From Rufibacter sp. XAAS-G3-1 (GTDB taxonomy: Bacteria; Bacteroidota; Bacteroidia; Cytophagales; Hymenobacteraceae): 64,000 nt of DNA. The notes below the pieces were generated by a model, which saw only the letters and a program-made list of their open reading frames with translations, had not been told where the DNA came from and made no database searches. The position numbers and the translations under genes were made by a program. Below are positions 1 to 64,000 of the stretch, piece by piece. How positions within the stretch are numbered: position 1 is the first letter of the stretch; every line of letters begins with the position of its first letter. The stretch lies in NCBI RefSeq assembly GCF_013623775.1, contig NZ_JABFAM010000004.1, positions 1 to 64,000 on the forward strand, written 5' to 3'.

Positions 1-2
1 CC

Positions 3-485
3 AGCACCCCCACCCAGCAGTCGGGAATGATCATGCTCCAGGCCGGGCAGCGCTACTACATAGAGGCGGTGCTGCGCGAGTTCGGCTCCAAGGATCACCT
101 CTCCGTCGCCTGGACTATGCCTGAAGGCACCACGCAGATTATCCCTGGAGCAAATCTGATTCCGTACACCACCATTACTGAGACGAGCACTTTAGCCATG
201 AAGCAGTCAGCTTTTGAGGTATCATCAAATACCTTCACCGCTAGCCCTAACCCATTCACAGAAAAGGTAAACATCGGTTTCTCCGTAGAAAACGAGGGTG
301 ATGTGAGTTTAGAACTTTTCAACATGCAGGGTCAGTTAGTGAAGACTCTGCATGCTGGAAAAGCTGAGGCAGGAAGAGCTTACCAGTATGAATTTGATGG
401 AAACAAGTACGCCAATGGAGTTTACATCTGCAGAATTACAGCAGCAGGTAAGACAACGGTGAAGAGGCTTGTACTTAATAGATAG
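3..485 (+). CDS. C-terminal part of a secreted PA14/T9SS sorting-domain protein (5' end outside window)
   Basis: Open reading frame entering from the left edge; the first complete codon is at base 3, so the internal ATG at 27 is not the start. The first ~55 residues look like the end of a PA14 carbohydrate-binding domain (aromatic YYIE strand, then a SVAW strand and a closing P-Y strand). Residues from about 75 (SPNPF) to the end have the pattern of a type IX secretion C-terminal sorting domain: SPNPF, a hydrophobic strand, LFNMQGQLV, an NGVY turn and a terminal strand ending KRLVLNR. Such proteins cross the outer membrane by the Por system and are released or surface-anchored after removal of the domain. 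Function beyond sugar binding cannot be judged. A strong terminator lies at 718-754. Confidence 0.8.
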   Translation, partial: STPTQQSGMIMLQAGQRYYIEAVLREFGSKDHLSVAWTMPEGTTQIIPGANLIPYTTITETSTLAMKQSAFEVSSNTFTASPNPFTEKVNIGFSVENEGDVSLELFNMQGQLVKTLHAGKAEAGRAYQYEFDGNKYANGVYICRITAAGKTTVKRLVLNR

Positions 486-519
486 TACGCCTTCTTAATT
501 CTAAACGAAGTTGTTTAGA

Positions 520-554
520 GTTTCCTGCCTGTTTCATAAAAACAGGCAGGAAAC
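520..554. repeat. PAL palindrome 1
   Basis: Perfect 15-bp arms (GTTTCCTGCCTGTTT and its complement) around a 5-nt loop, 35 nt after the stop of the T9SS protein. The CCTGCC block differs from the usual AGGCC in both arms, a compensatory change. Confidence 0.8.
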
Positions 555-599
555 GGCGGCACAGGCAGCTGCTTGCGGCCGTGTACAGATAAACCATCT

Positions 600-637
600 G
601 TTTAAGGCCTGTTTTTATGAAAGTAGCCTAAAAACGA
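600..637. repeat. PAL palindrome 2 (imperfect)
   Basis: TTTAAGGCCTGTTTTTA against GAAAGTAGCCTAAAAAC; the outer TTTAAGGC/GCCTAAAA portion pairs, the centre is loosened. Confidence 0.55.
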
Positions 638-717
638 CAGCCCAGGCAGACGCTTGCACCAGGGTAATTGCTCTAAATACCGGTTTTTGAAAAACTCTAA
701 ACAGGTTCAACTCTAAA

Positions 718-754
718 AGAAGAGGTTTCCTAAGATGGAAGCCTCTTCTTTTTT
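718..754 (+). terminator. Rho-independent terminator after the T9SS protein
   Basis: 13-bp stem (AGAAGAGGTTTCC with GGAAGCCTCTTCT, one G-T pair), 6-nt loop, followed by a T run. Confidence 0.8.
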
Positions 755-821
755 ATAGGAGGCTTAGACTAGCTTGGTAAAACAATTGAATGCAGCTCTG
801 GATTTACGAAGTTGAGGTATA

Positions 822-857
822 GTTTTTAGTCTGTTTTTCAGAAAAGACAGTTAAAAC
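822..857. repeat. PAL palindrome 3
   Basis: GTTTTTAGTCTGTTTTTC against GAAAAGACAGTTAAAAC; AGTCTG is matched by GACAGT-like bases on the right, so the arm was changed on both sides. Confidence 0.65.
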
Positions 858-918
858 CACCAACACCCAATTACCTTGCTTCCCCTTTCTTTACCGTCTG
901 CCAAATTCTGCGTACACT

Positions 919-926
919 TACCTTTC
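919..926 (+). promoter_or_regulatory. Bacteroidota -7 box candidate for the SDR gene
   Basis: TACCTTTC, one mismatch to TAnnTTTG, 21 nt before the ATG at 948. Confidence 0.4.
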
Positions 927-947
927 CATATCTACTATTAAAAGCAA

Positions 948-1721
948 ATGCAGAACAACCGTTGGAGTTTAGAAGGCCGCCGCGCCTTGGTAACCGGGGG
1001 AACCAAAGGTATAGGCGCCTCTATTGCAGAGGAATTGCTTTCCTTCGGGGCCGAGGTACTGATTGTGGCCCGCAAAGAACTGGAGGTCAACCAAGCCGTC
1101 ACCGACTGGCGGGCCCGTGGCCTGAAAGCATCGGGCATGGTGGCCGACGTAAGTCAACCCGCTGACCGGCACAACCTGCTCCAACTGGTGGGAAACACCT
1201 GGGGCTCGTTAGACATTCTGGTGAACAACGTAGGCACCAACATCCGGAAAAAAATTGGCGAGTACACGCCCGAGGAATACAATTACCTGCTGCAAACCAA
1301 CCTCACCTCGGCCTTTGAGCTGTGTAGACTGTCGCACCCCTTTTTAAAGCAATCTCCGCACGGAAGCGTGGTAAACGTCTCGTCGGTATCAGGGTTGGGG
1401 CACGTACGCACCGGGGCGATTTACGGTATGACCAAAGCGGCTTTGATACAGCTCTCCAAGAACCTGGCCGGCGAATGGGCTCCGGACGGAATACGGGTGA
1501 ACTGCGTGGCTCCGTGGTACATCAGAACGCCATTGGCCGACCAGGTTTTGCAGAACCAGGAGTACCTGGAAAGTGTGTTGAGCCGCACCCCTTCCCGCAC
1601 CATCGGCAACCCCGAGGATGTGGCGGCTGCCGTGGCCTTTCTGTGCATGCCCGCTGCCGCGTACATCACCGGCCAGTGCGTTGCCGTGGACGGCGGCATG
1701 AGCATTAACCTGTTTGGATAA
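948..1721 (+). CDS. SDR family NAD(P)-dependent oxidoreductase
   Basis: A 257-residue classical short-chain dehydrogenase/reductase. The Rossmann glycine motif TGGTKGIG is at 16-23, the NNVG motif at 93-96, Asn118, catalytic Ser146 and the YGMTK motif with Tyr159 and Lys163, so the N-S-Y-K tetrad is complete. Arg42, just after the second beta strand, suggests NADPH preference. The C-terminal DGGM segment is typical. Overall it resembles tropinone-reductase-like or 3-oxoacyl-ACP-reductase-like members; the substrate cannot be read from sequence. Cytosolic, single gene, separated from the convergent ATP-grasp gene by a strong bidirectional hairpin. Confidence 0.88.
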
Positions 1722-1738
1722 ATCTTGCTCCTTTTACA

Positions 1739-1782
1739 AAACAGAAATCCCTCCGTGCATGAGCATGGAGGGATTTCTGTTT
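1739..1782. terminator. Bidirectional terminator between convergent genes
   Basis: Perfect 16-bp arms (AAACAGAAATCCCTCC and complement), extended by four more pairs (one G-T) to an ATGA loop. A-run and T-run on either side let it work on both strands. A degenerate PAL-like half follows at about 1784-1808. Confidence 0.85.
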
Positions 1783-1805
1783 TGGGCCTGTTTTTCTTAA
1801 ATGAG

Positions 1806-2699
1806 CTAAGAAACCGAAGAAGGAATCTCCTGCAGCATCTGCATCAAGGCCTGGTAGTAATTCTCTTGGGAGTTCGGGTTGGTGTGCAGGTACAGGAACG
1901 GTTCAATCAGCTCCAACTCCATCAATTGCAGTTCCTCACCTACCACCACACCGTCCACGCGGGCGTAGAGGCAACCTTCGGCAAACTGGCCTACTAATTT
2001 CTGGGCCTGTGCTAACAGATGGGCCGGTGCTTCCTGCGGATGGATAGTGCCCCCGAAGAAATGCTGCACCCTGAAATCACCGGACTTGGCCGACTTCAGC
2101 AGGCAATGGCTGTACTTTCCGTTGAAGAACAGGAACGACCACTCGCCCTCCTCCTGAATCTGCGGCATGAACGGTTGGGCCAGGAAGTCTTCTTCCCGAA
2201 GCAACCCTTCCAGCTTCGGCACCACTTGCTCTGCTTCTTCTTTAGAGACAATAAACGTATTCTTCGCGCCGCCGCTCACGCAGGGTTTGATAATAAGTTT
2301 ATCTGTCTGGAAGCGGGTAAAGTATTGCTCCAACGGTACGGCGGTTCCTCTTTTGAGCAAGGCCGAAGGAACAATGGGCAGTCCTGCTTTCTCCACCTCC
2401 AGCAGATAATGCTTGTCGGCGTTCCAGCGGATGGTGGAAATGGGGTTCAAGGTGCGAATGTTCATCGCCTCCATGCGGTCTAGCCATGCACGGAACTCGT
2501 TAAACTTGTCAAAGTAATCCCATGGCGATTTGAAGACGGCTACGTCATATTGCTGCCAGTTCACGGCAGGGCCATTCCAGTCTTCAAGGGTGATGTCTAC
2601 TCCCTTGGAAGTCAGAAACTCCAGGAGAACGCCATCTTCGCTTCCGCTTAATGAGCCATAGCTGTGGATGGCTTCATAGGTAACTAATGCTAATTTCAA
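1806..2699 (-). CDS. ATP-grasp domain-containing protein
   Basis: A 297-residue protein of the RimK/glutathione-synthetase-like ATP-grasp fold. The N-terminal part (1-110) is a pre-ATP-grasp domain with the FKSPWDYF segment; the central part carries the nucleotide-binding strand KLIIKPCVSGGAKNT (~137-152), and the EEDFLAQPFMP and GEWSFLFFNGKYSH strands follow. A metal-binding acidic pair with the pattern LMELELIEP lies near 262-270. Such enzymes ligate a carboxylate to an amine or thiol through an acyl phosphate; the family includes the cycloserine-pathway enzyme DcsG, to which the SPWDY-type N terminus is reminiscent. Substrate unknown. It stands alone, convergent with the SDR gene. Confidence 0.8.
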   Translation of the reverse strand: MKLALVTYEAIHSYGSLSGSEDGVLLEFLTSKGVDITLEDWNGPAVNWQQYDVAVFKSPWDYFDKFNEFRAWLDRMEAMNIRTLNPISTIRWNADKHYLLEVEKAGLPIVPSALLKRGTAVPLEQYFTRFQTDKLIIKPCVSGGAKNTFIVSKEEAEQVVPKLEGLLREEDFLAQPFMPQIQEEGEWSFLFFNGKYSHCLLKSAKSGDFRVQHFFGGTIHPQEAPAHLLAQAQKLVGQFAEGCLYARVDGVVVGEELQLMELELIEPFLYLHTNPNSQENYYQALMQMLQEIPSSVS

Positions 2700-2794
2700 G
2701 GTGGCTATACGTTGGTAATCTGTAAAATTTATCTGTGGATGTAGAACCCACCCCTGCCCCCTGCGAGGCTCATCTTGTAGGGAAAATTTCTTTT

Positions 2795-2838
2795 CTTGCT
2801 GTTCGGGAGTTCTACTCTTGCTGTTCGGGAGTTCTACT
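2795..2838. repeat. Tandem 22-bp duplication
   Basis: Two exact copies of a 22-bp unit beginning CTTGCTGTTCGGGAG; the second runs into a perfect palindrome ending CTCCCGAAC. Confidence 0.85.
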
Positions 2839-2981
2839 CCCGAACCCGCCTGCTGCGGAGTTCCACTCCGCCGGGAGCCATGGGCAAAAGAAGGGGAGTG
2901 GAACTCCGAAAGAGCGGTTTGATTCTCTGGAATCTTTTGGAAATAGAAATAAATACCCGTTCATTTTCCCTACAAGAGTAG

Positions 2982-3057
2982 CCTCCAGGGAGGGGAATTC
3001 TTTCTGCCTATTCAGTTTAGAACTCCTTTTATAAAAGATATTCCCCCTCCCTGGAGG
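2982..3057. repeat. Long hairpin in intergenic DNA
   Basis: CCTCCAGGGAGGGGAAT (2982-2998) pairs with the segment 3040-3057 with one bulged base; 41-nt loop. The sequence resembles the GGAGGGG module near repeat family A. Confidence 0.65.
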
Positions 3058-3069
3058 GGCAGGTAACTG

Positions 3070-3105
3070 GTTTCTGGGCTACTTTTCAGAAAACAGCGGT
3101 TAAAC
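3070..3105. repeat. PAL palindrome 4 (weak)
   Basis: GTTTCTGGGCTACTTTTC / GAAAACAGCGGTTAAAC; ends one base before the stop codon of the minus-strand M20 gene. Confidence 0.5.
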
Positions 3106-3106
3106 G

Positions 3107-4429
3107 CTATTCCAAGGGATTGTTCAGGTAATCAACGGCCAAATTGGCTAGCGCCTGGACGCCCAACTTCAGGCCGCTCTCCTCGATGTAGAAATCTGGG
3201 GTGTGGTGCGAGGGCGCTTTGGCGGGATCTGCGCCTTTGGGCATTCCGCCCAGAAAAAGATACAAGCCCGGGATTTTCTGTTGGAAGTAGGCATAATCCT
3301 CAGCAATGGTCACCGGCTTGGTGAGTTTCACCTGGTTGGTACCGGCCACGCGTTGCAAAGAAGGCAGCATGTGGGCGGTGAGGGCTTCGTGGTTGTAGGT
3401 GACAGGCGTCATTTCCTGGATCTCCACCTCGGCCGTGGCCCCCGCTCCGGTCGCAATGCTGGTGGCGGTTTTCCGGAGGCGCTCATGGATAAGTTGCTGC
3501 ATGGGCACGTCCAACGCCCGGATGGTGCCAATCATCTCTACCTGACTGGGCACGATGTTGGCGCGAACGCCGCCGTTGATGGCTCCCACGGTCAAGATGG
3601 CCGCGGCGTTGGTAACGTCTACCTGCCGGCTCACAATGGTTTGCAGCGCGGTCACAATGTACGCCGAGGTAACCACCGGGTCTACGCCCATCCAAGGGGT
3701 TCCGCCGTGCGCCTGCTGGCCTTTCACGGTTATCTTGAAGTTGTCAGAACTGGCCATCATGCCCTGCGGCCGATAGGTAATGGTGCCCACCTCCACGTCT
3801 GACCGGATGTGCAGCCCGAAAATAGCATCTACTTTAGGGGATTCCAGCACCCCCTCCTGCACCATCAGTTTCGCGCCACCCACTTGCCCGGGAGCCGAAC
3901 CTTCCTCGGCGGGTTGGAAGATGAATTTCACGGTGCCTTTGAGGTCTTTCTTCAGGTTGCTCAGCACCTCGGCCACGCCCATGAGCATGGCTACGTGCGC
4001 GTCATGGCCGCAGGCGTGCATCACCCCCACTTGCTGCCCCTCAAAGGTGGTTTTCACTTTTGACGCGAACGGTAGGGTATGGGTGTTGTTCTCGGTGACA
4101 GGCAAGGCATCCATATCGGCGCGCAGCGCTACCACCGGGCCTGGTTGCCCGCCTTTGAGAATGCCTACCACGCCGGTTCTGGCCACTCCGGTTTTCACTT
4201 CCAGCCCCAGGGACTTCAAGTGCTTCGCAATTTTCTCCGCGGTTTTCACTTCAAAGTTGCCCAGCTCGGGGTTCTGGTGCAGGTCACGGCGCCATTGAAT
4301 AACCTTGGGCTCTACTTTCTCTGCGAGTTGGTCAATTTGGGCAGCTGCGCCCGATGGCTGGGCTTTGCCGTTCATGGACATGCTTAAAAAAGCAGCCAGA
4401 AAGAACAGAAATGATTTATGGGAAAACAT
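3107..4429 (-). CDS. M20 family amidohydrolase / metallopeptidase, exported
   Basis: A 440-residue M20D-type hydrolase. I start it at the ATG at 4429 (MFSHKS...), which gives a signal peptide ending NGKAQ at residue 24; the open frame runs on to 4786 but that part is low-quality and crosses a PAL element. Metal and catalytic motifs are present: RADMDALP (103-110), HACGHDAH with Cys140 and His142, FQPAEEG with Glu175-Glu176, His207, the dimerisation-domain HGGTPW, IAEDYAYF and SHHTPDF near the end. Relatives hydrolyse N-acyl amino acids, hippurate or indole-acetyl-amino acids using two metal ions. The signal peptide places it in the periplasm, where it would release amino acids from conjugates; the substrate is not deducible. 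Confidence 0.88.
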   Translation of the reverse strand: MFSHKSFLFFLAAFLSMSMNGKAQPSGAAAQIDQLAEKVEPKVIQWRRDLHQNPELGNFEVKTAEKIAKHLKSLGLEVKTGVARTGVVGILKGGQPGPVVALRADMDALPVTENNTHTLPFASKVKTTFEGQQVGVMHACGHDAHVAMLMGVAEVLSNLKKDLKGTVKFIFQPAEEGSAPGQVGGAKLMVQEGVLESPKVDAIFGLHIRSDVEVGTITYRPQGMMASSDNFKITVKGQQAHGGTPWMGVDPVVTSAYIVTALQTIVSRQVDVTNAAAILTVGAINGGVRANIVPSQVEMIGTIRALDVPMQQLIHERLRKTATSIATGAGATAEVEIQEMTPVTYNHEALTAHMLPSLQRVAGTNQVKLTKPVTIAEDYAYFQQKIPGLYLFLGGMPKGADPAKAPSHHTPDFYIEESGLKLGVQALANLAVDYLNNPLE

Positions 4430-4441
4430 CAGGTACCTTTT

Positions 4442-4477
4442 GTTTAACTGCCGATTTTCAAAAAACAGCTTGAAAAC
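4442..4477. repeat. PAL palindrome 5 (weak)
   Basis: GTTTAACTGCCGATTTTC / AAAAACAGCTTGAAAAC, 13 nt upstream of the M20 start codon, so probably within its promoter or leader. Confidence 0.5.
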
Positions 4478-4755
4478 ACAAAAGTACACCGCCCAATCGG
4501 GAAAAGGAATTTTAGCAGCAGAGTTGGTCAACTGCTTCAAGCAGAGAAAGTAAATATTCTCCCGCTGGCGCAAGCTTGTATCTCGTGTCCGCACGCATTG
4601 CTGAACGCTCCGCCCACAAGATCTTTCCAAGATGACAAATGGAAGTAAGTTCCTTTTGAACCAGCCAGAAGACCTGAACTCTGAAAAGCAGAAAGCAAAA
4701 GGTTTTCCGAACACGTGCGAACACGAGCTGCAAACTCGCGCCAGGGGAGAAAAAC

Positions 4756-4796
4756 GTTTTAGGTCTGTTTTCTTAAAACCAACCAAAAAACAAAAC
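4756..4796. repeat. PAL palindrome 6 (weak)
   Basis: GTTTTAGGTCTGTTTTC on the left is nearly canonical; the right arm is decayed with A runs. It ends 2 nt from the stop codon of the ThDP enzyme gene. Confidence 0.5.
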
Positions 4797-4798
4797 GG

Positions 4799-6592
4799 CT
4801 ATCCTTCTTTGTCTTTCTCCTTCGCTTCTTCCACGGCTGCTTTCAAAGGCTCTTCCAGGCGCTGTTCGGCGGCGGTGTCTCCTTTTTCAATGGCCTCGGC
4901 AATGTTCTGGGCGAAGTTGGCGGCCACTTGCGGGGTGATGGGCATAATCTCGGGGTCGGTGAGGGCGTCAATGACTACGGGCCGGTCGGCCTTCAGGGCC
5001 GTTTCCCAGGCCGCGTCTATCTGGTCGGGGCTTTCAATCCGGATACCTAGCAGGCCGATGCTTTCGGCGTAGGCGGCGTAATTGAAGTCGGGCAGTTCCT
5101 GCGATTCGTTGAACTTAGGATTGCCTTCGTTCATGCGCTGTTCCCAGGTCACAAAGTTGAGGTCGCGGTTGTTGAGCACCAGCACAATCAGGCGCGGGTC
5201 AGTCCACTGGCGGTAATATTTTTGGATGGTCAACAGCTCCTCGGTACTGCCCATCTGCATGGCTCCGTCGCCCGCGAACGCGAAGGCCGGACGGTCTGGA
5301 AAGGCGAACTTGGCGGCGAGGGCGTAGGGCAAGGCGCAGCCCATGGTCGCCAAGGTGCCGGAAACGGAAAACTTCATGCCCTTCCTAATCTTGAGGTATT
5401 GGGCCGTCCAACTGGACGAAGAACCAGAATCGGCGGCTAGGATACTGTTACCTGGCAGGCGGGGCGACAGCTTTTCAAACACCAACCGCGGGTTCACGGG
5501 ATTGGCCGGATGGCGGGCTTCCTCGGTTAATTGTTTCTCCCAGTTCTGGATGTTCTGTTCAATGGTCTGGCGCCAGGTACGGTCTTCTTTTGGTTGCAGC
5601 AGCGGCAGGAGCGCGCGCAGGGTTTCGGCACTGTCGCCAATGAGCGGTACTTCCATGGGGTACCGGATGCTGAGCATGCGGCCGTCAATGTCTACCTGCA
5701 CGCCGCGGGCCTGGCCTTCTTGGGGCAGGAACTCGGCGTACGGAAAGCTGGAACCAATCATAAGCAGGGTGTCGCAGTGCGCCATCATCTGGTGGCTGGC
5801 CTCCGTCCCGAAGAACCCAATAGCGCCCGTCACAAAAGGCAGTTCATCTGGCAACGCGGCTTTGCCCAGGTACGCCTTGGCCACGCCGGCCCCCAGAACT
5901 TCGGCTAGCTGGGTTACTTCCTCGGCGGCATCTTTGGCCCCGGCCCCAATCAGAATGGCAACCTTTTTTCCGGCATTCAGCACCTCGGCGGCCTTGCGCA
6001 AATCTTCGTCACGGGGCAGCACGCGCGGCGGCAGGTAGCCAATGCCGGAGTGCACGGTGCCATGGGCGTGTTCCGGTTCCTGGTATTCTAGTTCCTGTAC
6101 ATCGCTGGGGAGGATGACGCAGGTGACGGTGCGCTGGTCTTGGGCGATGCGGAAGGCGCGGTCAATCAGGTGGCGTACCTGGCTGGGCTCGGTGGCCATC
6201 TGCACAAACTCGCTGGCCACGTCTTTGAACAGCGTGACTAAATCTACCTCCTGCTGGCTGTGCCCGCCCAATGATTTACGCGCTTTCTGCCCCACCAAGG
6301 CCACCACCGGCTGATGGTCAAGTTTGGCATCATACAAACCGTTAAGCAAATGAATAGCGCCGGGGCCCGAGGTTGCCAGACACACGCCCACCTCGCCGGT
6401 GAACTTAGCGTGGGCGCAGGCCATCAGAGACGCTACCTCCTCGTGCCGCACCTGAATGAACTTTATCTGCCCGTTGGCGCGATCCAAAGCACCCATGACG
6501 CCGTTGATGCCATCGCCGGGGTACCCGAAGATGCGGTTCACGCCCCATTTCTGAAGGCGTTCTATTATAAAATCACTGACTTGCTGTGGCAT
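4799..6592 (-). CDS. Thiamine diphosphate-dependent enzyme, pyruvate oxidase/dehydrogenase (quinone) type
   Basis: A ThDP enzyme of the PoxB/acetolactate-synthase superfamily with three domains. The N-terminal PYR domain has FGYPGDGING and the RHEE motif that supplies the cofactor-activating glutamate (~51), then ATSGPGAIHLLNG; a central FAD/NAD-like domain follows (~195-330); the C-terminal PP domain has GDGAMQMG (441-448) and NNRDLNFV for ThDP-magnesium. The tail is unusually charged (repeated E, K). PoxB-type enzymes decarboxylate pyruvate to acetate and pass electrons to membrane quinone; other members make or cleave 2-keto acids. I start at 6592 (MPQQVSDF, 597 residues) because the ATG at 6622 would place 22 nt of a PAL inside the gene, which happens nowhere else. 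The longer 607-residue form remains possible. Confidence 0.85.
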   Translation of the reverse strand: MPQQVSDFIIERLQKWGVNRIFGYPGDGINGVMGALDRANGQIKFIQVRHEEVASLMACAHAKFTGEVGVCLATSGPGAIHLLNGLYDAKLDHQPVVALVGQKARKSLGGHSQQEVDLVTLFKDVASEFVQMATEPSQVRHLIDRAFRIAQDQRTVTCVILPSDVQELEYQEPEHAHGTVHSGIGYLPPRVLPRDEDLRKAAEVLNAGKKVAILIGAGAKDAAEEVTQLAEVLGAGVAKAYLGKAALPDELPFVTGAIGFFGTEASHQMMAHCDTLLMIGSSFPYAEFLPQEGQARGVQVDIDGRMLSIRYPMEVPLIGDSAETLRALLPLLQPKEDRTWRQTIEQNIQNWEKQLTEEARHPANPVNPRLVFEKLSPRLPGNSILAADSGSSSSWTAQYLKIRKGMKFSVSGTLATMGCALPYALAAKFAFPDRPAFAFAGDGAMQMGSTEELLTIQKYYRQWTDPRLIVLVLNNRDLNFVTWEQRMNEGNPKFNESQELPDFNYAAYAESIGLLGIRIESPDQIDAAWETALKADRPVVIDALTDPEIMPITPQVAANFAQNIAEAIEKGDTAAEQRLEEPLKAAVEEAKEKDKEG

Positions 6593-6600
6593 ACGCTGCT

Positions 6601-6636
6601 GTTTTAAGGCTTCTTTTGACAAAAGAGGCTCTAAAC
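6601..6636. repeat. PAL palindrome 7
   Basis: GTTTTAAGGCTTCTTTTG / CAAAAGAGGCTCTAAAC. Its position argues that the ThDP enzyme starts at 6592, not 6622. Confidence 0.6.
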
Positions 6637-6683
6637 AGGTACGACCTCAGGGGCAGATGGTTCAGCAGAAAAGATGACGGATT

Positions 6684-6719
6684 GTTTTTGAGGTGTTTTC
6701 CGAAAAACAGGCCTGAAAC
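6684..6719. repeat. PAL palindrome 8
   Basis: GTTTTTGAGGTGTTTTCC / GAAAAACAGGCCTGAAAC, mid-gap between two divergent genes. Confidence 0.6.
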
Positions 6720-6730
6720 AACATTCTACT

Positions 6731-6840
6731 GCAGGGGCACCTTGTGGTTGCCCCAATGCGGTTGTAAACGAGAAAGGGCAACCACAAGGGATTGCCCCTG
6801 CCATTCATTCGTGAGTCACGGAAGTAACTTCCGCGCCATA
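6731..6840. repeat. Inverted-repeat module shared with 53257-53331
   Basis: GGGGCACCTTGTGGTTGCCC and a near-complementary GGGCAACCACAAGGG form a hairpin, followed by TCACGGAAGTAACTTCCGC, whose reverse complement recurs near 53260. Confidence 0.6.
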
Positions 6841-6894
6841 GTGGGCAATCAATCACTGAAAACTGTAATTTCAGGCGAATTTTAGACTTTCAGA

Positions 6895-9846
6895 ATGCGC
6901 CATCGGCTTTTACTCCCGCTATTGCTCCTGTTTCCGTTTTTCGCTCCTGCCCAGCAACCGTACTGGCAGCAGGAGGTGAACTATAAAATTGACGTGACGC
7001 TGGATGATGTGCACCACACGCTTTCGGCCACGGAGCAGATTGAGTATGTGAATAATTCGCCGGCAACGCTGACCTTTCTGTACTTCCACCTGTGGCCCAA
7101 TGCCTACCAAGACCGTAGCACGGCCTTCGCGAGGCAGCAACTGGTGCACAATGAAGACCGGTTCCACTTCGCCCCGAAGGAGGCGCGGGGTTCCATTTCG
7201 GGCCTGGATTTCAAAATAAACGGCCAAAACGTGACATGGGAGCTTGATGCGCAGAACCCAGACATTGCCAAACTGACGCTGAACCAACCGTTGGCTCCGG
7301 GCGGGCGCATCACCATCAGCACGCCGTTCCAGGTGAAGTTGCCCGATTCTTTCTCCCGGTTGGGGCACGTGGGCCAATCGTACCAGATTTCGCAGTGGTA
7401 CCCCAAACCGGCGGTGTTCGACCACAAAGGCTGGCACCCCATGCCCTACCTGGATCAAGGCGAATTTTACTCGGAGTTCGGGTCTTTTGATGTGCGGATT
7501 ACGTTGCCTGCCAACTACACCATTGGTGCTACCGGCGAATTGCAGAACCCCGAAGAACAAGCCCGTTTGGAGAGCCTGGCGCAGGCCACTGCGGCTAAAA
7601 AGGAATTTGATGCGGAGGATTTGGCCTTTCCGGCCTCGGCGGAAGCCACCAAGACCCTGCACTACCGGCAAGACCGCATCCATGACTTCGCGTGGTTCGC
7701 TGACAAACGGTTTAATGTCCTGAAAAGCCAGGTTACGTTGCCGCATTCCAAACGCACCGTTACCACGTGGCTCCTGTTCACCAACCGCGAAGCCCAGAAA
7801 TGGGTGAAAAGCGTGCCCGATATCAATGATGCCGTGTATGCTTATTCGCTGTGGCTGGGCGATTACCCGTACGCCCAAGCTACGGCGGTAGATGCGGCGT
7901 TAAGCGCTGGGGCAGGCATGGAGTACCCCATGGTAACGGTCACCGAGCCGGAGGCCATCATCCACGAGGTGGGCCACAACTGGTTTTACGGCATTTTGGG
8001 CAGCAATGAGCGGGAGCACCCCTGGCTGGACGAGGGCATCAACTCGTACTATGAATTCAGAACCAAAGCCCGGCGCACCCGGTATGCGGGTATGGTGTCC
8101 AGCGAGGTGAACCAGAATGCCTTCGGGAAGTTCTTGGGGGTTGATGATTTGCCCCCAGCCGCCATTGACAATCCGGCCTATTTATCGGCGGCCAGCCGGG
8201 GCTTGGATCAACCGGTGACGGCCCCCGCCGCCCGGTTCAGAACCCTCAATTACGGCACTATCGTTTATCTGAAAACAACTCAGTTGTTCCAGTATTTAGA
8301 GAAGTACCTGGGCACCGCCCGCTTTGACAGCGCCATGCACACGTATTACCGGCAGTGGCAGTTCAGGCACCCCTACCCCGAGGATTTGCAAACCACGCTG
8401 GAGAAATCTACGGGAGAGTCGCTGGGTTGGTTTTTCCAGGAACTGCTGCCTTCCACCACCCTCCCAGATGCGCACTTAGCCAACGTAATTACCTCCGGCG
8501 GAACTACTCAAGTTGTAGTGCGGCAACAAGGGAAACTGGCCTTGCCGGTACAGGTTGCCGCTTTAGACCCTGAAGGAAAAGTGGTGGAATCGCACTGGAC
8601 TAAACCCGGCGAACGGGAGCAAACCGTCACGTTTCAGGCGCAGGGTATTGACCGGGTGGTGGTAGACCCCGAGTACCTTTTCCCGGAATTGGATCGTGGC
8701 GACAACCAGTTCCGTTTACGGCGTGTTTTCCCGAAAAGTGAGCCAATCCACCTCCAACCGTTCTTGGGCGTAGACCGCATAGACCAGAAACAGCTCTTCG
8801 TGGCACCTTCCCTCGGGTTTAACACCTATGACGGGTTTCAATTGGGAGCCGCATTCTACAACTCGTTCCTCACGGAGCACAAACTCAATTATGTGGTCAC
8901 GCCCATGTACGGCTTTAAGAGCAGCCGTCTCACCGGACTGGCCGATGTGCGTTTCCGGCTTCCGGCGCAGGGTTTTCTGCGGAAGGTGGAGTTGGGGGTA
9001 CAGGGCCAGCGGTTTGCCAATTTCCATACCGTCACGCCCAGCCTTACTTTCCAGAACCGGCTCACTAACCCCAACACCTTTAGGCAGCAATTGACGTTGG
9101 CCTGGCATTTTGTGCAGGATGATTTCCTCCCGGATTTCCAGGCACCCCGACTGGCTTATCTGTTAACCACCAAAAACGCGGTGAGCGGCACCCGCTTTGA
9201 CTTTGATGTAACCCATTTCAGGTACAAAGTAGCCGGTTTGGTTGGCGGTGTTGAACCCAGCGGAGGAACCCTTAGGAGCGGGTTGCAAGCGGGAAGTTTC
9301 TCCCCCACCCGCTTTAGAGTGCGCCTGGAGAATTGGCACAAGTACCGGCCCGGCAAAGAAATAAAACTCCGCGGCTTTGTGGGATTGATGGCGGGAAACC
9401 AGACGGGAGAGTTCGTGCTGGGCTTGGCGGGTAGCCCCGATTACCTGAAGCAGACACCCTTTTTCAACCGAACTGACATGTACACCTCGGCCGAAGGCCT
9501 GACCTCCACCAGGCAGACTGACCGCCAGGACGGCGGGTTCAGGAGCGGGGTGCCCGTGGTGAGCCGGGAATGGATGGCGACCCTCAACCTCACCGCCGAT
9601 TTACCCGTGACGCCTTTGGCCGTGTACCTTGATTTGGGCAGGGTGCAGGAACAGGACAAAATCTTCTACGGCACAGGCTTGCAATGGAGTTTCTTCAACA
9701 ACGCCGTGCAGATTTACTTTCCGGTGGCTGGGGACAACTATGAAAGCACCTTCCCCAAGAGCTTCAAAGACTTTAGAAACAACATCAGGTACTCCCTGAG
9801 CCTGCAAAAGCTGAACCCCTTCAGATTGTTGGATGAGTTGCAGTAG
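6895..9846 (+). CDS. M1 family metallopeptidase with large C-terminal extension
   Basis: A 983-residue exported protein; signal peptide to about residue 20 (LLLLFPFFAPAQ). The N-terminal half is an M1 aminopeptidase: exopeptidase motif GAGMEYP, zinc site HEVGH at 357-361 and third ligand Glu380 in WLDEG, exactly 18 residues on. A helical region follows to ~560. From about 600 to the end the protein changes to alternating-strand, aromatic-rich sequence (repeated GLQ, Y-F-strand patterns) that looks like outer-membrane beta-barrel or a long beta domain, ending ...LNPFRLLDELQ. M1 enzymes remove N-terminal residues from peptides, so a surface or periplasmic peptide-scavenging role fits. The C-terminal barrel idea is inference from strand pattern only. 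Confidence 0.85.
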   Translation: MRHRLLLPLLLLFPFFAPAQQPYWQQEVNYKIDVTLDDVHHTLSATEQIEYVNNSPATLTFLYFHLWPNAYQDRSTAFARQQLVHNEDRFHFAPKEARGSISGLDFKINGQNVTWELDAQNPDIAKLTLNQPLAPGGRITISTPFQVKLPDSFSRLGHVGQSYQISQWYPKPAVFDHKGWHPMPYLDQGEFYSEFGSFDVRITLPANYTIGATGELQNPEEQARLESLAQATAAKKEFDAEDLAFPASAEATKTLHYRQDRIHDFAWFADKRFNVLKSQVTLPHSKRTVTTWLLFTNREAQKWVKSVPDINDAVYAYSLWLGDYPYAQATAVDAALSAGAGMEYPMVTVTEPEAIIHEVGHNWFYGILGSNEREHPWLDEGINSYYEFRTKARRTRYAGMVSSEVNQNAFGKFLGVDDLPPAAIDNPAYLSAASRGLDQPVTAPAARFRTLNYGTIVYLKTTQLFQYLEKYLGTARFDSAMHTYYRQWQFRHPYPEDLQTTLEKSTGESLGWFFQELLPSTTLPDAHLANVITSGGTTQVVVRQQGKLALPVQVAALDPEGKVVESHWTKPGEREQTVTFQAQGIDRVVVDPEYLFPELDRGDNQFRLRRVFPKSEPIHLQPFLGVDRIDQKQLFVAPSLGFNTYDGFQLGAAFYNSFLTEHKLNYVVTPMYGFKSSRLTGLADVRFRLPAQGFLRKVELGVQGQRFANFHTVTPSLTFQNRLTNPNTFRQQLTLAWHFVQDDFLPDFQAPRLAYLLTTKNAVSGTRFDFDVTHFRYKVAGLVGGVEPSGGTLRSGLQAGSFSPTRFRVRLENWHKYRPGKEIKLRGFVGLMAGNQTGEFVLGLAGSPDYLKQTPFFNRTDMYTSAEGLTSTRQTDRQDGGFRSGVPVVSREWMATLNLTADLPVTPLAVYLDLGRVQEQDKIFYGTGLQWSFFNNAVQIYFPVAGDNYESTFPKSFKDFRNNIRYSLSLQKLNPFRLLDELQ

Positions 9847-9986
9847 AATGATTGATGGAGAGATGGTATGATGGAGAGAATGGATTGGAAAGGACAAAAA
9901 ATGCCAATAATGATTTTAGTGGAAAGAATCCCGTTTTTGGCTTATCTTACAGGAAACAAGCTCCAAACACCACCCTACCCTTGCCC

Positions 9987-10592
9987 ATGCGCTCTGTTAT
10001 ACAAATGAATTGGCAGTTACCGTTGCTGCTCCTAGCCTTCTTCTGCCTGGGTTGCAAACCTAATTACCTTGAATTACCGGCCATTTCTGAGACCAAGCAC
10101 TGGCAGGCCGTCATTGAAACCCCCTCTGGGTCTACGCTGCCGCAGGTGTACAATGCGCAGGAGAAGAAGTTTGTGCCAGAACTGGAGGCCGGACAGCCCC
10201 GCAAGCTGGAGTTTTTGCCTTATCCGGGGAACGAAGGTTTTGTTCCTTCTACGTTGGTAGATTCAGTGACCGGAAGGCCCGCGGCTCCTTTGCCGGTGTT
10301 GGTGCTCTGTAACCAGAAAGAACCGGGAACGGTGTTGGAGATTGTGCCGGTGGGCGTGCTCATTCTGGAAACCGGAGGTGAACTGCGGCATATTGTCATC
10401 AGCGTACCGGCCAAACCAAGCGAGCAAACCATCTCCCCCAACTCCTACAGCGACTTTTCGGCCCGTTACCCCGCCGTGAAAAGTATTCTGGAGCAGTGGT
10501 ACCTCAACGTGAATGCCCGTCAGCCTACCCGTTTGTCGGCCTGGAAAGATGAGGCCTTCGCTGACCAGCTCATTCAGAAGTGGGTAAAGTAG
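9987..10592 (+). CDS. Inorganic-pyrophosphatase-like lipoprotein with degenerate active site
   Basis: A 201-residue protein with an export signal and cysteine at 23 (CLGC). The body aligns by eye with family I inorganic pyrophosphatase: VIETPSG (42-48), EFLPYPGNEGFVPST (75-89), LPVLVL (102-107), PGTVLEIVPVGVL (113-125) and HIVISVP (135-141). However the residues that bind magnesium and pyrophosphate are replaced: the NYG tyrosine is Glu83, the DGDxLD motif reads RPAAPLP, and the D-x-K motif before the IAVP strand reads RHI. Catalysis by the normal mechanism therefore looks impossible. The frame is open from 9852, but the lipoprotein signal argues for 9987 (or 10005). Probably a surface or periplasmic protein that keeps only the OB-like fold; role unknown. 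Confidence 0.75.
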   Translation: MRSVIQMNWQLPLLLLAFFCLGCKPNYLELPAISETKHWQAVIETPSGSTLPQVYNAQEKKFVPELEAGQPRKLEFLPYPGNEGFVPSTLVDSVTGRPAAPLPVLVLCNQKEPGTVLEIVPVGVLILETGGELRHIVISVPAKPSEQTISPNSYSDFSARYPAVKSILEQWYLNVNARQPTRLSAWKDEAFADQLIQKWVK

Positions 10593-10598
10593 CCGGAC

Positions 10599-10634
10599 GT
10601 TTCTGGGCTGTTTTCTCAAAATCGCCCCCTAAAC
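10599..10634. repeat. PAL palindrome 9
   Basis: GTTTCTGGGCTGTTTTC / CAAAATCGCCCCCTAAAC, 6 nt after the stop of the pyrophosphatase-like gene. Confidence 0.6.
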
Positions 10635-10729
10635 GCCCGCCACTTCTGCGCCGGTTCAGAAACTCTTTTTCCTAAAGTCGCCACAATCCCTAACTTCGCT
10701 CTTCTTAGCACAGAACTAATAACAGACGC

Positions 10730-12388
<1,659 letters not shown>

Positions 12389-12415
12389 GTTAATATTGAG
12401 ATGTATCATGAAACC

Positions 12416-12451
12416 GTTTTAAGGTTGTTTTGTGGAAAACGGCTTTGAAAC
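12416..12451. repeat. PAL palindrome 10
   Basis: GTTTTAAGGTTGTTTTG / GAAAACGGCTTTGAAAC, 27 nt after pgi. It overlaps a spurious open frame starting at 12432. Confidence 0.65.
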
Positions 12452-12489
12452 GGGTTCTTTTTTGAAGACTGTTTCACTTAACCTTCCTC

Positions 12490-13005
12490 ATGCCACCCAT
12501 CCAATTCACCACCCACATCGGCAAGCTGGAATACCTCATGGGCACGCATTACCTGGAGATTCCCGCGGAGGTGGTGCAACAGTTGGGCGGCAAGTTCAAC
12601 GTTCGGCTGGTCTGCACCGTCAACAATGCGGTCACCTACCAGTGCGGCATTATGGCACTGGGCCAGGGCCGGGGCTACATCACCATCACCAAACAGCGCC
12701 TAAAGCAGTTGGGCCTGAAAGAAGGAAGCTCCGTTTCTGTGAGCCTGGAGAAAGACGACAGCCAATACGGTACCGCCGTCCCGGAGGAATTAACAGAACT
12801 ATTCCTACAGGACGAGGCCGGCAAAGCCCGTTTTGACCAACTCAAACCCGGCATGCAGCGCTACATCATCCAGCACGTGGGCGCGGTAAAAAGCTCCCAA
12901 CTCCGCATTGACCGTTCCATCACTTTGATTGAAAACCTGAAACGCCTCAAACCCGGCCAGGAAACGTTTCGGGAGATTCTGGGTCTGGAGAAGCGGGAGG
13001 CGTAA
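12490..13005 (+). CDS. YdeI/OmpD-associated family protein with DUF1905 domain
   Basis: A 171-residue protein. Residues ~5-95 match the DUF1905 pattern (YLEIPAEVVQQLGG, then VRLVCTVNNAVTYQCGIM and a GYITITKQ strand), and ~100-165 the YdeI-type helical domain (PEELTELF, PGMQRYIIQHV, RIDRSITLIENLKR). In other bacteria YdeI-like proteins are linked to bacteriocin tolerance and stress, but the biochemical role is not known. No signal peptide, so probably cytosolic. Single gene flanked by PAL elements on both sides. Confidence 0.78.
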   Translation: MPPIQFTTHIGKLEYLMGTHYLEIPAEVVQQLGGKFNVRLVCTVNNAVTYQCGIMALGQGRGYITITKQRLKQLGLKEGSSVSVSLEKDDSQYGTAVPEELTELFLQDEAGKARFDQLKPGMQRYIIQHVGAVKSSQLRIDRSITLIENLKRLKPGQETFREILGLEKREA

Positions 13006-13041
13006 CGGGAAGTCCTGAGTCTTGCGAGGCTTAAAAGTAGA

Positions 13042-13086
13042 GGGGTGTTTATGGCCTGTTTTCCTGAAAACGGCCATAAACACCCC
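13042..13086. repeat. PAL palindrome 11 (strong)
   Basis: Outer arms GGGGTGTTTATGGCC and its exact complement, inner GTTTTC/GAAAAC; about 22 paired positions. Arm sequence departs from the consensus on both sides in a matched way. Confidence 0.85.
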
Positions 13087-13128
13087 AGCCTTCAAAGGGG
13101 ACATTGGCAGTTCCTGCCTTCGATATCC

Positions 13129-13164
13129 GTTTTTGCATCAATTTTCAGAAAACGCCTCTAAAAC
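13129..13164. repeat. PAL palindrome 12 (weak)
   Basis: GTTTTTGCATCAATTTTC / GAAAACGCCTCTAAAAC; central core kept, flanks decayed. It lies about 40 nt before the promoter box of the HAD gene. Confidence 0.5.
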
Positions 13165-13203
13165 GTTTCTCCACTTCTTTCCTCCTAAAAGCCACCCGGC
13201 CCG

Positions 13204-13211
13204 TACCTTTA
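13204..13211 (+). promoter_or_regulatory. -7 box candidate for the HAD phosphatase gene
   Basis: TACCTTTA, one mismatch to TAnnTTTG, 31 nt before the ATG at 13243. Confidence 0.45.
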
Positions 13212-13242
13212 CCGGAATAAACCTTCGCTTTTAACTTACCCC

Positions 13243-14070
13243 ATGACCATTCGCGCCATTTGCTCTGATGTTGACGGAACGCTGCTCAACAGTGACCGGG
13301 AGCTTTCCCAAAGAACCATTGACACCGTTCAGCGCCTGGACAAGAACCTGCCGGTTATTCTGGCCTCGGCCCGGATGCCTAGCGCCGTGCGCCATTTGCA
13401 GGAGCAACTAGGCATTCTGCACCACCCCATGATTTGCTTCAACGGCGGGTACGTGTTGCTGTATGATGATGCAACCCAGGAACCCCAGGTGCTGGACACC
13501 GTGCAGATTCCAGCATCGGTATGTATGGAAATTGCTCAGTTGGCCCAAGGCACCAGCATCAACGTGAGTTTATACCAGAACGATGTCTGGCACGCGCCGC
13601 AGGATGACCAGTGGACACAGCGGGAAATCCGTCATACCAAAGTGAACCCCACCATCTCTGCTATTCACGAAGTATTGCAGGAGTGGCAAGCTGCTTCTAC
13701 GGGAGCGCACAAAGTGATGTGCATGGGCGCAGCGGAAGAGATTCAGAGGCTGTGGGAAGCCTTGAGCCCCAGGTTTGGGGGGCAGCTGCACATTTACCGG
13801 TCTAATGACCGCTATCTGGAAATCGCCCCCAAAACCATTTCCAAGGCTACCGCTTTGGAGCTGCTTTTGAAAAAACACTATGCTTTCGGGATGGAATCGG
13901 TGATGGCCTTCGGTGACAATTACAATGATGTAGACCTGCTGAAAGCGGTAGGATTGGGCATTGCCGTGGGCAACGGTCGGGATGAAGCCAAGGCCGCGGC
14001 CCAGGAGGTAACCGCCCCCAGCATTGAAGACGGCGTAGCCATTGCCATTGAAAAGCACTGCCTGTCTTAG
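13243..14070 (+). CDS. Cof-type HAD-IIB family phosphatase
   Basis: A 275-residue haloacid-dehalogenase-superfamily hydrolase. Motif I is DVDGTLLNS with nucleophile Asp9 and acid/base Asp11; ASARM is motif II; a lysine before ATALELLLKKH is motif III; and AFGDNYNDVDLLKAVG is motif IV with the magnesium-binding aspartates. The insertion between motifs II and III is the long alpha/beta cap of the Cof (IIB) group. Members dephosphorylate sugar phosphates, FMN/pyridoxal phosphate or ThDP intermediates; the substrate here is open. Cytosolic. The next gene begins 80 nt downstream. Confidence 0.88.
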   Translation: MTIRAICSDVDGTLLNSDRELSQRTIDTVQRLDKNLPVILASARMPSAVRHLQEQLGILHHPMICFNGGYVLLYDDATQEPQVLDTVQIPASVCMEIAQLAQGTSINVSLYQNDVWHAPQDDQWTQREIRHTKVNPTISAIHEVLQEWQAASTGAHKVMCMGAAEEIQRLWEALSPRFGGQLHIYRSNDRYLEIAPKTISKATALELLLKKHYAFGMESVMAFGDNYNDVDLLKAVGLGIAVGNGRDEAKAAAQEVTAPSIEDGVAIAIEKHCLS

Positions 14071-14132
14071 TCCATTGCTTTCCTGAAGGATAGCGGAGGT
14101 TACTTGTCGGCGGCCGTTTGCGTAAATAGCCC

Positions 14133-14140
14133 TACATTTC
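14133..14140 (+). promoter_or_regulatory. -7 box candidate for the pirin gene
   Basis: TACATTTC, one mismatch to TAnnTTTG, 10 nt before the ATG at 14150; the transcript would have a very short leader. Confidence 0.35.
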
Positions 14141-14149
14141 TGTACCCAC

Positions 14150-15004
14150 ATGAGAAGCATCAAGAAAATCCATAAAGCCGAGTACTCGCCCATCGCAGAT
14201 CTGGTCACGTATTCGCCGCTGCCTTCGCGCAGTCTGCAACAGGTAGACCCGTTCCTGTTCCTGAACCACCACGGGCACCAGGTCTACCAACCCAATAACC
14301 GCGGACTGCCGTTCGGGCCGCACCCGCACCGGGGCATGGAAACCGTGACGTTTATCCTGGAAGGCGATATCATGCACAAAGACTCCGGCGGCCATGAAAG
14401 CGTGATCACGGCGGGCGGCGTGCAGTGGATGACGGCGGGCCGAGGCTTAATTCACGCTGAGGTTTCCTCTTCGGAGTTCAAGAGAACCGGCGGCCCGCTG
14501 GAGATTCTGCAGTTGTGGGTGAACCTGCCCGCCAAACACAAAATGACTGAGCCGCGCTACGAAGGCCTGCAAAAGGAAAGCATTCCCACGTTCACCTTGG
14601 ACGAAGGCAACGTAACGGTAAATCTGGTTTCCGGCACCTGGGATAGCCACCAAGGTGCGTTTGAAACCTTAACGGACATTGTGCTCAGCACCGTGTATTT
14701 TCAGCCGGGCGGAAAACTGGACGTGCCCGTACCCGCCGAGCGGAACATCTTCTTCTACCTCATCAAAGGAACCTTGACCGTGAATGGACAGCAAGTGCCG
14801 TTCCGGAATCTGGTGGAGTTCAACAATGATGCGCCGGAGTTAACCGTAGCGGCTTCTGAGGACAGTATCCTGTTGTTCGGGCATGCCGTGCCGTTCCAGG
14901 AGCCGGTGGTGGCGCAAGGCCCCTTCGTGATGAACACCCAAGCCGAGATTCACCAAGCCTACGCCGATTACCAGCAAGGCAAATTCGGTTCCTGGAACCA
15001 CTGA
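14150..15004 (+). CDS. Pirin family protein
   Basis: A 284-residue bicupin. The N-terminal cupin carries the metal ligands in FGPHPHRGMETVTFILEG (two His, then Glu region) and the GVQWMTAGRGLIHAE segment with the third His; the C-terminal cupin (VYFQPGGKLDVPV, ~185-270) lacks a clear metal set, as is usual in pirins. Bacterial pirins such as YhhW act as quercetin 2,3-dioxygenases in vitro or modulate metabolic enzymes; the native role is rarely known. Cytosolic. A PAL with a T-run forms the terminator after it. Confidence 0.9.
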   Translation: MRSIKKIHKAEYSPIADLVTYSPLPSRSLQQVDPFLFLNHHGHQVYQPNNRGLPFGPHPHRGMETVTFILEGDIMHKDSGGHESVITAGGVQWMTAGRGLIHAEVSSSEFKRTGGPLEILQLWVNLPAKHKMTEPRYEGLQKESIPTFTLDEGNVTVNLVSGTWDSHQGAFETLTDIVLSTVYFQPGGKLDVPVPAERNIFFYLIKGTLTVNGQQVPFRNLVEFNNDAPELTVAASEDSILLFGHAVPFQEPVVAQGPFVMNTQAEIHQAYADYQQGKFGSWNH

Positions 15005-15021
15005 TCTGACATTCTTTCTCC

Positions 15022-15073
15022 AATCCCGTTTTAGGGCTGTTTTCAGAAATCCAGCCCTAAAACGGGATTTTTG
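15022..15073. terminator. PAL palindrome 13 serving as bidirectional terminator
   Basis: Perfect 18-bp arms (AATCCCGTTTTAGGGCTG and complement) with the PAL core in the loop, followed by TTTTTG. It lies between the convergent pirin and bestrophin genes and is the clearest case of a PAL doing terminator work. Confidence 0.85.
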
Positions 15074-15095
15074 TTTGCACCTTTCGCTCAGGAAA

Positions 15096-16016
15096 TCAAT
15101 CCAGAATAAACTTCTTTTTAGGCTTCAGGGCTTTTGGCACGTCCTGACCGGCCATCTCCAGCAGAGAGGCCTCAATGGTTTGGCTGATGGCGTTCAGGGC
15201 CAGGTCGTTCGGCTCAGTACCGAAAGGTTCCTCAATCTCGGTCACGATGGATTCCAGGGCCATAAAGGTGTAACCTACAAACACCACCATGAGCGGGGTC
15301 ATCCAGCCAATGCTGTCTACCAAGCCAAACGGCAACAGAAAGCAGTACAGGTACACGGTGCGGTGCAGCAGCACATTGTACGTGTAGGGAATAGGCGTGC
15401 TGGCAATGCGCTCACAGCCGCCCACAATGCCAGAGAGTTGGTTCAGGTTGTGGTCAATGGCCGCTTGCGTGATGGAATCTATGCGGCCCGCTTCCTTTCC
15501 GGCTTGCACCCACATCCCCATCTCTTTGAGCAGCAGTATCGGTTTAAACCGGGCTTTCGCCAGTTTCTGCACTAACTCCTGGGGCAACAGGCGTTGGAAA
15601 TCTCCGGACGGGTCAGTTTTGCGGAGCTGGTGTTTGAGGGCGTAGGTGAAGGCAATGAGCAGGCGCACGAAGGAAAGGACTTCGGGTGCATTGGCGGGCA
15701 GACCCGTCATGGTGAGCGCCTGGCGGGTGAGCGAGCGGGTATCAATCAGGAGCGCGCCCCAGAGTTTTCGGCCTTCCCAGAAACGCTCGTAGCTGGCGTT
15801 GTTCCGGAAGCCCAGGAAGATGGCCAAAGCCACCCCCAGCAAAGTGAATGCCGCCGGGTTCAACGGGATTTTGTATTCAAACAGGCGGCCCTGCACAAAC
15901 ACCACTCCCACCGATACCAGCAGTAACACTCCCAACCTGGGTAGAATGGCCGGTAAAACGGAGCCCTTCCACACGAAGAGCATCTTAAACCAATTTTCTC
16001 TCTGTCTTACAATCAT
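15096..16016 (-). CDS. Bestrophin family ion channel (UPF0187)
   Basis: A 306-residue membrane protein. The N terminus (MIVRQRENWFKMLFVWKGSV) and two hydrophobic segments at about 22-40 and 52-70 are followed by FLGFRNNASYERFWEGRKLWG, the bestrophin signature region; two more hydrophobic segments lie at ~215-255 (LPFGLVDSIGWMTPLMVVFVGYTFM), and the EEPFGTEPNDLALN motif closes the domain. Bacterial bestrophins form pentameric channels in the inner membrane that pass sodium or chloride. Single gene, convergent with the pirin gene. Confidence 0.88.
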   Translation of the reverse strand: MIVRQRENWFKMLFVWKGSVLPAILPRLGVLLLVSVGVVFVQGRLFEYKIPLNPAAFTLLGVALAIFLGFRNNASYERFWEGRKLWGALLIDTRSLTRQALTMTGLPANAPEVLSFVRLLIAFTYALKHQLRKTDPSGDFQRLLPQELVQKLAKARFKPILLLKEMGMWVQAGKEAGRIDSITQAAIDHNLNQLSGIVGGCERIASTPIPYTYNVLLHRTVYLYCFLLPFGLVDSIGWMTPLMVVFVGYTFMALESIVTEIEEPFGTEPNDLALNAISQTIEASLLEMAGQDVPKALKPKKKFILD

Positions 16017-16321
16017 AATTCAACAGTGCCAGCCACGCGCTAGCTTCTGCGCACGCAAAGGTAGCGCGTGCGGCTACAAATCTACTTCAAGGCAGACTTT
16101 TACCCGCAATATCTCTGAATAACGCCTGTTTTTTTGAAAATAGCAGCTAACCGAAGAAAGGATGAAAGGGAGCTTGGGCTTTAAACAATTAGCAGCAGAA
16201 TACATCAGTTTTTATGGAGAACCTGACCAGTACCTCCGGCCACGGCTAATTTATACGGGACACGTATAGTAGAAAAACGCCGTATGAAAACTAAATTGCC
16301 CCTACTCCTGTTTTCAGCCTT
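16017..16321. other. Intergenic region before the pterin genes
   Basis: Divergent promoter region for the bestrophin and queD-like genes. Only a degenerate PAL half (about 16127-16153, CGCCTGTTTTTTTGAAAATAG) is visible; I see no box with a clear TAnnTTTG match. Confidence 0.5.
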
Positions 16322-16729
16322 ATGAATGTAACCGTCTGCCGAAAAGAAAACTTCAACGCTGCCCACCGCCTCCACAACCCCAATTGGAGCGATGCGCAGA
16401 ACCAGAATGTCTTCGGGCTGTGCAATAACCCCAACTACCATGGCCACAACTACAGCCTGGTTGTGAAGCTCACCGGCCCCATAGACGAGGAGACCGGCTA
16501 TGTCTATGACATGAAAAAGCTGAGTCTTCTGATAAAAGCAGAAATTTTAGATAAATTTGACCACAAAAACCTGAATTTGGACACCGAGGAGTTCCGACAC
16601 CTGAACCCTACCGCCGAGAATATCGCCGTAATTATCTGGCAGCGCTTACGCCCCCACCTCCCAGAGAACCTTGGGTTGTCCCTCACCTTATTTGAAACCG
16701 AAAGAAACTTTGTTGAATACCATGGATAG
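16322..16729 (+). CDS. queD: 6-carboxytetrahydropterin / 6-pyruvoyltetrahydropterin synthase family protein
   Basis: A 135-residue PTPS-fold enzyme. Zinc ligands are His15 (NAAHRLH), His40 and His42 (NYHGHNY); the catalytic cysteine is Cys34 and the catalytic DH pair is in KFDHKNLN; Glu in LFETERN binds the pterin ring. It turns 7,8-dihydroneopterin triphosphate into 6-carboxy- or 6-pyruvoyl-tetrahydropterin, feeding queuosine or another pterin. Its stop codon overlaps the start of folE, whose enzyme makes the substrate, which supports the assignment. QueD versus PTPS cannot be separated here; no queC or queE is in the window. Confidence 0.85.
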
Positions 16730-17387
16730 AAGGGATTGGAACGAGGAAGATCCCGAAGAAGGGCACGTGGCTGGTTCTTTAGACACGCCCCTGCGCCCCG
16801 ACGCGTTTGACCTCACCGATGAGCAAAAGATAGACGGCATTGCCCTCCACTTCAGGGAGATTATGCAGCTTCTGGGGCTGGATTTGGAAGACGATAGCCT
16901 CAAAGGCACCCCGCGCCGGGTGGCCAAGATGTACGTGAAAGAGATCTTTGACGGCCTTAACCCCAAGAACCGTCCCGTAGCCCGTCTGTTTGAAAACAAA
17001 TACGGCTACCGCCAGATGCTGGTGGAGCGCGACATTACCCTGTACTCTAGCTGCGAACACCACTTTGTGCCTATCATTGGCAAAGCGCACGTGGCCTACA
17101 TTCCCAACGGGCACGTGATTGGGTTGTCTAAGTTGAACCGCATTGTGCAGTACTACGGCCGTAGGCCGCAGGTGCAGGAACGCCTCACCCGCCAGATTGC
17201 CCAGGAACTGCGCGATGTGCTCCAATCTGACAACGTGGCTGTGCTCATTGAAGCCGACCACCTGTGCGTGATGAGCCGCGGCGTGAATGACGTAAGCAGC
17301 AGCACCATCACCTCTGAGTACTCTGGTCTGTTTGAGCAGGACGCCTACCGGCTGGAGTTTTTGCAGGCCATCAGACGTAACAGATAA
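16722..17387 (+). CDS. folE: GTP cyclohydrolase I
   Basis: A 221-residue FolE that converts GTP to 7,8-dihydroneopterin triphosphate, first step to folate and other pterins. Zinc ligands are Cys111 and His114 ([10 protein letters not shown]) and Cys182 ([11 protein letters not shown]); the [23 protein letters not shown] segment is the conserved active-site region and [10 protein letters not shown] lies at 62-71. The open frame continues to 16671, but the ATG at 16722 ([10 protein letters not shown]) overlaps the last 8 nt of the queD-like gene, an arrangement expected for translational coupling. The acidic N-terminal ~30 residues are variable in the family. Confidence 0.94.
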
Positions 17388-17532
17388 AGCCTACGGCCCT
17401 CTCTATAAAGATGAATTTTTCAGGCCAATGCTGTGTTTCCATTCTTGCTACTATTGCCAAAAATAGCCGCCCTACCTGTTTAGGTGAAACACCGGATACG
17501 TGGGTCTGGGCGTAGACCGTAGATAACGCAAC

Positions 17533-18447
17533 ATGTCAGAGAAGATATTGATTGCCGGGGGCACCGGCTTATTGGGAACTCGCCTGTCAGAGATGTTAAT
17601 TGACAGTGGCTATGAAGTTGCCCACCTAAGCCGCACCCCGGACAAGTATGCCCGGTACAAAACCTTTAAATGGGATGTAGCCAAAGGCATTATTGATGAA
17701 AACGCCATCCGGTACGCAGATTACATCATCAATCTGGCGGGCACCAGCGTTTCTGGCGAGAAATGGTCTGCAACCCGTAAAAAAGAAATCCTCAACAGCC
17801 GTGTTCTTTCTACCAACCTGCTTTGCCAGTATCTGGAAAAAACCCAGCACCGCGTAAAAGGCTTTCTGGCCTCCTCGGCGGTAGGAATTTACGGAAACTC
17901 CGGTGACCGGCTCATGATGGAGGAAAGCACCTACGGCTCAGATTTCCTGGCCGAGGTCTGCAAACAGTGGGAACACGCCTCCTGGCAAATCCATAGCCTG
18001 GGCATCAGAACCGTCATCTTCCGGATTGGGATTGTCCTGAGCAACAAAGGCGGGGCGCTGCCGCAGATGGCCAAACCTATTAAAATGATGGCTGGCGCAC
18101 CTCTGGGTTCCGGCAAGCAGTACATGTCCTGGATTCACGTTGACGATCTGTGCCGGCTGTGCATCAAAGCCATTGAAGACCGCCAGATGCAGGGGGTGTA
18201 CAATGCCGTGGCTCCTAACCCGGCCACCAACGAGCACCTGACCCGCAGCCTGGCCAAGGTCATGCACAAACCTATGGTGTTCCCCAACGTGCCTGCCTTC
18301 GGGCTAAAGCTGATGTTGGGCGAGATGAGCGAGATTATACTGAACAGTTCCCGCGTGAGCGCCACCAAAGTACTGCAGACCGGCTTCACCTTTGAGTACA
18401 ATCACCTGAATGAGGCGCTGGAATCACTGTATGACAAGAACAGCTAA
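17533..18447 (+). CDS. TIGR01777 family oxidoreductase (YfcH-like NAD-dependent epimerase)
   Basis: A 304-residue extended-SDR protein: Rossmann motif GGTGLLGTRL at 8-17, the NLAGTSVSG motif that marks the TIGR01777/SDR39U1 group, an SSAVGIYGNSG segment where the usual catalytic Ser-Tyr lie, FRIGIVLSNKGGALPQM and a SWIHVDDL strand. The C-terminal DUF1731-like part has LNSSRVSATKVLQTGF. Relatives include plant and human SDR39U1 and E. coli YfcH; no substrate is established. Cytosolic, probably monocistronic with the small secreted gene behind it. Confidence 0.85.
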   Translation: MSEKILIAGGTGLLGTRLSEMLIDSGYEVAHLSRTPDKYARYKTFKWDVAKGIIDENAIRYADYIINLAGTSVSGEKWSATRKKEILNSRVLSTNLLCQYLEKTQHRVKGFLASSAVGIYGNSGDRLMMEESTYGSDFLAEVCKQWEHASWQIHSLGIRTVIFRIGIVLSNKGGALPQMAKPIKMMAGAPLGSGKQYMSWIHVDDLCRLCIKAIEDRQMQGVYNAVAPNPATNEHLTRSLAKVMHKPMVFPNVPAFGLKLMLGEMSEIILNSSRVSATKVLQTGFTFEYNHLNEALESLYDKNS

Positions 18448-18483
18448 CCGGTTTAACCCTCCAGGCATGGCCAATTTATAAAT

Positions 18484-18909
18484 ATGAACAAGATACTGCT
18501 CCTACCATTTCTGATACTTCTTACAATTCCTGCATTTTGCCAAATTGAAGCAGATTCAATATTTATTTACAAAGGCTTCAAACGTGCTGGGACAACGGCA
18601 AGACTACAGCATAACCATCATGACCTCGCTTCCCGGCAAGCTGAAACAGTGAAATTGGACGGAGCAGAAACAACCAATTTGAAAGCACTTTTTAAAGAAA
18701 CAAAGGAAAAACGCTTCTTTCAACAGAAGCATGGAGGCGAAATATGTTATGCAGTGGTTTGGTTTGAAGGGAATAAATACAACTACATAATAGAGGGGAC
18801 TACCGATTTCGCAAGAATGGTGAACTTGAGTACAAGGAGAAAGTGGACTTTAGAAGAACCAAAAAAGGTTGAAGCACTGCATGCACTTGTAAAGAAAAAC
18901 TGGCCATAG
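18484..18909 (+). CDS. Hypothetical secreted protein
   Basis: 141 residues, not recognised. A clear signal peptide (MNKILLLPFLILLTIPAFCQ) gives a mature protein of ~121 residues rich in charged residues, with a possible alpha/beta pattern around YAVVWFEGNKYNYIIEG. No cysteine in the mature part except one in GGEICYAV. Codon use is noticeably more AT-rich than in the neighbours, so it may be a recent acquisition. It starts 36 nt after the epimerase and could share its transcript; a hairpin terminator and a PAL follow at once. Confidence 0.65.
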   Translation: MNKILLLPFLILLTIPAFCQIEADSIFIYKGFKRAGTTARLQHNHHDLASRQAETVKLDGAETTNLKALFKETKEKRFFQQKHGGEICYAVVWFEGNKYNYIIEGTTDFARMVNLSTRRKWTLEEPKKVEALHALVKKNWP

Positions 18910-18941
18910 CAACACCTAAATGTTAGCCTTCGGCCGCCGGT

Positions 18942-18985
18942 CTCACCCCCTTGTCTCTCCAGTTATATTGAGGCAAGGGGGTGAG
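18942..18985 (+). terminator. Hairpin terminator after the small secreted protein
   Basis: CTCACCCCCTTG pairs perfectly with CAAGGGGGTGAG across a 20-nt loop; the T-run that follows is the left arm of PAL 14. Confidence 0.65.
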
Positions 18986-19025
18986 GTGTTTTGAGCCCGT
19001 TTTTCAGAAAATAGGCCCAAAACAC
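18986..19025. repeat. PAL palindrome 14
   Basis: GTGTTTTGAGCCCGTTTTTC / GAAAATAGGCCCAAAACAC, directly abutting the preceding hairpin. Confidence 0.7.
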
Positions 19026-19030
19026 AAAAA

Positions 19031-19057
19031 CCTGTGAGGTCTCCAAGACCTCACAGG
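19031..19057. repeat. Perfect 12-bp hairpin
   Basis: CCTGTGAGGTCT, 3-nt loop, exact complement. Confidence 0.7.
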
Positions 19058-19070
19058 TGTAGAGTAAACT

Positions 19071-19141
19071 GGCGCGAGACTCCAGTCTCGTGACTTGGGA
19101 TGAAGCGAGTCTCCAGACTCGCCGGGAACCACCAGCCGGAG
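19071..19141 (-). repeat. Repeat family B, inverted fragment
   Basis: Reverse complement of the first ~70 bp of the family B copies at 34557 and 61905 (GGCGAGTCTGGAGACTCGC core), itself made of two small palindromes. Confidence 0.75.
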
Positions 19142-19310
19142 TGCGCAACAGCAGGAAGGAAGAGGGCACAAATAGTTAGCTCCTTTTCACTTGCTGTTCT
19201 GGAAGAGTGGCAAACGGCAGAAGCGCCTTAGAGCTTGCCCGCACTATCTTTTTAGGAGGACAACATAGGGTAAGATAATGCTACCCGCCTCCCTATCTCC
19301 AATCGTTTAT

Positions 19311-19357
19311 AAAAGCCGGGGCCCGCTTTCCTTGAAGAAAAGCGGGCCCCGGCTTTT
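19311..19357. terminator. Bidirectional terminator downstream of PBP1A
   Basis: AAAAGCCGGGGCCCGCTTT pairs with AAAGCGGGCCCCGGCTTTT nearly without fault; T-runs on both strands. Nearest gene end is the minus-strand PBP1A. Confidence 0.85.
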
Positions 19358-19391
19358 GTTTTAGGGCTCATTTCAGGAAAAAGCCTTAAAA
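19358..19391. repeat. PAL palindrome 15
   Basis: GTTTTAGGGCTCATTTC / GGAAAAAGCCTTAAAA, between the terminator and the PBP1A stop codon (7 nt). Confidence 0.55.
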
Positions 19392-19398
19392 GTTCTCC

Positions 19399-21723
19399 TT
19401 AAAACTGCGATGAAACACTGTCGTTCAGTTGCTCCAGCATGGTATCTACGGCGGTAGTGTCCACTACCTTGGCCCTGCGGGGCACTACGGTGACGCAGGT
19501 ATACGGCTTATTGATTTTCACCTTTGGCTTAGGGAAGGTTCCTAACTTAACCCCCAGACTTGGCTCCCGGTACACCTTTTCCATGAACCGGCCAAAGATG
19601 GGAAGCGCCGTTTTAGAGCCCTCGCCGGTAGACGAGGTTCTAAAGTGAATGCTGCGGTCTTCGCCGCCCACCCATACGCCCGTCACCAGGTCTTTGGTCA
19701 CGCCCATGTACCAGCCGTCTGAGTGGTTAGAAGTGGTTCCGGTTTTACCGCCCACCTGGTTGCCTTTTTTCCAGAGATCGTACTCCCAGAGGGCCTGTGA
19801 GGTTCCGCCCGGTTCTTCCATGGTGCCTTTGAGCATGTGTACCATCAAAAACGCCGTTTCTTCTGAGATGACCCGTTTCTGCTGCGGGTTGAATTGCTCC
19901 ACCACGTTGCCGTTGCGGTCTTCTATGCGCATCACCAGCATGGGTTTGTTCAGGAAACCGTTGTTCACAAAGGTACTGTAGGCGTTCACCATCTCGTAGA
20001 TGCTCACGTCTGAAGAGCCCAGACCAATGGACGGCACTGCCTCAAGCGGGCTGGTGATGCCCAAACGGCGGGCGAAATCCCGGACGGTGTCCCACCCGAT
20101 GGCCTCAGTCAGCTGCGCGGTAACGGTGTTGATGGAACGGCCCATGGCGTGCCGCAGCGTCATATTGCGGCCAGACACTTCATAGCTCGCGTTGTTGGGC
20201 GTCCATTCCATGGGTTTTCCGTTCTCTACGTACTTAATGGTCACCCGCTGATCTTGGATTTTATCGCAGGGCGAATAGCCTCCGTCAATGGCGGCCCCGT
20301 ACACAAAGGGCTTAAACGTAGAACCCGGTTGGCGTCTGGCCTGCTTTACGTGGTCAAACTTGAAATTATCGTAGTCAATGCCGCCCACCCACGCTTTGAT
20401 ATGGCCGGTGAAGGGATCCATGGTCATCATACCGGCCCGCAGGAACCGCTTGTAATAGCGCAGTGAGTCCATAGAACTCATGGTCATCTCTTTGGGGCCT
20501 TTCCAGCTGAAGACCGTCATCTTTTTGGGCGTGTTCAGGGCCGCATTGATGGCAGCGGTATCATCGCCGTACTTGTTTTTGAGGGATTGGTAGACACCCG
20601 TGCGCTTGATGGCATTCTCAATGAACCCCGGAATCTCTTTGTTCTGGTCATCTACCCACGGGTTCTTGCCGCGCCAGTGGCTATCAAACCGGCTTTGCAG
20701 GCTTTTCATCCGTTCATGCAGGGCTTCCTCGGCCAGGCGCTGCATGCGGGAGTCAATGGTGAGGTAGACTTTCAGGCCATCGGCGTAAATATCCAACCCG
20801 CGCCCCTCGGCCCAATTGCGCACAAATTCGTTTACCGCCTGCCGGTAATAGGCGGGCACGCCGTCTAAGTGCTGCTCTACGTGGTATTTCAGTTCAATGG
20901 GAAGCTCAGAAAGGGAATCGGCCTGGGCCGAGGTGATGACCTGGTTACGGGCCATCTGCTGTAGCACCACATTGCGGCGGGCCAGGGCATTCTTGGGGTT
21001 GAACCGGGGGTTGTAGGTAGTGGGGGCTTTCAGAACACCCACCAGCATGGCGGCCTCCTCGGCTTTCAGCTTGTCTGGGGTGGTACTGAAGAACGTCTTG
21101 GACGCTACCTTAATCCCGAAGGCATTGCTCCCGAAATCAACGGTGTTGAGGTACATGCCCAGAATCTCGTCTTTGGTGTAGCGCTGCTCTAACTTGATAG
21201 AGGTGTTCCACTCTTTGGTTTTGGCTACCACCGTAGATACCAGCGGCACATGGCCCAGCATGCCTTTGGTGTTTTTGGTACGGGTTTTATAGAGGTTTTT
21301 GGCTAACTGCTGGGTAAGCGTAGAGGCCCCGCGGGATTCCCCGCGCAGGTTATCTTTCACCGCCGCCAGTACTGAGATGGGGTCAATGCCCTGGTGCTCA
21401 TAGAAACGCTCATCTTCGGTGGCTACCAGGGCATTGACCATGATGGGGGCAATGCTGTCATACGGCACCAGGTCGCGGTTCTCCCGGAAATAGCGGCCCA
21501 CCAGCAGCCCGTCTGACGTGTAGATCTCAGAAGGCAGGTTGTTTCTTGGGTTTTCCAGGTCATCCAGCCCCGGAGACTCCCCAAACAAGTAGAACAGGTT
21601 GAGGTCAACGGAAACAAAATAAAGGACAATGAACAAGGTGCCGAAGGCAAAAAGCCTCCAGAGGTTCCTGATCCATTTATAGTATTTGGTATGCGGGGGT
21701 TTGCTCGTCTGTATTTCTGGCAT
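19399..21723 (-). CDS. Penicillin-binding protein 1A (bifunctional transglycosylase/transpeptidase)
   Basis: A 774-residue class A PBP, started at the ATG at 21723 (MPEIQTSK). A single membrane anchor is at ~24-44. The glycosyltransferase-51 domain has the catalytic Glu103 in ATEDERFYEHQGID and RGASTLTQQLAKN; the transpeptidase domain has the SxxK motif GSTFKPF with Ser468, the SIN motif (GRSINTVTAQ) and GGKTGTT. It polymerises lipid II glycan strands and cross-links their stem peptides in the periplasm, the target of beta-lactams. The amidase gene upstream on the same strand is another peptidoglycan enzyme, but a 219-nt gap with a PAL and a hairpin separates them. Confidence 0.94.
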   Translation of the reverse strand: MPEIQTSKPPHTKYYKWIRNLWRLFAFGTLFIVLYFVSVDLNLFYLFGESPGLDDLENPRNNLPSEIYTSDGLLVGRYFRENRDLVPYDSIAPIMVNALVATEDERFYEHQGIDPISVLAAVKDNLRGESRGASTLTQQLAKNLYKTRTKNTKGMLGHVPLVSTVVAKTKEWNTSIKLEQRYTKDEILGMYLNTVDFGSNAFGIKVASKTFFSTTPDKLKAEEAAMLVGVLKAPTTYNPRFNPKNALARRNVVLQQMARNQVITSAQADSLSELPIELKYHVEQHLDGVPAYYRQAVNEFVRNWAEGRGLDIYADGLKVYLTIDSRMQRLAEEALHERMKSLQSRFDSHWRGKNPWVDDQNKEIPGFIENAIKRTGVYQSLKNKYGDDTAAINAALNTPKKMTVFSWKGPKEMTMSSMDSLRYYKRFLRAGMMTMDPFTGHIKAWVGGIDYDNFKFDHVKQARRQPGSTFKPFVYGAAIDGGYSPCDKIQDQRVTIKYVENGKPMEWTPNNASYEVSGRNMTLRHAMGRSINTVTAQLTEAIGWDTVRDFARRLGITSPLEAVPSIGLGSSDVSIYEMVNAYSTFVNNGFLNKPMLVMRIEDRNGNVVEQFNPQQKRVISEETAFLMVHMLKGTMEEPGGTSQALWEYDLWKKGNQVGGKTGTTSNHSDGWYMGVTKDLVTGVWVGGEDRSIHFRTSSTGEGSKTALPIFGRFMEKVYREPSLGVKLGTFPKPKVKINKPYTCVTVVPRRAKVVDTTAVDTMLEQLNDSVSSQF

Positions 21724-21808
21724 GCGGCTATTCACGGGCACAGAACCCGCTTTCTCAAAAACGATCAAAGTTACGGGAAAGTGTTGGCTTTCCCGAAGTT
21801 GTGTTCCG

Positions 21809-21844
21809 GTTTACCGCTTCTTTTCTAAGAAACAGGCCAAAAAC
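21809..21844. repeat. PAL palindrome 16 (weak)
   Basis: GTTTACCGCTTCTTTTC / AAGAAACAGGCCAAAAAC, in the gap between the amidase and PBP1A genes. Confidence 0.5.
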
Positions 21845-21860
21845 AGAAAGACATGGAAAC

Positions 21861-21893
21861 TTTTCCCTCGCTCGCCTCTGCCGAGCGAGGGAA
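21861..21893. repeat. CCCTCGCTCG hairpin 3' of the amidase gene
   Basis: TTCCCTCGCTCG and its perfect complement, 7-nt loop, ending 48 nt past the amidase stop codon. Similar hairpins stand at the same distance after the PAP2 and SelW-like genes (repeat family C). No clear T-run. Confidence 0.7.
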
Positions 21894-21941
21894 GGATGAT
21901 CACTATGGCTTTTCTTTTTAGAAAACCACACTCTTTTCCGT

Positions 21942-22886
21942 TTACAGGCTCTTTTTGTAAAGATGGTACAGTACTTTTTTGTCATCATCCGTAAGAATGC
22001 CGTTTACTTCTTTTTGGATGAAATGGAGCTTGAAGGCTTTGGTGGCCGCATCTAGGTTTTGGACGTCATATCCAATAATGCGCAGGGCGTCTTTGGGCTG
22101 AAAAGTAGCCGGAATAGTGTCTACCGCCACGGTTGCGGTGGGAACCGCTATTGGGACGGGCATGGCTGTACTGTCTGTGGCCGCCGCGGCGGAATCTTGG
22201 AAGAGCGGGATCACCGATTCAAAAACCGAATTGCGGACGGCTTCCTCATCATACCAAATCCCGAAACCAGCGTCGGCCAATTTCTTCCAGGGGAAGGTGG
22301 GGTTGGGGTCTACCTTGCGGCTGGGCGCAATGTCTGAGTGCCCAATAAAGTTGGCGGCCGGAATACCGTGCGTTTTCTTCAGAATAGCCAAAACCTGTAG
22401 TAAGCTGTTGATCTGCTCCTCGGCGAAGGGTTCATAGCCGTTATTATCCAGCTCAATGCCAATGGACGAAGAGTTGAGGTCGGTGTTGTTGCCCCATTTG
22501 CCTGAGCCGCCGTGCCAAGCCCGCAGGTAGTCGCTGAGCATGTGGTACACCTTTCCGTCGCGGCCAATCACGTAGTGGGCGCTCACCTGGGTTCTGGGCA
22601 GGGTAAAGGTTTTGAGGGTCTGCTCCGTGGAGTTCTGCGCGGTGTGGTGGATGACCACGTAGTTGGGTTTGCGCATGTTGAAGTTAGTGGTGCCCACCCA
22701 GTGGTCGCCCTGCATGAGGCTGTCTTCCCCGGGGTTGGTGACCGGCGTAGCCCGCAGCGTTTTGGCATAGGCTTTCGCCTTTTTCTTATACTCCTTGTTG
22801 GTAGCGGCGTACGGATTGCTGGAGCATGCAGCCAAGGCCAGGCTTAAGGCAAGCGGTAGAAAGAACGAGAGTGTGGTTTGTTTCAT
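21942..22886 (-). CDS. N-acetylmuramoyl-L-alanine amidase (amidase_2), lipoprotein
   Basis: A 314-residue lipoprotein: signal MKQTTLSFFLPLALSLALAAC with lipobox LAAC, lipidated Cys21. The amidase_2 domain follows, with zinc His in YVVIHHTAQN, the SAHYVIGRDGKVY strand, IGIELDNNG and FIGHSDIAPSRKVDPNPTFPW, which supplies the second His and the catalytic or ligand residues. It cleaves the bond between MurNAc and the stem peptide during wall remodelling or recycling, like AmiD of E. coli, probably from the outer membrane. A C-terminal domain (~245-314: FQPKDALRIIGYD...) resembles the peptidoglycan-binding helical domain seen in AmiD. The start at 22898 (four residues longer) is an alternative; the frame's further extension upstream is not coding. 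Confidence 0.9.
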   Translation of the reverse strand: MKQTTLSFFLPLALSLALAACSSNPYAATNKEYKKKAKAYAKTLRATPVTNPGEDSLMQGDHWVGTTNFNMRKPNYVVIHHTAQNSTEQTLKTFTLPRTQVSAHYVIGRDGKVYHMLSDYLRAWHGGSGKWGNNTDLNSSSIGIELDNNGYEPFAEEQINSLLQVLAILKKTHGIPAANFIGHSDIAPSRKVDPNPTFPWKKLADAGFGIWYDEEAVRNSVFESVIPLFQDSAAAATDSTAMPVPIAVPTATVAVDTIPATFQPKDALRIIGYDVQNLDAATKAFKLHFIQKEVNGILTDDDKKVLYHLYKKSL

Positions 22887-23013
22887 TGGAAAGCTCATTA
22901 ACTTAGCCAAAGATGGGAAATTTTCCTCTGGCACCATCGCGGCACGCCAGGAAGTTGTGAAGGGGCTCTGCAAAGACGCGTCACTCGTTAGCGCACAGGC
23001 CAGATACACTCTT

Positions 23014-23049
23014 GTTTTCGGGCTACTTTCAGAAAAACTGGCTGAAAAC
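23014..23049. repeat. PAL palindrome 17
   Basis: GTTTTCGGGCTACTTTC / GAAAAACTGGCTGAAAAC, about 130 nt upstream of the amidase start. Confidence 0.6.
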
Positions 23050-23171
23050 GGGACGCTTCGGTGACCAGGGACAGCAACGGGCACCTGCGGTATCTGACGG
23101 GGAATGAAATGACCTGCCTGGAAAGCGATTGCCTTTAATTACAGGTATTCAGCTGGGTTCTGGCGGTCTCT

Positions 23172-23207
23172 GTTTAGCGGTTCTTTTTCAGAAAATAGCA
23201 CAAAAAC
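23172..23207. repeat. PAL palindrome 18 (weak)
   Basis: GTTTAGCGGTTCTTTTTC / GAAAATAGCACAAAAAC, 70 nt before the promoter-like TAACTTAG of the next gene. Confidence 0.5.
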
Positions 23208-23279
23208 AGGCCTTTAGCTTTCTCAATTCAGACAAAACGGTAACTTAGCCCTGCATTTACTTTCTTTTTCTTTTCTTCC

Positions 23280-23879
23280 ATGGATTTACCTCCAATTCAC
23301 CTTTCGCACGAATTTGAGCCACTTCCGCCCGAACTGCATTCTGTAGCCACCGGGCAACCGTTTCACTCCTGCATTGCCTGTAACCGCCACCTGCTGCGGG
23401 ATGGCATGAATTACCTGGTGGAAAAGGCCATCCGCTTTTACCCCCTGGATGGGGTGCATTACGTGGTGTTTGAATACGCCATGTGCCTGCACTGCGCCCA
23501 GCAGATACGGGATGAGTTATCTGAAGACTCCAAGCAGCGCATTGAATCTTACTTTGCCGAGCGCGTGAACTTAGTGGCCCGGCGCGAGGCCCTGCTGTCG
23601 CTCCCAGAACCGCTGAAACTGGACAATTGGCTGTCGCACTGCATGGTCACGGGCACGCCGCGCACGGCCTGCACAGAATACCAGATCTTCGCGCAGTGCC
23701 AGGGTGAAAATCTGCTGTACACCTACATTCCCTACCTTATCAGTGCCGAGGCGATGGCCGAAATGCAGCACCTCATCTCGCCGCAGACCCGCCAGATACT
23801 GGATGACTTCATGGATGCCAACTTCGGGCTTCCGCCCGAACTCAGGGCCCTGCTGCAGGAAAGACTGATTCTTATCTGA
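23280..23879 (+). CDS. Hypothetical protein with two CxxC pairs
   Basis: 199 residues, no signal peptide, not recognised as a named family. Cys31-Cys34 (CIACNRHLL) and Cys69-Cys72 (CLHCAQQI) are separated by 34 residues, the layout of a zinc-ribbon or treble-clef metal site; three further Cys (HCMVTG, TACTE, AQCQG) lie in the middle. The C-terminal part (ISPQTRQILDDFMDANFGLPPELRALLQ) is helical. The protein may bind zinc; no function can be proposed. Single gene with a weak -7 match (TAACTTAG, 23241-23248). Confidence 0.7.
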   Translation: MDLPPIHLSHEFEPLPPELHSVATGQPFHSCIACNRHLLRDGMNYLVEKAIRFYPLDGVHYVVFEYAMCLHCAQQIRDELSEDSKQRIESYFAERVNLVARREALLSLPEPLKLDNWLSHCMVTGTPRTACTEYQIFAQCQGENLLYTYIPYLISAEAMAEMQHLISPQTRQILDDFMDANFGLPPELRALLQERLILI

Positions 23880-23959
23880 TGGCAAAGTGCTCTTTCTGAG
23901 AGTCGCATGACCAACGCCAGGCCTGCCGTTTCACTTTCACTTCTCACACCCAGATCTAC

Positions 23960-24478
23960 ATGCGTTCCCTTCTCCTGCTTTCTTTCTGCCTGCTGTTGAG
24001 CGGCGCTTCTATGGCCCAGACTAAAAAAGGGGCTGCCCCGCGCACGCCAGATGCCAAGGCGGTAGCGGCGGCCGTGGTGCGTTTCTTTGACGGCATGCGG
24101 GCAAGTGACAGCACCATGGCCCGCTCGGTGCTGGCCCCCAATGCCCGTCTGTTTTCTGTAGGTGCCGGGAAAGACGGCACCGTACTTCCCCGTGAAACGC
24201 CCATGAATGCGTTCATAAAGAGTATTGGCCAGAAACACCCGCAAGTGCTGGACGAGCGCATTTGGGACGTGGACGTGAACATTGACGGCGACTTGGCCAC
24301 CCTTTGGTGCCAGTACGCTTTTTACGTGGGCGATACCTTCAGCCACTGCGGCGTGGACGCTTTCCAGTTGTACCGCAGCCCTCAAGGCTGGAAGATTTTC
24401 TCTATCACAGATACCCGCCGCAAAGAAGGCTGCGACCTGAAAGCCGCGCAGGCCGCCAAAGGGAAGTCTACCCCGTAG
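23960..24478 (+). CDS. SnoaL/NTF2-like protein, exported
   Basis: 172 residues with a signal peptide (MRSLLLLSFCLLLSGASMAQ). The mature part follows the nuclear-transport-factor-2 cone fold: an N-terminal helix AVAAAVVRFFDGMRASDSTMARSV, strands DERIWDVDVNID, LATLWCQYAFYVGDTFSHCGVDAFQLYRS and WKIFSITDTRRK. These proteins range from isomerases to ligand-binding or scaffolding roles; the pattern alone does not tell. Periplasmic. It sits 81 nt behind the CxxC protein and 70 nt ahead of the thioredoxin-fold gene, all in the same direction. Confidence 0.8.
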   Translation: MRSLLLLSFCLLLSGASMAQTKKGAAPRTPDAKAVAAAVVRFFDGMRASDSTMARSVLAPNARLFSVGAGKDGTVLPRETPMNAFIKSIGQKHPQVLDERIWDVDVNIDGDLATLWCQYAFYVGDTFSHCGVDAFQLYRSPQGWKIFSITDTRRKEGCDLKAAQAAKGKSTP

Positions 24479-24548
24479 GCGATTTTCTACTATCTGGCCC
24501 GTAGCACTTCAACTAACGTATCTTCCGTCTAAGTCTTGTTTTAATCAA

Positions 24549-25934
24549 ATGAAAGTATCTGGTTGCTCATTTTTCCTTTTCCTGTGTTTTCTTTTCTCTG
24601 CCGTAAAAACCCAGGCTCAACAACTCAATTATGAAAAGGGGACGGTGGAAGAGGTTCTGGCCAAAGCCAGAATAGAAGGCAAACCCGTTTTCATTCACTT
24701 GACGCTACCTGACAATCCAGCCCGAAACCTTCCCGGAAACGTCTCCTTTACCAGCGCGCTGGAAGACCCCGCGGTGGTGAAAGCGTTCAATGCGCAGTTC
24801 CTAAACGTACTGGTGCCGCGGAACACGCCGCAGGGCAGTCAGTTGATCCGCCAGTTTGTGGTGAAGCAATACCCCACGTACCTGTACCTCAGTTCTGACG
24901 GCAATCTAATTCACCGGAGCACCAGCAATTCCAGCAGCCCGCAGAAATACTTGAATGACCTGAAGGCGTTCAAGGAGAAAGCAGCCAGTACGCACAATCT
25001 CAGCTATTTCCAGAAAGAGTTTGAACAGGGCCGAAGAACCCCCGATTTTCTGGAACAGTACCTGAAGTTGCGCCAAAAGATGGGCCTGGCGCCCGACCTG
25101 GATCTGCTGGAAACCTATGTAAGCCAATTACCCGTGAGCGAATTTGATAAATTCTCTACCGTGCAGTTCATTCTGGAGCAGGGCCCCGTGGTAGAGAGCA
25201 AGGCCTTTGTGTTTTCCCGTTCCAACCAAACCATTCTGGACAGTCTTTACCGGTCGCTGCCGTTTTCCCAACGGTCAGACATCAACAATAGCATCATCAA
25301 TAATACCATGCGCAAGGCCACCGCTACCAAAGACGTAACCCTGGCGCAGAAAGGGGCGCAGTTTGCGCGAACCACCTGGCAGCAGAATTACCTGCGGGGG
25401 CAAAGGGCGTACCAGTCCAACATGGTCTCGTATTACAAATCGGTGAAAGACACGGCCAATTACCTGAGAGAGGCCGTCAATTACTATGAGCGTTACTACA
25501 TGGCGCTTTCCGCAGACTCTGTGCAGAAAATCATGGCCGCAGAGGCAGAACGCCGCAATACGATAATGCCGCCTTCGTCCAAAAGAAAACCCGCTCCCAC
25601 CTCAGAAGAAGTGGTCAGGGAGGAAACCGCCATTGTTGCCAGCAATTCTTCTTCCTTTCTGTTGCAACTGAACAACGCGGCTTATTCCATTTACGAGACC
25701 GGCACCCAAAACCCTACCTATCTCACCAAGGCCATGCTGTGGAGCAAACGCACCGTAGATTTAGACCCTTCGGCCCCTTTTTATGATACCTTGGCGCACC
25801 TGCTTTACCGGCTTCAACTTTATGCCGAGGCCGAGGCCATGCAACAGAAGGCCGTAGACCTGGCCAGCAAAGCAAACCTCTCCGCTGATAGATTCAAGCA
25901 AGGCCTGCAAAAGATAAAAGCCCGCACCCTATAA
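24549..25934 (+). CDS. Exported thioredoxin-fold protein lacking the CxxC active site
   Basis: 461 residues with a signal peptide to ~24 (VKTQAQ). Residues ~28-135 match a thioredoxin-like domain of the DUF255/thioredoxin_7 type: VEEVLAKARIEGKPVFIHL, a helix ALEDPAVVKAFNAQF, LNVLVPRNTP and a cis-Pro-like YPTYLYLSSDGN strand. The place of the redox motif reads TLPDNPARN, with no cysteines, so it cannot act as a disulfide reductase. The rest is helical, with TPR-like pairs near the end (NNAAYSIYETG, AMLWSKRTVDLDP, YAEAEAMQQKAVDLA). A binding or scaffolding role in the periplasm is an inference. Confidence 0.75.
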   Translation: MKVSGCSFFLFLCFLFSAVKTQAQQLNYEKGTVEEVLAKARIEGKPVFIHLTLPDNPARNLPGNVSFTSALEDPAVVKAFNAQFLNVLVPRNTPQGSQLIRQFVVKQYPTYLYLSSDGNLIHRSTSNSSSPQKYLNDLKAFKEKAASTHNLSYFQKEFEQGRRTPDFLEQYLKLRQKMGLAPDLDLLETYVSQLPVSEFDKFSTVQFILEQGPVVESKAFVFSRSNQTILDSLYRSLPFSQRSDINNSIINNTMRKATATKDVTLAQKGAQFARTTWQQNYLRGQRAYQSNMVSYYKSVKDTANYLREAVNYYERYYMALSADSVQKIMAAEAERRNTIMPPSSKRKPAPTSEEVVREETAIVASNSSSFLLQLNNAAYSIYETGTQNPTYLTKAMLWSKRTVDLDPSAPFYDTLAHLLYRLQLYAEAEAMQQKAVDLASKANLSADRFKQGLQKIKARTL

Positions 25935-26005
25935 CCGCTTTGCAAACGGCAGATTAACGCCTGCTTAAACCACAGGCAACAGTACCCACTTCTTCTAAAG
26001 ATCCT

Positions 26006-26836
26006 GTGATCCAAGCCCAACAGAAAGCGCCCCGAGTTACTCTTACGCTATTTCTCCTGTGTACTACAGTTCTGTTTCTGGTGCCTTTTCAAGGAAACGG
26101 GCAGGATTTGCAGAAGCCTTTTACAGAGTGCGGAGTAGCAGGCAGCACCACCGTCTATGACTACTCAAAGGAAAGCTGGGTGTATTCTGAGGAAAATGAT
26201 ACGAACCGTGCCTCCCTTCCCGCCTCCACGTTCAAAATACTGAACAGCCTGATTCTGCTGGAAGAGAAAGCGGTGCGGGACGAAAACGAAGTTTTGCCAT
26301 GGGACGGCCAGCAACGAGGAATTCCCGCCTGGAACGCCGATACCGACATGAAAAGCGCCTTCACCAACTCCACGGTTTGGTTCTACGTGCGGCTGGCCGA
26401 GCGCATAGGCCAAGACGAATACCGAAGCTGGCTGAAACGCTGCGGCTACGGAAACGGCAAGCTAAAGAACGGTTTTGGGGCTGATTTCTGGAATTACGGC
26501 GATTTCGCCATTTCACCCAAAGACCAGATTGAGTTCCTGCGGAAGTTGTACGAAGAGAAACTGCCCTTCGCCAAGGAGAACATCCAGAAAGTGAAACAGA
26601 TGATGGCGGCCGAACAAACGCCAACCTACACCCTACGCGGCAAAACCGGCCTGACCAGTTACGGCGGAACCAGCAGCGGCTGGTGGATTGGCTACGTTGA
26701 AACCAAAGGAAACGTCTACTTCTTCGCCACCCGGCTGCACAAAGACCAGAACACCAAAAACGAGAATTTCGCGGCCTGCCGCAAAACCATCACCCACCAG
26801 ATTCTGCGGCAACTGGGCATTTTACCGGCCCTTTAA
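26006..26836 (+). CDS. Class D beta-lactamase (OXA-like)
   Basis: 276 residues with all class D landmarks: serine nucleophile in PASTFK (Ser74, Lys77), SxV motif Ser122-Thr-Val124, YGN at 148-150 followed by FGADFW with Trp162 (the residue that stabilises carboxylated lysine), and KTG at 213-215 in LRGKTGLTSYGG. The start codon is GTG at 26006, which gives a signal peptide ending near FQGNGQ; no ATG is better placed. The enzyme hydrolyses beta-lactams in the periplasm through an acyl-enzyme. No mobile element or integron site flanks it and its codon use matches the neighbours, so it looks like a resident chromosomal gene. It could also be a sensor domain, but the single short domain favours an enzyme. 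Confidence 0.92.
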   Translation: MIQAQQKAPRVTLTLFLLCTTVLFLVPFQGNGQDLQKPFTECGVAGSTTVYDYSKESWVYSEENDTNRASLPASTFKILNSLILLEEKAVRDENEVLPWDGQQRGIPAWNADTDMKSAFTNSTVWFYVRLAERIGQDEYRSWLKRCGYGNGKLKNGFGADFWNYGDFAISPKDQIEFLRKLYEEKLPFAKENIQKVKQMMAAEQTPTYTLRGKTGLTSYGGTSSGWWIGYVETKGNVYFFATRLHKDQNTKNENFAACRKTITHQILRQLGILPAL

Positions 26837-26846
26837 CTACAAACCC

Positions 26847-26882
26847 GTTTCAAGGTTCTTTTCACAAAAAAAGGCGCTAAAC
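26847..26882. repeat. PAL palindrome 19
   Basis: GTTTCAAGGTTCTTTTC / AAAAAAAGGCGCTAAAC, 10 nt after the beta-lactamase stop. Confidence 0.55.
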
Positions 26883-26912
26883 GCGGTTTCCGTGCTGGGC
26901 AAATCAAGGCAC

Positions 26913-26940
26913 AAAAAAGGCGCTTTCCAGCGCCTTTTTT
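26913..26940. terminator. Bidirectional terminator
   Basis: AAAAAAGGCGCT, TTCC loop, perfect complement ending TTTTTT; lies between the convergent beta-lactamase and PhnA-like genes. Confidence 0.9.
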
Positions 26941-26941
26941 G

Positions 26942-27151
26942 TTATACTTTCTTCAGGAAAGCGGTTTTCAAAACCATAACGGTTCTTTCCACACGGCCCT
27001 CAATCTCGGCTTCGTCATTGGTGAGCCTGATGTTCTTGACTACGGTTCCTCTTTTGATGGTGGTAGAAGAACCCTTCACCTTTAAATCTTTGATTACCGT
27101 AACAGAGTCGCCCTCGCTGAGCAGGTTTCCGTTGCTGTCTCTTACTTCCAT
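26942..27151 (-). CDS. PhnA-like (YjdM C-terminal domain) protein
   Basis: 69 residues, the short Bacteroidota form of the PhnA/YjdM family without the N-terminal zinc ribbon. The sequence VRDSNGNLLSEGDSVTVIKD, LKVKGSSTTIKRGTVVKNIRL and the VLKTAFLKK end are characteristic SH3-like barrel strands. Despite the historical label 'alkylphosphonate utilisation', no phosphonate genes are near and the role is unknown. Cytosolic, single gene, possibly expressed from its own promoter. Confidence 0.85.
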   Translation of the reverse strand: MEVRDSNGNLLSEGDSVTVIKDLKVKGSSTTIKRGTVVKNIRLTNDEAEIEGRVERTVMVLKTAFLKKV

Positions 27152-27303
27152 GATGGTCTTTTTGATGAAAAGCGGGCTTTGCTTCTGGTGCTGAGCCGCC
27201 GCGCAAAGCTACTCCAGTTTTAAGCGGTAAACAATCTGGGCCAACCAGAGTATGCCGAATCAATTCGTAAGTAACTCTCTCGCTTAACAAGTCAGGCACT
27301 TCC

Positions 27304-27339
27304 GTTTCAGGCCTGTTTTTCCAAAAGCAGCCCTGAAAC
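27304..27339. repeat. PAL palindrome 20
   Basis: GTTTCAGGCCTGTTTTTCC / AAAAGCAGCCCTGAAAC, 4 nt from the stop codon of the aldose epimerase gene. Confidence 0.7.
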
Positions 27340-27343
27340 CAGG

Positions 27344-28225
27344 TTAGCCGATGGTGATGGAATACGCTGCCTCAAACGTTTCACCGGGGCCCAGAGACTG
27401 CATTCCTTCTTTGTCGCGGAGTTCAATGGGTTCTCCGGCGCTGCCCGCCACCCCGTACCACGGCTCAATGCAGAGGAACGGTGCGCCCACGCGTTTTGTC
27501 CAGATGCCCAGGTACGGGAAGTTGGCGAACTGCACTTGTACGAAGTGTGGGTGTTGGTCGCTCTTGAGGGTCACGCGGTCTGAGCGGAAGCTTTTGAACA
27601 CGATGGCGTCTTTTTCATAGTGTTCGTAGCGCAGCGGCAGAATGGCCATGTTGTCCAGCACGGGTTCGGTTTGGCCGTTTTGCAGGCCGGTGCCGTCTTC
27701 CAGCAGGTAGCGCGACAAGGTCTCGGGTTGGGAGAACTCCAGGTAGTAGTCTTCAAATGCCCCGCCGGGCAGCATAGGCACGTTGAAGGCCGGGTGCGCG
27801 CCAATGGAGAACAACATCTCGCCTTCGCCCAAGTGCTGCACCTGCCAGGTCACCTCCAGCGTCTGGCCCCGCAACGTATAGACAAGGCGCAGCGCGAAAT
27901 CAAAAGGATAGTTTTTCTTGGTTTCCTCCGTGGCTTTCAGCTCAAACACCAGCCGGTTTTCCTGTTCTTCCACCAAGGCAAATTCCTTATCTCGGGCGAA
28001 GCCGTGCTGCGGCAGCGAATAGGTCTGCCCCTGGTGCAGGTACTGGTCTTGGGGCAAACGGCCCACAATAGGAAAAAGCACGGGCGCGTGGCGGTTCCAG
28101 AAGGTGCCATCGGCTTGCCAAATATACTCGCGGTTGCCTTCTTTTTTGAGGAAACTGCACAGCTCGGCACCGGTGCTTTTCACGCCCACGCGCACGTATT
28201 CATTCTCCAGGTAAGTTGCTTTCAT
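27344..28225 (-). CDS. Aldose 1-epimerase family protein
   Basis: 293 residues, galactose-mutarotase-like beta-sandwich. The N terminus (LENEYVRVGVKSTGAELCSF) and YIWQADGTFWNRHAPVLFPIVG, LPQHGFARDKEF (first conserved His), IGAHPAFNVP (second His region) and a C-terminal FLCIEPWYGVAG are characteristic of the YeaD/LacX-type branch. It interconverts alpha and beta anomers of aldoses or hexose 6-phosphates. Cytosolic. It lies 8 nt after the NadR-like gene on the same strand, so the two are very likely cotranscribed. Confidence 0.9.
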   Translation of the reverse strand: MKATYLENEYVRVGVKSTGAELCSFLKKEGNREYIWQADGTFWNRHAPVLFPIVGRLPQDQYLHQGQTYSLPQHGFARDKEFALVEEQENRLVFELKATEETKKNYPFDFALRLVYTLRGQTLEVTWQVQHLGEGEMLFSIGAHPAFNVPMLPGGAFEDYYLEFSQPETLSRYLLEDGTGLQNGQTEPVLDNMAILPLRYEHYEKDAIVFKSFRSDRVTLKSDQHPHFVQVQFANFPYLGIWTKRVGAPFLCIEPWYGVAGSAGEPIELRDKEGMQSLGPGETFEAAYSITIG

Positions 28226-28233
28226 AAAAGTTT

Positions 28234-28749
28234 TTAACGTTGACGCACTTGCTCCACGGCCTGCACCGCATTGCGGAATCTTGTTTGAGAGGAGCCGGAA
28301 ATCTCTACGAAGGGCGCGCCCATCTGTTCCAGTTCGCGTTTGTACCAGTCATAGAAAAAATGCCGCAAATGCGGATGCTCGCGCTGCGGGTCGGGCTGCC
28401 AGGGTAAGTCTACGTTCAGGAGCAGGTACAGGTCGCAGTCCTGTTTCTTGAGTTGCGACAGAATAAAATCTGAGCAGTGGCCGTACGCGTGCTCAGACCA
28501 GATTTTGAGCACCAGCAACTCGGTGTCCAGGAAAAGCAGCGGCGGGTTCTTGTCGGCCTCGGCTTGCCAGAGGTTCAGTTGGCCTTTGGCGATGGTCTCC
28601 AGGTCGGGCGCCTCGTACGGACGGCCCAGGTTTTCCAGAAAAGGGCGGGCGTATTCCGGCAGCCAGGGCGCGCCGTAGTGCTGGGCCAGCGCCGCCGCCA
28701 AGGTAGATTTTCCGGTACTCTCTGGGCCAGTAATCGCTATTTTTAGCAA
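28234..28749 (-). CDS. NadR-like AAA ATPase / ribosylnicotinamide kinase
   Basis: 171 residues. Walker A GPESTGKST at 8-16 opens a P-loop kinase domain; PEYARPFLENL, FLDTELLVLKIWSEHAYG and DLYLLLNVDLPWQPDPQREHP are characteristic of the NadR C-terminal (nicotinamide ribose kinase, Ttd14-like) domain. It would phosphorylate nicotinamide riboside to NMN. The N-terminal NMN adenylyltransferase domain of full NadR is absent, so another enzyme would finish NAD. The PnuC-type importer 2.3 kb away supports the role. It precedes the aldose epimerase gene by 8 nt. Confidence 0.85.
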   Translation of the reverse strand: MLKIAITGPESTGKSTLAAALAQHYGAPWLPEYARPFLENLGRPYEAPDLETIAKGQLNLWQAEADKNPPLLFLDTELLVLKIWSEHAYGHCSDFILSQLKKQDCDLYLLLNVDLPWQPDPQREHPHLRHFFYDWYKRELEQMGAPFVEISGSSQTRFRNAVQAVEQVRQR

Positions 28750-28770
28750 AAGATTGACGTTTAGGGCTAT

Positions 28771-28812
28771 CCTGTTTTAGAGCTGTTTTCTGAAAAACTG
28801 GCTTGAAACAGG
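28771..28812. repeat. PAL palindrome 21
   Basis: CCTGTTTTAGAGCTGTTTTC / GAAAAACTGGCTTGAAACAGG, between the NadR-like start and the DUF2490 stop codon. Confidence 0.7.
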
Positions 28813-28839
28813 CGGGTTGCCTAGGCAAGGTACTTAAAA

Positions 28840-29601
28840 TTACGGAGCCGGAATGGGAGCCGTTTTCTTCCGGAAGTCCAGGTTGTAGGTGAGGCCCACT
28901 TGCAGGGTGTGGTTGCTTTCAAACCAGATGCCGTTGCGCTGGGCCACGTGCTGGTGCAGGTAGCCCACCTCCAGCGTGGCGTCTCTGTGGAAGCGGTAGC
29001 CCACAGCGGCATAGGCGCGGTTCTGGTCAAAGATGTTGCTGGTCACATTGGGCCCAAAATTCACAAAAATCTCATCATACAGCCCCAGATAAAATTCCTT
29101 GTCTTCCAGGGTAGCGCCTTGCAGCGGAAGGGTGGTTCTGAACTGGTAACGGGCGCGGTTCAAATAGGTGTAGTCATCTGCCCCGGCGAATTTAACCCAG
29201 CGCTGCTCCAGCCGGAAACGGTGCTGCAAAATGAACCGGCCGTGGTTGTCCCTGAACTGCAGTTGCTGATACGTGCGCTGCTCCGGGAAGTCTTCACGGG
29301 CCGGGTTGTCGCCGTACGGATAGGTGTGCACGTAGGCGTAGCCCGCCGCCACGGAGGCCCGGTCTGAGAGGCTATAGACGGCTGCTACGCGCGGCATGAA
29401 CTGCTGCGGCTCAGTGATCACTTTGTAGCGCCTCAGTTGGAACTCAGTGTGCAGGCTCCATCTATCGGTTAACCGGTGCGTTCCGAAGTACATGTACCAG
29501 CCGTTGAAATTGGTGTCATGCCGCCGGGGGTTCTGGGCCAAGGCACGGTCTGGCAGAGACAAAGTGGCTACGAGGAGACAGAAAAAGAGAAATTTTTTCA
29601 T
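28840..29601 (-). CDS. DUF2490 domain-containing outer-membrane protein
   Basis: 253 residues with a signal peptide (MKKFLFFCLLVATLSLPDRALAQ); I use the ATG at 29601, since the frame's extension to 29664 lies in front of the signal. The mature sequence is a run of short amphipathic strands with aromatic girdles (NGWYMYFGTHRLTDRWSLHT, RFILQHRFRLEQRWVK, FYLGLYDEIFVNFG, ATLEVGYLHQHV) typical of a beta-barrel of the DUF2490 family, ending in a strand NYNLDFRKK. These barrels are of unknown function in Bacteroidota. Own promoter: TAATTTTG on the minus strand at 29647-29654. Confidence 0.85.
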   Translation of the reverse strand: MKKFLFFCLLVATLSLPDRALAQNPRRHDTNFNGWYMYFGTHRLTDRWSLHTEFQLRRYKVITEPQQFMPRVAAVYSLSDRASVAAGYAYVHTYPYGDNPAREDFPEQRTYQQLQFRDNHGRFILQHRFRLEQRWVKFAGADDYTYLNRARYQFRTTLPLQGATLEDKEFYLGLYDEIFVNFGPNVTSNIFDQNRAYAAVGYRFHRDATLEVGYLHQHVAQRNGIWFESNHTLQVGLTYNLDFRKKTAPIPAP

Positions 29602-29646
29602 AGGGTAAGCATTTGGGATTACCTGCTGCAGATGCGGCAGGTACGC

Positions 29647-29654
29647 CAAAATTA
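29647..29654 (-). promoter_or_regulatory. -7 box of the DUF2490 gene
   Basis: Minus-strand TAATTTTG, perfect TAnnTTTG, 46 nt before the ATG at 29601. Confidence 0.5.
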
Positions 29655-29676
29655 ACAAGCACAACTGAAACAGCCT

Positions 29677-29711
29677 GTTTTAAGCCTCTTTTTCTGAAAA
29701 TGGCCTAAAAC
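29677..29711. repeat. PAL palindrome 22
   Basis: GTTTTAAGCCTCTTTTTC / GAAAATGGCCTAAAAC, upstream of the DUF2490 promoter box. Confidence 0.65.
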
Positions 29712-29721
29712 CAGCGTAGCC

Positions 29722-29757
29722 GCCTATAAAATAAAACCCGCAGCCGAAGCCGCGGGT
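29722..29757 (-). terminator. Terminator after the PAP2 gene
   Basis: On the minus strand ACCCGCGGC, TTCG tetraloop, GCTGCGGGT (one mismatch), then TTTTATTTTA. Confidence 0.75.
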
Positions 29758-29783
29758 CAGGGGTAGGTTTATAAAAAGTTTTT

Positions 29784-29845
29784 CACTCGCTCGCGTCCCG
29801 CGCGCGAGTGTTCTGCTTTAATTTGTCATTACTTTTTCATAACAA
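29784..29845 (-). repeat. Repeat family C, copy 1
   Basis: Hairpin CACTCGCTCGCG/TCC/CGCGCGCGAGTG plus a ~35-bp T-rich flank (TTCTGCTTTAATTTGTCATT) that recurs at 61331-61395. It follows the PAP2 stop codon directly. Confidence 0.75.
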
Positions 29846-29857
29846 ACTTTGAGACTG

Positions 29858-30727
29858 TTATTCCAGGGTGCCTTGGTAGAAGTTGGTGTTTTTCTTCCGG
29901 TTACGGTAATCATCCAGGTTCATGGTCAAGGCAAAACCGGGAGCTCCGTAAATATAGGCGGGTGATAAATTGACAATAGATGGTTTGCGCCCCCAGCGGT
30001 TGCGGTGGGAGAGGTACGCCAAGTGGGATGACAGCATTCCTATCCCGGCGCCCACAAACACGTCTGACTGCCAGTGCTTGTTGTTGAGCATCCTGAACGC
30101 CCCCACGCTGGTGGCGATGGTGTACGCGCCAATGCCGTACCACGGGCTCTTGTGCTTCAGCTCTGAGTTGAGGATGGACGCCGCCAGAAAAGCCTGGGCC
30201 GTGTGGCCCGAAGGCATAGACTCTCGGTTTTCGCCGTTGGGCCGCTCCAGGTTGGAAACCTGTTTAATCCCAAACACCGTGATGGCAAAGATGGCTTCGG
30301 CTTTCAGAATAAGGATAGAGGTGTTCAGGAAGTCGTTGTTTGACTTCACGTTAAACAAGTTGGCCGCCGCCAGTTCTACATAGGGCATCACGAGCAACAC
30401 ATCATCAACCTTTGTATTGAAATTAGGGAAGTGCTTCCGGATGTCGCGCTGGGCGTCATAACTGCTGTACAGGCCATTGTCTTTGATGGTGGTTAGACCA
30501 TAGGCAATCAGGATAGAGGGAATGATGGTGGCTCTGAATGCCTTGGACTTGAAAAAAGGGGTTTTGATACCGGGAGGGGTAACCGGCCCCTGATATTTTT
30601 TCAGCGTATCCGTCACCACCGGATCCTGGTACTTTTTAAGGGTGTCTGCTTCCTGGGCCAGCAGTTCCTGGGTAGACAAGCCAAAGCAGAAAGTAAGCGC
30701 AAGCCAAATACGTACTATATTTTTCAT
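29858..30727 (-). CDS. PAP2 family phosphatase
   Basis: 289 residues with signal peptide (MKNIVRIWLALTFCFGLSTQELLAQ). The acid-phosphatase/PAP2 signature is complete: KQVSNLERPNG (KxxxxxxRP), MPSGHT and GAFRMLNNKHWQSDVFVG (SRxxxxxHxxxD type). Hydrophobic segments around the signature suggest several membrane-embedded helices. It would dephosphorylate a lipid phosphate such as undecaprenyl pyrophosphate, phosphatidate or lipid A 1-phosphate on the periplasmic side. A stretch after the signal contains a duplicated LKKYQDPV/LKKYQGPV motif. Confidence 0.88.
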   Translation of the reverse strand: MKNIVRIWLALTFCFGLSTQELLAQEADTLKKYQDPVVTDTLKKYQGPVTPPGIKTPFFKSKAFRATIIPSILIAYGLTTIKDNGLYSSYDAQRDIRKHFPNFNTKVDDVLLVMPYVELAAANLFNVKSNNDFLNTSILILKAEAIFAITVFGIKQVSNLERPNGENRESMPSGHTAQAFLAASILNSELKHKSPWYGIGAYTIATSVGAFRMLNNKHWQSDVFVGAGIGMLSSHLAYLSHRNRWGRKPSIVNLSPAYIYGAPGFALTMNLDDYRNRKKNTNFYQGTLE

Positions 30728-31020
30728 AATACAACGGTTGAGTGAGAAGGTAACTTCTGCTTAATCGTTATAAAAAATAAAAGGGTTACTTGCAGAGCCT
30801 CTTTTTTTTACCTCTGCCTGGTTTGCAGAGGGTATAATCAGCTTAAATAGCACTTAACCGAGCTAAACGCCTCCTTTTTCTAATGGCTTCCGCTTAGTAG
30901 TCCTTTCTCTAATTTACCCCGCCCCGCTTATTCCTTGAAAACAGCCTTGAAACCCAGTCTCAGAAGATCTGGCAAGAGCACCTTTAAAGAAATTAATGCT
31001 TACCAGGCCTTTTTGCGCGC
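30728..31020. other. Intergenic region before the PAP2 gene
   Basis: AT-rich promoter side of PAP2 (30728-30790), then a GC-poor hairpin candidate with GCAGAG arms near 30795-30832 and a PAL right half at 30935-30955. No gene. Confidence 0.5.
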
Positions 31021-31638
31021 CTACTGGGTAGACGGCACGGCTTGTTCACGCACCTGCAGGCTTTTCTTCCAGTCAACGTAGCCCCACCACGCCAGCGCAA
31101 GGTAGAGGAAGTAAAGAACCGCCGTGAGATAGAGTTCCTTGTAAATGTAAATGGGCACGTACACGGCGTCTACCGCCATCCAGATCAGCCAGTTCTCCAG
31201 TTTTTTCCGGCTCATGAGCCATTGCGCGCCTAAACTCACGGCGGTGGTGGCAGCATCCCAGTAAGCCAGATCGGCGTTGGTGTTATAGTGCAGGTAAGAA
31301 CCCAGCCCCAGCGTGAACAGCGGCACAAACAGCAGGAGCCACCCCCACTGGCTGGAGGTCATTTTAGTGACCGGCCGTTCTTCCCGTTTGTTTCCTTTAT
31401 ACAGCCACAGGTACCAGCCATAAAAGTTGAGTCCGGCAAACATGACCTGCAGGCCCATGTCGGCGTAGAGGCGGGCGTCATAGAAGATGACGATGTACAA
31501 CGTCACGCTGATGAGCGCGGTGGGAAACGTCCAGATGTTTTGCCTGGCCGCGAGCCACACACACAGGAGACCGGTCATGACGCCTACTACTTCGGTGACG
31601 GTAGCCAGATTCCATTGGCTGGGCGATAGAAAATCCAT
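31021..31638 (-). CDS. Nicotinamide riboside transporter PnuC-like
   Basis: 205 residues, started at 31638 (MDFLSPSQW), because the longer frame runs through a PAL. Six to seven hydrophobic segments with the family motifs WLAARQNIWTFPTALISVTLYIVIFYDARLYADMGLQ and GAQWLMSRKKLENWLIWMAVDAVYVPIYIYKEL; the aromatic WxxWxxxD-type pattern fits PnuC. It facilitates uptake of nicotinamide riboside across the inner membrane; the close relative PnuT carries thiamine, so specificity rests on context. The NadR-like kinase 2.3 kb away is the expected partner for trapping the imported riboside. Confidence 0.85.
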   Translation of the reverse strand: MDFLSPSQWNLATVTEVVGVMTGLLCVWLAARQNIWTFPTALISVTLYIVIFYDARLYADMGLQVMFAGLNFYGWYLWLYKGNKREERPVTKMTSSQWGWLLLFVPLFTLGLGSYLHYNTNADLAYWDAATTAVSLGAQWLMSRKKLENWLIWMAVDAVYVPIYIYKELYLTAVLYFLYLALAWWGYVDWKKSLQVREQAVPSTQ

Positions 31639-31660
31639 AGAGAAGAAATTGCCGCCTCCC

Positions 31661-31696
31661 GTTTTAGCCCTGTTTTCAGAAAACCTGCCCTTAAAC
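31661..31696. repeat. PAL palindrome 23
   Basis: GTTTTAGCCCTGTTTTC / GAAAACCTGCCCTTAAAC, in the divergent promoter gap between the PnuC-like and rhodanese genes; it shows that PnuC starts downstream of 31660. Confidence 0.7.
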
Positions 31697-31785
31697 AGAT
31701 GGGCGCATTGGTAGCAGGCACAAAAATAGAAGCTTCGCAGTGGGTTCAAGCCGAGGCTAGGTATTTAGGCCAAACTTTTTCACCG

Positions 31786-31793
31786 TATCTTTG
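31786..31793 (+). promoter_or_regulatory. -7 box of the rhodanese gene
   Basis: TATCTTTG, perfect match, only 4 nt before the ATG at 31798; a transcript starting ~7 nt further would be leaderless. Confidence 0.6.
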
Positions 31794-31797
31794 CCCC

Positions 31798-32118
31798 ATG
31801 CTGCCCGAGATCACTCCCCAACAACTGAAAGAACGCCTGGTATCCCAGGAACCCCTGCAACTTATTGACGTGCGCGAACCGCAGGAATGGGCCATCTGCA
31901 ACTTGGGCGGCCAACTGATCCCGCTGGGTGAACTCCCCAGACAAGCTGCTTCTTTAGACAAAGACACGCCCACCGTCCTCCTTTGCCACCACGGTTTCAG
32001 AAGCGCACAGGCCCTTTTATTTCTGCAGCAACGCCACGGCTTCACCAATCTGCTCAACCTGAAAGGCGGCGTGCACGCCTGGGCCCAGGAGGTAGACCCT
32101 ACGTTTCCGGTGTATTAA
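31798..32118 (+). CDS. Rhodanese-like domain protein
   Basis: 106 residues, a single rhodanese domain. DVREPQEWAICNLG (24-37) and the active-site loop CHHGFRS with Cys63 are present, the length and loop being those of single-domain GlpE/PspE-type thiosulfate sulfurtransferases. It transfers sulfane sulfur from thiosulfate or persulfides to an acceptor in the cytosol. The frame continues to 31699 but the -7 box at 31786 and the good family length support the ATG at 31798. Confidence 0.9.
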   Translation: MLPEITPQQLKERLVSQEPLQLIDVREPQEWAICNLGGQLIPLGELPRQAASLDKDTPTVLLCHHGFRSAQALLFLQQRHGFTNLLNLKGGVHAWAQEVDPTFPVY

Positions 32119-32376
32119 GGCTGGTTTGTCTGGGAGCTGTTTTTGCTCTGATTTCCCGTTTCGCCAATCAGGAGATTGGCCGTCTGTTGTTGTGCGCAGG
32201 GCGCTGTCGCTAACTCTACGCACAACAACAGACACTCGTAGGAGCTGCGCGCACTACGAGGTCTTTTAAGTAGGCGGTCTTGTGGTTGGCAGACATCTAG
32301 CAGCTATGTGCAGTTTTCCAGTGTACATGCGCCTTCGCCCCCGGAATTCTTGCTGAGGAAGTGTGTTCATAAGCTC

Positions 32377-32414
32377 CGTTTTCGGCCTGTTTTCCGGGAA
32401 ACGGCCCCGAAACG
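32377..32414. repeat. PAL palindrome 24
   Basis: CGTTTTCGGCCTGTTTTC / GGGAAACGGCCCCGAAACG; GTTTTCGGC/GCCCCGAAAC is a matched variant of the arm. Confidence 0.7.
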
Positions 32415-32507
32415 TACTTGAACCCACCCCTACCCCTCCGAGGAGGGGAATACTCCTTTGCGGCAGAATACAGGCAATGCAACTAATCACCGTTTCTACC
32501 ATCACCA

Positions 32508-34389
<1,882 letters not shown>

Positions 34390-34426
34390 TCACGTAAGAA
34401 ACCCGCTATTTTCTACTACCTTCCTG

Positions 34427-34464
34427 TTTTGCTCTGTTCAAGAAATTTCTTGGGCAGAGCAAAA
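34427..34464 (+). terminator. Probable guaB terminator hairpin
   Basis: TTTTGCTCTG pairs with CAGAGCAAAA, with an inner CAAGAAATTTCTTG palindrome; weak T-run. Confidence 0.5.
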
Positions 34465-34466
34465 TT

Positions 34467-34503
34467 CGTTTTATGGGTCTTTTTTCTAAAGTAGCTGCAA
34501 ACG
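34467..34503. repeat. PAL palindrome 26 (weak)
   Basis: CGTTTTATGGGTCTTTTTTC / TAAAGTAGCTGCAAACG, straight after the guaB hairpin. Confidence 0.5.
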
Positions 34504-34708
34504 AACCCCAGCTAAGGAGGAAGACGGAACTACTGACATTCCACCCGCAAAACTGCCAGTGGTTCCCGGCGAGTCTGGAGACTCGCTTCATATCCCATGG
34601 CACAAGACTGGAGTCTCGCGCCAGTAGGTTCTAAAGCCTGCTTCCGCAATACCGCTCGCTCCCAAGAACTCGTAGCGTCTTTAGACCTGCGAGCGTCTGC
34701 GCCGATGC

Positions 34709-34746
34709 CGTTTACAGCCCGTTTTCTGCAAAACAGCCCCGAAACG
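34709..34746. repeat. PAL palindrome 27 (inside family B)
   Basis: CGTTTACAGCCCGTTTTC / CAAAACAGCCCCGAAACG. Confidence 0.65.
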
Positions 34747-34853
34747 TTGAGAGGAAGGGAGGATGTCTGCCCCGCAGAAAAAACCAACCGCAGAAAGCAA
34801 TGCGTGCCCGAGACAAGGCGGTGCCTGGTCTTTACCGGAATCTAATGTATCCG

Positions 34854-34889
34854 GTTTCCGGCCTAGTTTCCGGAAAATAGCCTCAAAAC
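34854..34889. repeat. PAL palindrome 28 (inside family B)
   Basis: GTTTCCGGCCTAGTTTCC / GGAAAATAGCCTCAAAAC. Confidence 0.6.
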
Positions 34890-35280
34890 GCATCGGCGGG
34901 GTTCTCTCTCGTCTTCATGAAAGATCGTTACGCGGTTTGGTATAATTCAGATTCCCTCGGCGCAGATGCTGAGTAAACGGCTTTGCCACAACAGATTAGC
35001 CCCACATCAGCTTCTACCCGTGCCAATAGAGCGTTTTAAAGCCGTTTTGCTGTGAATCATTGTAAAAGATTTAGCGTTTACTATATAGGCCTCCCCTATT
35101 ACGGAGAGCGTAGTTTTAAATAACAGAAGCTATGCTGTACAAGCCAGGTGGCTTAGCCAGCCGCAGGGGGAGCTATCAGGGCCCGGTTTGAAGAACATAA
35201 CTTTTTTTTAATTACTTTTAAGAAAATATCGTATTCACCCTCATCTATCACCTAACCAACCACAGCAGGCAATCCCTCCA

Positions 35281-37362
35281 ATGCCCCAAGACAAAACCAT
35301 CAAACAGCTAGGCCTAATAACCGCAAGTGTGAGCTGGGTGCTGCTATTGGTGAATGTTTTGTTTTTGGCCCGCCAGGAACAGATAGGCGAAGCCAATGGT
35401 GCCTTCCCGTACCTCAACAACCTGTTGTCTGTGGTGTTCATCCTGTCTGTATTCCTGTACCAGCGGCACAACGTTCCCATTCAGCGCAGCGCCGAGTTCA
35501 CCTCTCCCCTGTGGAGCCTCTTTGTCAAAGGTGGGCTGGGTGCGTATGCCTGGTTGCTGTTTTACTTGAGTTACCCCAACCTGAGCCGGCACTGGTTTAG
35601 CAGCCCGTATCTGCTGGATGTCTCCTATCAGGTACTTTTCGGGTTACTGATCTATTTCCTGGCCAAGGCGTTCTACACGTGGCGGCAGCTTATTCTGTAC
35701 CACAAAACCAAAGACGTTCAGAACCAGTGGAAATGGTTTGAGATTCTGGTATACCTTTCTCTATTGGTGACGTTGCTTGATGTGGCCTACACAGAGCATT
35801 TCTTCCTTATCCTGGATCTGGGCCTGTTGCTGCTGTACAGCCTTTACATGAGCGTGCACCAACGGTGGATCGCGTTCCTGACCCTGGACAAGAAATGGGG
35901 CTGTATCTTCCTGCTCACGGCGGTCATCGCCTCGGGCATCCTGTTTGCCAACTTCCTGTATCTCTACAACAGTTCTCGGGAGCTGGAGGTAGATTACACA
36001 GACAACCCGTTCATTCTCCTGGTTCTGGCCTTTGTTCTTATTTACGCGCTGGCTTCCTTTCTGGTAGCGCTTTTCAGCTTGCCCACCACCCGGGTTTTTG
36101 AGCAGCGGAACGCCGACCTCCTGAGTTTCCAACGCCTGAGCCACACCATTCAGCAGGGCCGAAGCGAAGACGAGGTCTACAACATGCTGTTTGAGAGCGC
36201 CATCAAAGCCACCGGGGCAGACGCCGCCTGGCTGGAGGTTGGCGAAGTCACGCAACTAGACACGTCCCAGGCAACCGGCAATCCTGTTGATGCAGAAACG
36301 CAGGTCTTGGTGAGGGCTCTGATCAAAAAGGCGCAGGAACAGAATAAGGCAGCTGCCATAGACAGCGTGTACGTAAACGGAGATTTGGGCCTTCTTCCGG
36401 AGTTCAAAAACCACCAGATTGTCTTTAACTCCCTTCTGCTGGTGCCGCTGGTTTCTTCCAAGCGCCGGTACGGCTACCTGTATCTGCTGCTGGAGCTAGA
36501 ACAAGGCTTTGCCCCAGACACCATAAGTGTGGTGCAGTCTTTCGCCAACCAGACGGTGCTCACCATTGAAAACCTGCGCCTCATGCAGGAATCATTGCAG
36601 AATGAGCGCTACAAAGAGGAACTCAAGATCGCGACGCTGGTGCAAGACCGCCTGAACCCCAAAACCTTCCCCACCGATACCTGGTTTGACATCAGCACCT
36701 ACTCGCAGGCGGCCAAAGAAGTGGGCGGCGATTTTTATGATTACCTGCAGTTGAGCAAGTCACGCATTGCCATCATCATAGGAGACGTGTCGGGCAAAGG
36801 GATTTCGGCGGCTTTCCACATGGCCCAGATGAAAGGCATTTTCCACGGGCTCATGCAGCAGGATTTACTGCCCGATGAGTTCATGGTGCAGGCCAACAGC
36901 GCCCTCAGCCGGTGCCTGGAACGTACCTCCTTCATTACCTCGGCGCTGTACATCATTGATTACGAGATGCAGGGCGTGTCCTTCGCCCGGGCGGGCCACT
37001 GCCATACGCTTTACTATAACTCTATGATGGAAGATACGTTCTACTTTCAGACAGAGGGACTAGGCTTGGGCATTGTGCGGGATCCCTCCTACGCCAAACG
37101 CATCCACCGGCTGCACTATGATTACAACCCCAATGATGTGATGGTCATTTACACCGATGGGATTGTGGAAGCCCGTAACACCCGGCAGGACGAGTACGGC
37201 GAGGAACGCCTGAAATATATGCTTTCCCAAACCTATCACCTAGAGGCCGAGGACATCAAAAGTGCGATCATCAACGATGTCAATGACTTCAGCAGTGATA
37301 TCCTGCACGATGACCAAACCTTACTCGTGATCAAATTCAAACACCGTCAACCTAACAAATAG
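35281..37362 (+). CDS. Membrane-bound PP2C/SpoIIE-type serine phosphatase (RsbU-like)
   Basis: 693 residues. The N-terminal half is hydrophobic with six or seven membrane segments between ~10 and ~270; a coiled stretch and a GAF-like domain (~285-430: VYNMLFESAIKATGADAAWLEVG, HQIVFNSLLLVPLVSS) follow. The C-terminal SpoIIE phosphatase domain starts near 450 and holds the metal aspartates in GGDFYDYLQ (~482), GDVSGKGISAAF (~501), YTDGIVEARN and HDDQTLLVIKF. RsbU-type phosphatases dephosphorylate a STAS anti-anti-sigma protein. The STAS and kinase genes follow immediately, so these three form a partner-switching operon whose input is sensed in the membrane. Confidence 0.92.
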   Translation: MPQDKTIKQLGLITASVSWVLLLVNVLFLARQEQIGEANGAFPYLNNLLSVVFILSVFLYQRHNVPIQRSAEFTSPLWSLFVKGGLGAYAWLLFYLSYPNLSRHWFSSPYLLDVSYQVLFGLLIYFLAKAFYTWRQLILYHKTKDVQNQWKWFEILVYLSLLVTLLDVAYTEHFFLILDLGLLLLYSLYMSVHQRWIAFLTLDKKWGCIFLLTAVIASGILFANFLYLYNSSRELEVDYTDNPFILLVLAFVLIYALASFLVALFSLPTTRVFEQRNADLLSFQRLSHTIQQGRSEDEVYNMLFESAIKATGADAAWLEVGEVTQLDTSQATGNPVDAETQVLVRALIKKAQEQNKAAAIDSVYVNGDLGLLPEFKNHQIVFNSLLLVPLVSSKRRYGYLYLLLELEQGFAPDTISVVQSFANQTVLTIENLRLMQESLQNERYKEELKIATLVQDRLNPKTFPTDTWFDISTYSQAAKEVGGDFYDYLQLSKSRIAIIIGDVSGKGISAAFHMAQMKGIFHGLMQQDLLPDEFMVQANSALSRCLERTSFITSALYIIDYEMQGVSFARAGHCHTLYYNSMMEDTFYFQTEGLGLGIVRDPSYAKRIHRLHYDYNPNDVMVIYTDGIVEARNTRQDEYGEERLKYMLSQTYHLEAEDIKSAIINDVNDFSSDILHDDQTLLVIKFKHRQPNK

Positions 37363-37382
37363 AGGATTCGTAAAGAAGCACG

Positions 37383-37721
37383 ATGAAAATAAAACATACT
37401 ATCACCGACAACACCATCACCATCAGTTTAGATGGTGAACTAGACGCCAGCTCCTCTGTGCTGCTGGATGAAGAACTCTCCAACCCCAGCATCATGATGT
37501 TTGGAAAGATCTTGGTTGACTGCAAAAACCTCAATTACATTTCCTCGGCCGGTTTAGGCGTGTTCATCTCGCATTTGCAGCGGTTTGAAGATGCCCAGAT
37601 CAAGCTTATTTTCTTCAACATGCAAGAGAAAGTGCGCAATGTATTTGAGATTCTGGGGCTGGATCTGCTCATGACCATTGTCTCTTCTTATGAAGAAGCT
37701 GTGACCATCGCCAATGACTAA
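37383..37721 (+). CDS. STAS domain anti-anti-sigma factor (RsbV-like)
   Basis: 112 residues, a single STAS domain. The DGELDASSS strand-turn (17-25) and the helix-start YISSAGLGVFISHL with the likely phosphorylation serine at 54 or 55 are present. When unphosphorylated such a protein captures the kinase partner; phosphorylation by the RsbW-like kinase releases it, and the upstream SpoIIE phosphatase reactivates it. It begins 20 nt after the phosphatase gene and its end overlaps the next gene by 8 nt. Confidence 0.92.
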   Translation: MKIKHTITDNTITISLDGELDASSSVLLDEELSNPSIMMFGKILVDCKNLNYISSAGLGVFISHLQRFEDAQIKLIFFNMQEKVRNVFEILGLDLLMTIVSSYEEAVTIAND

Positions 37722-38124
37722 CAAGATCCGGGTCAGCTGTGACAGGAAGAATCTGAAAGTTATCCGGGCCTTTGTGACGGAGACGCTCTTACCTGTCCAT
37801 TTGTCTGAGATCATGTTAAACCAGATCATTTTGGCCGTAGACGAGATCTGCGCCAACCTGATCATCCACTCCAACCAGGAAAACAGCCAGAAACACCTTT
37901 GCCTTACCATCAGGTATGATGAAAGACAAATCATTTTTGAGCTGGAAGACAACGGTACTCCCTTTGTGCAGGCCAATTACAAAGAGCCTGACATTCTAGA
38001 TAACATAAAAATCGGCAAAAAAGGAGGCGTGGGCGTGGCGCTGGTAAACCGAATCATGGACAAAGTAGAATACAGTGTGAAGGGCTCTACCAACATCTGC
38101 CGCATGCACAAACTCATTGCGTAA
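37714..38124 (+). CDS. RsbW-like anti-sigma serine kinase (HATPase)
   Basis: 136 residues of the GHKL kinase fold without histidine-kinase phosphoacceptor. The N-box is in LAVDEICANLIIHS, then ELEDNGTPFVQ and GGVGVALVNRIMDKVEYS (G boxes). It should phosphorylate the STAS protein and hold a sigma factor or other partner. The 8-nt overlap ATG-ACTAA indicates translational coupling. No sigma factor gene is next to it; the target is encoded elsewhere or the output is not a sigma factor. Confidence 0.9.
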   Translation: MTNKIRVSCDRKNLKVIRAFVTETLLPVHLSEIMLNQIILAVDEICANLIIHSNQENSQKHLCLTIRYDERQIIFELEDNGTPFVQANYKEPDILDNIKIGKKGGVGVALVNRIMDKVEYSVKGSTNICRMHKLIA

Positions 38125-38163
38125 CCTGCTTTCCTATAATTTCTTTCCTGCACACAATAAAAA

Positions 38164-38203
38164 CCGTTTCTGGCCTGTTTTGACCAAAAGATGCCAGAAA
38201 CGG
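38164..38203. repeat. PAL palindrome 29
   Basis: CCGTTTCTGGC and its exact complement as outer arms, TGTTTTGACCAAAAGA core; 39 nt after the kinase stop, so it may end the operon. Confidence 0.75.
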
Positions 38204-38337
38204 AGCAGGCTTTCCCCTTCCCTGCTGCTCTGGCACTATGTTTTTCAATAGTGTCCTGTTCTCTCCAAAAAAATGAGTAAAATTGCATAATGTATGGGAA
38301 GTCTATTTGCCAGACCTTCCGCATTTTGCTGACATCT

Positions 38338-40623
38338 ATGCGAGTTTCTTCCTTGTACGTGGGCCTGAGTGCCCTGCTCCTTTTCCAGTGTACTTCTCCT
38401 AAAAAGGCAGCTGAACCTGTTTTGCTTACCATTGGCCCAGAGAAAGTTCCGGTTTCTGAGTTTGCCTATGTGTATGAGAAAAACAACACCAGCACAGACA
38501 GCGCCTTTTCCAGCGCCAGTGTAAACGAGTACCTGAACCTGTACACCAACTTCAAACTGAAAGTGGCTGAGGCCAAAAGCCGCGGCTTAGACACTACCCA
38601 AGCGTTTAAGACCGAACTAGGCGGGTACAAAGAGCAATTGGCCCAACCGTTCCTCACAGAGAAAAGCGTGACCGACCAATTGGTGCGGGAAGCCTATGAA
38701 CGCCTGAAGAAAGAAGTAAACGCCACCCATCTTCTCATAAACGTTGACATGGAGGCCGACCCCAAAGACACGCTGGCCGCCTACCAGAAGATCATGGATT
38801 TGCGAAACCAGGCTATAAACGGAACCCCGTTTGAGTCACTGGCCCAGCGTTTCTCTGAAGACCCTTCGGCTAGGGAGAACGGCGGAAATTTGGGCTATTT
38901 CACGGCCTTGCAGATGGTGTACCCGTTTGAGAATGCCGCCTTCACTACGCCGGCAGGCCAAATCTCGCAGCCGGTAAGAACCCGTTTTGGCTACCATATC
39001 ATCAAAGTGAACGAGGTGCGTCCGGCCCAGGGCGAGATCAAAGTGGCGCACATCATGGTGCGGGCCCAGCAAGGCCTGCCCAAGGCCGATTCTTTGGTGG
39101 CCAAAAAGAAGATAGACGAAATCTACAGCCGGGTACAACGCAAAGAAGACTGGAACAAACTCACTTCCCAGTTCTCTGAAGACGCCGCCTCCGCAGATAA
39201 TGGGGGCGAACTGCCGTGGTTCGGCACGGGCCGCATGATTCCTTCCTTTGAGGAAGCTGCCTTTGCCTTGGCCCAACCGGGTGCCATCACGCCTCCGGTG
39301 CAGACCGCTTACGGGTGGCACATCATCAAATTACTGGAGCGCAAAGAACTGCCCTCATATGAAGAGATGGAAACCTCGCTCCGTAACCGCATCGCCAAAG
39401 ATTCCCGCTCAGAGCTGAACAAAGCCGCCTTCCTGCGCCGCATCAAAACCGAAAACAAATTTCAGGAGAACCCACCCATCAAGGAAGCAACCCTGCGCTT
39501 GGCAGATTCTACCCTGCTGGCGGGCAAATGGCAGTTCAATGTTCCGGCAGAGCCGAAGAATTTACCCACCGCCGCGCTGTTCACCATTAACGGCCAGCCG
39601 TACACCGTGGGCAAGTTTGCCACGTACATTGATGCGAACCAACGCCCTAGACAGAACGTGTCTCCGGCCCACGCCCTGAACCTGCTGTATGACAAGTTTG
39701 TGGAAACCAGCCTGCTGGACTATGAGCGCGAGCACCTGGAAGAAAAGCACCCCGATTACAAAATGCTGGTGAACGAGTACCATGACGGCATTCTGCTGTT
39801 CCAGTTGATGGAAGAGAAAGTATGGGCCAAAGCGGTGGAAGACACCGTAGGGTTGAAAGCTTTCTTTGAAGCCAATAAAGAAAAATACATGTGGGGAGAA
39901 CGTGCCCAGGCCACCATCCTGAGCGCCGCCAACCCAACCGTTCTTGCCCAGGCCCAGTCGCTGCTAAGAGCAGGCAAATTCCTGTCTCCCAGAATGAAAC
40001 CCATAGACTTGCTGTTTACGTCAGGCAGCGCCACTCTTTCTAAAGCGGCCACCGCCCAGCTAGACCAACTGGCTGGCGCTGTTTTGGCAGACACCACTTT
40101 ATCGCTGGAAATGACTGGGTACCAAGATGCCCGCGAAAGCGCGAACCGGAAGAACTCTACCCTGCCCGCCCGCCGTACCACAGCCGTAAAGAACTACTTG
40201 CAGCAGAAAGGCGTTAGCGGAGAAAACATGAAACTAGTGCCTGCTTCCAGTGAATCTATTGGTGCCCGCCGGGTGTCTTTGCGCGTGTACACCTCAGATG
40301 TGCAGGCCCTAGCCGAGCAACTGAACCAGGGTAACCCACTGGCCCTGCAAGTGACTTCCCGTAAATTCCAGCGGGGTGACCATAAAGTGTTGGACGGAGT
40401 GACCTGGAAGCCGGGCACCTACAACGTCACGCAAGACGGCCGCTCCATCTGGATTAAGATTGACCGGGTAGAAGCCCCTGCTCCTAAAAAGCTCAATGAA
40501 ACCCGGGGCGCGGCCATCTCAGATTACCAGACTTATCTGGAGCAGGAATGGATCAAAGAACTACGCCAGAAGTACCCAATAAGTGTGAACCAGACGGAGG
40601 TACAGAAGCTTATTAAGAAGTAA
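38338..40623 (+). CDS. Two-parvulin peptidylprolyl isomerase lipoprotein with OmpA-like insertion
   Basis: 761 residues; start at 38338 (MRVSSLYVGLSALLLFQC) gives a lipoprotein signal. Two parvulin domains follow: VNATHLLINVD...FGYHIIKVNEV and IKVAHIMVRAQQ...YGWHIIKLLE. After ~200 residues of chaperone-like helices comes an unexpected segment at ~555-640: LLFTSGSATLSKAATAQLDQL, a MTGYQDARESANRKNSTLPARR stretch and VKNYLQQKGVSG, which reads like an OmpA/MotB peptidoglycan-binding domain (the Asp of GYQD and the Arg of RR match the DAP-binding pair). The usual C terminus (KPGTYNV...EWIKELRQKYP) resumes. It would fold outer-membrane proteins in the periplasm, and could touch the wall. The SurA-like gene follows. 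Confidence 0.88.
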   Translation: MRVSSLYVGLSALLLFQCTSPKKAAEPVLLTIGPEKVPVSEFAYVYEKNNTSTDSAFSSASVNEYLNLYTNFKLKVAEAKSRGLDTTQAFKTELGGYKEQLAQPFLTEKSVTDQLVREAYERLKKEVNATHLLINVDMEADPKDTLAAYQKIMDLRNQAINGTPFESLAQRFSEDPSARENGGNLGYFTALQMVYPFENAAFTTPAGQISQPVRTRFGYHIIKVNEVRPAQGEIKVAHIMVRAQQGLPKADSLVAKKKIDEIYSRVQRKEDWNKLTSQFSEDAASADNGGELPWFGTGRMIPSFEEAAFALAQPGAITPPVQTAYGWHIIKLLERKELPSYEEMETSLRNRIAKDSRSELNKAAFLRRIKTENKFQENPPIKEATLRLADSTLLAGKWQFNVPAEPKNLPTAALFTINGQPYTVGKFATYIDANQRPRQNVSPAHALNLLYDKFVETSLLDYEREHLEEKHPDYKMLVNEYHDGILLFQLMEEKVWAKAVEDTVGLKAFFEANKEKYMWGERAQATILSAANPTVLAQAQSLLRAGKFLSPRMKPIDLLFTSGSATLSKAATAQLDQLAGAVLADTTLSLEMTGYQDARESANRKNSTLPARRTTAVKNYLQQKGVSGENMKLVPASSESIGARRVSLRVYTSDVQALAEQLNQGNPLALQVTSRKFQRGDHKVLDGVTWKPGTYNVTQDGRSIWIKIDRVEAPAPKKLNETRGAAISDYQTYLEQEWIKELRQKYPISVNQTEVQKLIKK

Positions 40624-40735
40624 GCAGGCCCGAAGTTTCTTTTAGTGAAGCCGTTTGCCTAGCTTTGTTTGTTTACCACTATACTATTTTGCAAGAGAAG
40701 CGGTTCTATACAAAGCAACCGCTATACAGAATACC

Positions 40736-42088
40736 ATGAAAATCAGAATTTCTTTTTCTTCATTCTTTAAAAGCCTTCTCCTCCTCGGTGTTTTGGGTTC
40801 TATGGCGCAACGCGCAGAAGCCCAACAAGCTACGTTGATAGACAACATTGTAGCCAAGGTAGGAGGCCATATCATCTTACGTTCAGAATTGGAGTTCCAG
40901 CACGCCAACGCCGCTGCCCAAGGCTACAAAACACCAGATCTGAAATGCCAGATTTTACAGTCTTTGGTACAGAACAAACTCCTCTTGGCCCGGGCCGAGG
41001 TGGATTCTGTCATTGTAGAGGAAGGCACTATCAATGCCGAACTGGAAGGCCGTTTAAACCAATTTGTTGCTCAGATTGGGAGCCAGGAAAAGCTGGAGGC
41101 GTATTACAACAAACCCATGAGTGAGATCAGAAGTGATCTTCGCCGCAGCCTGAAAGAACAGTTGACCGTTCAGAAAATGGAGCGGGAGATTGCCGGCAAA
41201 ATGAAGGTGACCCCCAAAGAGGTGCAACAATACTTTAACCGCATTCCTAAAGACAGCTTACCCTATTTCTCCACTGAGGTGGAAGTGGGCCAGATTGTAA
41301 AGATCGCGCAGATTGGCACGGCCCAGAAACAGGCGGCCCGTGAGCAGTTGGAATCCATCCGGAAGCGTATTCTAGCCGGGGAAGATTTCGCGGCGCTCGC
41401 CCGTCAGTATTCACAAGACCCAGGCTCTGGCGCCGCTGGCGGAGAACTTGGCTTCTTCAAGAAACGCGAGTTGGTACCAGAATATGAAGCCGCGGCGTTA
41501 AAGCTGCAGCCCGGTGAAACCTCTCCGGTGATTGAGTCTATGTTCGGGTTCCACATCATCCAGTTGCTGGAGCGCCGCGGAGAAGAGTTCAATACCCGCC
41601 ATATCCTTATCAAGCCCGCTACGGCTCAGGTAGACCTGCAACAAACCGCGCATCTGCTGGATAGCATCCGGACGCTTGTTCAGAAAGACACCCTTTCGTT
41701 TGCCAAAGCGGCCAAAGACTTTTCAGATGACATGGCCACCAAAGGAAACGGCGGTATGATCACGCTGCCTGGTAGCCCTACCACCTATATTCCCGTTGAC
41801 AAAGTAGACCCGTCTGTTTTCTTCGTGATTGACACCATGCAAGTAGGCTCTATCAGTGGGCCGCTTCCGTACCGTACCGAAGACGGCAAAGAAGCCATGC
41901 GTATCCTTTACCTCAAATCTAAAGCCGCTCCGCACCAAGCCAACCTGCGGGACGATTACCAGAAAATTGCCGCTGCGGCCCTTGCCGACAAACGCAACCG
42001 AGCCATTACTGAGTGGTTCGAGAAAAACAAAGAAACGGTGTTTGTAGACATTGCGCCAGATTTCAAAACCTGTAGTTTAGACGACTAA
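40736..42088 (+). CDS. SurA-like peptidylprolyl isomerase / chaperone
   Basis: 450 residues with signal peptide to ~27 (GSMAQRAEAQ). The N-terminal SurA chaperone region (ATLIDNIVAKVGGHIILRSELEFQ, LQSLVQNKLLLARAEVD) is followed by two parvulin domains: VEVGQIVKIAQIGT...MFGFHIIQLLER and FNTRHILIKPAT...MRILYLKSK. Such proteins escort unfolded outer-membrane proteins from the Sec channel to the BAM complex. A 112-nt spacer separates it from the lipoprotein parvulin gene; moxR follows after 11 nt, an order common in Cytophagales. The longer frame (from 40655) lacks a signal at its start and is rejected. Confidence 0.92.
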   Translation: MKIRISFSSFFKSLLLLGVLGSMAQRAEAQQATLIDNIVAKVGGHIILRSELEFQHANAAAQGYKTPDLKCQILQSLVQNKLLLARAEVDSVIVEEGTINAELEGRLNQFVAQIGSQEKLEAYYNKPMSEIRSDLRRSLKEQLTVQKMEREIAGKMKVTPKEVQQYFNRIPKDSLPYFSTEVEVGQIVKIAQIGTAQKQAAREQLESIRKRILAGEDFAALARQYSQDPGSGAAGGELGFFKKRELVPEYEAAALKLQPGETSPVIESMFGFHIIQLLERRGEEFNTRHILIKPATAQVDLQQTAHLLDSIRTLVQKDTLSFAKAAKDFSDDMATKGNGGMITLPGSPTTYIPVDKVDPSVFFVIDTMQVGSISGPLPYRTEDGKEAMRILYLKSKAAPHQANLRDDYQKIAAAALADKRNRAITEWFEKNKETVFVDIAPDFKTCSLDD

Positions 42089-42099
42089 CCTCCCCTTCT

Positions 42100-43065
42100 A
42101 TGCCTCCCTTTGCCTCTGACAAAGAAGCCGCAGATGCGCTTCACCATGCCTACAAGCGTCTGACCGCTGAGATCTCCCAAACCATCATTGGCCAGGAAGA
42201 AGTGGTGAAACTGGTGCTGACTGCTGTTTTTTGTCAGGGGCATTGTCTTTTGGTGGGAGTACCGGGCCTGGCCAAGACCTTATTGATTCAGACCATCTCC
42301 AATTCATTGGATCTGTCGTTCAACCGGGTGCAGTTCACCCCAGATTTAATGCCCTCAGATATTCTGGGTTCAGAGACCTTAGATAATAACCGGCAATTCC
42401 AGTTTGTGAAAGGCCCGGTGTTTGCCAACATTGTACTGGCAGATGAGATTAACCGGACGCCACCTAAAACCCAGGCCGCCTTGCTGGAGGCCATGCAGGA
42501 ATACTCGGTGACGGTGGCAGGCCACCATTATAACTTGCCCCGGCCTTTCTTTGTGCTGGCCACCCAGAACCCCATTGAGCAGGAAGGCACGTACCCGTTA
42601 CCCGAAGCCCAGTTAGACCGTTTCATGTTCCATATAGCCCTCGCCTACCCCAGCTACGAGGCCGAACTGCAGATTGTCAAGAACACCACCGGCGACCGCA
42701 AACACACGCCCAACGTAGTCCTGCACGCCGATGAAATCACCGCTTTCCAGCAATTGGTGCGCCGCGTCCCGGTCACCGACAACGTGGTGGAATACGCCGT
42801 GAAACTGGTACACAAAACCCGCCCCAACACCTCATTGGCCGGGCCACAAACAGACCAGTACCTGGAGTGGGGAGCCGGCCCCCGCGCCTCGCAGCACCTG
42901 ATCATGGGTGCCAAGTGCAACGCCCTCATCAGAGGAAAATACTCCCCTGATATTGAAGACGTACAGGCAGTAGCCGTTCCTATTCTGCGTCACCGCCTGG
43001 TGCGCAACTTCAAAGCCGAGGCCGAGGGCATTACCGTAGAACAAATCATCAAAGGTCTGCTATAG
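42100..43065 (+). CDS. MoxR family AAA+ ATPase
   Basis: 321 residues. Walker A GVPGLAKT at 53-60 and Walker B VLADEINRTPPKTQAALLEAMQE are typical of MoxR; sensor-1-like LATQNPIEQEG and the C-terminal lid (LRHRLVRNFKAEAEGITVEQII) complete the module. MoxR ATPases act as chaperones for metallo- or von Willebrand-domain proteins in the envelope. It is likely cotranscribed with the SurA-like gene. A PAL begins 1 nt after the stop. Confidence 0.93.
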   Translation: MPPFASDKEAADALHHAYKRLTAEISQTIIGQEEVVKLVLTAVFCQGHCLLVGVPGLAKTLLIQTISNSLDLSFNRVQFTPDLMPSDILGSETLDNNRQFQFVKGPVFANIVLADEINRTPPKTQAALLEAMQEYSVTVAGHHYNLPRPFFVLATQNPIEQEGTYPLPEAQLDRFMFHIALAYPSYEAELQIVKNTTGDRKHTPNVVLHADEITAFQQLVRRVPVTDNVVEYAVKLVHKTRPNTSLAGPQTDQYLEWGAGPRASQHLIMGAKCNALIRGKYSPDIEDVQAVAVPILRHRLVRNFKAEAEGITVEQIIKGLL

Positions 43066-43066
43066 C

Positions 43067-43102
43067 GTTTTAAGCCTGTTTTCCAGAAAACAGCACCAAA
43101 AC
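43067..43102. repeat. PAL palindrome 30
   Basis: GTTTTAAGCCTGTTTTCC / AGAAAACAGCACCAAAAC, beginning one base after the moxR stop codon. Confidence 0.75.
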
Positions 43103-43158
43103 AGCACTTGCCGAAAGGCAAGGCAACGGTAAGTGATGAAAAAGAGTAACGCATTGTG

Positions 43159-43166
43159 TACTTTTG
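43159..43166 (+). promoter_or_regulatory. -7 box of the hypothetical gene at 43193
   Basis: TACTTTTG, perfect match to TAnnTTTG, 26 nt before the ATG. Confidence 0.5.
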
Positions 43167-43192
43167 CCCAGATTCTTTAAACCTAACTCCGC

Positions 43193-43621
43193 ATGGAAGC
43201 AGCAGCTCTTTACGAACGCTTTGAAAACAACCTGGAAACCATCTTCTCTTACATTAAGCGAGGTTTAGATGTACGTACTACGCCGTACCACATCTCCATG
43301 CCCTTAGAGCTGAGCCTCCTGTGCGACGTCCTGGCCAACGCGGGTTTCCCCTGCCGGGTGACCAAAGACGGTTTTGATGCGCTTACTGAGTTTCACGACC
43401 TATACATGCAGGAAGGCCAACGGATTTCTGACGTGATGCACCGGATACTGGAAGACAAACGCGCGTACATCCGCACCGCAGATGGCACTGTGTTAATGAA
43501 AGAGCAGCTTATCAGACGGTTAGAATATTTCAATGAGATTGCCCACTCCATGGAAGTGATTGCCCGCCTACAGCAATTAGGCAGTCCCTTGCAGTACAAC
43601 TACCCCTTCCTGAACCAATAA
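43193..43621 (+). CDS. Hypothetical protein
   Basis: 142 residues, not recognised; no signal peptide or membrane segment. Predominantly helical by inspection, with charged heptad-like stretches (ALYERFENNLETIFSYIKRG, LYMQEGQRISDVMHRILEDKRAY, LIRRLEYFNEIAHSMEVIARLQQLG). Codon use is normal and it has its own promoter box, so it is probably real. It may be a soluble helical adaptor; nothing ties it to the MoxR gene upstream beyond position. Confidence 0.65.
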   Translation: MEAAALYERFENNLETIFSYIKRGLDVRTTPYHISMPLELSLLCDVLANAGFPCRVTKDGFDALTEFHDLYMQEGQRISDVMHRILEDKRAYIRTADGTVLMKEQLIRRLEYFNEIAHSMEVIARLQQLGSPLQYNYPFLNQ

Positions 43622-43719
43622 ACCGCCGAAGCTTTCCTGTTCACCAGATTGCCCCATTTCATAGAAACATACCTAAAGCGCGGGAGCCTCATCTGCATAT
43701 AGACAGCCCTCCCGTGCTT

Positions 43720-43748
43720 GGTGATATATGCCATAGGCATATATCACC
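43720..43748. repeat. Perfect 13-bp hairpin
   Basis: GGTGATATATGCC, ATA loop, exact complement. AT-rich arms, no T-run; not PAL-like. Confidence 0.8.
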
Positions 43749-43957
43749 AGACCATGCCCATGGCCAGACAGCAAGGTTGTTCTCTTCTACTTTGCGTAAA
43801 AACACTTTACCTGCCTTCTCATACCCACTATTGCATAATTGGTGCGCCTTTGAAGGAGATGGAGAAGAGCTAGAACCCACCCCACCCCCCCAAAGAGGGG
43901 AATACGCCTTTGCAGGGGATAGGAATGCGTTAGAGACAAGGCCAGTACCTGATCCTT

Positions 43958-44425
43958 ACGGGTTCTCACCACGGCTTCTGCTCCGTTACTTCTGCTACTT
44001 TCCCCAGTTCCAGTCTTCCCCGAGCGCGCCTCGCTTTTGGCCCTGAATGGACAGCTACTAAGAGCAGAGGACTTCTCAGGCCGAAAGGGCAGTGCGAGAG
44101 GGGAAGGCGGGGCCCCGCGGCCGTGAGCGCATACCGCCAAAGATGAAACAATACCGCACTTGCACCCACTAGAAAGCGGACAAGCCAAGGGAACAGCAAA
44201 CTGCGTGCACCTGCTAATACATCCCACGCAGAAGCGACCAAGCCAAGGGAACAGCGTAAGGCATGCACAAACTAATATCCAAGCACTAAGCGGGCAAAGG
44301 AACGGCAAACCATATGACATCTGCTAACCGCAATATCAGGTGAGCACCCAAACCTCCCAAGAGAGAATTCTCCCTAAGGAAGCCAGTTCCAGGCAGAGGT
44401 TAAAGCGCAGAAATAAACTTACGTC
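43958..44425 (+). repeat. Repeat family A, copy 2 (longest)
   Basis: Core CTTTCCCCAGTTCCAGTC...GGGCCCCGCGGCCGTGAGCG followed by three tandem subunits of ~55-60 bp (AGCCAAGGGAACAGCAAACT, AGCCAAGGGAACAGCGTAAG, AAAGGAACGGCAAACC) and a tail CTCCCTAAGGAAGCCAGTTC that matches copies 4 and 5. Confidence 0.85.
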
Positions 44426-44571
44426 AGGCTAGAAACCCAACGTAGACCTCGCTTCCTTTACAAGGATACACCCACCAAACCTCACGAATCAAACTTCCTG
44501 CTCATAAAACCCGCAATTTTAGAATCTGCCTGAAAGCTGTCTCGTACACCAAACAAAACCAGACACTTTAC

Positions 44572-45168
44572 ATGCAACCCCTCACCACCACTTCTGCGAC
44601 AAGCGTTGAAATTTCCACCGAAAGGCTTAGCATACGTCCGTACACGCTGGAGATGGCTCCTACTTTCTGGAAGTTGCTGAGCCAGAACCGGGCCCGCCTG
44701 CTGCCCGATTTCCCTGACCGTACCTCGGCGGTGATGACCTTAACCGATGCCCAAAACCGAATTAAAGTGTTCATGGCGCAGCACCAGAGTGGCGATTTGT
44801 ACAGCTTCGGGATTTGGCGCAAAGAAACCGGCGACTACATAGGGGACATCACCCTGCGCCGCCTGGCCCGCGGAAAACCTTTTTCTGAGGTAGGCTATTA
44901 TCTGGGCGAGCAGGCGGAAGGCCACGGCTACGCCACTGAGGCACTCAAAGGCATTGCCCGTCACGCCTTCCAGGATCTTAAGATGGAAAGTATCAACCTC
45001 CGCTGCACCATTGACAATGCACGCAGCAAGCGGGTAGCAGAACGGAGCGGGTTCACCCACCTCAAGACCTATACCCCTGTTTTGCAGGATTCGGCGGGCG
45101 CACCGTCCTCGCCCATCCATGTGTACCGCTTATCAAAAGATGATACCAACGCCGCTCTGCTGTGGTAA
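44572..45168 (+). CDS. GNAT family N-acetyltransferase (RimJ/RimL type)
   Basis: 198 residues. TERLSIRPYTLEMAPTFWKLL opens the fold; the acetyl-CoA pyrophosphate loop is in EVGYYLGEQAEGHGYATEAL (Q/RxxGxG/A type: QAEGHGYA), followed by CTIDNARSKRVAERSGF, the characteristic N-x-x-S-x-x-V-x-E-R/K-x-G-F end. The family transfers acetyl groups to ribosomal-protein or small-molecule amines; substrate unknown. Cytosolic. A PAL lies 4 nt past the stop, and the next gene is convergent. Confidence 0.9.
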   Translation: MQPLTTTSATSVEISTERLSIRPYTLEMAPTFWKLLSQNRARLLPDFPDRTSAVMTLTDAQNRIKVFMAQHQSGDLYSFGIWRKETGDYIGDITLRRLARGKPFSEVGYYLGEQAEGHGYATEALKGIARHAFQDLKMESINLRCTIDNARSKRVAERSGFTHLKTYTPVLQDSAGAPSSPIHVYRLSKDDTNAALLW

Positions 45169-45171
45169 CCG

Positions 45172-45207
45172 GTTTTAGGCTCCTTTTCTGAAAACCAAGC
45201 GTAAAAC
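45172..45207. repeat. PAL palindrome 31
   Basis: GTTTTAGGCTCCTTTTC / GAAAACCAAGCGTAAAAC, fitted exactly between two convergent stop codons (4 nt on each side). Confidence 0.65.
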
Positions 45208-45211
45208 AGAG

Positions 45212-46381
45212 CTATCTTTTCTTGAGCCGGGCCAGAAAAAAATCTGAGTTGAAGTTGAGGTACAGACTATTGGAGAACTCCAGCTGCGGGTCATCCAGAT
45301 CAATGTACGGCTCCAGGCGCAGGGTTAAGGTGAGCCCTTGGGTCAATTCCAGGTCATGCAGGAAGCGCACAATCAGGAGCTGGCGGTTTTTCTGCGTGTA
45401 GTCTGCCGATTTGAAATTGGAGGACACCGACGGGAACAGCTTACCGCCCAGTTCAGAGTAATACCCGTTGCCGCGCCAGTAACTCAGCAGCACGTTCTGG
45501 TATTTGGTGTCTACCCCGGCGTTCAGGTACAAACCGCCGCCCTGCTTGAACGGCTGCACCTTGGTATTGGAAAAGTCTTTCCAGCCCACCACATATGGCT
45601 GAAAGTGCAGCGCCTTCAATACTTTCTTGTCATAGCTTTTCCTGATCACCAGCCCGGCCGCTACGTTGGTCAGGGTCACCAAAGGTAAATCGGCCACATC
45701 AATCTGCCCGCCCCGGTGCTGGGCCGTGAACTGGAGCGGCAAGCCGATGTAGGTTCCCGTTTCGGGGGTGTTTTCCGGAAAATCAAGCGAAACCGGCGTT
45801 CTATAAAGCGTGAGTTCCGCCGAGGCACCGCCCGCTACTTCTTCCTGGAACGGATCCATGCGGCGCAGGTAGCGCTGCCAGTCAATCCAGACATCCAACT
45901 TGGCGCCGGGTTTGTTCAGCAGAAACTGAATCCCGTTCTCCAGCCGGTTGGTGATCACGCGCTCAAAATCATACAGCGGTTCTATGTAGCCGTGGTTCAG
46001 GTGGCCCTCCAGCGTACCAAAAAGCAGGGCCATACCGTTTTCCTCATAGCGGATGGTGAACGTGGGCTGCAGGAGGGAGTATCGGCGCGAGCCGAAGTCT
46101 TTCTGCACCTGCACGCCCGCGTCAATGCGCACGTTGGCCGACGGAAAATAAATGAGCCGCGGGTTGAGGTGATAGCCAAAAAGCGTGTAGCCTTCAGCGA
46201 TGTCATTGAAATACTCGTTGTTCTTCTGAAAACCCAGCACATTGAGCCCCAACTGCAACTCACCGGCCTGGTCGGGCTTTACCGGTCGCCTGAACTCCAG
46301 GGCTTTGTTGTTTAGCTGCGCGAGGGCGGTTTGACCTGCTAGAATAGCAGCGGTGGCTACCAGAAGCCATTTTTTAGACAT
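45212..46381 (-). CDS. Outer-membrane beta-barrel protein, unnamed family
   Basis: 389 residues with signal peptide (MSKKWLLVATAAILAGQTALAQ). The mature protein is composed of repeated short amphipathic strands rich in Tyr, Phe and Leu (GELQLGLNVLGFQKN, LFGYHLNPRLIYFPS, YSLLQPTFTIRYE, LLIVRFLHDLELTQGLTLTLRLEP) and ends in a strand with penultimate positively charged tail, LNFNSDFFLARLKKR. This is the pattern of an outer-membrane porin-like barrel of about 16-18 strands; no family name can be assigned. Its promoter may be the minus-strand TACCTTTC at 46455-46462. Confidence 0.75.
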   Translation of the reverse strand: MSKKWLLVATAAILAGQTALAQLNNKALEFRRPVKPDQAGELQLGLNVLGFQKNNEYFNDIAEGYTLFGYHLNPRLIYFPSANVRIDAGVQVQKDFGSRRYSLLQPTFTIRYEENGMALLFGTLEGHLNHGYIEPLYDFERVITNRLENGIQFLLNKPGAKLDVWIDWQRYLRRMDPFQEEVAGGASAELTLYRTPVSLDFPENTPETGTYIGLPLQFTAQHRGGQIDVADLPLVTLTNVAAGLVIRKSYDKKVLKALHFQPYVVGWKDFSNTKVQPFKQGGGLYLNAGVDTKYQNVLLSYWRGNGYYSELGGKLFPSVSSNFKSADYTQKNRQLLIVRFLHDLELTQGLTLTLRLEPYIDLDDPQLEFSNSLYLNFNSDFFLARLKKR

Positions 46382-46454
46382 AAGAATACGGTTACGCTAC
46401 TGTTTGTGAAATAGAGGCTAAAAACCCACCAACCCACTCTCCTACCCACCTGCT

Positions 46455-46462
46455 GAAAGGTA
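46455..46462 (-). promoter_or_regulatory. -7 box candidate for the barrel protein gene
   Basis: Minus-strand TACCTTTC, one mismatch to TAnnTTTG, 74 nt before the ATG at 46381. Confidence 0.35.
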
Positions 46463-46531
46463 CTTAAAAACCGGAAGAAACTTGTACGTGAAAGCACTTT
46501 CCGCCCGCTGCTCCTTCCAGATTGATAATCG

Positions 46532-46567
46532 GTTTTAGGGCTGTTTACAGGAAAACAGCCTTAAAAC
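46532..46567. repeat. PAL palindrome 32
   Basis: GTTTTAGGGCTGTTTAC / GAAAACAGCCTTAAAAC, upstream of recA. Confidence 0.7.
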
Positions 46568-46921
46568 GGCTGTTTAACGTGGGAGATGCTTGCAAGGTTT
46601 ACCCGTAAAAATACGGCCTTGGCCTGTAACTAATAAGCGAGATTTTTTGTTGCCAAGAAGCGCGGGCATCGCCTACTTTGGGACTCGGGCGCTAAGTCTT
46701 TGCTGCTTTGGCAGTTGGCTTTTTGCTAGTTTCAGTAGCAAAAAGGTTAAAAATAAAACTAAAAAAAGTAGTAAATCTTGGCACAAATCCGGTACTTTGG
46801 GTGTTTCCTTTATACACCTCCGGAATATGTCTGGAAAGCAGGAAAACGCCGCGGCTAGCGTTTGCAGATTGCCTCAGGAAGTTGTAAATTCATCAAAAAC
46901 TTAAGCATAGAAAACACAAAC

Positions 46922-47959
46922 ATGAGTGTACAAAGCGAAAAATTAAAGGCGCTCCAACTCACCATCGACAAGCTGGACAAAACCTACGGTAAAGGTACGG
47001 TCATGAAGCTGAACGATACCCAGGTGGTGGACGTCCCAGCCATTTCTACCGGCTCCTTGGGCTTAGACATCGCCTTGGGAATTGGTGGTCTTCCGCGCGG
47101 AAGAGTGGTGGAGATTTACGGGCCAGAATCGTCCGGTAAAACTACCCTCACCATGCACTGCATCGCGGAAGCGCAGAAAAAAGGGGGTATTGCCGCGTTT
47201 ATTGACGCTGAGCACGCTTTTGACAAAGCATACGCCGAGAAATTGGGCATTGATACTGAGAATCTCCTTATTGCGCAGCCAGACAACGGCGAGCAGGCCC
47301 TGGAGATTGCCGATCACTTGATTAGCTCTGGTGCCATTGACATTATTGTAATTGACTCTGTGGCCGCGCTGGTGCCCAAAGGCGAACTGGAAGGCGACAT
47401 GGGCGACAGCAAAATGGGGCTTCAGGCGCGTTTGATGTCTCAGGCCCTAAGAAAGCTCACGGGTACCATCAACAAAACCGGTTGCTGCTGCATTTTCATC
47501 AACCAGTTGCGCGAGAAGATTGGCGTCATGTTCGGGAACCCCGAGACCACCACGGGTGGTAACGCCCTGAAATTCTACGCCTCGGTACGTCTGGATATCC
47601 GTCGTATTGGTCAGATCAAAGAAGGCCCGGACAATATCACGGGTAACCGCACCAAAGTGAAAGTGGTGAAAAACAAGGTGGCGCCTCCGTTCAAAGTAGT
47701 GGAGTTTGACATCATGTACGGCGAAGGTATCTCCAAAGTAGGCGAAATCCTGGACTTGGGGGTTGAGCTGAGCGTGGTGCAGAAATCAGGTTCCTGGTTC
47801 TCTTACAACGGCGACCGCTTAGGCCAAGGCCGCGATGCCGTGAAGCAGTTCCTGTTAGACAACGAAGAACTGATGCAGGACATTGAAAACAAAATCAGAG
47901 CGATTGTGAAAGGCGAGCCCGAGAAAGTGGCGGCGGCCCTAGCAGACACCCCTGAATAA
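46922..47959 (+). CDS. recA: Recombinase RecA
   Basis: 345 residues; I start at the ATG at 46922 ([25 protein letters not shown]), the family's usual beginning. Walker A GPESSGKT is at 67-74, [13 protein letters not shown] precedes it, the L1 region [20 protein letters not shown] and the L2 region [25 protein letters not shown] follow, and the C-terminal lobe ([20 protein letters not shown]) is slightly acidic. RecA forms filaments on single-stranded DNA for strand exchange and SOS induction. Monocistronic, ended by a hairpin terminator. Confidence 0.97.
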
Positions 47960-47977
47960 TCTTCTTATATTTCCCAT

Positions 47978-48009
47978 GAAACGGCACCTTTTTAGGTGCC
48001 GTTTCTGTT
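47978..48009 (+). terminator. recA terminator
   Basis: GAAACGGCACCT, TTTT loop, perfect complement AGGTGCCGTTTC, followed by TGTTT. Confidence 0.8.
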
Positions 48010-48035
48010 TAACTGGAGTTGCCTCTGAAAAAATG

Positions 48036-48043
48036 TACCTTTG
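48036..48043 (+). promoter_or_regulatory. -7 box of the DUF3108 gene
   Basis: TACCTTTG, perfect TAnnTTTG; 74 nt leader to the ATG at 48118. Confidence 0.5.
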
Positions 48044-48117
48044 CGTACCCCTCCTGAGCCCCAATAGGATTTGGTACGACATTTGAATAGCTTCAGGCAT
48101 ACTGGAAAGATTGGCTT

Positions 48118-48927
48118 ATGCGTGTAAAACATCAACTATTACTTGTAGTACCGCTGTTGGGATTAGTTTTGAGTGGCTTCGCCTTGAATGACACCCTGCG
48201 TACCGTGAAAAATGACTCTTTCGCCCCCGGCGAAGTCTTGCAATACAAAGTCCATTACGGGCTTATCAATGCGGGCGAAGCTACCATCAACGTGGCTCCC
48301 AACCTCCAGCGCATCAACAACCGCCCTTGCTACCAGACAACGGTCAGCGGCAAAACCACAGGTTCCTTTGATTTCTTCCACCGCGTGCGCGACACCTGGA
48401 CATCTTACATAGACACGTCCTCCATGCTGCCCCTGCGGTTTCACCGCAACATAGAAGAAGGCAAGTACCGCCGCAAAGAAACCACCGATTTCAACCACGC
48501 CAACAACACCGTGGTGGTAAACGACAGCCGCGACACGAAAAAGAACCAGGTCTTTAAAGTGCCAGACAACGCCCAGGACATGATTAGCGGTTTCTACTAC
48601 CTGCGCACGCTTGACCTCTCCAGCTTCCGCCCGGGCCAGACGGTCAGGATGCAGGGGTTTCTGGGCGATGAAGTGTTTGACATGACCGTTACTTACCGGG
48701 GCAAGACCACCGTTGAAACCAAAGCCGGCAAGATCAGGGCGCACCGGTTAGTGCCTAAAATGCCAAAAAACAAGTTATTCAGCGGCGAAGACGCCATCTC
48801 TGTCTACTTCTCTGATGACGAGAATAAAATACCGGTGCTGTTCCAGGCCGAGATGTTTGTGGGCTCTGTGAAAGTAGATCTTTACAAATACGGCGGGCTC
48901 CAGAGCAGACTCAATGTAGTGAAGTAG
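48118..48927 (+). CDS. DUF3108 domain-containing protein, exported
   Basis: 269 residues with an N-terminal signal (VKHQLLLVVPLLGLVLSGFA). The domain starts with FAPGEVLQYKVHYGLINAGEATI, the hallmark of DUF3108, continues with strand pairs RVRDTWTSYIDTSSMLPLRFHRN and the FKVPDNAQDMISGFYYLRTLDLS helix, and ends VGSVKVDLYKYGG. These periplasmic proteins resemble LolA/LolB-like half-barrels and their role is unknown. The gene stands alone; a GC-rich hairpin and PAL follow. Confidence 0.85.
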   Translation: MRVKHQLLLVVPLLGLVLSGFALNDTLRTVKNDSFAPGEVLQYKVHYGLINAGEATINVAPNLQRINNRPCYQTTVSGKTTGSFDFFHRVRDTWTSYIDTSSMLPLRFHRNIEEGKYRRKETTDFNHANNTVVVNDSRDTKKNQVFKVPDNAQDMISGFYYLRTLDLSSFRPGQTVRMQGFLGDEVFDMTVTYRGKTTVETKAGKIRAHRLVPKMPKNKLFSGEDAISVYFSDDENKIPVLFQAEMFVGSVKVDLYKYGGLQSRLNVVK

Positions 48928-48984
48928 TTGTCAGTGTTTAGTTATCAGTTGCTAGAGGTTAGTTGTCAGTTGCTGAATCTTAGC

Positions 48985-49031
48985 AAAACAGTTCAGCCGC
49001 CGGAGTTCCACCCCGGCGGCTGAACTGTTTT
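48985..49031. terminator. Long hairpin terminator overlapping PAL 33
   Basis: AAAACAGTTCAGCCGCCGG and its perfect 19-bp complement around an 8-nt loop. The descending CTGTTTT also forms the left arm of PAL 33, so the two structures exclude each other. Confidence 0.85.
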
Positions 49032-49062
49032 AGGCCCGTTTTCAGAAAATAAGCCTTAAAAC
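49027..49062. repeat. PAL palindrome 33
   Basis: GTTTTAGGCCCGTTTTC / GAAAATAAGCCTTAAAAC. Confidence 0.65.
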
Positions 49063-49221
49063 AGCCAGCCTGACCTAGGCCAAAGGCATCGGCAGCTTCA
49101 AATACACCGCCACCCTGCCCCACTGAAAACCAACAACCAATCACTGACAACTAAAAAACACGTAACAATTTCTTAACACGAATTAGAAACCACTATTCGC
49201 CTACCGCTACAGACTATTACC

Positions 49222-49229
49222 TATCTTTA
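49222..49229 (+). promoter_or_regulatory. -7 box candidate for the response regulator operon
   Basis: TATCTTTA, one mismatch; about 100 nt ahead of the ATG at 49333. Confidence 0.4.
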
Positions 49230-49332
49230 TCCTGAAATTCAGACGCGCGCTTGGTAGCACTTGGGCGTTTCTGGGCTGTTTTTGAAAGAGTTCACCCAAA
49301 CTGCAGAACTCTTTAAAAGTAAACCGCATGCT

Positions 49333-50025
49333 ATGCAAACCACGGCTAAATACAAGATTCTGGTAGTAGATGATGATCCAGACATTGTGGAACTGCTGCA
49401 GTACAACCTGGAAAAAGAAGGCTACGAAGTGGCCCACGCCTCCAACGGCCAGGTGGCGCTGGAAGTAGCCCGCAAGTTTGCCCCAGACATCATTCTGCTG
49501 GACGTGATGATGCCCGTTATGGACGGAATCACCACCTGCCGCCAACTCCGGGACAATCCTAAGTTCAAAGACACCCACATCCTGTTCCTGACGGCCCGCT
49601 CTGAGGAATTCTCTGAGGTAGCCGCCTTTGACGCCGGGGCCGATGACTTTATTGTGAAACCCATCAAGCCCCGGGCGCTCATCAGCCGGTTGGCAGCCTT
49701 CAAGCGCCGCGACATCAGCCAGGGATCAGAACAGGCGCAGGTCATAGAGATTGGCGAGTTCAAGATTGACCGTACCAGCTTTATCGTGCACAAAGGCGAA
49801 CAGAAAATCACCCTGCCCAAAAAGGAGTTTGAGTTGCTGGCTTTCCTGGCAACTACGCCCAACAAAGTGTTCTCTCGTGATGAATTGCTGAACAACGTCT
49901 GGGGGAACGACGTGTTCGTGATTGCCCGCACCGTAGATGTGCACATCAGGAAAGTGCGCGAGAAAATAGGCGAAGACCAGATTAAAACCATCAAAGGCGT
50001 TGGCTACAAATTCAACACCGACTAA
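49333..50025 (+). CDS. PhoB-like response regulator
   Basis: 230 residues. The receiver domain has acidic pocket DDDP (13-16), phosphoacceptor Asp57 in ILLDVMMP, Thr/Ser position in LTARSEE and the switch Lys in VKPIKP. The C-terminal OmpR/PhoB winged helix carries LPKKEFELLAFLATTPNKVFSRDELLNNVWG and RTVDVHIRKVREKIG, ending TIKGVGYKFNTD. It controls transcription when phosphorylated by the kinase encoded next. Started at the ATG at 49333 (MQTTAKYKILVV); the longer TTG start has no support. The stop overlaps the kinase gene. Confidence 0.95.
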   Translation: MQTTAKYKILVVDDDPDIVELLQYNLEKEGYEVAHASNGQVALEVARKFAPDIILLDVMMPVMDGITTCRQLRDNPKFKDTHILFLTARSEEFSEVAAFDAGADDFIVKPIKPRALISRLAAFKRRDISQGSEQAQVIEIGEFKIDRTSFIVHKGEQKITLPKKEFELLAFLATTPNKVFSRDELLNNVWGNDVFVIARTVDVHIRKVREKIGEDQIKTIKGVGYKFNTD

Positions 50026-51121
50026 TTCCGCTAGTTCAGCTACTCCTGCTCCCCTTCCGCCTTCTCCTAAAAAGGGAACAAAGCTGAGTTCGCAGCGAAT
50101 CGCCATCCTCATCTCGGTGCTGGTGGCGGGCATCATTGCCATTTACCTAGGCATCTCGCCGTACCTGGAATTCAAGCAGCGGGTGCTGGGCCTGGCCTTG
50201 ACTTTCTCTGCGTGCTTTTTGCTGGTGTATTTTTCTTATGAGGCGTTGATCTTCCGGGAAATCAACAACATTTACGCCAGCCTGGAGAAGTTCAAGCGCA
50301 AGGAGTTCAAGCAGATGAGCAACAAATTCCTGTTCCGGCCAGACCCCTTGCAGCGCATCAAAGATGAGATTTACCATTTGGCGGAGCGCAACCAGAAGGA
50401 GATTGAGGAACTGAAGCGCCTGCAAGCCATGCGCCGCGAATTCCTGGCCGATGTTTCCCACGAACTCAAGACCCCCATTTTCGCGGCCCAGGGTTTTATC
50501 CATACGCTCCTGGACGGGGCCATGGATGATGAGCGCGTGCGGGACAAATTCCTCCAGAAAGCCGCCAAAAGCCTGGACGGACTGGACACGCTGGTGCAAG
50601 ATCTAATCACCATCTCGCAGTTAGAGAAGGGCGTGATTCAGATGAAGAAAAAGACCTTCGACCTGAATGAACTGGGCCAGGAAGTGCTTGAACAACTGGA
50701 AAGCAAAGCGAAGGCCAGAAACATCACCATCCATCTGCTGAACGCCCCCGAGGAAAGCTTCATGGTGATAGGAGACCGGGGCCGCATCAAGCAAGTGCTC
50801 ATCAACTTCATGGACAACGCCATCAAGTACGGGCTGGAGAACGGCAACATCTGGCTCTCGTTCCAGGACGGTAAGAAAAAAACGCTGGTCACCGTGCGTG
50901 ATGACGGGCCGGGTATTTCCAAACAGCACCACAACCGCATCTTTGAGCGTTTTTACCGCATAGACAAAAGCCGCACCAAAGATACCTCGGGCGGAGGCTC
51001 CGGCTTGGGCCTGGCTATTTCCAAGCACATTGTGGAAGCGCACAAATCTGTGATTGTGATTGACTCTGAAGTAGGCAAAGGGACTACGCTGCGGTTTAAA
51101 CTTATCAAAGCAAAAGCCTGA
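50000..51121 (+). CDS. Sensor histidine kinase (PhoR-like)
   Basis: 373 residues; two membrane segments at ~34-52 and 62-80, a short linker, HisKA with His154 in DVSHELKTPIF and HATPase with the N box FMDNAIKY, DDGPGIS, and the GGGSGLGLAIS G2 box. No ATG fits; the frame opens at TTG 50000, overlapping the response regulator by 26 nt, which gives a Pro/Ser/Thr-rich, probably cytoplasmic start (LPPSPKKG). No sensor domain of size lies between the membrane helices, so the signal is probably sensed within the membrane or by a partner. By architecture and pairing it fits PhoR/PhoB phosphate control, but no pst genes are in view. Confidence 0.9.
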   Translation: MATNSTPTNSASSATPAPLPPSPKKGTKLSSQRIAILISVLVAGIIAIYLGISPYLEFKQRVLGLALTFSACFLLVYFSYEALIFREINNIYASLEKFKRKEFKQMSNKFLFRPDPLQRIKDEIYHLAERNQKEIEELKRLQAMRREFLADVSHELKTPIFAAQGFIHTLLDGAMDDERVRDKFLQKAAKSLDGLDTLVQDLITISQLEKGVIQMKKKTFDLNELGQEVLEQLESKAKARNITIHLLNAPEESFMVIGDRGRIKQVLINFMDNAIKYGLENGNIWLSFQDGKKKTLVTVRDDGPGISKQHHNRIFERFYRIDKSRTKDTSGGGSGLGLAISKHIVEAHKSVIVIDSEVGKGTTLRFKLIKAKA

Positions 51122-51130
51122 TGGGGAAGT

Positions 51131-51166
51131 GTTTTAAGCCTGTTTTCCAGAAAACAGGCTTAAAAC
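51131..51166. repeat. PAL palindrome 34 (perfect reference copy)
   Basis: Arms GTTTTAAGCCTGTTTTC and exact complement (17 bp each) with a CA centre; 9 nt after the kinase stop and 12 nt before a TACCTTTC promoter-like box. The best example of the family. Confidence 0.9.
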
Positions 51167-51178
51167 AAACAGATTCAC

Positions 51179-51186
51179 TACCTTTC
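51179..51186 (+). promoter_or_regulatory. -7 box candidate for the lipoprotein gene
   Basis: TACCTTTC, one mismatch, 71 nt before the ATG at 51258. Confidence 0.4.
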
Positions 51187-51257
51187 AGGGGTGCTTTTAT
51201 AATTTCTGGTTAACGGGCGTTTTACCTTCAGCACCCTCGCCTTCAACTTTTCTGTCC

Positions 51258-51911
51258 ATGCGATTTTCCTTTCTCTCTGGGTTTGGCCTTCTGGCCATCA
51301 CCCTGGCTTTGCTAACCGGCTGTGTCAGCACCAAACACGCTGCTCCCCTGGGCGGCTGCCTGGTTAACTTTAAGGCGGGCGACCAACTCCTAATGGCCGA
51401 AATACCGGGAATCTCCCCGTATGAGTCGGCGGCGCTGTACAAGATTCTGGAGAAAAAGGCTTCGGAAGCCGGGGTGCAGCCCGCCTACGCCGTGGAGCAG
51501 GAAATGGACTTACGCCTACACCAGGTAAAACCAACCGCTGATACGGCCAGCCTGGCCGCGTTGCAGAAATTAGGTTACGCGTATTACCTGCGCGTGCAAG
51601 TAGAGGGGAAAGAAGCCCCCGAAAGCTATACCCACACCTCCGCCGAAGAAAGAAGGGAAGCCGATGCCGCTTTAACGCCCGCCAACTTCAGAAAAGAAGA
51701 GGATGTCTCCAAAGCGCAACTCACCTTCTCGCTCTACACCACCGACGAAAGAAGGCTAATTTACACCCTCGTGACCACCACCGAAATGCGCGCCTTGCCC
51801 ATTGCAGAGAATGACGGCGACCTGCATACCGTTAATCTTTCCAAAGCCTCTATGGCCATCCAGAAAGCCATGACCAAAGGCGTGAAAAAGCTGCTTGAGA
51901 GTTGCCGATAA
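51258..51911 (+). CDS. Hypothetical lipoprotein
   Basis: 217 residues. Signal MRFSFLSGFGLLAITLALLTGC with lipobox LTGC and lipidated Cys22. The mature part is mixed alpha/beta (PGISPYESAALYKILEKKA, DTASLAALQKLGYAYYLRVQVEG, AQLTFSLYTTDERRLIYTLVTTTEMRALP) and ends with a helix and SCR. One extra cysteine (GGC) lies near the N terminus of the mature protein. No family recognised; it resembles the general look of small outer-membrane lipoproteins of Bacteroidota. Confidence 0.7.
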   Translation: MRFSFLSGFGLLAITLALLTGCVSTKHAAPLGGCLVNFKAGDQLLMAEIPGISPYESAALYKILEKKASEAGVQPAYAVEQEMDLRLHQVKPTADTASLAALQKLGYAYYLRVQVEGKEAPESYTHTSAEERREADAALTPANFRKEEDVSKAQLTFSLYTTDERRLIYTLVTTTEMRALPIAENDGDLHTVNLSKASMAIQKAMTKGVKKLLESCR

Positions 51912-51960
51912 TTTCCCCTTATCTTTTTCTGATGATTGCGCCAAGGCTGCGCGCTTCTTC

Positions 51961-51998
51961 CGTTTCAGTGCTGTTTTCTGAAAAACAGACCTAAAACG
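51961..51998. repeat. PAL palindrome 35
   Basis: CGTTTCAGTGCTGTTTTC / AAAAACAGACCTAAAACG, 49 nt after the lipoprotein stop. Confidence 0.65.
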
Positions 51999-52027
51999 CA
52001 GCCTTCCGTCAACCAGAAAATATTCGG

Positions 52028-52035
52028 TACCTTTG
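52028..52035 (+). promoter_or_regulatory. -7 box of the RluA-family gene
   Basis: TACCTTTG, perfect TAnnTTTG. Transcription would start near 52042, upstream of PAL 36. Confidence 0.5.
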
Positions 52036-52054
52036 TGGCTTTCTGGCGGCGGCA

Positions 52055-52096
52055 GCCGTTTTTGCCTTGTTTTCGTAAAAACAGCCTATAAACGGC
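52055..52096. repeat. PAL palindrome 36 (in a 5' leader)
   Basis: GCCGTTTTTGCCTTGTTTTC / GTAAAAACAGCCTATAAACGGC, 42 nt with paired GCCGTTT ends. It lies between the promoter box at 52028 and the ATG at 52127, so it would be in the mRNA leader. Confidence 0.7.
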
Positions 52097-52126
52097 CCAC
52101 CGGCTTGCTGGCACACACCCATTTCT

Positions 52127-52840
52127 ATGAAATTACCCGCTTTCCGCGATCTTATTGTTTTTGAGAACGACGATTACATTGTTGTCAACAAACCGCCGTT
52201 TCTGTCTACGCTGGAAGACCGCTCTTTCAACGCCTCCAATCTACTTTCCCTGGCCCGCCAGTACCACCATGACGCCCAGGCCTGCCACCGGCTAGACAAG
52301 GAAACCTCGGGTTGCCTGGCCATTGCTAAGAACCCAGAGGCGTACCGCCATCTTTCCATGCAGTTTGAAAACCGGCAGGTGCAGAAAATCTACCACGCCG
52401 TGGCCTGGGGAAGCCATGAGTTTGACCACCTGTTGGTAGACCGCGCCATTCAGCCCGGCTTGAAAGGAATTGCCAAGCTGGCTTTCAAAGGCAAGCCGGC
52501 GCAAACCTATTTCACCACCTTAGAGAAATTCGGCCGCCATACGCTGGTGGAATGCAAACCCATCACGGGCCGCATGCACCAGATCCGTTTGCACTTGGCT
52601 TTCCTGAAAGCATCCATTGTGCAGGATGAACTCTACGGCGGCGAACCGCTTTACCTCTCCAGCCTCAAACGCAAATTCAACCTGGCCAAGGACACCGAGG
52701 AACAGCCCGTGATCAAACGTTTTGCGCTGCACTCCCACCAATTAGGTTTTACCCTGCTGAATGGTGAGCCTGTTACTGTCACGGCAGAATACCCCAAAGA
52801 CTTTGACGTGTTGTTGAAGTTGCTTCGTAAGAATGGATAG
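52127..52840 (+). CDS. RluA family pseudouridine synthase
   Basis: 237 residues. The catalytic aspartate is Asp57 in HRLDKETSGCLAIAKN; VVNKPPFLSTLE and KIYHAVAWG come before and after, and GRMHQIRLHLAFLKASIVQDELYGG and FALHSHQLGFTLLNGEP close the fold. The protein lacks an S4 domain and matches RluC/RluD-like or TruC-like members acting on rRNA or tRNA uridines; exact target not readable. Cytosolic. Confidence 0.92.
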   Translation: MKLPAFRDLIVFENDDYIVVNKPPFLSTLEDRSFNASNLLSLARQYHHDAQACHRLDKETSGCLAIAKNPEAYRHLSMQFENRQVQKIYHAVAWGSHEFDHLLVDRAIQPGLKGIAKLAFKGKPAQTYFTTLEKFGRHTLVECKPITGRMHQIRLHLAFLKASIVQDELYGGEPLYLSSLKRKFNLAKDTEEQPVIKRFALHSHQLGFTLLNGEPVTVTAEYPKDFDVLLKLLRKNG

Positions 52841-52935
52841 GTGGAGGCTTAACGCAGGGCTTTGATATTATTTTTTTTCATAGAATACTAACTGTAAGGT
52901 ATTTACCTAACTATAATCAAAAGATTTGATGTAAA

Positions 52936-53220
52936 ATATCAGGTGCATGCCGTTTGCTGTTTTCTTGGCTTGGCTGCTTGTTGCGTGGGGGCAAGTGCTG
53001 TATTGTTTCATCTTTGGCGGTATGCGCTCACGGCCGCGAGGCCCCGTCTTCCCCTCTCGCACTGCCCTTTCGGCCTGAAAGGTCTATTGCTCTTAGCTAA
53101 TGTTCATCTAGGGCCAAAAGCGAGGCGCGCTCGGGGAAGACTGGAACTGGGGAAAGTGGAACAAGTAACGGAGCAGAAGCCGTGGTGAGAACCCGTAGAG
53201 ACCAGGCATCTCTGTCTCTA
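52936..53220 (-). repeat. Repeat family A, copy 3 (inverted)
   Basis: Reverse complement of the A core, extended at its right end so that it also matches the ACGGGTTCTCACCACGGC start of copy 2. It has one tandem subunit. Confidence 0.8.
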
Positions 53221-53256
53221 TCTACGCATTCCCATCTCCTTAAAGGGCATACTTAC

Positions 53257-53331
53257 TATGGTGCGGAAGATACTTCCGTGACTTTCTATTCGGCAATGGG
53301 CTATGGCACAGAAGTAACTTTCGCACCATAG
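53257..53331. repeat. Imperfect inverted repeat module
   Basis: CTATGGTGCGGAAGATACTT and, 30 nt on, the near-complementary AAGTAACTTTCGCACCATAG. One arm recurs as reverse complement at 6815-6840. Confidence 0.65.
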
Positions 53332-53431
53332 CCCATTTTGGCTCTTGGCGAGTCCTAAGACTATAATCTCGCGCCAAATTCATTTTAGATCACTAAACAA
53401 AACGGCGCATTAGAAAGGTTTTGGAGCAGCG

Positions 53432-53469
53432 CGTTTCAGGCCTATTTTCCCTAAAACAGATGTAAATCG
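53432..53469. repeat. PAL palindrome 37 (weak)
   Basis: CGTTTCAGGCCTATTTTCC / AAAACAGATGTAAATCG. Confidence 0.5.
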
Positions 53470-53565
53470 GCGTTCGCACTTTTGGCTAATCTCCTCACTC
53501 CTACCGCGTACCTTTCCTTTCCGGGTTAAATTACCTTGATTTTCAGGGGAATAAACAACGCGACT

Positions 53566-53597
53566 GTTGCATGCCAAAAAGAAAGATTGTATCTTTG
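53566..53597 (+). promoter_or_regulatory. Promoter of the rplM operon
   Basis: GTTG (53566-53569), 20-nt spacer and TATCTTTG (53590-53597), a near-ideal Bacteroidota promoter, 52 nt before the ATG of rplM. Confidence 0.7.
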
Positions 53598-53649
53598 TGA
53601 CCATTTTCAAGAAAAAGCATACATTTTTTTCACTCGTTAACCATTTACA

Positions 53650-54099
53650 ATGGATCATTTAAGTTATAAGACGCTATCAGTTAATAAGGCGGCCGCTAAC
53701 AAAGGCTGGGTAGTGATAGACGCCGGAGACTCAACCCTTGGCCGTGTGGCCTCTCAAATCGCGATGATTCTTCGCGGTAAGAACAAACCTTCTTTCACGC
53801 CTAACGCCGACTGCGGCGATAGCGTAATCGTGATCAACTCGGACAAAGTTCGGATGACCGGTAAGAAGTGGGACAAGAAAACCTTCGTGACGCACACGGG
53901 CTACCCGGGTGGTCAGCGCACGTTCACTCCGCGTGAGTTGAAGGCCAAGTCTTCTACTTTGTTGGTAGAACGCGCCGTGAAGGGGATGTTGCCAAGAACC
54001 CGTTTGGGCCGTGAGCAATTCCGCAACCTGTTTGTGTACGCCGGTGCAGAGCACCCGCATGAGGCACAACAGCCTGTTACAGTTAAACTTACAAAATAA
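53650..54099 (+). CDS. rplM: 50S ribosomal protein L13
   Basis: 149 residues. WVVIDAGDSTLGRVASQIAMILRGKNKPSF, GDSVIVINSDKVRMTGKKWDKKTF, HTGYPGG and VERAVKGMLPRTRLGREQFRNLFVYAG are the family's conserved segments. L13 binds domain II/VI of 23S rRNA early in 50S assembly. First gene of the rplM-rpsI-rpsB run with a strong promoter; rpsI begins 13 nt after its stop. Confidence 0.97.
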   Translation: MDHLSYKTLSVNKAAANKGWVVIDAGDSTLGRVASQIAMILRGKNKPSFTPNADCGDSVIVINSDKVRMTGKKWDKKTFVTHTGYPGGQRTFTPRELKAKSSTLLVERAVKGMLPRTRLGREQFRNLFVYAGAEHPHEAQQPVTVKLTK

Positions 54100-54112
54100 T
54101 TAAACATATTTA

Positions 54113-54499
54113 ATGGAAGTTCTCAATACATCTGGTAGAAGAAAAACCTCGGTGGCGCGCATCTACATGACGTCAGGGCAAGGGAATATCACTATTAACG
54201 ATAGAGATATCAAGGAATACTTCCCTAGTGAAGTACTGCAAACCATTGTGCAGCAGCCATTGTCGCTGTTGGATCTGGTAGGCAAATACGACATTAAGGC
54301 GAATATCAAAGGCGGTGGCGTAGCCGGTCAGGCAGAAGCCCTTCGTTTGGCTATCACCAAAGCGCTGATAGACGAAAACGCCGAGACCCGTCCGGCCCTG
54401 AAAAAAGAAGGATTCATCACGCGTGACCCCCGCATGGTGGAGCGTAAGAAATTCGGTAAGCGCAAAGCCCGTCGTTCCTTCCAGTTCTCTAAACGTTAA
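54113..54499 (+). CDS. rpsI: 30S ribosomal protein S9
   Basis: 128 residues, standard length. MEVLNTSGRRKTSVARIYM, GQGNITINDRDIKEYFPSE, GGGVAGQAEALRLAITKALI and the basic C-terminal KKFGKRKARRSFQFSKR tail, whose terminal Lys-Arg reaches the P-site tRNA, are all present. It is in the rplM operon, with a 24-nt spacer to rpsB. Confidence 0.97.
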   Translation: MEVLNTSGRRKTSVARIYMTSGQGNITINDRDIKEYFPSEVLQTIVQQPLSLLDLVGKYDIKANIKGGGVAGQAEALRLAITKALIDENAETRPALKKEGFITRDPRMVERKKFGKRKARRSFQFSKR

Positions 54500-54523
54500 T
54501 ATATCATCAGCTGTAAAACTATC

Positions 54524-55285
54524 ATGGCTAATACCACATATAAAGATTTACTGGACGCCGGTGTACACTTTGGTCACCTTACCAGAAAATGGGATCCTAA
54601 AATGGCTCCGTACATTTTCATGGAGAAAAACGGCATCCACATCATTGACCTGAACAAAACCTTAGTGGCTCTTGACGAGGCGACCAACGCTATCAAGCAG
54701 ATCGCGAAGTCAGGACGTAAGATTTTGTTTGTCGCTACCAAGAAACAAGCGCAGGACATAGTAGCAGAAGAGGCAAAACGCCTTAAAATGCCGTATGTGA
54801 CTGACCGTTGGTTAGGTGGTATGTTGACTAACTTCCAGACGGTTCGTAAGTCTTTGAAGAAAATGTCTACCATTGACAAAATGGTGAAAGAAAACACGGC
54901 GTACGCTGCTATGGCGAAACGTGAGCGTTTGATGTTGTCTCGTGAGCGTGAGAAATTGGATCGTGTGTTGGGTGGTATCGCTGACTTGTCCCGTCTCCCG
55001 GCTGCGTTGTTCATTGTAGACGTGAAGCGTGAAGGCATTGCCATCAAAGAAGCACACAAACTGAACTTGCCGGTATTCGCGATTGTAGATACCAACTCTA
55101 ACCCAGAGCTGGTAGACTTCCCAATCCCGGCCAATGATGATGCTTCCAAGTCCATCTCTTTGATCACGTCCCTGATTGGCCGTGCTATTGAAGAAGGTCT
55201 TTCTGAGCGCAAAGTTGACAAAGACGAGACGGAGAAGAAACGTACCGAAGACGAAGGTATCCAGGAGAAAATTGACGCTGAATAA
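54524..55285 (+). CDS. rpsB: 30S ribosomal protein S2
   Basis: 253 residues. DLLDAGVHFGHLTRKWDPKM, IDLNKTLVALDEA, ILFVATKKQAQDIVAEEA, TDRWLGGMLTNFQT and PVFAIVDTNSNPELVDFPIPANDDASKSI define S2. The acidic C-terminal tail (VDKDETEKKRTEDEGIQEKIDAE) is characteristic of Bacteroidota. It is followed by a strong hairpin terminator before tsf, so rpsB and tsf are not simply one transcript here. Confidence 0.97.
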   Translation: MANTTYKDLLDAGVHFGHLTRKWDPKMAPYIFMEKNGIHIIDLNKTLVALDEATNAIKQIAKSGRKILFVATKKQAQDIVAEEAKRLKMPYVTDRWLGGMLTNFQTVRKSLKKMSTIDKMVKENTAYAAMAKRERLMLSREREKLDRVLGGIADLSRLPAALFIVDVKREGIAIKEAHKLNLPVFAIVDTNSNPELVDFPIPANDDASKSISLITSLIGRAIEEGLSERKVDKDETEKKRTEDEGIQEKIDAE

Positions 55286-55310
55286 GCTTCTCATCTCTTT
55301 ATAAGCGTGT

Positions 55311-55361
55311 AAAAGAAACTGAACATTAGGAAGCGTAGCCCCTGATGTTCAGTTTCTTTTT
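55311..55361 (+). terminator. Terminator between rpsB and tsf
   Basis: AAAAGAAACTGAACAT pairs perfectly with ATGTTCAGTTTCTTTT, 18-nt loop, then TAACC. It could also attenuate readthrough into tsf. Confidence 0.85.
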
Positions 55362-55436
55362 AACCAATTAGGTGTCACTTCTCTGTGGCCCTCCTTCCAG
55401 TAAAACTTATTAACCGTATTTCTTAATAAAAGAACA

Positions 55437-56270
55437 ATGGCTATTACAGCACAAGATGTAAACAGACTTCGTCAGGAAACTGGCGCGGGTATGATGGATT
55501 GCAAGAAAGCTTTAACAGAAGCAAACGGCGATTTTGAGAACGCCAAAGATATCCTGCGCAAGCAAGGTCAAAAAATTGCCAGCAAGCGCGCTGACAACGC
55601 CACTTCTGAAGGAGCGGTTTTGACGCAAGTAAACGCCGAAGGCACCGTAGGTAAAGTAATCGCATTAGCGTGCGAAACCGAGCCGGTATCTAAAGTAGAA
55701 GATTTCAAAAACCTGGCCCAAACTGTATTGGCCGCTGCCGTTGCGAACACATCTGGCACCAAGGAAGACTTATTGGCTACCCCACAAGCCGATGGCCGCT
55801 CGCTGCAAGACCACATCACTGACCTGATGGGTAAGATTGGCGAGAAAATTGACGTAGTTTCTTACGAGACGGTCTCTGCCGAGAAAGTAGTTGCCTACAA
55901 CCACTCTAATGGTAAATTGGGGGTATTGGTTGGCTTAACCAACACGGGCGGTAAAGAAGTAACCGAGATTGGGAAAGACGTGGCGATGCAGATTGCGGCC
56001 ATGAAACCAATTGCCGTTGACAAAGATGGTGTTGATGCCAACACCATTCAACGTGAGATTGAGATTGGAAAAGAGCAGGCCCGTGCCGAAGGCAAACCAG
56101 AAGAAATGCTGGAGAAAATTGCCCAAGGTAAACTGAACAAGTTCTACAAAGAAAGCACTCTGCTGAACCAAGAGTTTGTGAAAGACCCATCTGTGACCAT
56201 TGCTAAATTATTGGATAACACCTCTAAAGGCATGACGGTTACTGAATTCAAACGCGTTGCTATCGGATAA
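55437..56270 (+). CDS. tsf: Elongation factor Ts
   Basis: 277 residues. The N-terminal UBA-like segment TAQDVNRLRQETGAGMMDCKKAL, the DVLRKQ-like DILRKQGQKIASKRADNATSEG with the conserved TxF/TDF-like cleft, and NSNGK-type HSNGKLGVLVGL strands are present; the C-terminal module includes KDPSVTIAKLLDN. EF-Ts recharges EF-Tu with GTP. A terminator after rpsB implies a separate promoter for tsf; none with TAnnTTTG was identified between. Confidence 0.96.
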   Translation: MAITAQDVNRLRQETGAGMMDCKKALTEANGDFENAKDILRKQGQKIASKRADNATSEGAVLTQVNAEGTVGKVIALACETEPVSKVEDFKNLAQTVLAAAVANTSGTKEDLLATPQADGRSLQDHITDLMGKIGEKIDVVSYETVSAEKVVAYNHSNGKLGVLVGLTNTGGKEVTEIGKDVAMQIAAMKPIAVDKDGVDANTIQREIEIGKEQARAEGKPEEMLEKIAQGKLNKFYKESTLLNQEFVKDPSVTIAKLLDNTSKGMTVTEFKRVAIG

Positions 56271-56294
56271 TATCTGAGCACACGCTCCTTTAAG

Positions 56295-56340
56295 AGAAAA
56301 GCCCCGCTGGTACTGTACCGGTGGGGCTTTTCTTTTCTTT
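56295..56340 (+). terminator. tsf terminator
   Basis: AGAAAAGCCCCGCTGGTA pairs with TACCGGTGGGGCTTTTCT (one mismatch); T-run TTTTCTTTT follows. A close relative lies at 57659-57687. Confidence 0.9.
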
Positions 56341-56350
56341 TAGATTATCT

Positions 56351-56656
56351 CCTTCTTGGTTTCTTTGTGCGCTTTGGCCTCTACCTGGAACTTGCTTTTA
56401 TTGAGGGAGATTGGTGGGTGCACGCCTTTTGCTGTTCCCTTGGCTTGGCTGTTTGTTGCGTGGTGCAGGTGCAGTATTGTTTCATCTCTTGCGGTAAGCG
56501 CTCACGGCCGCGAGGCCCCGTCTTCCCCTCCCGCACTGCCCTTTCGGCCTGAGAAATTCTCTTCTCTTAGCTGACGTCTGTGCAGGGCCAAAAGCGAGGC
56601 GCGCTCTGGGAAGACTGGAACTGGGGAAAGTAAGTAAGACCCTTTTTCTATGGCGC
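56351..56656 (-). repeat. Repeat family A, copy 4: left arm of a 306-bp inverted repeat
   Basis: Reads as the near-identical reverse complement of 57910-58214 over its full length, with few substitutions and small indels. The shared ends are CCTTCTTGGTTTCTTTG and CTTTTTCTATGGCGC. Confidence 0.9.
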
Positions 56657-57050
56657 AGATTTATTTGCGTGGCTTAAGATTACCCGAAAAGCAAGTCACG
56701 AAAGTACATTGACCGCTCTTCCAGAGTGGAACTCCCGGATAGCTGAAAAGAGTTTCTCCCTCCTAGATCAGCCTGAGAGGGTTGGGTTCAACTCTCCTCC
56801 GGCTCTTGCTAAGGAGCACCTATCATCTAATAGATTGCCACCATTGTTGTTTTTCTCTTCACTTACTTCTGGTTTTGTAAGCAATCTGCAGGTGAGGCAG
56901 GACTAAATTGACAACCTCGGTGAGGTTTTAAACAGCATTATTTTAATTACGAAATTACTTACTTTTAGGTATTATCCATAAATTTATAGAAATCTGTAAA
57001 CATTATTTTGTAGTAAAGGATTTTTGCACTATATTCGATGAACAAAACAA

Positions 57051-57058
57051 TACCTTTT
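57051..57058 (+). promoter_or_regulatory. Weak -7 box candidate in the AT-rich island
   Basis: TACCTTTT (one mismatch) with TTTG 24 nt earlier (57023-57026). Could drive the small ORF at 57325, about 270 nt on. Confidence 0.25.
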
Positions 57059-57324
57059 AAGGGTGTTTTTGTTTGCAAAATGTTCTAATCAGCTGAAGGT
57101 ATAGCACTTAAGTCTTACTGTATAGTGCGAATGGATGAAAGGGTTTATATTTTTTATGATATTATTTCTATTAGAGCGAACGTTTAGTTCTTTCTTCCTG
57201 TTCAGGAGGGGAATAGAAGAAAAGTAGATTGGTTAAGTCTAGTCAAGAGTTACAAGTTGTTATTGAGGTTGAGTCCTATTTTATCTACAAGCCATATAAT
57301 TTTTAAAACAGAAACCCTTAAGTT

Positions 57325-57477
57325 ATGAAAGCAAAAGCTACCTTCTTGAGTTACATCTCCGCAGAAAAGAGATTAAGAAAAGAGCAGTTAAAATCAAACA
57401 GTGCTAAGAACAGCAATGCACATGGAGAGCAATCTTCTCAACTTGAGAAAAGAGCGTTAATGTCTACGGCTAACTAG
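57325..57477 (+). CDS. Candidate 50-residue small protein
   Basis: ATG to TAG, 50 residues, not recognised. It begins MKAKATFLSYISAEKRLRKE, is basic in its first half, and ends QLEKRALMSTAN with many Ser, Asn and Gln in between. No signal peptide or cysteine. The layout resembles small leader or precursor peptides of Bacteroidota, but no modifying enzyme or transporter gene stands next to it. It lies in an AT-rich segment between inverted repeats and upstream of a good terminator at 57659. Codon use differs from the housekeeping genes. Real expression is unproven. Confidence 0.4.
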   Translation: MKAKATFLSYISAEKRLRKEQLKSNSAKNSNAHGEQSSQLEKRALMSTAN

Positions 57478-57658
57478 TCAATCTTAGTTCAGCAGTAGAA
57501 AAAGTGCCTAAATAGAAAATCAATAATATTACAAAAAGAATCTCTATAGCTACAATTTATACTATCTAAGTTAGAGTCGTGCTTTCCATTTGTAGGTTCA
57601 AAAGCTATGCTTGAAAGGTACTCTTATATTTATTTAAATTAAAAATCGAATCAAAGAG

Positions 57659-57695
57659 AAGCCCCGCTGATTGTATCGGCGGGGCTTTCATTTTA
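57659..57695 (+). terminator. Terminator after the small ORF
   Basis: AAGCCCCGC-TGAT pairs with ATCG-GCGGGGCTT, followed by TCATTTT. Nearly the same stem as the tsf terminator. Confidence 0.75.
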
Positions 57696-57836
57696 TGAGG
57701 TGTGTTCAACAAGCGTAAATACAGAAGACTATTCTCTTTTTCACTGAAGTCTTGATTTTTGACTTGTTTTCAAAAAAGGAAGCCAATACCGCAATTGAAT
57801 GATAGGTGCGCCTTAGCAGGAAATTAGTGGAAAGCC

Positions 57837-57900
57837 AGAACCCACCCCTTCCCCTCCGAGGAGGGGAATACGCCTTTGCAGGGGATAAGAGGCATTGCAA
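57837..57900 (+). repeat. GGAGGGG module
   Basis: GAACCCACCCC...CTCCGAGGAGGGGAATAC...CTTTGCAGGGGATA. Also present at 32418-32485 and 43873-43925, each just upstream of family A on the same strand. Confidence 0.75.
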
Positions 57901-57909
57901 CCAATAACC

Positions 57910-58214
57910 GCGCCATAGAAAAAGGGTCTTACTTACTTTCCCCAGTTCCAGTCTTCCCCGAGCGCGCCTCGCTTTTGGCCCTGCACAGACGTCAGCTAAG
58001 AGAAGAGAATTTCCCAGGCCGAAAGGGCAGTGCGGGAGGGGAAGGCGGGGCCCCGCGGCCGTGAGCGCTTACCGCCAGAGATGAAACAATACTGCACCTG
58101 CACCCACACTAAAAGCAGCCAAGCCAAGGGAACAGCAAAAGGCGTGCACCCACCAATCTCCCTAAGGAAGCAAGTTCCAGGTAGAGGCCAAAGCGCACAA
58201 AGAAACCAAGAAGG
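57910..58214 (+). repeat. Repeat family A, copy 5: right arm of the inverted repeat
   Basis: Direct-orientation copy with one tandem subunit and the complete tail CTCCCTAAGGAAGCAAGTTC. Confidence 0.9.
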
Positions 58215-58454
58215 GGATCAATCTTAAAGAATAGGAAGAAGTCTACAGGTAAAATCTACGCCCTAATTCGTCTTGTACATTCACTTGATATTCTTAAAAG
58301 GAAGCTCACCTACCAGCAAACCAACTCAGCAGTTCCTGAGAATTCCCTGCTGAAACTGTTTCTTCTGAGGAATAGCAGGCGTAGAACCTGTTTAGAGTTT
58401 CCATTCACCGGCAGTTAATACAATTCCTCTGGGCAAGCATCCGTTTATACTTTT

Positions 58455-58490
58455 GTTTTTAGGCTATTTTTACAGAAACAGGCCTGAAAC
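58455..58490. repeat. PAL palindrome 38
   Basis: GTTTTTAGGCTATTTTTAC / AGAAACAGGCCTGAAAC, about 25 nt beyond the NDH-2 terminator hairpin. Confidence 0.6.
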
Positions 58491-58509
58491 TCTAAACAGC
58501 CTCTTAGAA

Positions 58510-58541
58510 AACAAAAGAGGCCTGCTTGGTAGCAGGCCTCC
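58510..58541 (-). terminator. Terminator of the NDH-2 gene
   Basis: GAGGCCTGCT, TGGT loop, perfect complement; on the minus strand followed by TTTTGTTTT. Confidence 0.85.
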
Positions 58542-58569
58542 AAAAGGCAACAGGGCTTTTTTAGAAGAG

Positions 58570-59916
58570 TCAATCCAAATCGGCTTGTTGTCTCACAAAC
58601 TCCTGTCCGGCAATATCATCTTTCCGGAGGAAAGGCCGAATGATTAAGCGTGTTCCGTTCTCATAGGTAAAGAACCTATACACCCAGTTGGCCAGCACAA
58701 TCAACTTATTCCTGAACCCGATGAGGTAGTAAACGTGCACAAAGAGCCAAGCCATCCAGGCGATGAAGCCTTTCAGGTGCATGTTCTTGGGCAGATCAGC
58801 TACCGCCCTGTTTCTACCTATAATGGCCAGTGACCCTTTGTCAAGATACTCAAAGGGCACCAGCGGCTCGTTCCGGAGAATGCGCTGTAGGTTCTTGGCC
58901 AGGTGTTTCCCTTGCTGAATAGCGGGCTGGGCCACGCCCGGGTGCCCCCTTGGGTATTTTTCGGTCTTCATGAACGCAATATCCCCAAGGGCAAAAACAT
59001 CTGAGAAGCCATTCACCTGGTTAAAGGTGTTCACCAGATAGCGCCCTCTGTCACTCACCTCGGGCGGCAGCCCCGCAATCTGAGCGCCAGCAACGCCCGC
59101 CGCCCAGATTAAGGTTTGGGTTCTGATCTGCTCCCCTCCTTTGAAAGTCACCACCTGGCCATCATAAGACTCCACCAACGTGTTTAACTTGATGTTGATG
59201 CCCATTTCCTCCAGGTAGCGCTTGGTGGTGGCACTTGACTCAGGAGACATAGGGGGCAAGACGCGGTCTAGCCCTTCTACCAGGTAGATGTTCATCAGGC
59301 TGAAGTCCATGCCCGGGTAATCGCCTGGCAGCACGTGCTTCCGCATTTCGGCCAGGGCACCGGCCAGTTCCACCCCGGTTGGGCCACCGCCCACAATCAC
59401 AATGTTGAGCAGGCTTTGCCGCACGAGCGGGTCTTTGATCATGTTGGCCTGCTCAAACGACTGCAAAAGCTGGCTGCGGAGGTTAAGCGCGTCGGGCACC
59501 TGCTTGAGCGGGAACGCATACTGTTTGATCTGCTCATTCCCGAAGTAATTGGACTTGGTTCCGGTGGCAATGACCACAAAATCATACGCCAGATCGCCTA
59601 CCAGCGTAGAGACGGTCTTAGTGGCCGGATTGACGCCCGTCACTTTCACCTGCCGGAAGTGGAAGTCTTCGTACTCTTCGTCAAACATTTTGCGGAGCGG
59701 CTCAGCAATGGCATCCGGCTCCAGACCAGCGGTGGCTACCTGGTATAGAAGAGGCCAGAAACCGTGGTAATTCTGCCGGTCAAACAACACCACCTGAAAC
59801 TCTTTTCCGGGTAATTTCTTAGCCAGGTTCACTCCCCCAAAACCACCGCCAATGATTACCACCCGCGGTTTTCTGGTGTCTGGTATATTTAAAGAAAGCT
59901 CTTTTAAATGAAGCAT
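58570..59916 (-). CDS. ndh: Type II NADH:quinone oxidoreductase (NDH-2)
   Basis: 448 residues. The FAD-binding GGGFGG is at 23-28 (VVIIGGGFGGVNLAKKL), the NAD-binding motif IVGGGPTGVELAGALAE near 170-186, and the family motif GFSDVFALGDIAF with the AQPAIQQGKHLAKN helix near 300-330. The hydrophobic, aromatic end (FIAWMAWLFVHVYYLIGFRNKLIVLANWVYRFF) is the amphipathic membrane anchor. It oxidises NADH and reduces menaquinone without pumping protons. Single gene with its own terminator; plain name ndh is used for the family. Confidence 0.92.
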   Translation of the reverse strand: MLHLKELSLNIPDTRKPRVVIIGGGFGGVNLAKKLPGKEFQVVLFDRQNYHGFWPLLYQVATAGLEPDAIAEPLRKMFDEEYEDFHFRQVKVTGVNPATKTVSTLVGDLAYDFVVIATGTKSNYFGNEQIKQYAFPLKQVPDALNLRSQLLQSFEQANMIKDPLVRQSLLNIVIVGGGPTGVELAGALAEMRKHVLPGDYPGMDFSLMNIYLVEGLDRVLPPMSPESSATTKRYLEEMGINIKLNTLVESYDGQVVTFKGGEQIRTQTLIWAAGVAGAQIAGLPPEVSDRGRYLVNTFNQVNGFSDVFALGDIAFMKTEKYPRGHPGVAQPAIQQGKHLAKNLQRILRNEPLVPFEYLDKGSLAIIGRNRAVADLPKNMHLKGFIAWMAWLFVHVYYLIGFRNKLIVLANWVYRFFTYENGTRLIIRPFLRKDDIAGQEFVRQQADLD

Positions 59917-60068
59917 ATTCAGTTAGCTAGAGGTTTACTTAGAGCCTTGTCTGCGCTTGGGACTCTGTATTATCAATAGACTTATACTGACTTTCCAGTA
60001 TATAAGATATTCTATTTATTGAGAAGTTTAACTTAAAGGCCTTTTCCGTAAATTCCCTAAAGCAAAAA

Positions 60069-60110
60069 GGCGTTTTGGGGCTGTTTTAGGTAAAACAGCC
60101 CCAAAACGCC
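60069..60110. repeat. PAL palindrome 39 (perfect, 19-bp arms)
   Basis: GGCGTTTTGGGGCTGTTTT and exact complement around AGGT. It lies 37 nt from the esterase stop codon on the minus strand. Confidence 0.9.
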
Positions 60111-60146
60111 CTGGGTACAAAACTGAGGGGTACGTTGCGCCTAGCC

Positions 60147-61031
60147 TTATCTGTGGAAGCTATCACCCACAAACTTCAAGACTTCTGGCAGAGCGGTACG
60201 CCAGTAAGACCAGGTATGTCCGCCGTCCCTAACCCTGAATTCATGCGGAATCCGGCGGTCTATCATGGCGGCGTGCAAGGCCATGTTGCCTTTGATCAGG
60301 AAATCGTCGTCACCGCAGTCAAGGTAGTACTTCACTTTCTTGAGTGAGTCTGCGGGAGTGGTCTCCACCATCTTTAGAATGGAGTTCTGGTACCAGTGCG
60401 TGCTCAGGCGTTCTTGTCCCTTGGGGTACGGCCCGTAGATACCCGCAAAGGTTCTGTTGTAATTGTCTTCCGGCATGTTCCTGAATTCTTCATCGGTGAA
60501 GACGGCAGAGCTCAGGGGAGCGGCGGCCGAAAACAACCCGGGGTGTTTCATGGCCATGATGAGCGTGCCGTAGCCGCCCATGGAAAGCCCGGCCACGGCC
60601 CTGGATTCTCTGCTGCTGCGCGTGCGGTACTCTTTGTCAATGTAGGGGATGAATTCTCTCACGAAGAAGTCCTCAAACTTCACTTTGCCGTCTGCGCTGT
60701 TCACGTACCAGGTCACGCCTGCGTCTGGCATCACAATGAGCATAGGCGGAATCTGCCCGGCCTGCATCAGCCGGTCAGCAATGAGATGGGCCTCCCCAAA
60801 CTGCGTCCAGCCGGTTTCATCATCGGTGTAGCCGTGCAGCAGATACAGCACCGGGTAGCGGCGGTTAGATTTCTCGTAGTCTGAGGGCAGGTACACAGAG
60901 TACTTCACGTCCTGCCCAAGAATTTTGCTTTTGGTTTTCAGGCTTTCTCTTAACGTACCTTGCTGAGCCATGGCCTGCCATGAAAGAAGCAGGAAAAGCG
61001 AGAGGAAAAGTTTGCGCATGGGGCGTTTCAT
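60147..61031 (-). CDS. Esterase D / FrmB-like alpha/beta hydrolase, exported
   Basis: 294 residues counted from the ATG at 61031; the next ATG at 61019 (MRKLFLSLF) gives an equally good signal peptide ending MAQQ. The sequence VYLPSDYEKSNRRYPVLYLLHGYTDDETGW, the nucleophile Ser150 in AGLSMGGYGTLIMA, an acidic DCGDDDF and the final His in GGHTWSYWR form the usual esterase triad. Related exported enzymes act on feruloyl or acyl sugar esters, others are S-formylglutathione hydrolases; the signal peptide favours a periplasmic or surface role. The frame's further extension has no support. Confidence 0.88.
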   Translation of the reverse strand: MKRPMRKLFLSLFLLLSWQAMAQQGTLRESLKTKSKILGQDVKYSVYLPSDYEKSNRRYPVLYLLHGYTDDETGWTQFGEAHLIADRLMQAGQIPPMLIVMPDAGVTWYVNSADGKVKFEDFFVREFIPYIDKEYRTRSSRESRAVAGLSMGGYGTLIMAMKHPGLFSAAAPLSSAVFTDEEFRNMPEDNYNRTFAGIYGPYPKGQERLSTHWYQNSILKMVETTPADSLKKVKYYLDCGDDDFLIKGNMALHAAMIDRRIPHEFRVRDGGHTWSYWRTALPEVLKFVGDSFHR

Positions 61032-61405
61032 CTTGTAAGTGACCTTTCTGGCAGGAGTAGCCGGAGTTTGCATGCGCCAAGTATAGTATCTTTCTGCCGA
61101 TTCTCCTCTATTTTCATGTAAAAACAAGCAATAGGCCCCAAAAACCACCTGAACTGCGAAAAGACCTTTACCAACTGAAAAAGATGGCTTGTCTCTGGCA
61201 AGAACTTACCGCCGCTGGCAACTCTGCCCCAACTCTTCCCAGGGGTAACTCTTCTCTAATAAATTCCAGCAACTACGCGGCCATGGACAGTACGGTTCTA
61301 AGGTTATTGGATAGGCCTTCAAAGTAATGATTTCCCTCGCTCGCGTCCCGCGAGCGAGTGCCCTTATTCTGTTTTAGTTTATCATTGCTTCTTCAGAACT
61401 ATCAA
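61032..61405. other. Intergenic region upstream of the esterase
   Basis: Plain sequence with no promoter box that I would trust; family C copy 2 occupies its right end. The open frames seen are not coding. Confidence 0.5.
61331..61395 (-). repeat. Repeat family C, copy 2
   Basis: Perfect CTCGCTCGCG/TCC/CGCGAGCGAG hairpin plus a T-rich flank (CTTATTCTGTTTTAGTTTAT) like that at 29811-29845. Its hairpin ends 48 nt from the SelW-like stop codon, as in the PAP2 copy. Confidence 0.75.
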
Positions 61406-61684
61406 TTACTTTTTGTCTGAATGGCCGAGGCTTTTCCCGGGGTTTACCCGGTCTCGGACGAGTTGCTTGAGCTCTTTTATCTCTGGGAAACGGCCCATCT
61501 GCTTGCGGTCAAATATCACCTGTTCGTTGACCCTGATGATATAGCTGCCGCTGGTTTGGCTGGGCTCCAGAAGCACGCCTTTTACGTCATCTGGGAAGGT
61601 GGTGAGCAGTTCCTGGGCCATGTAGGCAGCCCGAAGCATCCAGCCGCATTTAGGACAGTATTCTACGCAGATGATTGGTTTCAT
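61406..61684 (-). CDS. SelW/Rdx family thioredoxin-like protein
   Basis: 92 residues from the ATG at 61684 (MKPIICVEYCPKCGW); an upstream ATG at 61696 adds four residues. The redox pair Cys10-x-x-Cys13 sits in the first loop, as in selenoprotein W relatives with Cys in place of selenocysteine; GVLLEPSQTSGSYIIRVNEQVIFDRKQMGRFPEIKELKQLVRD is the rest of the Rdx fold with the GxFP motif. These proteins are thought to have redox or glutathione-linked roles; not established here. Cytosolic. Confidence 0.88.
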   Translation of the reverse strand: MKPIICVEYCPKCGWMLRAAYMAQELLTTFPDDVKGVLLEPSQTSGSYIIRVNEQVIFDRKQMGRFPEIKELKQLVRDRVNPGKSLGHSDKK

Positions 61685-62056
61685 AGCCAGAGGCAAGCAG
61701 GGGTTAAAGTTGAGATAGAATCACAGCGTGAGAGAAAGTCTCCCATCGGGCGCAAACAAAACCGGCACAACCAAGAGAAACGGAAAACCACGGAAGATGC
61801 AGAAAAGATGCTATCCCGGCTACTGTACGGCTGGAGCAGCGAGTCAGATGACATTGATGGGTGATTTCTGACAAGATTTGTTAGCTAATGTTACGCCCTC
61901 CGGCTGGAGGTTCCCGGCGAGTCTGGAGACTCGCCTCATCCCGTGGCACGAGACTTTAGTTTCGCGCCAGTGTTTTCTAAAGCCTGTTTTCGCGATGCCG
62001 CCCGCTCCCAAGACCTCGTAGTGTGCGCAGCTCCTGCGAGCGTCTGCGCCAATGCC

Positions 62057-62092
62057 GTTTCCGGCCTGTTTTCCGCAAAACAAGCCTAAAAC
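62057..62092. repeat. PAL palindrome 40 (inside family B)
   Basis: GTTTCCGGCCTGTTTTCC / CAAAACAAGCCTAAAAC. Confidence 0.7.
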
Positions 62093-62204
62093 ACTGGGCC
62101 GAAGGAGGATGCCTGCCTCCGCAGAAGAAACCAACCATAGAAAGCAATGCGTGCCGGAGACAAGGTGCCTGGTCTCTCCCGAAATCTAATAACAGCGCCC
62201 CTGC

Positions 62205-62242
62205 CGTTTTGGGCCTATTTTCCGCAAAACAGCCCCAAAACG
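62205..62242. repeat. PAL palindrome 41 (inside family B)
   Basis: CGTTTTGGGCCTATTTTCC / CAAAACAGCCCCAAAACG. Confidence 0.7.
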
Positions 62243-62401
62243 CATCAGCGGGGTTCCCTCTCTCCAGTAAAGAGGGGGCTAGAGGGTGAGGCCTCTCTCC
62301 GGCGCAAAGTCAGTTATTACATTATCGGCCCAACCCATAAAAACCGATAGCATGCCCCTGACCCTTCTTTCGCTGATGGCTAAGGAAAGCCAGAGAATTT
62401 A

Positions 62402-62839
62402 CTACTGGTTATTGTTGCGGTGCTCTACCTGCGCCACCGCTGCTTCCAGCCATTTCACGGCCTCATGTTCGGTAAGGAATGCTTTCCTTTGCACGTCTGA
62501 GCAATCTGAGGAGATGGCGGAGAGGGTTGCTCCTTCCTGAAGCCGCTGCATTTGCCGGGGAGCCAGCAACCAGGCCACCAACACGTGCGCAGAGACTTGT
62601 TCCAGAACCTTAGGATAGAACTCATTGCTGAGCCAGTCGCTCTCGTGCTGGGTCAGTTCGCCTTTAGAACGACAGTCAATAAGCCAGGACGCGGCGGCGT
62701 TTTCCTTGGCCGTGGAGAGAATAGCCAGGCAGTTTATCTTGAACTCGGTAAAAGTAACAGGCTGCTGCCAACGAATAATAACCGTTTGCATGTCCGCCCG
62801 ATAGGAGATCTTAATATGTTTGCTAAATCCTATCTTCAT
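62402..62839 (-). CDS. Hypothetical protein, possibly STAS/SpoIIAA-like
   Basis: 145 residues, no signal peptide. The order of strands and helices (VIIRWQQPVTFTEFKINCLAILSTAKENAAASWLIDCRSKGELTQHESDWL) is reminiscent of SpoIIAA-like STAS/SEC14-type domains found in Hymenobacteraceae, but the resemblance is faint. Three cysteines are spread without pattern. The partner-switching operon at 35-38 kb is the only functional link one might imagine, and it is speculative. Confidence 0.6.
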   Translation of the reverse strand: MKIGFSKHIKISYRADMQTVIIRWQQPVTFTEFKINCLAILSTAKENAAASWLIDCRSKGELTQHESDWLSNEFYPKVLEQVSAHVLVAWLLAPRQMQRLQEGATLSAISSDCSDVQRKAFLTEHEAVKWLEAAVAQVEHRNNNQ

Positions 62840-63017
62840 GGCGCAAGGGGGACTTACACGCTATTTTGTGGCGCTTGGTGTTAAACTAATTCATCCGTTA
62901 CTCAATTGTCGTCTGTCTTGAATTGAATATAAGAGAAGCATTTGGCAATTGCAAGCCTTCTATAACATTCTGCCTGAATTCTGCAAAAATCAAGTAGAAA
63001 TACGAGGAATATTCCTA

Positions 63018-63263
63018 CTACTCGTGTCGCATACGGGCTTCGTGCAGGTTTTTGCGCATAGAGAGAAATAGTTCTATGCTGTTTTGCAAAAATTGCGCGT
63101 CTAGCCAGCTTTTCACTTCCGCATCGCCACCGGTCACGTCCATTTCGTTCACTTTATAGGTTTGCTCAAATGGGCCTAACTCTAACTTAAGCAGGTACTT
63201 CCCATTCCAGGCCAGTAAGGTGATTTTGATCTCGGGGTGAGGGATATCGGCAACAACGCGCAT
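63018..63263 (-). CDS. Hypothetical protein, small
   Basis: 81 residues, not recognised. It has an even alpha/beta pattern (VVADIPHPEIKITLLAWNGKYLLKLELGPFEQTYKVNEMDV, then a helix FLQNSIELFLSMRKNLHEARMRHE) and no signal peptide. Codon use is ordinary and the gene lies between two others on the same strand, so I think it is real; it resembles short conserved Bacteroidota hypotheticals. Confidence 0.6.
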   Translation of the reverse strand: MRVVADIPHPEIKITLLAWNGKYLLKLELGPFEQTYKVNEMDVTGGDAEVKSWLDAQFLQNSIELFLSMRKNLHEARMRHE

Positions 63264-63467
63264 GGGCTAAAAGAAAAAGAATTCTACATTCAAGACTAAA
63301 GTACCGTACGCAAAGGTAACCGTCAGGACTTCTCCATTGTTACCCATAGTTTAAGAATTCTTACTTCTTTCACAGATTTAGGCAGAAGAGTTACGTAGGC
63401 GATGGTACTTTTCAGAAGATACGGGAAAGACCTGTTGTAGGGCTCATTTTCCCAGAATTACACAAAA

Positions 63468-64000
63468 CTACAGCTCAATGCCCATCTGCCGCATGAGCTG
63501 GCTAGCGTTGAAGCTCTGGCAGATGCCGGGCCGCAGGGTGTAGTCAAAGCGCAGCTTTCCGTCCTCAAAATAGCTGTTGAAGCTGAAGTTCTGCACTGAG
63601 CCCGGCAATTCCTGCTCCATGTTGCCCAGTTCCAGGTCATGGGTAGACACAAAGCCTGCCGCCTGCCGCTGGTGCAACTGCCTGATCAAGGCCATAGCGC
63701 CCTGGTGGCGGTCATGCGAGTTGGTGCCTTTCAGGATCTCGTCCAGGAAGAAGTACACCGGCTGGCCGGTCTGCGTTAGATCCAGCAGGATCTTGAGGCG
63801 TTTCAGTTCTGCGTAGAATGAGGAGGTATTCTCGGCCAGGTTGTCTTCGGTGCGCATGCTGGTGTACACCTGTCCCGGGAAAACAGTGGCCCGCTTGGCG
63901 CACATGACGGTGCCAGTGAACGCCAGCACCATGTTCACGCCAACGGCCCGCAGAAACGTACTCTTGCCCGACATGTTGGAACCCGTGATGAGCACCGTGT
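63468..64000 (-). CDS. MutS family DNA mismatch repair ATPase, C-terminal part (5' end outside window)
   Basis: 177 residues visible, running off the right edge; the GTG at 63995 is internal (the preceding codon reads Thr), so no start lies in the window. The Walker A motif GSNMSGKST begins at the edge, followed by TSMRTEDNLAENTSSFYAEL, Walker B YFFLDEILKGTNSHDR and the ST-H switch FVSTHDLELG. The D-E-I-L-K-G-T-N-S pattern and the lack of a helix-turn-helix end suggest a MutS-related protein of the kind common in Bacteroidota (not the mismatch-repair MutS1), but the missing N-terminal domains would decide. Confidence 0.85.
   Translation of the reverse strand, partial: TVLITGSNMSGKSTFLRAVGVNMVLAFTGTVMCAKRATVFPGQVYTSMRTEDNLAENTSSFYAELKRLKILLDLTQTGQPVYFFLDEILKGTNSHDRHQGAMALIRQLHQRQAAGFVSTHDLELGNMEQELPGSVQNFSFNSYFEDGKLRFDYTLRPGICQSFNASQLMRQMGIEL

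Follow-up and report, generated by a model that had tools for sequence, protein, structure and literature searches.

High-copy palindromes in bacterial genomes are usually viewed as mobile or RNA elements. Among the described systems, REP/BIME sequences with their RAYT (TnpA-REP) enzymes come closest to the family analyzed here, which we call PAL: as described in PMC3733652 and PMC6006769, they are palindromes of 20–40 bp that are present in high copy, mostly extragenic and partly arranged in mosaics with other hairpins, as PAL is, and atypical REPs without a tag are reported there for a Bacteroidetes subclass. DNA uptake sequences (DUS) of the Neisseriaceae (see PMC3630211) resemble PAL in their many genomic copies and in lineage dialects around a fixed core. 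HIP1 of cyanobacteria is likewise lineage-restricted and of very high copy number, and some cyanobacterial genomes carry alternate palindromes in its place (PMC4390886). We followed up PAL from a 64,000-nucleotide stretch of Rufibacter sp. XAAS-G3-1 (the window) across its genome and genus.

Results

Scanning with a symmetric weight matrix that was trained on 464 kb of the same genome, the window included and thus part of the counted DNA, yielded 52 PAL dyads in the window at a score of at least 16 and none in the reversed window (Table 1). The original prediction had recognized a real family, but its 41 copies were slightly low, because the matrix gives 52 and a simple consensus count is passed by 44 of these dyads. 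With up to three mismatches allowed, the window contains 38 matches to the arm GTTTTAGGCCTGTTTTC, where 0.27 would be expected. In 1.26 Mb of the genome we counted 765 PALs versus 1 in the control, a density of ~1 copy per 1.6 kb that extrapolates to ~3,200 in the whole genome. The palindrome family is real.

According to the matrix, each arm of 17–19 bp comprises a GTTT box, a G(G/C)C box and a TTT box, and the element ends in GTTT/AAAC on both sides; in the source genome its edges are sharp, with no common flank past ~2 nt. The T boxes, above all arm positions 3–4 and 14–15, are the most conserved parts, rather than the TTTTC/GAAAA core first named as such, and the C at position 17 is conserved only weakly. 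Lone arms outside dyads number 404, 175, 76 and 40 at arm scores of 10, 12, 14 and 16, compared with 423, 163, 52 and 14 in the reversed control; the dyad is obligate, and isolated arms slightly outnumber the control only at the highest scores. The site information, 10.6–20.2 bits per arm or ~21–40 bits per dyad, exceeds the ~11 bits that by arithmetic suffice to pick 3,200 sites from 5.3 million positions, which may point to multiple recognition events or to copying.

Table 1. PAL copies and adjoining modules in the window; a score range is shared by consecutive rows
Feature	Positions	Strand	Location	Matrix score	Remark
PAL	520-554	.	tandem gap	33.8	
PAL	600-635	.	tandem gap	43.7	
PAL	822-857	.	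tandem gap	35.3	
PAL	1779-1814	.		32.7-38.8	
PAL	3070-3105	.		32.7-38.8	
PAL	4442-4477	.		32.7-38.8	
PAL	4756-4791	.		32.7-38.8	
PAL	6601-6636	.	divergent gap	36.8	
PAL	6684-6719	.	divergent gap	43.4	
PAL	7195-7230	.	gene	21.1	weak
PAL	8714-8749	.	M1-peptidase-like gene	22.2	weak
PAL	9933-9968	.		26.3-38.5	
PAL	10599-10634	.		26.3-38.5	
PAL	12416-12451	.		26.3-38.5	long hairpin class
PAL	13047-13082	.		26.3-38.5	
PAL	13129-13164	.		26.3-38.5	
PAL	15028-15063	.	convergent gap		within longer terminator-like hairpin, perfect arms 15022-15039 and 15052-15069
PAL	16117-16152	.			weak
PAL	18677-18712	.			weak
PAL	18988-19023	.			
Mosaic modules	19032-19153	.	adjoining PAL 18988		REP_A core and REP_B
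REP_A hairpin core	19032-19056	.			8-nt gap to PAL 18988
REP_B double hairpin	~19067-19153	.			
PAL	19358-19392	.			
PAL	21809-21844	.			
PAL	23014-23049	.			
PAL	23172-23207	.			
PAL	26472-26506	.	gene	17.7	weak
PAL	26847-26882	.			
PAL	27304-27339	.			
PAL	28774-28809	.			
PAL	29677-29712	.			
PAL	31661-31696	.			
PAL	32378-32413	.			
PAL	32825-32859	.			
PAL	34468-34503	.			weak
PAL	34710-34745	.			
PAL	34854-34889	.			
PAL	38166-38201	.			
PAL	43067-43102	.	1 nt past moxR-like stop		
PAL	45172-45207	.			
PAL	45759-45794	.	gene		weak
PAL	46391-46425	.			weak
PAL	46532-46567	.			
PAL	49027-49062	.			
PAL	49267-49301	.			weak
PAL	51131-51166	.			
PAL	51962-51997	.			
PAL	52058-52093	.			
PAL	53433-53468	.			
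PAL	57755-57790	.			weak
PAL	58455-58490	.			
PAL	60072-60107	.			
PAL	62057-62092	.			
PAL	62206-62241	.			

As originally described, many copies follow a stop codon closely: 14 of the 52 start 1–40 nt past one, the moxR copy at 1 nt. In 464 kb, PAL occupies 38 of 45 convergent, 27 of 45 divergent and 99 of 185 tandem gaps of at least 36 bp. Among gaps of 60–100 bp, PAL is present in 76% of convergent (n = 17), 14% of divergent (n = 7) and 25% of tandem ones (n = 73); the expected enrichment at gene ends is present, but the divergent gaps show that PAL is not confined to them. Nor is the family absent from genes, as had been claimed: by gene calls from our own hexamer scripts, not a standard annotator, and with doubtful short ORFs included, four window copies lie within genes, each weak, and in 784 kb of strong genes, the only class in this comparison, 44 copies in all three frames contrast with 1.4 in a synonymous-codon shuffle. 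Genes are depleted of PAL (0.056 versus 2.17 per kb at score 20), not free of it. In-gene copies misfit a strict boundary role. We rejected even spacing, as of a nucleoid ruler: an initial z of −5.1 became −1.0 after permutation that matched gaps by length and type, and the evenness of spacing along the chromosome does not exceed what gap lengths predict. Copies within genes likewise do not serve to fill large gaps (p 0.15).

If PAL were an intrinsic terminator or 3′-end stabilizer, its arms would pair as a hairpin in the transcript. Of 787 copies, 76 are indeed long near-perfect, terminator-like hairpins near gene ends, with 74 in tandem or convergent gaps, none within called genes and ~20% followed by a run of at least five T; G-U outnumbers A-C in this class (81 versus 63), a pointer to RNA for those copies. 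The RNA roles first listed (3′ ends, stability) fit this minority but not the rest of the family: the 711 other copies show no T-run asymmetry, 104 of them occupy divergent gaps and 97 called genes (a count that includes doubtful short ORFs), and their G-U and A-C numbers (1,195 versus 1,128, counted in the 510 that lie in tandem or convergent gaps) reveal no significant preference. When 185 copies are oriented by transcription, their left and right arms are alike at 28 of 29 positions; the exception is a weak asymmetry at 17.

Arm matching within copies (681 copies, spacer 2) exceeds chance at arm positions −6 to 0, 5–7 and 16 and is nil at 8–15, and much of the excess is due to the ~10% long hairpins; with these and the copies in larger repeats removed (n = 380), it is left at 0, 5, 6 and weakly 16. 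At aligned orthologous sites, compensatory double changes exceed shuffles at −5 to 0 (34 versus 18.4, p 0.002), 4–7 (21 versus 12.6, p 0.006) and, weakly, 8–12 (22 versus 14.9, p 0.018), which suggests that some pairing is retained there, and they are not in excess at 13–17 (4 versus 5.3). The covariation originally suspected is real over only some arm positions and chiefly among a fraction of the copies, and maintained pairing holds for a subset. An RNA hairpin for every PAL is rejected by the independence of the arms at 8–15, the G-U counts and the in-gene copies, and we regard a transcript element as a distinctly unlikely explanation of the family. Template-switch correction of quasi-palindromes was also considered as the source of arm matching; in the reduced set, the lack of an effect at 7 next to a strong one at 6 argues against it. 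The matching at 0, 5 and 6 in non-hairpin copies goes against an independent dimer site; a within-genome mixture of dialects could account for it.

PAL was found in all 16 genus genomes examined, with copies that number from hundreds to thousands in a genome and at densities of one order (0.30–0.83 per kb in the stretches scanned), and in five other genera of the family only 7 of 134 genomes contain matches, 1–2 each. Among five sister genera, sampled through one genome each (80 kb), no dominant hairpin family was seen in its place. Rfam gave no match at the gathering threshold, a 191-bp PAL-REP stretch used as query found none among plasmids, and one viral contig carries one dyad. Literature searches, several of them aimed at rival families and with subscription papers mostly outside their reach, returned no description of PAL.

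Between species, presence or absence of PAL agrees in 135 of 150 comparisons of orthologous gaps, all of which have one genome (G000) as common partner, against 93.8 expected from permutation within length-matched gaps and 103.7 within gaps matched for type and length; none of 2,000 permutations reaches 135. Related species largely retain their copies in the same gaps. In the closest pair (G002/G011), 14 PALs are discordant versus 28 aligned, gap-level presence agrees in 46 of 50 cases, and overall identity within PALs, 67.6%, is hardly above the 63.8% in the rest of the gaps; constraint in this pair is visible at box positions. Across 85 aligned orthologous pairs (of 153, conditional on both members scoring as PAL), divergence is 1–2% at positions 3–4 and 3–6% at 14–15, rising to 14, 18, 17 and 48% at positions 1, 2, 16 and 17, 31–53% at 5–13 and 52–66% in the flanks (−11 to −2). 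Among the remainder, 42 fall in gaps that hold another PAL and 26 in gaps that hold none. As read from these alignments, the box positions are under strong constraint at orthologous sites.

In two species, most sampled copies carry a dialect of their own. G005 has AG at positions 5–6 in 58 of 74 arms (37 copies) and G012 has TC there in 38 of 64 (32 copies), as scored with per-genome refined matrices that may favor the dialect found, with reversed controls at 0 in both; both dialects recur at aligned orthologous sites. The abundance of PAL, its restriction to one lineage and its species dialects would suit a DUS-like self-recognition mark for DNA uptake, kept by biased transformation. Single arms, however, are hardly enriched, genes are poor in PAL, and a DUS core is far shorter than the 36-bp PAL unit, which leaves this reading with the slimmest prospects of those weighed. 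Loading of gyrase or another topoisomerase at a BIME-type site without a dedicated protein would agree with the preference for gene ends, where positive supercoils gather, but the sister genera, which must share the same general enzymes, are without PAL, and the degenerate sequence preference of gyrase has little in common with a strict 36-bp dyad spelled in dialects; we consider it very unlikely.

The mosaics speak for another reading, a selfish repeat of REP or MITE type that a transposase spreads and that is conserved only for the motif its enzyme needs. PAL is a module of larger dispersed repeats: 13 of 19 REP_A-like hairpins lie at a distance of 8 ± 1 nt from a PAL, the flanks of 291 of 765 copies lie within dispersed repeats, and near-identical PAL pairs exceed column shuffles (tested with per-genome refined matrices for all genomes but G000), suggesting that some PALs spread by duplication. 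Against this reading stand the between-species agreement in presence, which goes beyond gap length while flanks are nearly saturated, the density, of one order across the genus, and the sharp edges of the motif. Y1 transposases do not track PAL. G007, a genome of the genus with 849 dyads, lacks any Y1-transposase (PF01797) match; 15 transposase loci, one per genus genome where several genomes have more, hold 55 PALs in 117 kb, an ordinary density; and of three loci inspected for inverted repeats, two (L263 and L267) have the transposase gene flanked on both sides by other hairpins. No cognate Y1 gene with PAL flanks, which the original prediction had suggested looking for, was found among the enzymes examined, which rules out only these. 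The proposed REP-like mobile unit is on this evidence unlikely, if the least so of the alternatives to a protein-binding site. Some PALs do travel in larger repeat mosaics.

Discussion

We propose, with slightly more confidence than doubt, that PAL is a two-fold symmetric double-stranded DNA site for a putative genus-specific (or genus-specifically used) protein complex, maintained by selection and perhaps marking transcription-unit boundaries. A symmetric complex would bind the dyad, its protein being present, or so used, only in one genus and co-evolving with the sites. The likeliest role would be a boundary that separates transcription units, whether as a bidirectional roadblock, a topological (supercoil) barrier or an enzyme-loading site; a minority of copies may have turned into, or lie within, ordinary terminator-like hairpins.

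A large number of sites per genome that appear to be held by selection, yet have been respelled in at least two species, can hardly be accounted for unless a trans-acting reader exists. A bolder version, which we put forward tentatively and think somewhat doubtful, is a genus-private architectural code, in which ~3,000 strict 36-bp dyads at most transcription-unit boundaries would be served by a putative co-evolving reader and respelled in place in each species. If true, bacteria would have an equivalent of an insulator/boundary-factor system, born in one lineage. Its reader, once found, would provide a tractable case of a genome-wide DNA code arising and changing its spelling within one genus, and would also test the use of sequence-specific transcription-unit boundaries in bacteria.

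Compared with known systems, ~10% of PALs resemble intrinsic (rho-independent) terminators, whereas the others have no extended kept stem, T-run or restriction to 3′ ends. REPs carry a GTAG or CGTC tag and the PAL consensus has neither; unlike REP/RAYT, moreover, most PALs do not pair along the whole arm, presence is conserved between species, and no cognate transposase was found at the loci examined. PAL fails the RAYT-type REP features tested, namely end tag, PAL-flanked cognate transposase and varying positions. It differs from DUS as an obligate 36-bp dyad that is scarce in genes and in which, by the lone-arm counts, no single short core is enriched alone, and from HIP1, a methyltransferase-linked 8-mer (PMC4390886). 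The sites of sequence-specific nucleoid or boundary proteins are, like PAL, genome-wide dyads. We know of no such protein with ~3,000 sites of 36 bp; PAL shares with these sites a two-fold symmetric double-stranded motif under position-specific constraint at orthologous sites. PAL probably works like them, with a putative binder, and a nucleoid-type DNA site is, among the roles originally listed, the one that survives best.

Copy Number and Motif of the Palindrome

The PAL palindrome is genuine and well beyond chance: a search with its 17-nt arm (≤3 mismatches) confirms it with 38 matches in the window against 0.27 expected and, across the whole genome (5.3 Mb in 73 contigs, the contig carrying the window being 449 kb), returns 2,207 matches versus 28 with the reversed pattern. 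A symmetric weight matrix, whose training set was 464 kb of this same genome, locates 52 dyads in the window at score 16 and 0 in the reversed window; the predicted repeat is thus borne out, at a higher count than the 41 copies first reported. At score 18, the matrix yields 765 dyads in 1.264 Mb versus 1 in reversed sequence (0.605 per kb); by extrapolation, the genome would hold ~3,200. The arms are separated by a 2-nt spacer in 259 of 307 copies and, in the matrix, are conserved at G-TTT (positions 1–4), G(G/C)C-T (8–11), and TTT (14–16); positions 5–6 and 17 are loose, and at position 9 G is as frequent as C. Lone arms are hardly enriched (none at score 12, 175 versus 163 in the control; a slight excess at score 16, 40 versus 14), and therefore the unit is the dyad. 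By our own arithmetic, the dyad carries two to four times the information required to locate 3,200 sites, a surplus suggestive of double recognition or of a degree of copying.

Distribution and Conservation

The arm pattern occurs 386–3,093 times per genome in 16 genomes of the genus; in 43 genomes outside it, matches stay within about 2.5-fold of the reversed control. The full dyad pattern (≤3 mismatches) gives 37–1,762 matches in all 16 (reversed control, 0), while among 134 other genomes of the family, from five genera, 7 have one or two matches and 127 have none. Matrix density in the 16 is 0.30–0.83 per kb, a rough range since the individual stretches span only 4.6–193 kb. Five other genera, represented by 80 kb apiece, stay at or below the reversed control, and no comparable dominant hairpin family was found in those stretches.

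The original prediction had raised a REP-like mobile unit, to be checked by whether copies have moved relative to orthologous genes. The comparison of five same-genus genomes, each with the genome of the window (G000), argues against such movement: PAL presence or absence is concordant in 135 of 150 orthologous-gap comparisons (both 90, neither 45, discordant 15). Gap length and gap type both predict presence; permutation gave an agreement of 93.8 within length and 103.7 within type and coarse length, and 135 was reached in 0 of 2,000 permutations. The 153 PALs in shared gaps comprise 85 aligned to a PAL, 42 whose gap holds another PAL, and 26 whose gap holds none. Across the 85 aligned pairs, divergence is 1–2% at positions 3–4 and 3–6% at 14–15, versus 31–53% at 5–13 and 52–66% in the flanks (−11 to −2). 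In the closest pair found, G002/G011 (28 copies aligned, 14 discordant), it is 2–8% at 3, 4, 14, and 15 versus 34–50% in the flanks.

Matrices refined for each species reveal dialects. The G005 version is GTTTAGGGGCTGTTTTT, with AG at 5–6 in 58 of 74 arms; that of G012 is GTTTTCGGGCTCATTTC, with TC at 5–6 in 38 of 64 arms and CA at 12–13; G006 favours TG; and G000, G002, G009, G010, G011, and G014 are mixed. Shared gaps agree (G005/G012, 22 of 23; G011/G005, 26 of 29; G011/G012, 19 of 22; G000/G005, 8 of 8; G000/G012, 7 of 8). Between G005 and G012, 13 of 18 PALs can be aligned; their divergence is 0.69–0.88 at 5, 6, 12, and 13, 0–0.12 at 1–4, and 0–0.08 at 14–16. The sites have therefore been respelled in place. 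Shared flank information is nearly nil beyond ~2 nt in G000, which speaks against copying with dragged flanks in that genome, and beyond 3 nt in G005; it extends to about −5 in G012 and −4 in G006.

Placement Relative to Genes

Among gaps of at least 36 bp in 464 kb, PAL occupies 38 of the 45 convergent ones, against 99 of 185 for tandem and 27 of 45 for divergent gaps. Its frequency grows with gap length (758 gaps, 1.264 Mb); convergent gaps are occupied even when short (76% at 60–100 bp, n = 17), and divergent gaps mostly only above 200 bp, the outcome expected from promoter avoidance combined with boundary preference. This location suggests a role as a boundary between transcription units, for which in-gene copies pose a difficulty. 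Contrary to the claim that none lies inside a gene, strong genes (783.6 kb) contain 44 copies at score 20, divided among the three frames as 19, 14, and 11; shuffling synonymous codons leaves 1.4. PAL per kb is 39 times lower there than in gaps, and at score 32 genes hold 7 copies and gaps 516. These in-gene copies are better explained at the DNA level than by an RNA 3′-end role. Two long PAL-free stretches of low GC, on contigs C14 and C36 (see table), are perhaps acquired islands.

Hairpin Versus DNA Site

A hairpin role for every copy predicts that the arms match more than their common consensus requires, over the full length of the stem. In 681 copies, a strong excess is seen at −1, 0, 5, and 6 (z 5.9, 6.3, 7.8, and 9.3, respectively) and a moderate one at 7, 16, and −2 to −6, with none at 8–15 (z −1.3 to 1.2); the claim that pairing is maintained holds for a subset. 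A minority accounts for much of the excess, 71 of the 681 matching at ≥8 of 11 outer positions versus ~6 expected. In a larger set, long hairpins number 76 of 787: all but 2, which sit in divergent gaps, occupy tandem or convergent gaps (74), and none falls in a called gene. Of those 74, 53% lie ≤40 nt from a stop codon versus 34% for the rest. Runs of ≥5 T follow 21% of tandem (0% mirrored) and 19% of convergent (7% mirrored) long hairpins; these copies are terminator-like. The remaining 711 lack this asymmetry (4% on either side in tandem and convergent gaps).

Once long hairpins are set aside, along with copies embedded in larger repeats, the 380 left match only at 5 and 6 (z 4.3 and 6.3), 0 (2.8), and 16 (2.2). 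Across 510 tandem or convergent non-hairpin copies, G-U outnumbers A-C by 1,195 to 1,128, an excess that we estimate to be small and not significant; in 550 non-hairpin gap copies, both fall similarly under expectation (positions −1, 0, 5, 6, and 7 pooled), and any tendency at position 9 is towards anti-matching. Compensatory double changes at aligned orthologous sites exceed shuffles at −5 to 0 (34 versus 18.4, p 0.002), at 4–7 (21 versus 12.6, p 0.006), and weakly at 8–12 (22 versus 14.9, p 0.018), with no excess at 13–17 (4 versus 5.3). Taken together, these counts indicate that pairing is partly kept, and that the signal is strand-symmetric and weak or absent across most of the inner arm. 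Dialect mixture within G000 could also account for the matching at 5–6.

Mobile Neighbours and Transposases

The flanks of 291 of 765 PAL copies lie within dispersed repeats. The REP_A hairpin, found beside one PAL of the window, has 22 copies (≤3 mismatches), all ≤200 bp from a PAL versus 49% expected; among 19 REP_A-like copies, 13 have a PAL at a distance of 8 nt (within 1). Some PALs therefore travel in mosaics. Some mosaic repeat alignments begin near the PAL centre.

Of 39 genomes searched, both PAL-bearing and PAL-less, 33 encode Y1 transposases (PF01797), and these include genomes of either kind. The idea of a REP-associated transposase, raised with the original prediction, found no support among the enzymes examined: G007 is without a PF01797 match, yet holds 849 dyads. 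A set of 15 transposase loci, each from a different genome, shows neither REP_A nor REP_B (the second hairpin module), and its PALs are at ordinary density (55 in 117 kb). At two loci, L263 and L267, other hairpins flank the transposase gene on either side; those of L263 are likely that transposase's own REP.

Positions of hairpin mosaics, other repeats, and PAL-free stretches
Feature	Sequence	Position	Observation
Hairpin mosaic (REP_A, double REP_B hairpin, half-PAL-ending module)	REP_A, CTGTGAGGTCT..AAGACCTCACAG	window 19032–19153, plus 18 REP_A copies in G000 stretches	recurring PAL distances
Identical hairpins	GTGCGTAGAG..CTCTACGCAC	L263 3830–3861 and 4537–4568	both sides of that genome's only PF01797 match
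Hairpin		window 32182–32233	resembles the L263 flanking hairpins
Clustered short inverted repeats	GAGTTC-like units	window 2801–2908	
PAL-free stretch		G000 C14 150146–167232	GC 0.44
PAL-free stretch		G000 C36 261770–271610	GC 0.42
PAL dyad in IMG/VR contig		L262 1275–1310	exact pattern match between two ORFs; sole match in the IMG/VR collection

Overall Reading and Known Systems

The best-supported reading is that PAL is a strand-symmetric, putative protein-binding DNA site under selection at very many places, a minority of copies doubling as terminator-like hairpins. No description of the repeat was found in the literature searched. Its nearest known kinds are REP/BIME elements, DNA uptake sequences, and HIP1: PAL fails a tested feature of each of the first two, and HIP1, as described in PMC4390886, differs from it in length and in its link to methyltransferases.
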